The notes under the pieces: generated by a model | The model's input: only the letters and a program-made list of their open reading frames with translations | Told to the model about the DNA's origin: nothing | The model's database searches: none | Program-made: the position numbers and the translations under genes | Shown here: piece by piece, positions 1-33,007 of the stretch | How the letters are laid out: every line of letters starts with the position of its first letter | Position numbering within the stretch: position 1 is the first letter of the stretch | Assembly: GCF_023973825.1 (NCBI RefSeq) | Contig: NW_027122938.1 | Span: 1 to 33,007 of the forward strand | Direction of reading: 5' to 3' | DNA: 33,007 bases | Origin: Plasmodium brasilianum | Taxonomy: Eukaryota > Apicomplexa > Aconoidasida > Haemosporida > Plasmodiidae

Positions 1-663
1 ACACTCTCAGGTGCCTCAAGAAGGAAATCATTTATTTGCTGTTACGAAAATATGTATTTTTGCTTATTTAATATGGTTATTGTTCTACCAAGAAAATGTA
101 GGAAAATACACACATATGTATGAAACACTGTGTGGGTGTGGGGGGGGGGGAGTTTGTCCCTACTACACTACATAAGTATGTTCATATGTATGGGATTATA
201 CTTGTGCTCATACGCGTGCATACGCATGTGCTTATACATGTGTATGTTTTTTCCCGGTTAAAATGCTCGTTTATGCGCGCAAATTAAAATATACATAAAT
301 TTTTATTTACCTAATTTTTCAGTGTTCTAGTTGCAAAATATGGAATAAGGAAAATCAAGAAGACAATTTAATCGATATCCTATCTAAAGGTAGATCATTG
401 GCACTTAAGAATACATTTAAATTTGGAGGAGGTAAAGTAATGACCACCCCCTTTATGCATTCATTATATGGGGAGGTACAAGATGGGATATTAGATAACA
501 TGTACGATGGAACGCGTGATAAGTTGACTACGAAACTACTCGATGGAATGTATGATGAATGGTCCTATAAAACGTATGGAAAGTCAAATGACAAGTTACA
601 TAGTGTATTGTGTTATGCACCGAGTGAGGGGTCTAGTGTTAATCTATCGAATGTACTGAGTTA
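1..663. repeat. Terminal direct repeat, left copy
   Basis: Bases 1-663 match 32345-33007 base for base with no indel and a single substitution (G at 135, T at 32479), inside the intron of the exported-type gene next to a G homopolymer. The repeat ends exactly at both window edges, which is what a self-overlapping contig would show. Confidence 0.95.
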
Positions 664-1168
664 TGCACCGAGTGAGGGGTCTAGTGTTAATCTATCGAAT
701 GTACTGAGTTATGCACCGAGTGAGGGGTCTAGTGTTAATCTATCGAATGTACTGAGTTATGCACCGAGTGAGGGGTCTAGTGTTAATCTATCGAATGTAC
801 CGAGTTATGCACCGAGTGAGGGGTCTAGTAACGAATTGCGCAACCATAGAGATGATATAATGAACCCATTTACTGAATCGTATATAAAAAACATTAATTC
901 CATTAAAATTGATAAAATATTTAAATACACATGTGATAATATAAAAAACAAGAAGCTCTTTCGAAAAATTGTAGATAAGGCTCAACGGATATTAAATACT
1001 AAAACAATGAAAGTAATAAAATTTATTATTCCATTTATACCAGTTATTTCTATGATAACAGCAGCACTTACAACTTTGTTGTTAGGCTTAAGTCTACAGG
1101 CCATTTTCATAGCAATATTTGCCCCATTTGCATATCCGTACATTTTCATATCTTTAAGAAATAAATGA
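1..1168 (+). CDS. Plasmodium exported-type protein with 16-aa repeats (partial exon 1 and complete exon 2)
   Basis: Two-exon gene cut by the left edge. Exon 1 tail is 1-97 (codons start at base 2), a GT..AG intron spans 98-322, and exon 2 is 323-1168, all phase 0. The full exon 1 exists only at 32223-32441; with it the product would be 354 aa (73 + 281). Visible in order: a hydrophobic signal-like segment near residues 54-70 (ICIFAYLIWLLF); a Cys-rich exon 2 start (CSSC); a PEXEL-like RSLAL at about residue 97, with L instead of E/D/Q at position five; a spacer of GMYDE/NMYDG-type motifs; five 16-residue repeats (core YAPSEGSS) at 605-844; a basic Lys-rich stretch; and two C-terminal membrane segments (about residues 305-326 and 328-350). 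Stop is TGA at 1166-1168. This layout is typical of subtelomeric exported families that sit in infected-cell membranes. I do not recognise the family. Export is inferred. Confidence 0.8.
605..844 (+). repeat. Five 48-bp coding repeats (16 aa each)
   Basis: Units start at 605, 653, 701, 749 and 797. Units 2, 3 and 4 are identical in nucleotides. Unit 1 differs at its start (VLCY instead of VLSY). Unit 5 differs at its start (VPSY) and end (SSNELRN). The in-frame unit length keeps the reading frame open. Nucleotide identity of the inner units implies recent expansion or gene conversion. Confidence 0.97.
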
Positions 1169-2190
1169 AAAAAGAATGAGGAATGAAATTAAAAAATTGA
1201 GTATACAACAAGCCGTAATATAAAAGTTTTTCCTCCAAAAGTTTTGCCCACATACACATATGTGTATGGGTTATATATACATGTACGTACGCGTGTATTT
1301 GTGTATGTATGTACGTTTGTACTATACCGATATGTATATATTTTCTATGCAGTAATGGTAGTACCCCCTTTATAAGAACCTCTAAATTTGAAGTACAGTT
1401 GTGGATATGCTCAATAATTCTAATACAGTATAGCACAAAAATATATTATATATCCATGATACCATATTTATGAATGTATGAATTTTGACCCTTTTTATTT
1501 ACCTGTTGAATATATAATTACGTTAATATTATTTGTTAATATGCAATCTGTTTTAATCATACACACCAATTAATTTAAATTAACATGGCAATTGTATTGT
1601 ATGTATATGTGTATGACTGTTATGGGGAATTTCTCTCTCTTTATATTTGCTTTTTTAAAGTGGTTTATTCCTTTTTTTTTTTTTTTTTTTTTTTTTTATG
1701 TATGTAAAACGTGCATACATACATGTACATACATGAATACATATATCTATATGCACGTGTGCGCGTTTTAAAGAGCCTACTGAGTCCAGGTTTCCTTAAT
1801 TTTAAAGAATTTTATTAAAATTTATACATTACCATCTTTCATTACACATGGACATATTTTTTATTTGTCTCTTTTTGAATTAAATACTCATTTTTATTTT
1901 TTATATTTTTTTAATTTATCAAAAATATTTATTAAGCTGAATATAAAAAAGCATAATAATACATGTGTTTTAAAAAATTCAAAAATATATAAAATAAAAG
2001 TAATTTGTGCATATTCCTATTGTGCTCACAAAAATTTTACGTAAATTGTCTGTCACTGTAAGGCAAATGTGATACTCTTAAAATTTATGCAACGCGCATG
2101 TGTATGTTATATATATGCATATACTCATACATATACAAATATATATATGTATACCCATATGTATACGCATATATATACTCATACATATAT

Positions 2191-2196
<6 letters not shown>

Positions 2197-2239
<43 letters not shown>
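2197..2239. repeat. (TA)n microsatellite
   Basis: Uninterrupted alternating TA run, preceded by degenerate ATAC/ATAT repeats from about 2100. It creates spurious Tyr-Ile reading frames on both strands. Confidence 0.95.
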
Positions 2240-2243
<4 letters not shown>

Positions 2244-2523
2244 CAACTACTGCAATATAACACATGCCTTTTGACTGTTTTTTCATCCTTTGGAAATATA
2301 AACATTACAAGTATAAGATTATTTTATTTTATTTTATTATTATTTTTTTAAAAATTAATATAGTATGCAAATAATATGCATTAAATTGTTTTCTCAATTT
2401 TTGTATAATACCCAGGGAGGTAAACTTATACCAGTGGCTGTTTATTTCGCCCGTTCGTTTTGGAGTAGTAAAAATATTAGCTAACAATTATGAGAAAAAT
2501 AAAAACAAAAAAAAAAAAAAATA

Positions 2524-2574
2524 AAAACATAAAATATGAAATATAAAACATAAAATATGAAATATAAAACATAA
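2524..2574. repeat. 21-bp A/T-rich direct repeat
   Basis: A unit containing ACATAAAATATGAAATAT is repeated about 2.5 times after an A-run. No coding role seen. Confidence 0.85.
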
Positions 2575-3640
2575 CAGTCTCGATAGTTAAAAACTTTGGA
2601 GAGGTGTATATAGTATTAATATAAAATACGGAAGAAAAGGGATTTTATTTATTGAAAGTGCTTATTATTATATGGTATGAGTTATTTTGTTATTTGCATA
2701 TATATGCATATAATAAAATAAGTCTGTACACATATAAGAATATATTTTATGTGTGTATGTAGTAGAATATATTTGTGAACATAGTTCATTATCACAGGAA
2801 CATGTAATATAAATTAAAATTGCAATATGTTTTAAAATATTATGACAAAAAAAAAAAAAAAATAAATAAATAAAATAAATAATTATATAACAAAAATATG
2901 TAAAATTTAAAGGAACATAAAAATATATTTCTGTATATAATATATATATATATATATATAATATATAATACTAAAAAAAAAAAAAAAATATATTTCCATA
3001 AGAAAATATTGACTTATATTGAAAGTCTTAGTAAAACACAAAAAACAAAAAAAAAAAAGGAAACAAGAAGGGACAAAAAATGGAACAGAAACAAAATAAA
3101 AATGATGGGGAAAAAAAGCAAGATTAACAAATAGGTTTAGGGCGTAAACATACAGTTGTTGTCCTCTCTCCATCCATTGCCAATGTTATTAAGCATACTC
3201 CATATATGTATATATACAATATGTACATACGTATATGTGTGCACTTTTCGAATTTGCACTAACATGAAAATGGTACGGGGTTCGTAAGAGCTGCATAAAT
3301 TTATGTTATGCAATATGATCCCCTAATAAAAGTTTTTTGGAAAACTATATATTGTGCATTTTTCCTACTATTGATTTGTTGTGTGTTATCTATCTATCTA
3401 TCTATATATATATATTTATCCTTTTACATCTCATTATTGTTCATTCTTTAATTCGTTTAAGTATGAAATACTTTCTTTGTTCATAGGTTGACTAAATAAA
3501 TTTTCACTTTCGTTATAGTTTTCAAGTAAGTTTTTATAATTTCCCCGTTTATTTGTTGAGTATTCATCTTCTTTTCTTTCATTTTCTTCATCGCTATTGG
3601 AAGAATCATCAATGGAAGAGTCCTCCTCATCCTTGTTGCA

Positions 3641-4159
3641 TCACTGCCCATCTGTGGCCCCTTCTTCACTTACATCTTCGCTTGTACTTTCGCTTTTTTC
3701 GCTGTCTTCTTCACTTTCTTCTTCGCTGTCTTCTTCACTTTCTTCTTCGCTTTCTTCTTCGCTTTCTTCTTCACATTCCCCTTCCCCTTTTTGGTTCGCG
3801 CTTTCGTTTGGTTTTTCTGTATACAACATTTGAGCAACGCTAGGAGTTATTAATGGTTCATATACTTCCTTTAGTGGCTTACAGGGGGGTTCTTGTTGTT
3901 CATTCCTCTGCCCCCCCTGATGTTTTCCCGACGGGCTTAATCCTGAATTCTCTGGTATTTTCTGTGTTGGTATATTAGAACTCGTTCCTTGTGTATTTTT
4001 GTTTGGTAGTCCCGTGTACAACATCTGTGCAACGGTAGGAGTTATTAATGGTTCATATACATTCGGCATTTTTTTAGATGAGGTTTTATGTTGGTCATAA
4101 ATTCCTTCCCCCGCCGGTTGTTCTGATGATTCTAATTTGAATTCTGGATCTTCTTCCAT
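3641..4159 (-). pseudogene. Second readable segment of the broken exported gene (duplicated VYEPLITP motif, acidic tail)
   Basis: Same gene in the frame downstream of the A-run shift; the frame is already open from 4225. VYEPLITP-x-VAQMLYT occurs twice, near 4014-4063 and 3820-3869, separated by a Pro/Gln/Asn-rich linker. A Glu/Ser repeat (units EEES/EEDS) lies at about 3690-3780. After TGA at 3643-3641 the same frame continues for 68 codons rich in Glu, Asp, Ser and Asn. That it stays open and acidic argues it was recently coding. Confidence 0.7.
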
Positions 4160-4206
4160 TTCATATGGATTTTTTTTTTTTTTTTTTCTGTCTTTATTAC
4201 CTTTTG

Positions 4207-4710
4207 TTATATAATGGTCTGAACATTTTTTTTTTTGTTTTCTCTCGTTATGTAATTATCTGATCCTTTTTTTTTGTTTTCTCTCGTTATGTAATTATCT
4301 GATCCTTTTTTTTCGTTTTCTCTCGTTATGTAACTACCTAATGTTTCTTTTTTTATGTTATCTTTTATTAAATAGGGTGAATTCATTTTTTCTGCTTTAT
4401 CCTTAGTATCATAATTTTGAGGTTTCCATTTTTCATGATGTGTTAAATTACTATCTTTTGGACATACATAATTTTTACCCACTTTAATAGGAGAATTATG
4501 TAATTTATTTTCATTCTTATTTTTCCCTATAGAATAATTTTGAGGTTTATTTTTGTTTTTATTATTTCCTCCGGAATATGAATATCCACTGTATCCATAA
4601 GGATAATGAATGGACCTATTATTAGATTGTGTTAACACTCTTCTAGATTTTACTTCTAACATTTTTTCTGTGTGGTATTCCTTACTAGAGAGTTTGTCAC
4701 TGTATGTGCA
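4207..4710 (-). pseudogene. First readable segment of the broken exported gene (PEXEL and 13-aa repeats)
   Basis: Exon 2 from the acceptor at 4711-4712 to the frame break. The R-V-L-T-Q PEXEL is about 19 residues after the exon start, within the usual distance of the exon 1 hydrophobic segment. The 39-bp repeats code NYITREN followed by a Lys run and GSD. The copies at 4237-4330 differ mainly in A-run length, so slippage is the likely cause of the frameshift. The frame ends artificially at 4207. Confidence 0.7.
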
Positions 4711-4788
4711 CTAATAAGAGGGGGGAAAAAATATCATAATAGGACATAAGGAAAATAGTATATATGCATGTACACGCATCCGTATATA

Positions 4789-4790
<2 letters not shown>

Positions 4791-4829
<39 letters not shown>
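4791..4829. repeat. (TA)n microsatellite inside an intron
   Basis: Pure TA run within the inferred intron (4711-5018) of the broken exported gene. Confidence 0.9.
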
Positions 4830-4830
<1 letters not shown>

Positions 4831-5132
4831 TCTACATATGTGCGTTTACATCCGTATGTATATCCATTTTCACGTTAGCTCTTTTATAATGCCATATTTT
4901 AGGTGAAATGAAATATAGCCATACATACGTACATACATAAACAACTCAACAAAAGGGGAGAAGAGAGTAACTCTTATTTTTCTTTTTTATATACGTTACT
5001 TTAAATTTTAAATCGTACATTATTAAAAATATCTGATGTCCAAAAGAAAAGAGAGAACAAACATATTTTCCTAAGAAAGGGGGAAATATTGACTCTCCCC
5101 CTCGTAATATGATTTTTCTTTGAATTCGTCAT

Positions 5133-5624
5133 TTTTTCTATATTTCAAGGGTACTTATATAAGTATTTTATATGTATATATATGTATATATATGTATATA
5201 TATATATGTATATATACTCGATTGTAACTTCTGGTTGCTTATCAATATTTTCAATTAATGCATCAATCTAGTATTTTTCAAGGCTTCTGATTTATTTTTC
5301 CACATTAATATGATTTTTGTATTATTTTTAAATTACAAAAAGAAAAAAAAAAAAAATAAAATGTTCATAAATAGTTATTCATATAATGGATAATTACAAA
5401 CATATAAAATATATATATAATATAGTAAGAAATAATAAAAAATAGTATATATATATATACTTAGGTGTTTTTTTATTATATTTTGAAAATTTCAAATAAA
5501 AAATAACATCATTATTAGAACAAAAATAAGGTCATCAGCACTAAAAAAAAAAATATAAGCTTTAGAAAAGATGTAAAACAAGGCTAGCTTTTATTATTAG
5601 TACGTTTATATAGATTAAATCTGC

Positions 5625-5657
<33 letters not shown>

Positions 5658-6503
5658 GGCTCGAAAAATAGAACAAAACAAAAAAATTCGTTCAAATGTT
5701 ATAAGCGAAATGTAGGACATAAGTACATATATATATTAGGAAGAAAAAAGGGAAAAAGCCAAGTAATTTTACTGTTAAACGAAAAGGAGAATATGTTCTT
5801 AAGAAATTATATACTATCAACTCTACATATATACGAATTTAAAAAAAAAAAAAAAAATCATTGTCCCAACTAATATATATATATATCACATATATTTTTA
5901 ATAATTATTTTGTACTCATAATAGTTTAAATAATTTTAACTAAGTGCTAAATATAGAAGAAAAATGTTTAAAATATATTATTATTTATATTTATGTAACT
6001 TATAAAATAATACATCCGCATTTCAATTTAAACAAATAGTTAGATTATGAAAAAATAAGCCAAAAAAAAAAAAAAAAAAAAAAATTTTTTAAGAGTGGCA
6101 GCAGGAGTGAGTCAAACTTTTTAATAACCTTTAACCAAAAATAATAAATTTCAGTATATACAAAATATCCAATTTATTAATATTAATATTATTATTATTT
6201 ATTTACTATAATAATAATAATTACTATTATATATGTAAAAAAAAATATTCCCTTAAGGTGGTAAAAAAAGAAACTGAAAAATTGCAATGAAGAATTATAA
6301 GATTAAATAATAAAATTTTTATTATAGGTATGTATAGGATTAAAAAAAACAAAAATTCGATTCGCTTTTTTTTTTTTTTATTTTATAATTTAAAGAAATA
6401 ATATATTACATTATAGTTACAACTTTCGGAGGCACGTGGTAGCGCTACCTATGACGTACAAAATTATAGTGACTTATATATGTACATGTACATGTACATG
6501 TAC

Positions 6504-6575
<72 letters not shown>

Positions 6576-6693
6576 TTATACATAGATACATAATAATATA
6601 TATATGTATATATTAATATATGTTAACAATAAAAATTTTCATATTTTAAAGTTAATTATAAACGATAAGTAAAATGCAATACCTTTTTAATTA

Positions 6694-6725
<32 letters not shown>

Positions 6726-6765
6726 TCCTACTTCCTTTTTTATAGTACAATTTTTGATCACATAC
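5133..6765. other. A/T-rich intergenic region between divergent genes
   Basis: Upstream region of the broken exported gene (-) and of the small two-exon gene (+). It carries poly(T) at about 5631-5657, A-runs near 5841, 6062 and 6695, and the hexamer array at 6475-6572. No credible open frame seen. Promoters are expected here because genes diverge, but no specific element can be named. Confidence 0.65.
6475..6572. repeat. Hexanucleotide array (TGTACA)n then (TGTATA)n
   Basis: About 16 six-base units. The first few are TGTACA-type and the rest TGTATA-type, as if one T/C variant spread through part of the array. No coding frame. Confidence 0.95.
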
Positions 6766-7143
6766 ATGTATTTATGTTTTTTCATTCATTTATGTTGTGC
6801 CTTCAAATTCATTAAACGAAGGACAACACCTGAACACCCAAGCAAAACGTATATTGCCAAAACAAAAAATAAGACAGAATTGGGGATGTTCATTATAAAG
6901 GAGAAATTGTATTTAGTAAAATATTTATATATATATATATATATATTTTTGTTTTTTAATTTTTTGATATAATTTTATATTCATATAATATATGACTTTA
7001 TACAGGTATATTTGCAAAAATTAACTCTTCCTTTAAATGTGTACCGCGGGGATAAAGGGGAGAAAAAAGAAAAAATCTATTTTGTAAATGAAAATATTAA
7101 AAAGAAAGTAGAAAAGTTTATGAGGAAACACTTTTCCTTTTAA
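6766..7143 (+). CDS. Unrecognised small two-exon gene (95 aa, secretory or plastid-type N-terminus)
   Basis: Exon 1 is 6766-6915 (50 codons), intron 6916-7005 (GTAAAA..TACAG, 90 bp, phase 0), exon 2 7006-7143 ending TAA. Codon use and base composition are less A/T-extreme than the flanks, and both exons are free of the TA repeats that fill the intron. The N-terminus is hydrophobic and Cys-rich (MYLCFFIHLCCAF), followed by a basic stretch (KFIKRR) and a Lys-rich body ending KKKVEKFMRKHFSF. This could be a small secreted protein or a basic organellar protein such as an apicoplast or mitochondrial ribosomal component; I recognise no family. There is an acceptor-like TTTTTTATAG just upstream (6745), so another 5' exon is possible. 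Confidence 0.45.
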
Positions 7144-7927
7144 CCATCCCATTTTTCATGCTTACAAAATGAGTTACAAACACACACACAAGTTTATGTG
7201 TACATATTTATACACATATATTTATGCATTCATATATATATATAAAAATATATATGATGGTGCTAATTTTTTTCTTTATTTCCCTTTGTGCCTATTTAAA
7301 GCTTTAATTTTACTTCATGTATAACGGACATATTACATATTAGTTCTAAATACCGAGAGCGCATTATTTTTTTAAAAACATTATCCATTACTATATTATT
7401 TTAAACACTATTTTACATTCTTACCTGCACACTTGTTAGGAAAGCTTTTTTTTTCTTCGGACATTTAGTAAATTATTTAGTGGTATCATATGATAGACTT
7501 ACTACTAATGTGAAAATTAAACAAAATAAGGTGGTATTATAAAACTATTTAATATGATGATGACGCAACATAAATTTTATACATTTTATAAAAAAAAAAA
7601 AAAAAATAATAATAAAAATAAAGATAAGATAAAGATAAAGATAAAAATAAAAAGGTTTTTCATATATTGAGGTTTAATAGAATAAAATTTTTCTTTTCTC
7701 TCATTTCATATATGTAGCAGAGTGATAAAACAGCAGACATGTTTGAAATATTAGTCAAATGACGATAAAATTTCAGTTATATAAATAATTTCGTACAAAA
7801 AAATGTTTGTAACGCAGTTGTTTTAGTAGTATAATTAAGGCAATTATATAGTAGGTACAACCATAGTTTCGAGAACGGTTCGCACACGTATATACATTAT
7901 ATAATGCACATACATATTATACATATT

Positions 7928-7960
<33 letters not shown>

Positions 7961-8029
7961 CACGCATGTACACATATAGTACGTTCGCATGTTTTGCTAA
8001 AGTACAATGTTAATCATCATACTGTAAGC

Positions 8030-8080
<51 letters not shown>

Positions 8081-8417
8081 CCCTTAACAATAAAAATATG
8101 AACAAAATAGTAGCTACAAAAAAAAAAAAAAAAAAAAATTATAAAACACAAACAGTACACAGTATTATTAAAAACAAATAAAAAATATATGAAAATGTAT
8201 TAATAAGCAAATAAGTTAATGAAAAAAATATAACTTACGCGCATACATTATTATATATAAGAAAAGACGAAAAAAATTGAATTAAAATTAATCAAAACCA
8301 TAATAACAAATTATGAATAATGCAGAAATAATTGCTATTTACAACAATTTAAAATATACATTAAACGTACAGATATTAATTCGTAAACGAGCACATATAC
8401 GTACATACATACATACG

Positions 8418-8482
<65 letters not shown>

Positions 8483-9091
8483 GTATGCATATATTCATGA
8501 CAAGCATGCGTGTTTATAGGGAGGGGAGAGGCTCCAGAAATATAAAGAACATCGATGGAAAAACAGCTTAATCATAATTTTGATAACTATTATATGCATG
8601 AGTGCACAAAATAATCAATTAGGGAAATAAGTACCGTGAAGAGAAAAATCTTTTGTCGTGTGTTATTATCGTTACTAATATGTACACAATGCTTCTGGTT
8701 AAGTGTATTTCGCTTTTTTGTTTTTCTAATTTGTTTTTCCTATTTGTATTTGTATTTGTATTTGATTTTTTAGTACACGTCGTACTTGTACATCATAGTT
8801 CGCGTATGCAAGTGAAGTTGAGAAAGCAAAAATCAGTTTTTGTAAAACTCGCATATAAACATATATGCGCATATTTTAAACAATAAAAAAATTCTAGGTT
8901 CAAAAAAATTATAGATTATACGATTTAATCATATAAATAAATAGTGAAAGACAACAGTATACCACTATTTTTTTTTACTATTAAAAATTAAAAAAAAAAA
9001 AAAAAAAAGGTGCCATGTTGAACAAACGCTAGTTAAATGCAAATATATGTAACACATAAATACACACATCGTGCATATAATAAATTAATAA

Positions 9092-9122
<31 letters not shown>

Positions 9123-9680
9123 AATGTACTTTAAAAAAAATGACGTGATATATTAAGTTTTTATGCACGCTTTATTAATAAGAGCTGAACACATTTAATA
9201 AAATTAATTTAGTACGTAAAAATACTATTTCAATTATTAAAAATTTTCGCACTTCGTAATAATGTATCATTATAATTTGCTGCCTCTTTGGTTGCACTTC
9301 GATTTTCTTTTTTTTTTATTTTTAAACATATATATGTAAAATACTCTTTTTGAGCTGTTCACCATGATATTTCAAAAAAAAAAAAAAAAAAAAAAAAATA
9401 GCTAACTGAAAAAAGGAATAGTGCTAGATGTTTGAAAGTACGTATTTGATGGTATATAACTGATGGTACAGAAGTGATAGTATATATTTAACGGTCAATT
9501 AATAATGGTTCATAATATAGTTGATAATAAATAACAGACAAATAATATAGTTGATCGCTGCTGATAGTAAACAAATAATATTTTTAAATTGTTGATTGCT
9601 GTCCATGTTGTAGAGTATAATATATTTTATAATAGTTGGAGAGGAAGAAGAAAAAATTAACAGATTAATTTTTTATGGTT
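7144..9680. other. Intergenic region with dense microsatellites
   Basis: Between the small two-exon gene and the 3' end of the tryptophan-rich antigen gene. It holds (TA)n at about 7935-7960 and 8046-8076, a (CATA)n/(TA)n array at 8402-8486, and A-runs near 8030, 8119, 8992 and 9375. The open stretch 8653-8886 is mostly a GTATTT repeat and is not accepted as a gene. The bases at 9420-9660 hold short GATGGTATATA-like direct repeats in the probable 3' UTR of the antigen gene. Confidence 0.65.
8402..8486. repeat. (CATA)n followed by (TA)n
   Basis: About eleven CATA units with one G variant, then a TA run. Simple-sequence repeat with no coding role. Confidence 0.93.
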
Positions 9681-11195
9681 TTATTGCACGGAAGCACTCT
9701 GAAGTAAGATCTCCGAAGCAGGAGTTACTCCCACTTTTTCTTCCAACTTTTCTCCCAATTTTTCTTCCAATGTTAATCCCACTTTTTCTTCCAACTTTTC
9801 TCCCAATTTTTCTTCCAGTGTTAATCCCACTTTTTCTCTTACTGTTTCCCCAGTTGTTTTCTCATTTACTAACATATTTTTTCTTTCATCAATCCACACA
9901 TTCCACTGTCTTTGTCTAACCCATTTTTCCACAAAGCTGTTGACCCAATGATTAAACAGCATGAGTTTTTCATTTTTCCATTCGGACCAAGCGTTCCAGT
10001 TACTATTAATATATTTACTTTCTTTAATAGCGGACCAGTTCTTCCATTCAATACCTTCCCTAAATATTCTTTCTTTCCATTTATAAAATTGATTTTTCTC
10101 CAAAGGTGTTAAGGCTAGTGCTGATACATCATCATATTTGGACCAATACTGATCTTCATTGACTTTCCAATTTGTTGTTATCCATTCTTTAATTTTATTA
10201 TTTTTCCATTCATTCCATTCATCTAAAGTCCATTTACAATATATGGTTTCATTTTCGGAAAGCCAATTTTTTAAATCCACTTCTAAAAGTTGTTTTCCCT
10301 CAGTTGATATCCATAATTTCCATTGGCTATCATCCCATGTTTCAGATTTTTCAAAAAAATTTATTTTATATTCTGAATCTAAATTAGGGTTAAAGTGTAA
10401 CCATTTCTTTTGTTCATATTTTAACCATTGAATCCATTCTTGTTCTTTCTCATCAATCCATGCTTTTTTCTCTGCTTCTATTTGTAAGTTGAACTCTTTC
10501 CAATCTACTTCTAACTTCATCATCCATTGGACCCATTCCTTTCTTTTCCATTCCTCCGCTTTATCTATCCTTTGATCGGAACTTCCTCCGAGTGTTTTAT
10601 ATGAGTTGGATTTGTACGTGTCCAACTTAAATGGGTTGAAAGTCTGTGTAGCGATGAAATTGAGAGGAAAAAATAAAATAATGTAAATACAAAATGTACA
10701 AAGCAAAAATAATGTAAATACAAAATGTACAAAATAAAAAAAGTATAACGTATAATAAAATTATGCGACTTCATTTTTTCATTCTTTCTTTATTTCTGGA
10801 ATAACATAGACCCTTGCGGGTACACAATGCATTTGCGTGCATAATACGTACATATATGTGCATAACACATGTATATATACATAACACATGCATATATATA
10901 TGGCACATGCATATATACATAACACATGCATATATACATAACACATGCACATATACATAACACATTCGTACGTATATTTTTGTGTATACACTCTTAAGGC
11001 ATTTCAGTTAGTTACCGGATTGGAATTCCTTAAATAAAGAACGCCAACATATGCAAATAAAAAAAATACACAAAACATTTTAAGCATGAATGTCCTATTC
11101 ATTGATGCTACCATCTGATTGTGAAGTTTAAATTTCATCGCTTCAATAAAATTTTGATCCACGAAATAACTTTGTATGTGTCTTAATTTCTCCAT
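9681..11195 (-). CDS. Tryptophan-rich antigen (TRAg), two exons, 380 aa
   Basis: Exon 1 is 11195-11016 (60 codons), intron 11015-10644 (GTAACT..ACACAG, phase 0), exon 2 10643-9681 ending TAA. Exon 1 encodes a basic N-terminus and one membrane segment (about residues 38-56, KMFCVFFLFAYVGVLYL), as usual for this family. Exon 2 holds 28 tryptophans between residues 92 and 310 in spaced W-x(2-10)-W patterns (EWVQW, EWNEW, WNAWSEW), the helical tryptophan/threonine-rich domain of Plasmodium TRAgs. The C-terminus adds two exact 16-residue units (VGLTLEEKLGEKLEEK, residues 332-363) plus a partial third. Family members are expressed on merozoites or infected cells and some bind erythrocyte surface proteins; the ligand of this one is unknown. 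No frame break seen. No PEXEL is evident. Confidence 0.93.
9735..9830 (-). repeat. Two 48-bp repeats in the TRAg C-terminus
   Basis: Tandem units each encode V-G-L-T-L-E-E-K-L-G-E-K-L-E-E-K, followed by a partial third copy (VGVTP). The heptad-like Leu/Glu/Lys pattern predicts a short amphipathic helix. Sixteen-residue units also occur in the exported gene at 605-844, but the sequences are unrelated. Confidence 0.93.
10850..10966. repeat. 19-bp minisatellite inside the TRAg intron
   Basis: Units of the type ACACATGCATATATACATA repeat about five to six times, all inside the 372-bp intron. It produces open frames of Cys/Met/Tyr/Ile on the minus strand that are not genes. Confidence 0.9.
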
Positions 11196-11349
11196 GATTT
11201 CTTGATTTTTTTTCTTCTTTTTAAAATAGTAAATTAAAATATTTAAATAAATCCAAATTCTGTATTAACTGTTTCATGCACACATATCTAAACATATGCT
11301 TATGCATATAAATATATACTATGACAAGTTTAACGTCAATTCGAGTTCC

Positions 11350-11384
<35 letters not shown>

Positions 11385-11894
11385 TCGTTATTCGTAAAAT
11401 GCTCTTTGGTAGAGGTTCGATAAATTACTAATTCAAAATGGTATATCACATAAAAAAAAAAAAAAATAATAAAGGAAGGAAGGAGAACAGTAAAATATTA
11501 AGCATAAAAAATTTCATATACAGTTATAGGCATACATATGCGTACAAATATATGCATATACATTATATAAATATGATGCCTATTTATAATAATAATAATA
11601 TATATACGATGATACAATAAATCAATGTTTCCACATTTAATGCCTACTAAGCATAACTTCTCTAATTTATAAATTTATCTTACATAAGACTAAAAAAAAT
11701 TTAAGGCTTTTATAAAAACACTATTTAATTGTTTATATATATATATATATATATGTACGTCTACGTATATATAATACGTACGTATGAATAAATTTATTAG
11801 TATAATTATGTTTGTATTTTTAAATAGTTTCCATATTTAATTTCTCATTTTAATTTATTGTTCAAATTTTTTTTTTCTTTTTCCATTAGTAGTA

Positions 11895-11925
<31 letters not shown>

Positions 11926-12052
11926 TATGTAATTATATATTTAAATAATTATATATACAATTTTATTCTAATAATATAAAATTAAAAAGTAAGCTGTAAA
12001 ATATAAATTAAAAAAAAATTATAAAAATAGGAAATATGTTTATCATTAATAG

Positions 12053-12085
<33 letters not shown>

Positions 12086-12256
12086 TTATATAAAAATATA
12101 TGAAGAATATGTGAACATGAGAATATAATAATATATGAAATATATATGATATATTATTATATATATAGATGCAGTAATTATGATTTACTCTTTTTAAAAA
12201 ATTAATAAAAAGGGTATAAATATTATACATACAAATAAATAAATATATTACATATA

Positions 12257-12315
<59 letters not shown>

Positions 12316-12789
12316 GAACAACTCATTAATGTAAATTTATATTTTTATGCTTTTTACGAAATTTTTTTTTAGTTTATTTTAAAAATACATATATTCATAG
12401 AAAAAAAAGGCATTTTATTTATATTCTAACATATATATCAATGTATGAAGAAATATTTAGAAAAAATATACATCATTTTTTACATATATTATTTTATTTA
12501 GGTAATTCATGTATGTGGCATAAATGAACAGAATACATTTCTACATAAAAAAATATATATTTTTTAAGCACTTATATGTATAAAAAAAAAAAAAAAAAAA
12601 AAATATAATAAATAATACATTATTAATACATGTAAAATTATTTATTTTGTTATTCCATATTTTAATAAATAATACAACAGGTTAAAGTTTGAAATCGAAA
12701 TTTTTAGAAAATATCCAAATATACGTTAACAAAATATTTATTTTAAAAAACAAAAAGAAACTAAAATATAGAATTATAAAAATTAGTTT

Positions 12790-12827
<38 letters not shown>

Positions 12828-13088
12828 GTTATATATGGTACTTCTATTCAAATATGATGAAAGCTGAAAAGAAAAAATACCATTAAAAGATGGGTAGAGT
12901 ACATGATAAGAACCTGACAATATTAGAACAATGAACTTGTTCATTTTTAATTTAATTATTTTTTTTTTTAATTATTGTTAGTAAAAAAGGAGTGTCCAAA
13001 TTTATACATGGATTTCTCATATGTATAAAAAAAAAAAATATATATATATATATATCATGCTGCTAAGAAACAAAAATAGTGCATATGT

Positions 13089-13128
<40 letters not shown>

Positions 13129-14079
13129 TTGTTTTAAAATTTATCCTCGTATTCATAGAATTTTTCTTACATTGTTTAAAATTGCACAAATAAATGTATG
13201 CATATGTTATATGTATATATAAAATGATGGAAAAAAAATATGAATTTCTTTACATAAAAAAAAAAAAAAAAATCGTATAAAAAATTTTATTAAACATACA
13301 TTTATATGTACATATATACATGAATTCTTTTTATTGTGTTATTATATTTTTTTATCATTAGTATGTCCTTTTTTTTAATTTAAAAATAATAGATTTCTTT
13401 GGTGTTTGCTGTTTTTCTCATTATTGTAAATTTTATTAGAAATATATAATTTTCCACGAAGGGGAGATATTTTAATAATATCTGTGCCAGTGTACGCATA
13501 TGTATAAGTAGACTTAAGTAAACATGATGATAATACCATTAGTACCTATTTCAAACAAATTATATTTTTTTTTTTGTTTTACTCTTTTAAAGGATTACTG
13601 ATCAGTGATACTTAATGAAAATATATTTCTTTGCATTTTTTAGATATGCAAAAATGTACATAAAACAAATACAATAATATATGTCTCAGCAAAAATTCAA
13701 ACGAAATAAATATAACCATACGTACATACATGCATAAATCGTACAAATTATTTATATGAGCATAATATAATTTATTATGTATATCTCAGTGAAAACAAAT
13801 ATAAAGTTACTATAAAAATGACAAAAGCAGGATAAATAATTTTTTTTTTTTTTTTTTTTTTTATTATTAATTTTGTATAAATAGAACTACCACATATTGT
13901 ATCATACTACACAGTCAGATTATCAAACGTAAAAATTTTTACAAACGTATTAAAACTATAATTTTTTCAAATTTATGGTTTTATATAACATGACGCACAT
14001 TTTGCTTATCCATGTTATATAAATAAATGAGTTACGAAATACCCAGAGTTTAGTTTTCCTTACTTAGAGAGACCACTGG
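11196..14079. other. Long A/T-rich region upstream of TRAg and before the hexamer array
   Basis: Probable 5' flank of the TRAg gene, then simple sequence: poly(T) about 11352-11380, (TA)n at about 11900-11920, 12057-12079 and 12251-12315, A-runs near 12582 and 13257, poly(T) about 13096-13126 and 13840-13862. I looked on both strands and found no convincing coding segment; the short open frames are TA-repeat translations. Confidence 0.7.
12251..12315. repeat. (TA)n microsatellite
   Basis: Near-pure TA run with two short TTA interruptions. Confidence 0.92.
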
Positions 14080-16589
14080 TTTTGGGTAGGGATTACGTTT
14101 AGTTTTAGATTTTGATTTATTTTTAGGTTTAAATTTAGATTTATTTTTAGTTTTAAATTTAGATTTATTTTTAGGTTTAGATTTAGATTTATTTTTAGGT
14201 TTAGATTTATTTTTATGTTTAGATTTAGAGTTGTATGTTTTTTTTTTTTTATATTTAGGATTATACTTATTTGTATTGGTTTAGGTTTACGTTTAGTTTT
14301 GTGTTTAATATTATGTCTAGTTTTATATTTACATTTATGTTTCGTTGTGGATATATTTTTAAATTTAGGTTCAGATCTATGTTTATTTTAAGATCAAGAT
14401 TTTATTTTGGGTTTGCGTTTAGATTTAAATTTATTTTTATATTAAGTTTTAGAATTAAGAATAATATTAGGTCTCGTTTTAATTTTAGGTTTAGATTTAT
14501 AATTTGTTTTGATTTTAGTTTTAGGGTTAGGTTTAGGTTTAAACATGTATATGGGTTTATTTTTGTTTTGAATTTATTTTCAGGCTTCGTTTTTAGCGTA
14601 GTTTTAGATTCAATTATAATTGTAGTTTTAATTTTAGGTTTAAATCTATTTTTAGGTCGAGTTATAGTTTTGGATTTATCTTTAGTTCAATTTTAGGTAT
14701 AATTTCATGTTTATGCATAAATGTTATTTTAGGATTAGGTTTTGTTCCATTTTTAGATTTAGGTGTAGTTTTAGAAATGGGTTTAAAACTTGTTTTATAT
14801 TATTATTTAAACTCATTTTTAGGTTTAATTTCTTATTTAGATTTTTTTTTTAGTTTTATATTTAGATTTATTTTTAGATTTTGATTTGGATTTATTTTTA
14901 GTTTTTATATTAGTTCTAATATTAGTTGTAGTTTTATCCTTATTTTTAGTTTTTAGATCATTTCTAATTTTAGTTGTGTATTTATTTTTAGTGCTACGTT
15001 TATATTTAAATTTATTTGTAATATTTAGGTTTATATATTTGAATTTATTTTTAGTTTTAGTATTAGATTTACTTTTTAATATTGGTTTAGATATAGTTTA
15101 TTTTTAGGTTAAAATTCAATTTTGTATTTAAAGTTTTTATTTAAATTTGTATTTTGATTTATTTTTAATCTTATGTTAAGATTTAGTTTTAGTTATAATT
15201 TTAGATGTAGTTTTATTTTCAGGTTTAGGAGTAGTGATAGTTTTATGTTAATGTTTACAATTACCTTTAAATTCGGATATATTTTTAGTTTTAGGATAAG
15301 GTTTAATTTTTAGAATTTGTTTAGGTTTGGTTTATGTTTATTTTTATATATTTTTTTAGGTTTATATGTATTTTTAGGCTTAGGATTAGTTTAATATTTC
15401 GATTTATTTTTAGTTTTAGGTTTATGTGAATTTGTAGGTTTATGTTTGGCAGTAGATTGATTTATAGATTTAGTTTTAGATTTGTATTTATTTTTATGTT
15501 TAAAATTAGTTTTTGTTTTAAAAATATGCTTAGGTCTAATTGTAGATTTAGTCTTATATATTTGTTTAGATTTAGATTTACATATAGATTTTGGTTTAAA
15601 TATAAATTTATTTTTAGGTTTAGGATTAGGTTTAATTTTGAGGAATTGTGTTAGATCTAGTTTTTAAAATAATTTTAGTTGTAATTTTATTTTTAGGTTT
15701 AGATTCATTTTTAGGTTTATGTTTATATGTGTATTTATATTTATTTTTAGGATTATGCTTAATTTTTGGAATATGCATACTTCTGGTTTTATACTTATTT
15801 TTACGTGTAGGTTTATATATAATTTTAGTTTTAAGTGTAGTTTTAGATATTGGTTAAGTTTTGGATTAATTTTTATATTTAGGTTCACATTTAGATTTAT
15901 TTTTTATTTTGGATTTATGTATACTTTTACATCTGCTTTTAGATTTAGACAAATATTTATGATCATCTTTAGGTTTAGTTTTAGGTTAATTTTTTCGTTT
16001 ATGTTTATTTTTAGAAATAGGTTTATGTTTGTACTTTTTTTCTTGTTTTAGTTTCATTTGTAATTTTAGGTTTATATATAGTTTTAGATTTGTTCTTTTG
16101 TTTAGGTTTATTCTTTTGTTTAGGTTTATTCTTTGGTTTAGATTTATTTTTGGATTTACTTTAAAATTAGTATTCAGGTTTAAGTTTAAATTTGGATTTT
16201 TTTTTTAATTTTGGTGTACGTTTTTGTTTTTTGAAATATATTAGATTTAGTTATATATTTTTAGTTTTAGGTTTACTCGTAGATTTAAGTCCACTTCTAG
16301 GTTTAGGTGTATATTTTGATTTATTCTTAGTTGTGTTTTTAATTTAAGATTTATATTTATTTTTAGGTTTACGTTTAGTTTGAATTTTAGAGTTGCTTTT
16401 ATATATATATTTAGGATTAGGTTTAGTTTTTTAATTTGTTTAGGTATGATTGATGTTTATGTTTACTTTTAGGATTAGGTCAACTTTTACGTTTAATTTT
16501 TCTTTTAGGTTTTGGTTTATATTTGGTATTAATTTTAGTTTTAGTTTTATTTTTATGTTTTGTTTTACATTTGAATATATATTTAGATC

Positions 16590-16712
16590 TTTAGATTTGC
16601 TTTTATTTTTAGTTTTAGATTTGCTTTTATTTTTAGTTTTAGATTTGCTTTTATTTTTAGTTTTAGATTTGCTTTTATTTTTAGTTTTAGATTTGCTTTT
16701 ATTTTTAGTTTT
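16590..16712 (+). repeat. 24-bp higher-order repeat in the hexamer array
   Basis: About five copies of GATTTG-CTTTTA-TTTTTA-GTTTTA (four hexamers), nearly identical to one another. They look locally amplified relative to the more degenerate flanks. Confidence 0.93.
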
Positions 16713-17179
16713 AGGTTTTTGTCTAGATTTATTTTGATTTTTACTTTTATGGTTAGGATGAGTTTCTGTTTCAGAAATGGGTTTAAGATTGTTTTCGTTT
16801 TAGTTTTTGATTTAATTTTATCTCTACATTTGTCTTTAGGTTTTGTTTTATATTTGAATTTATTTTTGATTAGTTTTTAAGTTTAGTTCCAAGTATAGTT
16901 TTAGTTAAAGTTTTATATTTATTGTTAGAAGTGGTTTTAGATGTAGTTATAGGTTTAGTTTTGGGCATAGTTTTCATGTTATTTTTGTTTTTATGTACAA
17001 GTTTAGGTTTGTGTTTATTATTAGCTATATGATAAGGTTTGTTCGTATATTTATTGTCAGCTTCATTATAAGGTTATGTATTGTATATATTATAGGATTT
17101 ATGATTAAGTTAAGTTGTAGGAATGGGTTTTATGTATAGTTTTAAGTGTAATATTAGGTATTTTTTTACCTTTAGATAT

Positions 17180-17420
17180 AGTATTAGGTTTAGATCTAGT
17201 ATTAGGTTTAGTTCTAGTATTAGGCTTAGATCTAGTATTAGGTTTAGATCTAGTATTAGGTTTAGATCTAGTATTAGTTTTAGTTCTAGTATTAGGTTTA
17301 GTTTTAATATTAGGTTTAGTTCTAGTATTAGGTTTAGTTTTAGTATTAGGTTTAGGTTTAGATTTAGTTCTAGTATTAGGTTTAGGTTTAGATTTAGTTC
17401 TAGTATTAGGTTTGGATTTA
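17180..17420 (+). repeat. 18-bp higher-order repeat in the hexamer array
   Basis: Repeated GGTTTA-GATCTA-GTATTA (three hexamers) with GTTCTA and GTTTTA variants. The unit is unlike the 24-bp one, so distinct segments of the array were amplified separately. Confidence 0.9.
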
Positions 17421-17736
17421 GTTTTAGCATTATGTTTAGAATTATTTTTAGGTTTATTATTATTATTATTATTATTATTGTTTCGTTTAATTTTAGTTTA
17501 TTGTCATTATTATAGTTATCGTAATGGTTTCTATAATATATAATATTATGGTTATTGCTAAATTAATGTTTGCTTTTTTGTTGATGTTGTTGTGTCAATT
17601 ATTTTTTTGTTTTTTTGTTTTGTTTAATTATATTTTTATATTTACAATAACGAAGGAAGACAAATGATAATGTGCAATTTTTTGAAGTAAAGATTAAAAT
17701 GTTATAATAAAAATTATATTATATTATTACATGTAA

Positions 17737-17961
17737 ATGTACGTATATATGTGCGCATATATATATATATTTTTATATGTGCATATCAAAAATCATCTTA
17801 TTTTATTAATTTTATGTATTTTACATATGGGTAATATTTTTATACTATATTGGGAAAGTAATGTTTTGAAAAGAGAAAAAAGAAATTATGATTCATTTTT
17901 GTTAGATACTCATATATTCAATTTTAATCGTTTAAATATTTACATAAATGTGCATAGATAA
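17737..17961 (+). pseudogene. Possible coding fragment with hydrophobic N-terminus
   Basis: An open stretch after the hexamer array. The first part is TA-repeat translation. From about 17785 it reads as plausible protein: a hydrophobic run (HLILLILCILHMGNIFIL) followed by a charged, Asn-rich segment (ESNVLKREKRNYDSF). This is the shape of exon 1 of a subtelomeric exported gene, but no PEXEL or clear phase-0 donor follows. It is either a decayed exon or chance. Confidence 0.25.
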
Positions 17962-18323
17962 TGTATATACATACATAGGAAGAAAGATATACATTCGTAT
18001 TATATATTATATATTACATAAGATAATTTTAATTTTTTCTTTAGAATTGTTAGCAAGAAAATTGTTGTTTTGGTGTTTTTTTGTTTATATTTTTTTGTAT
18101 ATATCTTTATATTTCTGCATTTTTTTATACCTTGTTTGTAGTTATTTTGAAAATTATTATTTTTTTATTGTTTTTTCGGAACAACATCAATAGTATAGAT
18201 TAAAAAAAATATGGGAATATTTTTAGTTATTTCATTTTTTTATATATATGAAAATAACTCAGACAAATAATGGTATTTGAACTTTATGTATATAAAAATC
18301 ATTTTGGGTTTAAAGATGTTTAC

Positions 18324-18361
<38 letters not shown>

Positions 18362-18524
18362 CAATGTAATAAAAAAAAAAAAAAAGGTAGAATATTTTAA
18401 GAGAAATAAGAACCTATATATTCTTGGTTTCATTGTTAGGTGAAAATATATTTATTTTAATTTTCTTTTTTCTGAGTGTATAAATTTTGTTTATTTTTCA
18501 TTTTTTATTTTTATTAATATTCGT

Positions 18525-18972
18525 ATGCCATTGTCTCTTATAAGAAAGGTAAGAAAAAAAAAGGAATTTTCCAATTCTCCAAAAACCAATATACAAGGAG
18601 AAAAAAAAAAAAAATATAAAAGATTATCATCATCAGAATATTACTATCATGAAAAATTTCTATTATGTTATTATCCATATTGTTATTACTGCTATTACTG
18701 TTATTACTGTTATTATTATTTTTGTTTATGAACTTGTAAAAGTATCGTATTTAAAAGGTGCATACAAAAGAAATACCGTCCATTTGTTGTTTATTATTCT
18801 CTGCATATTTTTTTACGCAGGAATATTAAAGAAATATTACACGTTTGTGCTGTTTTTATCTTTAAATAGAAAATTGATAAATATTTTATATGTTTGTAAG
18901 ATAGTCGTTTTTTCAAAAATATATGTACGCTCTCTTATCCTATATTCCTTGAACATTTTTATTATGATTTGA
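18525..18972 (+). pseudogene. Possible membrane-protein fragment(s)
   Basis: Two overlapping frames look partly coding: 18525-18660 (basic, Ser-rich, starting MPLSLIRK just before a donor-like GTAAGA) and 18649-18972 (hydrophobic, with YELVKVSYLKGAYKRN between membrane-like segments). An acceptor-like TTTTCTTTAG at about 18034-18043 precedes another hydrophobic stretch. They could be exons or remnants of a small multi-spanning membrane protein. Composition is low-complexity and no family is recognised. Confidence 0.25.
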
Positions 18973-19018
18973 TAAATTATCTGTGCTTAGTTAATAAACA
19001 AAAATTTAGCATCGTTAT

Positions 19019-19019
<1 letters not shown>

Positions 19020-19055
<36 letters not shown>

Positions 19056-19110
19056 GTATATATGTATATATATGTATATATGTATATATATGTATATATG
19101 TATATATATG
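19020..19110. repeat. (TA)n / (TATATG)n tract
   Basis: Alternating TATATA and TATATG units directly upstream of the exported-type gene start at 19143. Possibly part of its 5' flank; no coding value. Confidence 0.9.
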
Positions 19111-19142
19111 CAGAATAAAAAGAAATATAAAAACATTTGCAA

Positions 19143-20138
19143 ATGTCTAACATTAGAAGTCATAGTAGAAGAGGATACAAAGGAAAATGATCATGTGATA
19201 CTAAACATATCAAATTTTTAGGTCAATGTAACAGCAGAGGAAAAATAAATATTTTAGACTTTTTTATTAAAAGTGCTTTATTTTTCGTTTTAATTCTAAT
19301 ATTGCACTTTGCAAATAATAATGTAATATATATATTAATACGATTTATGCACCTCAGTGATGTTATTTTTATTTTTTAAATTAGATTGTTGTACATATGA
19401 GAGTGAATATACACACACGGGTACATGCATAAGTGCTTGCGTAAGTACTTACGTGAATACGTACTTGCATGCGTACATACGTTCTTACGTTCTTACGTTC
19501 TTACGTTCTTACGTTCTTACGTTCATACGTTCATACGTTCATACGTTCTTACGTTCATACGTTCATACGTTCATACTCACATGTGTGATCACTTGCTTAC
19601 CTGCCCCGTTATGCCTTTTCAGTGCTCCTTCGAAGAATTCCGGGGTAACAACAAAGTTAACTTAGAAAAAATTGTACGCTTGAGCAATAAAAGATTATTA
19701 CGTACAAGTAATGATGATCAAATGATGTATAGCACGAATAACCACCCGGAATCAAGTACACAAGGTATCAGGGAAAATAATATGAATACATCCAACGAAC
19801 ATGGAAATAATACTTGGCGGATGGCATACGAAGATGGATTAAGATATACAAATGAAAGAAGGTTTGGGTATATTGGTAATTGTAGTAGTAATTTGGTACA
19901 TAATGGTTCTTACCTTGATAATATGGTACAACCTAATAGTCTAACCAATTTAAAAATTTTGTTAAATAATAATATTAGGGATAATTTTACTTATTATCTT
20001 GTGTCCTTTTTTATAGGATTAATACTTACGAAAATTGCAGATTCAGAAGTGTTAGTTTTAATTTCTGCAGCTATAGGTGGTGTATATTTACAGAAAAAAT
20101 ATTTGAATAAAGAGAATGTTGATTCGGCTTTTATATAA
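19143..20138 (+). pseudogene. Two-exon exported-type gene with an in-frame TGA in exon 1
   Basis: Exon 1 is 19143-19322 (60 codons), intron 19323-19622 (GTAATA..CCTTTTCAG), exon 2 19623-20138 (171 aa, stop TAA), phase 0. Exon 1 has a basic start (MSNIRSHSRRGYKGK), then TGA at 19188-19190, then the same frame continues to a hydrophobic segment (ALFFVLILILHF) and the NN donor end seen in the other exported genes here. Exon 2 starts with Cys and has a PEXEL-like KRLLRT (T at position five instead of E/D/Q), a polar Asn/Ser-rich middle (FGYIGNCSSN), and two C-terminal membrane segments (about residues 183-198 and 203-217). A single C-to-T change would turn an Arg codon into this TGA. Exon 2 is intact, so decay is recent, or the stop is an assembly error, or a downstream start is used. 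Function unknown. Confidence 0.72.
19487..19576 (+). repeat. 8-bp minisatellite ACGTTCWT inside an intron
   Basis: About a dozen units of ACGTTCTT or ACGTTCAT, wholly inside the 300-bp intron of the exported-type gene. It leaves the intron open in frame with exon 2, making a falsely long open frame. Confidence 0.93.
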
Positions 20139-20629
20139 GCACCGTTAAAAAGGTGGTACATATATATATAATTACTTACGTACGTTTATGTATAATTACT
20201 TTTTTTTCAAAATTAAGGAAATTGAGAAAAAATATAATTCTTTATTGCATAATGGCAAAATTATAACCCGTTATGCATTAACCGCAGTTATTTGCTGTAA
20301 AAATGGGTCATTTCAAATATATATATATACATATGCATATATAAATTTTAATGTTCAAGAATAAAATTATACATAAGAAAAAATACTAGCTATTTATTTT
20401 TTCTTATACACGAATAAATTTAATATTTTGTTATTTAATTTGTGTATTTATAATTTCTTCTATCTGTTTGGGGTGGTGCTCCATGGTGGTTTACTATTTT
20501 ATTTAATTTTTTTAACCCATTTTATTGATCATTATACGTCCTTGCCATAGGCGTAATGGATATGTAAAATGTGTTGTGTATACATACACGAGACTGTACA
20601 TTTCTGTTTTTACATTTATCTATGTATGC

Positions 20630-20700
20630 AAAAAAAAGAAAAAAAAAAAAAAAGAAAAAAAAGAAAAAAAAGAAAAAAGAAAAAAAAGAAAAAAGAAAAA
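20630..20700. repeat. Purine tract (A)nG
   Basis: Runs of 6-14 A separated by single G. It yields poly-Lys or poly-Phe frames that are not genes. Confidence 0.93.
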
Positions 20701-21025
20701 TGTTTTTTCTGCTACATCGGATGCTCTCTCGCACGGGTGTGAATTATATCTAATATAAATAATAATAGAGGGAAGGCCCATGAAATATTTTAAGTTTATC
20801 TGTTTAAAATAGTTTGTCTACCTTTACGATGGATGATTCCCTGAAGAATTGTTTACTTTGTTTTATTCCGTTTAATGCTGTTTTACGTTATTTGCATTTC
20901 ATTTGTATTGCATTTGTATTTTATTTGTATTTCATTTATAATTCATTTGTAATTTATTTGTGTATTTATTCAATTGTTTATTTAATTATTAAGTTGTATA
21001 TTTAATTTTTTATTTTTTTCATTTT

Positions 21026-21028
21026 ATT

Positions 21029-21062
<34 letters not shown>
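21026..21062. repeat. (TTTA)n microsatellite
   Basis: Tetranucleotide run directly after a T-rich stretch. Confidence 0.93.
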
Positions 21063-21063
<1 letters not shown>

Positions 21064-21667
21064 CAACATGCTTTATTCTGAACACCACACAAGTAATATT
21101 ATTCAAGGCCTTTAACGAACCAACGACTCAACTTTTAATTTGATAACCTATTTATTTACAAAAACGCTTTTTCATAATTATGAACATTTCAGTTCAATAA
21201 ATATTCTTTTTTAAAAAATAATACTGAACATAATTCCCTTTTTATTTTTTCAAATGTTGTTTACATTATATAACATTGTATTATATTAAAAAGATAGTAT
21301 AGCACATTTGAATTATACTTAAATTGATATATTAAAATGTTAAAAATTTTTTTTTTTTTTCTTTTTTTTATTACTATGCTGTGATTGGTCATATTTGTCA
21401 TTCTGGTTTTTATTATTAGATATTGTAGTGGTCCAATTGGAGCAATTAATTTATTCAAAAAGTGAGTGGGAAAAAAAAAAAAAATCTTTCAAAAGGTATA
21501 CCTTTCTTTTCTTTTTTTTTTTTTTTTTTTCTACTACGTTTTGAAAATACGTAGCTGTAGAAACTTGTTATGTTTTGCGTATGCATGATGTGTGTATGAG
21601 TGAGAGTAAATATATATACACCCATTTATATATAACACTGCGGAAGAACAATTGCTCATTTTTTAGG

Positions 21668-21884
21668 ACAAAACAACATTTGCATATTTAAGTCTGTTCG
21701 TGTGAACATATTTTCTTGCCTGCTGCTGAAAAGGAAGTATCACTTAATCCTACACTTGGAAGTATTACAAGAACAGGGTCTTAATTCTATGAAAAGTTGT
21801 TTTGTACTACTTCATTTATGCTCCTATTGTAGAAAGAATATTCCGATAGGAAATAGGTTTTTTGCAAAGTGGAGATTTGCTTAA
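21668..21884 (+). pseudogene. Possible coding remnant, Cys-containing
   Basis: It follows an acceptor-like TTTTTTAG at about 21659-21666. The open part reads KRKYHLILHLEVLQEQ...CSYCRKNIPIGNRFFAKWRFA and ends in TAA at 21882-21884. Codon choice and higher G+C than the flanks suggest a once-coding piece, perhaps the end of a gene. No start or partner exon identified; could be chance. Confidence 0.25.
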
Positions 21885-21897
21885 GGTTTAGGGTTCA
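21885..21897 (+). other. Isolated canonical Plasmodium telomere-repeat motif
   Basis: GGTTTAGGGTTCA is nearly two perfect units of the seven-base telomere repeat GGGTTYA, immediately after a TAA. In this A/T-rich DNA such a G-rich 13-mer is unlikely by chance, but it is only two units long. Confidence 0.5.
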
Positions 21898-22155
21898 CAT
21901 GAGTGCTTATAAATGTATATGTACATACATCTACATACACATATACGTGAATATTCTCCTGTTCTACAGTTGGGAAACAAAAGAGTAACTCGTGTACCAC
22001 CTGCATATAATATACATATACATATACATGTATATATATATATATATATATGGTTCATAAAGAACATATAAAGGGAGCAGTTTGAACAATTCATAATTAG
22101 TATAAATTAATATATTCTAGAGCTATTAAAATATATGTCAATAAGAGAATTTTGA

Positions 22156-23231
22156 ATGAACAAATTTTTTAAGAAAATTACTTGCTGCTGTATGTCTATA
22201 TTATATATAAGCATTACCAACAACAAGGTAATACTTGCATATATTCTAAAATGATTTTTAAATTTGAACAGTTATGTTATGTAACATAGAAATGCGGAAG
22301 GGTGGATAAGGTAAATAATTTACATCTTAACGGTACACATATATAAAATAGCTATGGATGCAATTACAGATATGATATAAAAGTGCAACTTTTGGCGTGT
22401 GGCATGTAATATGATAAAATGGAAAGAATAAAATAGTTTTATGCAAAGTAGAGAGTATGAAATGAAAGTATTTAGTAATCGAATACCCTAATTATGAAAA
22501 GAGGGAAAATGAAGCTCTTATTTAGTATCAAAAAACATCTATCTATTGGTTGTAATAAATAAATAATTGAGCTTTTCACATTTCATATTTTCCATAAAAC
22601 GAGGATTAAAAATACATGAGTACATAATATCTGTAGCATATGGTAACGATAAATAAGCGTTTAAAATTATAATTAAAATAAAAAAAAGCGTAATGAAAGT
22701 AATGAAAATATTTTTGTTATAATATTGCACTTAGAAAAATGTTTACTCGTATCATATACTCATTTAGGTGGACATACACAATTCACACCATCCACACTAT
22801 CTTTGGGATATGGGTAATTATGGTATAAGGTTCGGAAAAATATAAAAATTGGGATCGTAAATGTAATATATGAATTTTTTAAGGTACACATTTTTTTTTG
22901 TTCTAGTTTTTACTGTACTTAATGTACCCTTAACTTTTTTTTTTTTTTTTTTTTTTTTTAATTAGGAAGCTTCCCTTGGATCACTGTCATTAAATAAAAC
23001 AGGAAAGCGACAAAAAAAAAATTTTTAAAGAATGATTATTCATATATATATGTACATGTACATGTATGTAGGTGTATGTTCCTGTATGCACGTGCAAGTA
23101 CTCCTGTTAGTACGAATAATCTATATAAGGGAGAGATTATTAAGAAAGCCCATAAAATTTATTTGGCAAATTTGGATATGATCGCGAAATCAAATAAAAA
23201 GCCAAGGCATGCAAAGTTCATCAGGTGTTAA
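22156..23231 (+). pseudogene. Possible decayed two-exon secreted or exported gene
   Basis: Candidate exon 1 is 22156-22227 (24 codons): basic start MNKFFKK, hydrophobic core ITCCCMSILYISI and the NN-K end before donor GTAATA, phase 0, like the other exported genes here. A candidate exon 2 follows an acceptor TTAATTAG at 22965: it reads EASLGSLSLNKTGKRQKK, hits a 10-A run (23012-23021), and only in the shifted frame continues open through STNNLYKGEIIKKAHKIY to a TAA at 23229-23231. The reading therefore needs one indel in the A-run and a 738-bp intron, longer than its neighbours. The pieces look coding; the joining is uncertain. Confidence 0.35.
22539..22730 (-). other. Possible signal-like open frame on the minus strand
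   Basis: 63 codons with a strong hydrophobic core (FITFITLFFILIIILNAYL) near the N-terminus, followed by a mixed stretch with three cysteines. It lies inside the inferred long intron of the plus-strand candidate gene. It could be an orphan exon 1, but no second exon follows on the minus strand. Confidence 0.2.
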
Positions 23232-23312
23232 GCTCCCCCCATAAAAATACAATATTTGGCTAAATAATAATATACCAGTATACAAGGTAAAAATGAAATG
23301 AAATATTCGTAA

Positions 23313-23516
23313 ATGCACGTCCGGCCGAAATGTTATGATAAAATGAAATTACGAATGTACACACTACAAAGACGTGAAAACTTATACAAAAATGAACAAC
23401 AATTACTAGGAAAAAACGTATATAGTGATAAAAATAGACAAATGGGATTAATGCATTTGTGTGTGCTACAAAAATTAATGAACATGAAAAAAGAAAAAAG
23501 AAATTTTGAATAAAAT
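23313..23516 (+). CDS. Short basic open frame, unrecognised
   Basis: ATG to TAA, 66-67 codons, Lys/Arg/Met-rich, reading like real protein (KMKLRMYTLQRRENLYKNEQ) with no simple repeat. It could be an exon of the decayed gene upstream or a separate fragment. No signal, PEXEL or membrane segment. Not recognised. Confidence 0.3.
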
Positions 23517-23850
23517 GTTGTCTATTTTTTTAATTTGTTAAAATTAAAAATAATAAATTTAAAAAAGGAAAATGATATCAATTAATTTATGGCAAAAGAT
23601 AATTAATATTCTCACGTTTCATCAGTAATGTTTGTTCTTACAATATAAAAATTTTGAGTAAAATAAATATATTTATTTTTAACCAAATGGGCACGTACAT
23701 CATTATGCTTCATTTAAAAAGGGAAAAAAAAAATAAAAATAAATAAATAGTAAAATAAATATAAACAATAAGAAAAACTACAATAGTTTAAACATCAATA
23801 AGGTTAAAATCAATGAAGTAAACATGAACATAGCGAGCAGGAATAACACG

Positions 23851-24120
23851 AACAACAATAATATGAACGATAATAAAATAAACAGAAATAATATGAACGG
23901 CAATAAAATAAACAGAAATAATATGAACGGCAATAAAATAAACAGAAATAATATGAACGGCAATAAAATAAACAGAAATAATATGAACGGCAATAAAATA
24001 AACAGAAATAATAGGAACGGCAATAAAATAAACAGAAATAATAGGAACGGCAATAAAATAAACAGAAATAATAGGAACGGCAATAAAATAAACAGAAATA
24101 ATAGGAACGCGAACAAAGGT
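23851..24120 (+). repeat. 30-bp minisatellite, nine units, open in several frames
   Basis: Units start every 30 bases from 23851. The plus-strand translation is an Asn-rich ten-residue unit (NRNNMNGNKI). Units before 24001 carry ATG and those after carry AGG at the same place, so the array has two homogenised blocks. The unit has no stop in three minus-strand frames or this plus frame. A plus-strand open frame (23824-24135) begins MNIASRNN and ends NKGWNKP. A low-complexity protein is possible, but there is no signal or other domain. Confidence 0.9.
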
Positions 24121-24781
24121 TGGAATAAACCTTAACGAGGAGCAAAACGTTAAGTGCAAAATTTAAGGAGCACTTTATAAATGTTCTTAATGCAGAACAA
24201 TAAAAAAAGAGCTATTTATTTTTTGAAAGGGAAATATATAAATTCACGTATATTAATTGTACTTCCACAGATTAATTAAAAGATGTGAAAAATCATCAAT
24301 TTTAACACACATATACACAAACATACACACACTTATGTATAAATAAATAAATATATATACATGTATATACATATGCATACGACGTGAAAAGGAAAAACGA
24401 AATAATTTTAATAAAAAAAGCTTTTTCTTAAAAATATTTGAAAAAAAATTAATAATATAATGAATTAATTCAAATATAAATGATATAATTATTGTATGGA
24501 GTAAAAAAAAAAAAAAAACAAAAGGATAAAACAAAATAAAAGCGTCTTTATTTTCCTATGTTGAAAAATTAAAAGGCATTCAATTCTGGAATCATACATT
24601 CTGCATACATGCATAAACATAAATTTCGAATACATACATGTCCTTCCTTTATCGCTACACTGTGAACAATTTTAAAATTTCTCTACTTAATACTTCAAAA
24701 TTTAACGATTTGCAAGCTAACGATTTGCAAGCTAACGATTTGCAAGCTCAGAGTTACATATACCTGGCACTGTTATATTTT
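24121..24781. other. Intergenic region with three 15-bp repeats
   Basis: Probable 3' flank of the minus-strand gene that ends at 24782. Three exact copies of AACGATTTGCAAGCT lie at 24704-24748. Short CA/TA repeats occur at 24305-24380. Nothing else supportable. Confidence 0.6.
24704..24748. repeat. Three perfect 15-bp repeats
   Basis: AACGATTTGCAAGCT three times in tandem, less than 60 bases beyond the stop of the minus-strand exported-type gene, probably in its 3' UTR. The reverse complement is AGCTTGCAAATCGTT. Confidence 0.93.
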
Positions 24782-26390
24782 TTAAAGGACATTACTTATA
24801 TTACGACTCTTTGCATTATTATAAATTTTATTAACTTTATAAAGTTTATGCGAAAGGTAAATTATCATTATATATGTAATAAAATATAATGGAAGTGCTA
24901 AAGAAATATAATTTTTTGCAGCAAATATAAATACAAGCAAGGTGTTTATAATGAGTGGCATAAAGATTTTAAGTCTGTTCATAAATCCTGTTAATTTGTT
25001 TCCTGTACCTCCTCTTCTATTCACTAAATTGCTACTCTTATTTTCTGGTGCAAATGCATTAAATATTTTTAACTCGATGCTTTTATCAAATTCTTTTAAA
25101 AATTTCATGAATTTGGAAAATGAATTATTTTTTTTTCTATATCTCTTTATCTCAACATAAAATTTTGGTTTTCTTACTTTATGTGGTACTTCATTATAAT
25201 TTTCTTTTTTTAGAAAATCAATTACTAGTTCAAAATTATCTCGTAATTGGGATGAATAAAATTCCTTATTAATGTCATCATAATCTCTTAAAACTTCTAT
25301 TAGTTTCACAAATCTGTTATTATTCTTTAAGGTATTAACTCTCTTATCATTATTTTCTATATAATTTGTTAAATCGAACCCCTTTACAGACCTTCTATCA
25401 TCATCTTTTAAACCATCATACCATCGTTGAAACGTTTCTAAATGATCTGTTAAATTATCTCCCTTTTCAAATTTCCTACCCTCATTTTTCAAGGCATCAT
25501 ATCCTTTTCCTGTATTTACTAAATAGTTTACAGAATCAGACAAAGCATAAGTTTTATTACCACAATTTTTTGTATTATCAGACCCTTTTCCTACATTTAC
25601 TAAACAATTTATAGAATCAGACACAGAATTATCTCTAGAACTATCATATTTTGTAGCATCTGAAGCTTTTCCTGCATCTACTAAGCAGTTTATAGAATCT
25701 GACACAGAATTATCTCTAGAATCATCATATTTTGTAGCATCTGGAGCTTTACCTGCATTTACTAAACAGTTTACAGAATCAGACATATCATTAACTTTAG
25801 TACTATCATTTTTTGTATTATTAGTCCCCTTTCCTGCACTTACTAAACAATTTACCGAATTATACCATGATTTAAATTTACTATTATCGTATATTAAAGC
25901 GGCATGCATTTGTTCAGAATTTTCTCTCTGCTTTAACCCATTAAATTTTTTTTTTAAATTATTATTTTTGGCAATATCAAAATTACATCGATTTGTTTTT
26001 TTACTGACATAAACGTCATTGTTATTATTACTATAATGATTATTATTACTATAATGATTATAATTACTATAATGATTATTATTACTATAATGATTATTAT
26101 TACTATGTTTGTTATTATCGTAATTATAATTATTACTATAATTATTATTGCGTGTTAATATATTTTTCCTTTGTTGAAAATTATCATTATGTTTGTTTGA
26201 TGAATTCACATAATAGGATTTTACTGGTCCATAATTTGGTTGTACCAATAATTCTGTCTGTCCAACTAGTAACCTACTACATCTTACATTATTAACATTA
26301 TTATTTGTGTTGCCAGATTTATTCCATGACTTTCTATCACTAGTGGCCTAAATGTTCAGATAAAAAATTCAAATATATTTATTTAAAATA

Positions 26391-26428
<38 letters not shown>

Positions 26429-26636
26429 AAACAGTTCTATAAATTTACGAAAAAATATATTTTTTTAAAATATATTCATCGAGCAAATTAACAAACAGGG
26501 ATATAATTAAATAAAAAAAAAAAAAAAAAAACCTCTACTGTAATTATTTTTAATATTATACATTGTTGGAAATGTGCCACGCTTTAACTAACAGGGTAAA
26601 CGTTAAAATGTTAATAAAATACCTTAACATGTTCAT
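24782..26636 (-). CDS. Two-exon exported-type protein with NNNHYS and 27-aa repeats (546 aa)
   Basis: Exon 1 is 26636-26562 (25 codons, MNM start, hydrophobic INILTFTLLV, ends SNN before donor GTATAA). The intron is 26561-26348 (ends TTTAG). Exon 2 is 26347-24782, phase 0, stop TAA. Exon 2 has SRLLVGQTE (R-x-L, with G at position five, so only PEXEL-like) about 24 residues in, an Asn/Tyr/His-rich tract with NNNHYS units, five 27-residue repeats with core NCLV-x-AGK, a basic globular region with several Trp/Tyr (QRWYDGLKDDDRR), and two C-terminal membrane segments (about residues 486-503 and 505-525) followed by a short basic tail. The exon 1 start could also be Met3. No frame break seen. Likely secreted and exported by the blood-stage parasite; family and function not recognised. 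Confidence 0.85.
25451..25852 (-). repeat. Five 81-bp repeats encoding 27 aa
   Basis: Units begin at NCLV (or NYLV in the last). The core is N-C-L-V-(N/S/D)-x-G-K followed by a T-K-x-D stretch and ending SDS(I/V). Units 2 and 3 are most alike. Each of the first four has one cysteine, replaced by Tyr in the fifth. The Cys is spaced exactly 27 residues, which could allow regular disulfides or ligand sites. Confidence 0.92.
26030..26105 (-). repeat. 18-bp repeats encoding NNNHYS
   Basis: Four to five near-identical units in exon 2 of the 546-aa gene, one with Tyr for Asn. An Asn-rich low-complexity tract common in Plasmodium proteins. Confidence 0.92.
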
Positions 26637-27530
26637 ATTTTTTTTAATGGAATATATTCAAAAATTTGCTAATATTTTTGCAACACAAATATATATTCAC
26701 GTACATCTGTATATGCACATACGTACAAGTACATCAATATATATATATATATATATGTAAGTACATGCCACTTTTAGATTTATATAATATTTCAAAGATC
26801 TTCGAAATATTGTAGTTTTTCCCTATACTATTTTACTTCTTCAAAAATTAAAAATATTTTTCTCTTTTTTGGTTTAAATAAAAATATAATAAAATGTTTT
26901 CTATTATAATGGAAACAATGAATGAAAAATAAAAAATATATTTACACTAAATTATTACATATTATATAATAAGTATAAATACGTATAAATACGTATAAAT
27001 ATATATATAAATACTTATAAATATATAAATACATATATATACATACGATGTATATAAATATTTACATCGACATTAATGTACATTAATAAACTAAATTAAT
27101 TTTAAAATTTAAGGAAGTTAGGGAATTAGGAATTAAAATAATTGTCGAATTATTGCAAGGTGTTAAAGAAAATCAACTTTCCAATAATTTGATAATAGTA
27201 AATTTTGGCATGTACATATATATGTATTTAATGAATGGAGCAATATGTTTAAATAAAGAAATACATGCATTTTATTATAATATACAGTATTTAGAGTAAT
27301 ACATAAATTATAAAAGAAAAGAAAATACAATTTTTTGAAAATGCATTTTATTTGTTTTACTTATGGAGCACTCAAACATAGTAAATAATTTTTTAAAAAA
27401 TAATGGTATTTTTTATTATAACCCTTATTTTTGTCGTGTAATTTTTTTCCTTTTTTTTTTTTTTTTTTTATAAACGTATATTTTCACTATTATTATCTTA
27501 ATAACTACCAGTAATGTTATTAATGCATAT

Positions 27531-27570
<40 letters not shown>

Positions 27571-28165
27571 TTATACGTATGTAAAAAATATAGCGCACTT
27601 ATGAATTGCCATATCTTGAACTATAAATGCACGACTGCATGAAAACTTAGTAAATTTTTTTAGTTAATTTGAATCATTAAATGCTGTGAAAAAAATATAA
27701 AAATTAATTAAAATATACCTTCTTTTAAAATTCTACATTTTGTGAAACATAAAACTTATGAGTGCATTTTTTTTTTTTTTTTTAACAATTATATATATCT
27801 ACATAGGTATATATAATATATATATACACTCTCTTTTTCAAAAACAGAAATTTTTAAAATTTAAAAATGTATGTGTATAATTGTATAAATGTATATATAA
27901 TGAAAAAAAAAAATTATATTATAAAATAATAAAAATAGAATATTACTGCATCACTACATCATTGTTTTATTGTGTTATTATGCATGTATAATTTTTTACA
28001 TTTTTTTAGAGATAAGGAAAAGGAAAAAAAAAAAAAAAAAAGAACGTAAAGGTCTAGAAAGAAAAAAATCTTTTTAATTTTCTCATTTAAAATTTTTTAA
28101 TAATATATAAAGGTACCAAATATAACTATATATATAAATGTAAATATATATGTAGATATATTTAT
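26637..28165. other. A/T-rich upstream region
   Basis: 5' flank of the 546-aa gene. It carries (TA)n at about 26741-26757 and 27536-27566, an ATAAATACGTATAAATAC-type repeat near 26968-27020, and poly(T) at about 27452-27470 and 27770-27783. No coding segment seen on either strand. Confidence 0.65.
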
Positions 28166-28264
28166 TTATTTATTTATATTTTTAGCTAATAAATAAGAAT
28201 TGCCATTGTAAAGTTGTGCTACCATTTTATTCATCTCAGCTGAAACTGTTTTAAAATTGAACAT
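28166..28264 (-). pseudogene. Possible terminal exon fragment
   Basis: 33 codons ending TAA: MFNFKTVSAEMNKMVAQLYN and a short tail. Composition is more protein-like than the flanks. It may be the remnant end of the gene suggested by the other minus-strand fragments at 28.7-30.6 kb. Weak on its own. Confidence 0.2.
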
Positions 28265-28682
28265 TAATAATATAATTTTTTTTTAAGAAAAAAAAAAAGG
28301 TATTTCCCGTCAAATATTTGTTATAATTTTATGCGTACATGTAGCTATATACATATATATATTATTATATATAAATTTTAATCTTATAATTTTTTTTTTT
28401 TTTTTTTTATATATATATAGATATAGATATCTATATCTATATATATCTAGATTTATATATATTTTAGAATATAAACTTAAAAATTATGTACTACTAAAAT
28501 ATATAAATATTTATAAAGTACATGATAAATTACGTTAAGCATGCATTAAAAGTACAAAACTAGAGTGATCGCGTTCTTGTACTTATTTTTTGTACAGCCA
28601 TTTTTCAGAATATTCCATAATTTCAATTTTTATTCATACATATAAATATATATTATAATAAGAACACTCACCAATATTATGA

Positions 28683-28730
28683 TTATTGTTAGAAGTAGTG
28701 GTAGTACGATTATTATCTTAATCCAATTTC
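28683..28730 (-). pseudogene. Possible transmembrane-exon remnant
   Basis: A minus-strand stretch encodes KIIIVLPLLLTIIIIL followed by a donor-like GTGAGT (near 28680). A membrane segment ended by a donor is typical of the penultimate exon in Plasmodium surface multigene families, but a stop lies a few codons upstream and no family can be assigned. Confidence 0.25.
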
Positions 28731-29281
28731 AATTCACTGAACTAGTAAGTATTATATTTTATCCCGGTAAAGTTTATAGGGATTAACAATAATATAACTT
28801 CTGCATCATAATGTATTAAATTGGTATGGGCTGCTATGTATATTATGTACAAAATTAAAAATAGTAAGACTTTTTTTTTTAAAATAATATTATTATATTT
28901 TTATGGAGTTTTACAAATATGAAAATTAAGAATCTTTAACGTATTTCTGATACGCACATTTATATATTATTATTATATATGGCGTGGAAAAAGGAAAAAA
29001 TATAATGGTATACAATATATATATATATATATATAATATTATAAAAAGTAGTGGAAATTATTTTATTTTGTTTTATTTTTTTTATTAATCATATTTTATA
29101 TTATTTACTTAAGAGAACATGTTCGCCTCTTTACTCTTGAATTACATTTGTTTATCGTACTAATAATTTATCGAATTACTACATATAATGGCAGTAATTA
29201 TATTTTTAAATTTTTGAAAATTCGTACAAAGGTTAGAGTTACTGGATTATTAGTTTGTACGTTTTATACATAATTAATTTA

Positions 29282-29500
29282 TCAGGTGTGTTTTTTTTTT
29301 TCTAGTTCTTTTTCTTTTTCTATTTCTTTTTCAATTTCTTTTTCAATTTCTTTTTCTATTTCTTTTTCAATTTCTTTTTCTATTTTGTTTTCAATTTCTT
29401 TTTCAATTTCTTTTTCTATTTCGTTTTCTATTTCGTTTTCTATTTCGTTTTCTATTTCGTTTTCTATTTCTTTTTTTATTTTCCATTTTTTTTTTTTTTT
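29282..29500 (-). pseudogene. Glu/Ile/Lys repeat tract open on the minus strand
   Basis: A 12-bp unit repeats about 14 times. On the minus strand it reads E-I-E-K or E-I-E-N continuously and ends KEKELEKKKHT then TGA. Acidic-basic helical repeats of this kind are common in exported Plasmodium proteins. No in-frame start was found upstream (a T-run precedes), so it may be an exon of a decayed gene or only simple sequence. The plus-strand reading (Phe-Ser-Ile-Ser) is a shadow. Confidence 0.35.
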
Positions 29501-29813
29501 TATTAGCCAATTTTAGAATATTCCTTTTAATCTACTATTTGGTGTAGTAAAATACACTTCAGCTTTTTCCTTATTTTTCATTTAAAATGAAGTTAACAAA
29601 AAAAAGGAAGAAATTTTTAAAAATAGAATAACAGTTCTGTGTAAATAAATTATACTGTAATTACAGTCGTCTTTAAAAAGTTGAACCTCCTGGAGAAAAA
29701 GGAAAAACGATATACATATATATATACATATATATATAAACACATATATGCAAATGTGTACTTTAAATGTGCTAATATTTTATTATTATTTTTTGGAGCA
29801 ATATCATATGTGC

Positions 29814-29815
<2 letters not shown>

Positions 29816-29862
<47 letters not shown>
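29816..29862. repeat. (TA)n microsatellite
   Basis: Long pure TA run between minisatellite-bearing segments. Confidence 0.93.
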
Positions 29863-30139
29863 GTGAATACGCGTTATAAAGTATAAATAAAAACAATAGT
29901 ATTATTTTTATTTTAAAAGTATATATATAAAAAATAAAATTTCCATGTTATATTATATGGTATTTTAACACTATTTTATATTTTGATTGAACATCAAACA
30001 TAAGTAAATAACAGTAATGATAATTTAATAAACTCAAAAGAAATAAAATAGTCTATGTTGCTATGTGTAATAAGTGAATGTACTTTAAAGAGGCTTTTTG
30101 ACAAATCAGAGGGGTTAAGGTACATGATTATTTTTTATC

Positions 30140-30270
30140 TTTTATTCTCTTTTATTTTGTATCTTTTATTATCTTTTATTTTTTATCTTTTATTATCTTT
30201 TATTTTGTATCTTTTATTATCTTTTATTTTTTATCTTTTATTATCTTTTATTATGTATCTTTTATTTTTT
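30140..30270. repeat. 24-bp minisatellite
   Basis: Units of ATTATCTTTTATTTT(T/G)TATCTTTT repeat about five times. It is stopped in all three minus frames and gives only Leu/Phe/Tyr on the plus strand. Noncoding. Confidence 0.9.
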
Positions 30271-30401
30271 ATCTTTTATCTTCTATTTTTAATTTTTAAT
30301 TTCATCTTTTGAAAACAATTTTATTCGTTTATCCGTGTATTGCTGTGCTCCGGTAGTATTTTTTTCATTGCAAAGACCATAATTATTAAATGTTAAATGC
30401 T

Positions 30402-30608
30402 CTAACAAAATACTAAGGAGTATTGTCGATCTAGTTTTTGTTCTGTTGTAAAAAAAAGTTTTACTTCACGTAGTATTTCGTTCTGTACTTCAACTTGTTT
30501 GTTCTGTTCGTTTGATGTTGCATTTTTTTGCGCTTTCATTATTTCACTTTTACGGCATATATCGTTAATTAATTTTTTCCGTTCTTCATGCTTATGTTTT
30601 TCATAATC
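30402..30608 (-). pseudogene. Charged coding-like fragment after an in-frame TGA
   Basis: 68 codons plus TAG on the minus strand. It is highly charged and helical (KHKHEERKKLINDICRK, NKQVEVQNEILREVKLF) and free of repeats, so it is very likely to have been coding. The frame is interrupted upstream by TGA at 30611-30609, beyond which it stays open for about 20 more codons. With the other minus-strand pieces to the left it may be part of one decayed exported or surface-protein gene. Family not recognised. Confidence 0.45.
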
Positions 30609-31326
30609 TCATATGAAGTTATCATTCGTTTTTGTAAAATAAAATGATAAAATTAATGATGAAAAATAATAAGTTTAATAGCTATTTTTTTTTTTTTTTT
30701 TTTTTTTTTTAAACAAACATAAATAATTACTACATTTTTACTAATCACAATTTTGGCAATACGATGACATTTATATTTGGCCCATATATTATTACAGTAT
30801 TCAAAAAAAAAAAAAAAAAAAAAAAATGCAATTTATTAATATATTAATGCATTTTGTGTTTTTGATTAGTTAAACTACTGCCCAAGATTTGTTTGAATTG
30901 TATATATATGTATAAATGTACATATGTATATACGTGTATATTGGTGAATATACTATATTATATGTTCTTCCAACTGAATAAAATATTTGTACTTTAAATT
31001 TTACAACATTGCAAATGTTTTTTTTTCGTTTTTTTTCGTTTTTTACTTTTATTTTATTTCTAATTTTGTTTTATTTCTAATTTTGTTTTATTTTCTTTCT
31101 ACTATTCTTGTTATAAAAAAATGAATATACATTATTCATTAAGCACTACAACGGAACGAAACTTTTTGTGAAGTCACAATGGAGCACTGTCATTTGTATA
31201 ATTTTAAAGAATTCTTTAATTTTGGATTCTTTTTTATGTTCATTTAAATATTTTTTATGCGTTTGTTCTGTTCTGTTCTGTTCTGTTCTGGTCTGCTCTG
31301 GTCTGTTCTTTTGTTCTCTTGTTCTT

Positions 31327-31440
31327 TTATTTTATTTTTGTTTATTTTATTTTATTTTTGTTTATTTTATTTTATTTTTGTTTATTTTATTTTATTTTTG
31401 TTTATTTTATTTTATTTTTGTTTATTTTATTTTATTTTAT
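31327..31440. repeat. 20-bp T-rich minisatellite
   Basis: Five near-perfect copies of TTTATTTTTGTTTATTTTAT. Preceded by a GTTCT pentamer run (31263-31312). Noncoding. Confidence 0.93.
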
Positions 31441-31539
31441 TCTATTTTGTTTTTTTTTTGTTGGAAAGAAGAGCATTATTATGACGATGAGATGAGTCTG
31501 AATTATATGTATCACCACGTTCATTAGAAAAATAGATAA

Positions 31540-31735
31540 AAATATAAATAAAAAAAAATATAAAAATATAATTGAATAAATAAAAATATAACTCAATAAA
31601 TAAAAATATAACTGAATAATTAAAAATATAAATGAATAAATATAAAAATATAATTTAATAATTAAAAATATAAAAATATAACTGAATAATTAAAAATATA
31701 AAAATATAACTGAATAAATATAAATGAATAAATGA
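31540..31735. repeat. 20-bp A-rich minisatellite
   Basis: Degenerate copies of ATAACTGAATAAATAAAAAT with insertions. A-rich strand, opposite in bias to the T-rich array just before it. Confidence 0.85.
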
Positions 31736-32222
31736 ATATATATATATATATATATATATGCGCACGTAATATTCGTACTTCTGCAAAAGTACATATTTAA
31801 CGCACGAATACCTTTGTGGTTTAGCTTTGATTAGTGAATATATTTTACGTATTCATATAATTTATCATATTATTATAAAAACTTCAAAATAATGCGTTTT
31901 ATTAGGATTTGATTTTAAGCGATTCTTTCCATTTTTACAGCGTGGGATTTACTCTTTTATATATATATATATATATATACATATATTTTTGTTTATTTAT
32001 TAGCATTTATATATAGTTATCAACTTTGGTTATACAACTATGCGCATATGTACATATGTTAATACATATATACATGTGTACATGTGTACGTGTATGTATA
32101 GACGTACGTACAGAAAAAAGCAGTGTGTACCTTTAAATTATTAAATATGATATGAAAAGATCAAATGCGTCTGCCTTCATATTTTAAATTACACGTTTTT
32201 AATTCTGAAAAAAATAAAAAAA

Positions 32223-33007
32223 ATGATAAGGAAAAATAGTATCATCATGACTTCATCATATATTGATTCTACATATCATACAGGGGAGGATGATGAAAAT
32301 AAAGGTTTGAATCCCATAGATGATTTTAAGACTATTTCATTTGAACACTCTCAGGTGCCTCAAGAAGGAAATCATTTATTTGCTGTTACGAAAATATGTA
32401 TTTTTGCTTATTTAATATGGTTATTGTTCTACCAAGAAAATGTAGGAAAATACACACATATGTATGAAACACTGTGTGTGTGTGGGGGGGGGGGAGTTTG
32501 TCCCTACTACACTACATAAGTATGTTCATATGTATGGGATTATACTTGTGCTCATACGCGTGCATACGCATGTGCTTATACATGTGTATGTTTTTTCCCG
32601 GTTAAAATGCTCGTTTATGCGCGCAAATTAAAATATACATAAATTTTTATTTACCTAATTTTTCAGTGTTCTAGTTGCAAAATATGGAATAAGGAAAATC
32701 AAGAAGACAATTTAATCGATATCCTATCTAAAGGTAGATCATTGGCACTTAAGAATACATTTAAATTTGGAGGAGGTAAAGTAATGACCACCCCCTTTAT
32801 GCATTCATTATATGGGGAGGTACAAGATGGGATATTAGATAACATGTACGATGGAACGCGTGATAAGTTGACTACGAAACTACTCGATGGAATGTATGAT
32901 GAATGGTCCTATAAAACGTATGGAAAGTCAAATGACAAGTTACATAGTGTATTGTGTTATGCACCGAGTGAGGGGTCTAGTGTTAATCTATCGAATGTAC
33001 TGAGTTA
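32223..33007 (+). CDS. Second copy of the 16-aa-repeat exported-type gene (5' part, truncated by window end)
   Basis: Exon 1 is 32223-32441 (73 codons, ATG to ..YQEN), with donor GTAGGA. The intron is 32442-32666 and exon 2 runs from 32667 to the window end, where it is cut inside the second 16-residue repeat. From 32345 on it matches bases 1-663 with one mismatch. Exon 1 encodes a polar, acidic N-terminus of about 50 residues, then a recessed hydrophobic segment. That is the usual exon 1 of PEXEL-type exported proteins, which enter the ER without a classical N-terminal signal peptide. The upstream bases 32100-32222 are unique in the window. This is either the same locus seen twice by an overlapping or circular contig, or a true second gene copy. 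A methionine nine codons in (IIMTSS) is an alternative start. Confidence 0.8.
32345..33007. repeat. Terminal direct repeat, right copy
   Basis: Right copy of the 663-bp terminal repeat. The offset between copies is 32,344 bp. The match reaches the last base of the window, so the true extent of homology may be larger. Confidence 0.95.

What the first reader, a model, noticed from the sequence alone, without database searches (positions are those of the whole stretch)
1..33007. The window closes on itself: 663-bp terminal repeat, period 32,344 bp
Bases 1-663 equal 32345-33007 with one mismatch (135 vs 32479) and no indel, and the match ends exactly at both window edges. A two-exon gene is split so that exon 1 is complete only on the right and exon 2 only on the left. 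Closing the circle yields one intact 354-aa gene. Options: a self-overlapping assembly of a repeated subtelomere, a real extrachromosomal circle, or a tandem duplication of at least 32 kb.
Basis: partly seen in the sequence, partly recalled or inferred. Interest (0 to 1): 0.75.

Follow-up and report, generated by a model that had tools for sequence, protein, structure and literature searches.

The report
Contig folded on an unresolved repeat
This malaria-parasite contig seems to close into a circle because both of its ends lie in the same 8.8-kb stretch, which also sits on a chromosome-sized contig; most likely it is a 32-kb piece that the assembly left out of that chromosome, not a free circle.

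Summary
In detail: the window is the whole contig C31, and bases 1-663 equal 32345-33007 with one mismatch. The circle does not follow. An 8.8-kb segment, "W", runs across the supposed junction and is also present, linear and uninterrupted, on the 1.24-Mb contig C2 (179,749-188,586, about 99.7% identical). C31 is a 23.5-kb segment "Z" with part of W on each side. The arms (4,249 + 5,240 bp) exceed W (8,826 bp) by exactly 663 bp, so the terminal repeat is leftover overlap. C2 and C31 part at poly-T tracts at both ends of W. At W|Z a gene keeps a PEXEL-like motif and a candidate first exon; at W|Y on C2 these are missing. The simplest chromosome is X-W-Z-W'-Y, with W' a recent direct duplicate; C2 would then lack 32,344 bp and C31 is the orphan. 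Four of four other unplaced-contig ends searched (of 56) also end inside near-identical repeats. A circle popped out by W x W' recombination would give the same two contigs; it is not excluded, but nothing requires it. Size and contig count match the published Plasmodium brasilianum assembly. Reads, depth and an optical map were not available.

The parts
1..663 (+). left copy of the terminal overlap
   Evidence: one mismatch (135) against 32345-33007
32345..33007 (+). right copy of the terminal overlap
1..4249 (+). left arm: 3' part of segment W, colinear with C2:184003-179749 (minus); the exact edge lies between 4226 and 4249
27768..33007 (+). right arm: 5' part of segment W plus the 663-bp excess, colinear with C2:188586-183341 (minus)
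4250..27767 (+). segment Z, 23,518 bp; flanked by W on both sides in C31, absent from C2:110001-250000
   Evidence: whole-genome searches are inconclusive for a second copy
4226..4236 (+). T11 tract at the W|Z boundary; C2 has T17 here and then Y
27767..27783 (+). T17 tract at the Z|W boundary; C2 has T16 here, preceded by X
32223..32441 (+). exon 1 (354-aa model) of the gene split by the contig ends; an unsplit copy is on C2
   Evidence: coordinates mapped from C2
323..1168 (+). exon 2 of the same gene; 48-bp tandem units at 604-829
3641..4710 (-). exon 2 (two overlapping frames) of a gene with a PEXEL-like motif that crosses the W|Z boundary; the first ~460 b lie in Z; the frame changes at the poly-A tract (4226-4236); on C2 the part beyond W is missing
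5004..5132 (-). [not shown]
   Evidence: splice sites not tested
9681..10760 (-). tryptophan-threonine-rich antigen gene (PF12319) in Z
24782..26347 (-). 521-aa open frame near the right end of Z, no homologue found at E <= 0.001; candidate exon 1 in the frame 26556-26657

Best explanation
C31 is the middle of a chromosomal segment bounded by two direct copies of an 8.8-kb repeat, W and W'. The likely chromosome is X-W-Z-W'-Y. W' would be a recent duplicate of W, pasted 23.5 kb away through poly-T tracts at both ends. The assembly joined X-W to W'-Y across the repeat (contig C2) and left Z, with about half a repeat on each side, as an unplaced contig (C31). Because the two arms are together longer than the repeat, they overlap by 663 bp and the contig seems circular. 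Shown: the shared segment, its boundaries, the arithmetic, the beheaded gene on C2. Inferred: that both W copies lie on one chromosome, the order of events, and the assembler step that caused it.
For: (1) W spans the supposed junction as linear sequence on C2:179749-188586. (2) Arms 4249 + 5240 - W 8826 = 663. (3) Long matches to W were found at two places only, C31 and C2 (only the best candidates are scored). (4) Both boundaries lie at T tracts of 11-17; 2.6% of the window and 2.8% of 140 kb of C2 lie in A/T tracts of 11 or more. (5) In Z the minus-strand gene has the first ~460 b of exon 2 with a PEXEL-like motif (RVLTQ) and a candidate exon 1; on C2 these are missing. X|W lies 69 bp before a candidate exon 1 of a gene whose next open frame scores 75 bits to Pfam Wx5_PLAF3D7, a PHIST-type domain by recall. 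So X-W-Z looks original and W' derived. (6) 4 of 4 other unplaced-contig ends searched match another contig at about 100% over 2.5 kb (two of the four were chosen knowing of a shared end, two not). [quoted passage not shown]
Against: No reads, depth or optical map could be seen. 0 of 28 other unplaced contigs show a head-to-tail self-overlap, so C31 is unusual within its class. The paper states that alignments to P. [quoted passage not shown]). The Z|Y junction that the model requires before the duplication is not in the sequence seen. W/W' differences are few (8 mismatches, 11 gaps outside the breakpoint tract) and could be polishing errors, so two real copies are likely but not proven. A second copy of Z elsewhere is not excluded.
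Confidence: 0.66

Rival explanations
1. A real 32,344-bp extrachromosomal circle (W-Z), for example popped out of X-W-Z-W'-Y by recombination between W and W', leaving X-W-Y on the chromosome.
For: Such a pop-out would give exactly the two contigs seen: C2 = X-W-Y and C31 = closed W-Z. Extrachromosomal DNA is reported in P. falciparum: putatively circular, var-enriched DNA (PMC9915586, abstract and passages) and dhodh amplicons (PMC8246734, passages).
Against: The overlap and the intact gene are already explained by the linear copy on C2. Nothing in the sequence tells a circle from a chromosomal loop, and it needs an additional molecule.
Confidence: 0.08
2. A tandem array: the chromosome holds the W-Z unit more than once before W'-Y, X-[W-Z]n-W'-Y with n of 2 or more.
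For: C31 would be the collapsed unit of such an array; n cannot be read from an assembly.
Against: No positive evidence for n above 1. No second copy of Z in the 242 kb of fetched sequence; the whole-genome searches with Z are inconclusive.
Confidence: 0.11
3. Assembly error with only one W in the genome: false joins at poly-T tracts made W|Y on C2, or Z|W on C31, or both.
For: Both boundaries are homopolymer tracts, where short reads fail. The two copies differ by few changes, many of them short indels as left by uncorrected long reads.
Against: It needs two separate false joins at the two ends of the same segment; one duplication explains both. Five mismatches and eight gaps in the right arm, some outside homopolymers, favour two copies.
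Confidence: 0.1
4. [not shown]
For: Z holds 3.4 kb of degenerate arrays (14.0-17.5 kb), and weakly similar arrays occur on other contigs.
Against: The arrays are mostly 60-85% alike internally, so a false join there has no obvious cause.
Confidence: 0.05

Closest known systems
Unplaced contig ending inside an unresolved repeat (loop in an assembly graph)
   Same: Both ends in a near-identical segment that is also on a chromosome-sized contig; a middle part not found there; other unplaced contigs of the same assembly also end in repeats.
   Different: Here both ends lie in the same repeat in direct orientation, so the ends overlap each other, which none of the 28 others was seen to do.
Plasmodium copy-number duplications with breakpoints in A/T homopolymer tracts (PMC4760083, one passage citing Nair 2007 and Guler 2013)
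   Same: Boundaries of the duplicated 8.8-kb segment are T11-T17 tracts.
   Different: The copy seems to lie 23.5 kb away, not adjacent; no link to drug selection is known.
Extrachromosomal DNA of P. falciparum (PMC9915586, PMC8246734; passages)
   Same: A circle carrying antigen-type genes would have the geometry seen.
   Different: No read, depth or exonuclease evidence here; another species; the geometry has a linear explanation.

Membership tests
contig ending in an unresolved repeat | both contig ends occur, near-identical, elsewhere in the assembly | tested here: met
contig ending in an unresolved repeat | terminal overlap equals the sum of the arms minus the repeat length | tested here: met
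   4249 + 5240 - 8826 = 663; true by construction once the colinearity holds
contig ending in an unresolved repeat | same behaviour in other unplaced contigs of the assembly | tested here: met
   4 of 4 ends searched (of 56) match other contigs; 11 of 29 unplaced contigs, C31 included, share 150 nt or more between ends
contig ending in an unresolved repeat | reads entering W from X leave into Z | not testable with these tools
   no reads held
segmental duplication with A/T-tract breakpoints | two copies of one segment with different flanks | tested here: met
segmental duplication with A/T-tract breakpoints | breakpoints in A/T homopolymers | tested here: met
   T16/T17 and T11/T17; random pairs of sites share 11 or more identical nt in 86 of 200,000 draws
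segmental duplication with A/T-tract breakpoints | two physical copies in one genome, by read depth | not testable with these tools
   no reads held
extrachromosomal circular DNA | sequence closes on itself | tested here: met
   but the linear C2 copy explains it as well
extrachromosomal circular DNA | resistance to exonuclease, or reads longer than the unit that go round | not testable with these tools
   needs DNA or raw reads
tandem duplication of a 32-kb unit | the whole unit (W and Z) present at least twice | tested here: inconclusive
   no second long copy of Z listed, but these did not list C31 itself; 16001-17499 not searched; a shorter repeat search did not complete; none in 242 kb fetched; a collapsed array would look the same

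The most novel reading that the evidence does not exclude
A 32.3-kb circle carrying a tryptophan-rich antigen gene and further genes of the exported-protein type exists beside the chromosome in this parasite line. It would form and re-integrate by recombination between the direct repeats W and W', so that the chromosome forms X-W-Y and X-W-Z-W'-Y interconvert in one population.
Probability: 0.07. Interest if true: 0.6.

Novelty: new member of a known kind. Interest (0 to 1): 0.22.

Why it matters
It gives an orphan 33-kb contig a likely place with a testable prediction: C2 is short by 32,344 bp at about 183-184 kb. It warns against reading a self-overlapping contig as a circle before searching the rest of the assembly for the overlap. 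It also offers a candidate recent duplication in a monkey malaria parasite with poly-T breakpoints of the kind described for P. falciparum, and a direct-repeat pair that could loop out 32 kb.

Tried and rejected
Rejected: chance similarity. A telomere end: GGGTTYA or its complement occurs at six scattered places in the window. A known RNA or a tRNA: no Rfam family at gathering score and no tRNA by ARAGORN. A third long copy of W: none listed.

Led nowhere or weak: searches with 10 kb of Y (C2:170001-180000) and 10 kb of X (C2:190001-200000) listed, besides the W edge on C31, only matches of about 125-180 nt; like (queries of 10-12 kb) they did not list the query's own place, so a long second copy of Z, X or Y may go unreported there. 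I tried to settle this for Z with a shorter query, but the tool did not complete (with waits); a local BLAST of Z against the 242 kb fetched (74 loci) gave no match at 1e-10. Protein search with the 521-aa frame found nothing at E <= 0.001. The search with exon 2 of the split gene gave two proteins: one from a contig of C2's length, and an 88% identical 303-aa protein on a 2,499-bp contig with three instead of five repeat units. Paper searches on genomes, breakpoints and circles (listings only, apart from the four papers opened) showed no title or abstract start about circles in P. malariae or P. brasilianum; this is no proof of absence. The Pfam matches of the split gene are below their curated cut-offs and are ignored.

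Limits: no reads, depth, optical map or P. malariae genome were available. The other 28 unplaced contigs were compared only over their first 1,000 and last 2,500 bases, so longer self-overlaps could be missed.

Full report
Observation. The window is the complete contig C31 (33,007 b) of a 31,374,054-base, 43-contig genome. Bases 1-663 and 32345-33007 match with one mismatch and no indel.

Where it comes from (inference). Base composition (23% GC), a Plasmodium tryptophan-threonine-rich antigen domain (PF12319, 216 bits) and, on C2, Wx5_PLAF3D7 and PRESAN domains place it in Plasmodium. Total size and contig count fit the published P. brasilianum assembly, 31.4 Mb with 14 chromosomes and 29 unplaced contigs (PMC9671904, abstract and passages).

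The overlap is not private to C31. The same 663 bases occur once on C2, a 1.24-Mb contig. Alignment shows that C31:27768-33007 equals C2:188586-183341 and C31:1-4249 equals C2:184003-179749, both on the minus strand and colinear. So one segment, W (8,838 b on C2, 8,826 on C31), crosses the supposed circle junction as ordinary linear sequence. Beyond W the contigs differ: C2 has X and Y, C31 has Z on both sides. No third long copy of W was listed. For Z (4000-16000 and 17500-28500) no long match outside W was listed either, but those two searches did not list C31 itself, so they do not settle the copy number of Z; a shorter query could not be run, and 242 kb of fetched sequence holds no match to Z.

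Why the ends overlap. C31 carries 4,249 b of W on the left and 5,240 on the right. Their sum exceeds W by 663. This is what happens when a piece is extended from both sides into the same repeat a little more than half its length.

Control within the assembly. I compared the first 1,000 and last 2,500 bases of the other 28 unplaced contigs: 0 of 28 overlap themselves head to tail, while 11 of 29 (C31 included) share at least 150 nt between ends, their own or another's. Searching four ends (of 56) against the whole genome, 4 of 4 matched another contig at about 100% over 2.5 kb: C21 on C8 and C2, C35 on C20, C34 on C43, C28 on C24. C28 and C35 were already known to share an end; C21 and C34 were not. 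Ending in a near-identical repeat is thus common here; ending twice in the same one was seen only in C31.

Boundaries. At X|W (C2) there is T16 and at Z|W (C31) T17, followed by the same sequence; at W|Z (C31) T11 and at W|Y (C2) T17, preceded by the same sequence. A/T tracts of 11 or more hold 2.6% of the window and 2.8% of the 140 kb of C2. Random pairs of sites share 11 or more identical bases in 86 of 200,000 draws. A passage in PMC4760083 says that P. [quoted passage not shown]

Are there two real copies? Differences between C31 and C2 along W: in the right arm five mismatches and eight gaps; in the left arm, before the breakpoint tract, the contig-end mismatch at 135, two microsatellite mismatches and three gaps. 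Some are outside long homopolymers, which favours two copies, but uncorrected long-read errors could produce them.

How the assembly could do this (inference). [quoted passage not shown] malariae (passages). Merging an X-W contig with a W'-Y contig by their shared repeat would drop one W and Z and leave C31 unplaced. The paper names PB02 among five chromosomes not near telomere-to-telomere; that C2 is PB02 is assumed from its number. The same paper reports no structural differences from P. malariae (data not shown), which speaks mildly against a large omitted insertion, unless P. malariae has the same arrangement or the comparison was made on the shortened chromosome.

Circle. Recombination between W and W' in X-W-Z-W'-Y would yield X-W-Y plus a 32,344-b circle, exactly the two contigs. 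Putatively circular DNA rich in var genes, and amplicon-derived extrachromosomal DNA, are described in P. falciparum (PMC9915586 and PMC8246734, passages). The sequence cannot decide; I give the circle 0.07-0.08.

Verdict. A true observation with an ordinary cause: a contig folded on an unresolved repeat. The residual interest is the recent poly-T-bounded duplication and a concrete, checkable correction to the assembly.

Noticed in passing
window 14044-17497: About 3.4 kb of degenerate TTTAGG/TTTAGA-like arrays with unit lengths of 6-72 b, interrupted, weakly similar to arrays on other contigs; not canonical telomere repeat.
   Followed up: partly
window 604-829: 48-bp (16-aa) tandem units in exon 2 of the split gene; an 88% identical 303-aa homologue on an unnamed 2,499-bp contig has three repeat units instead of five.
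   Followed up: partly
window 4207-4255 (minus): Two overlapping open frames of one gene meet at a poly-A tract, so the frame changes there.
   Followed up: no
window 23857-24109 and 25494-25860: A 30-bp array (8.4 copies, 98% matches), and an 81-bp array (4.5 copies) inside the 521-aa open frame.
   Followed up: no
L045, L077, L078, L079 (C38, C39, C40): These small unplaced contigs share 99-100% identical stretches of about 0.4-1.5 kb, partly inverted; the start of C38 has a bacterial-type LSU rRNA match: perhaps redundant organelle fragments among the unplaced contigs.
   Followed up: partly
L061 (C21 end), L074 (C35 end), L073 (C34 end), L068 (C28 end): About 100% identical 2.5-kb stretches on other contigs (C8 and C2; C20; C43; C24): more unresolved repeats or recent duplications.
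   Followed up: partly
The genome search: Queries of 10-12 kb did not list their own place, while queries up to 4.7 kb did; absence claims from long queries are weak.
   Followed up: partly
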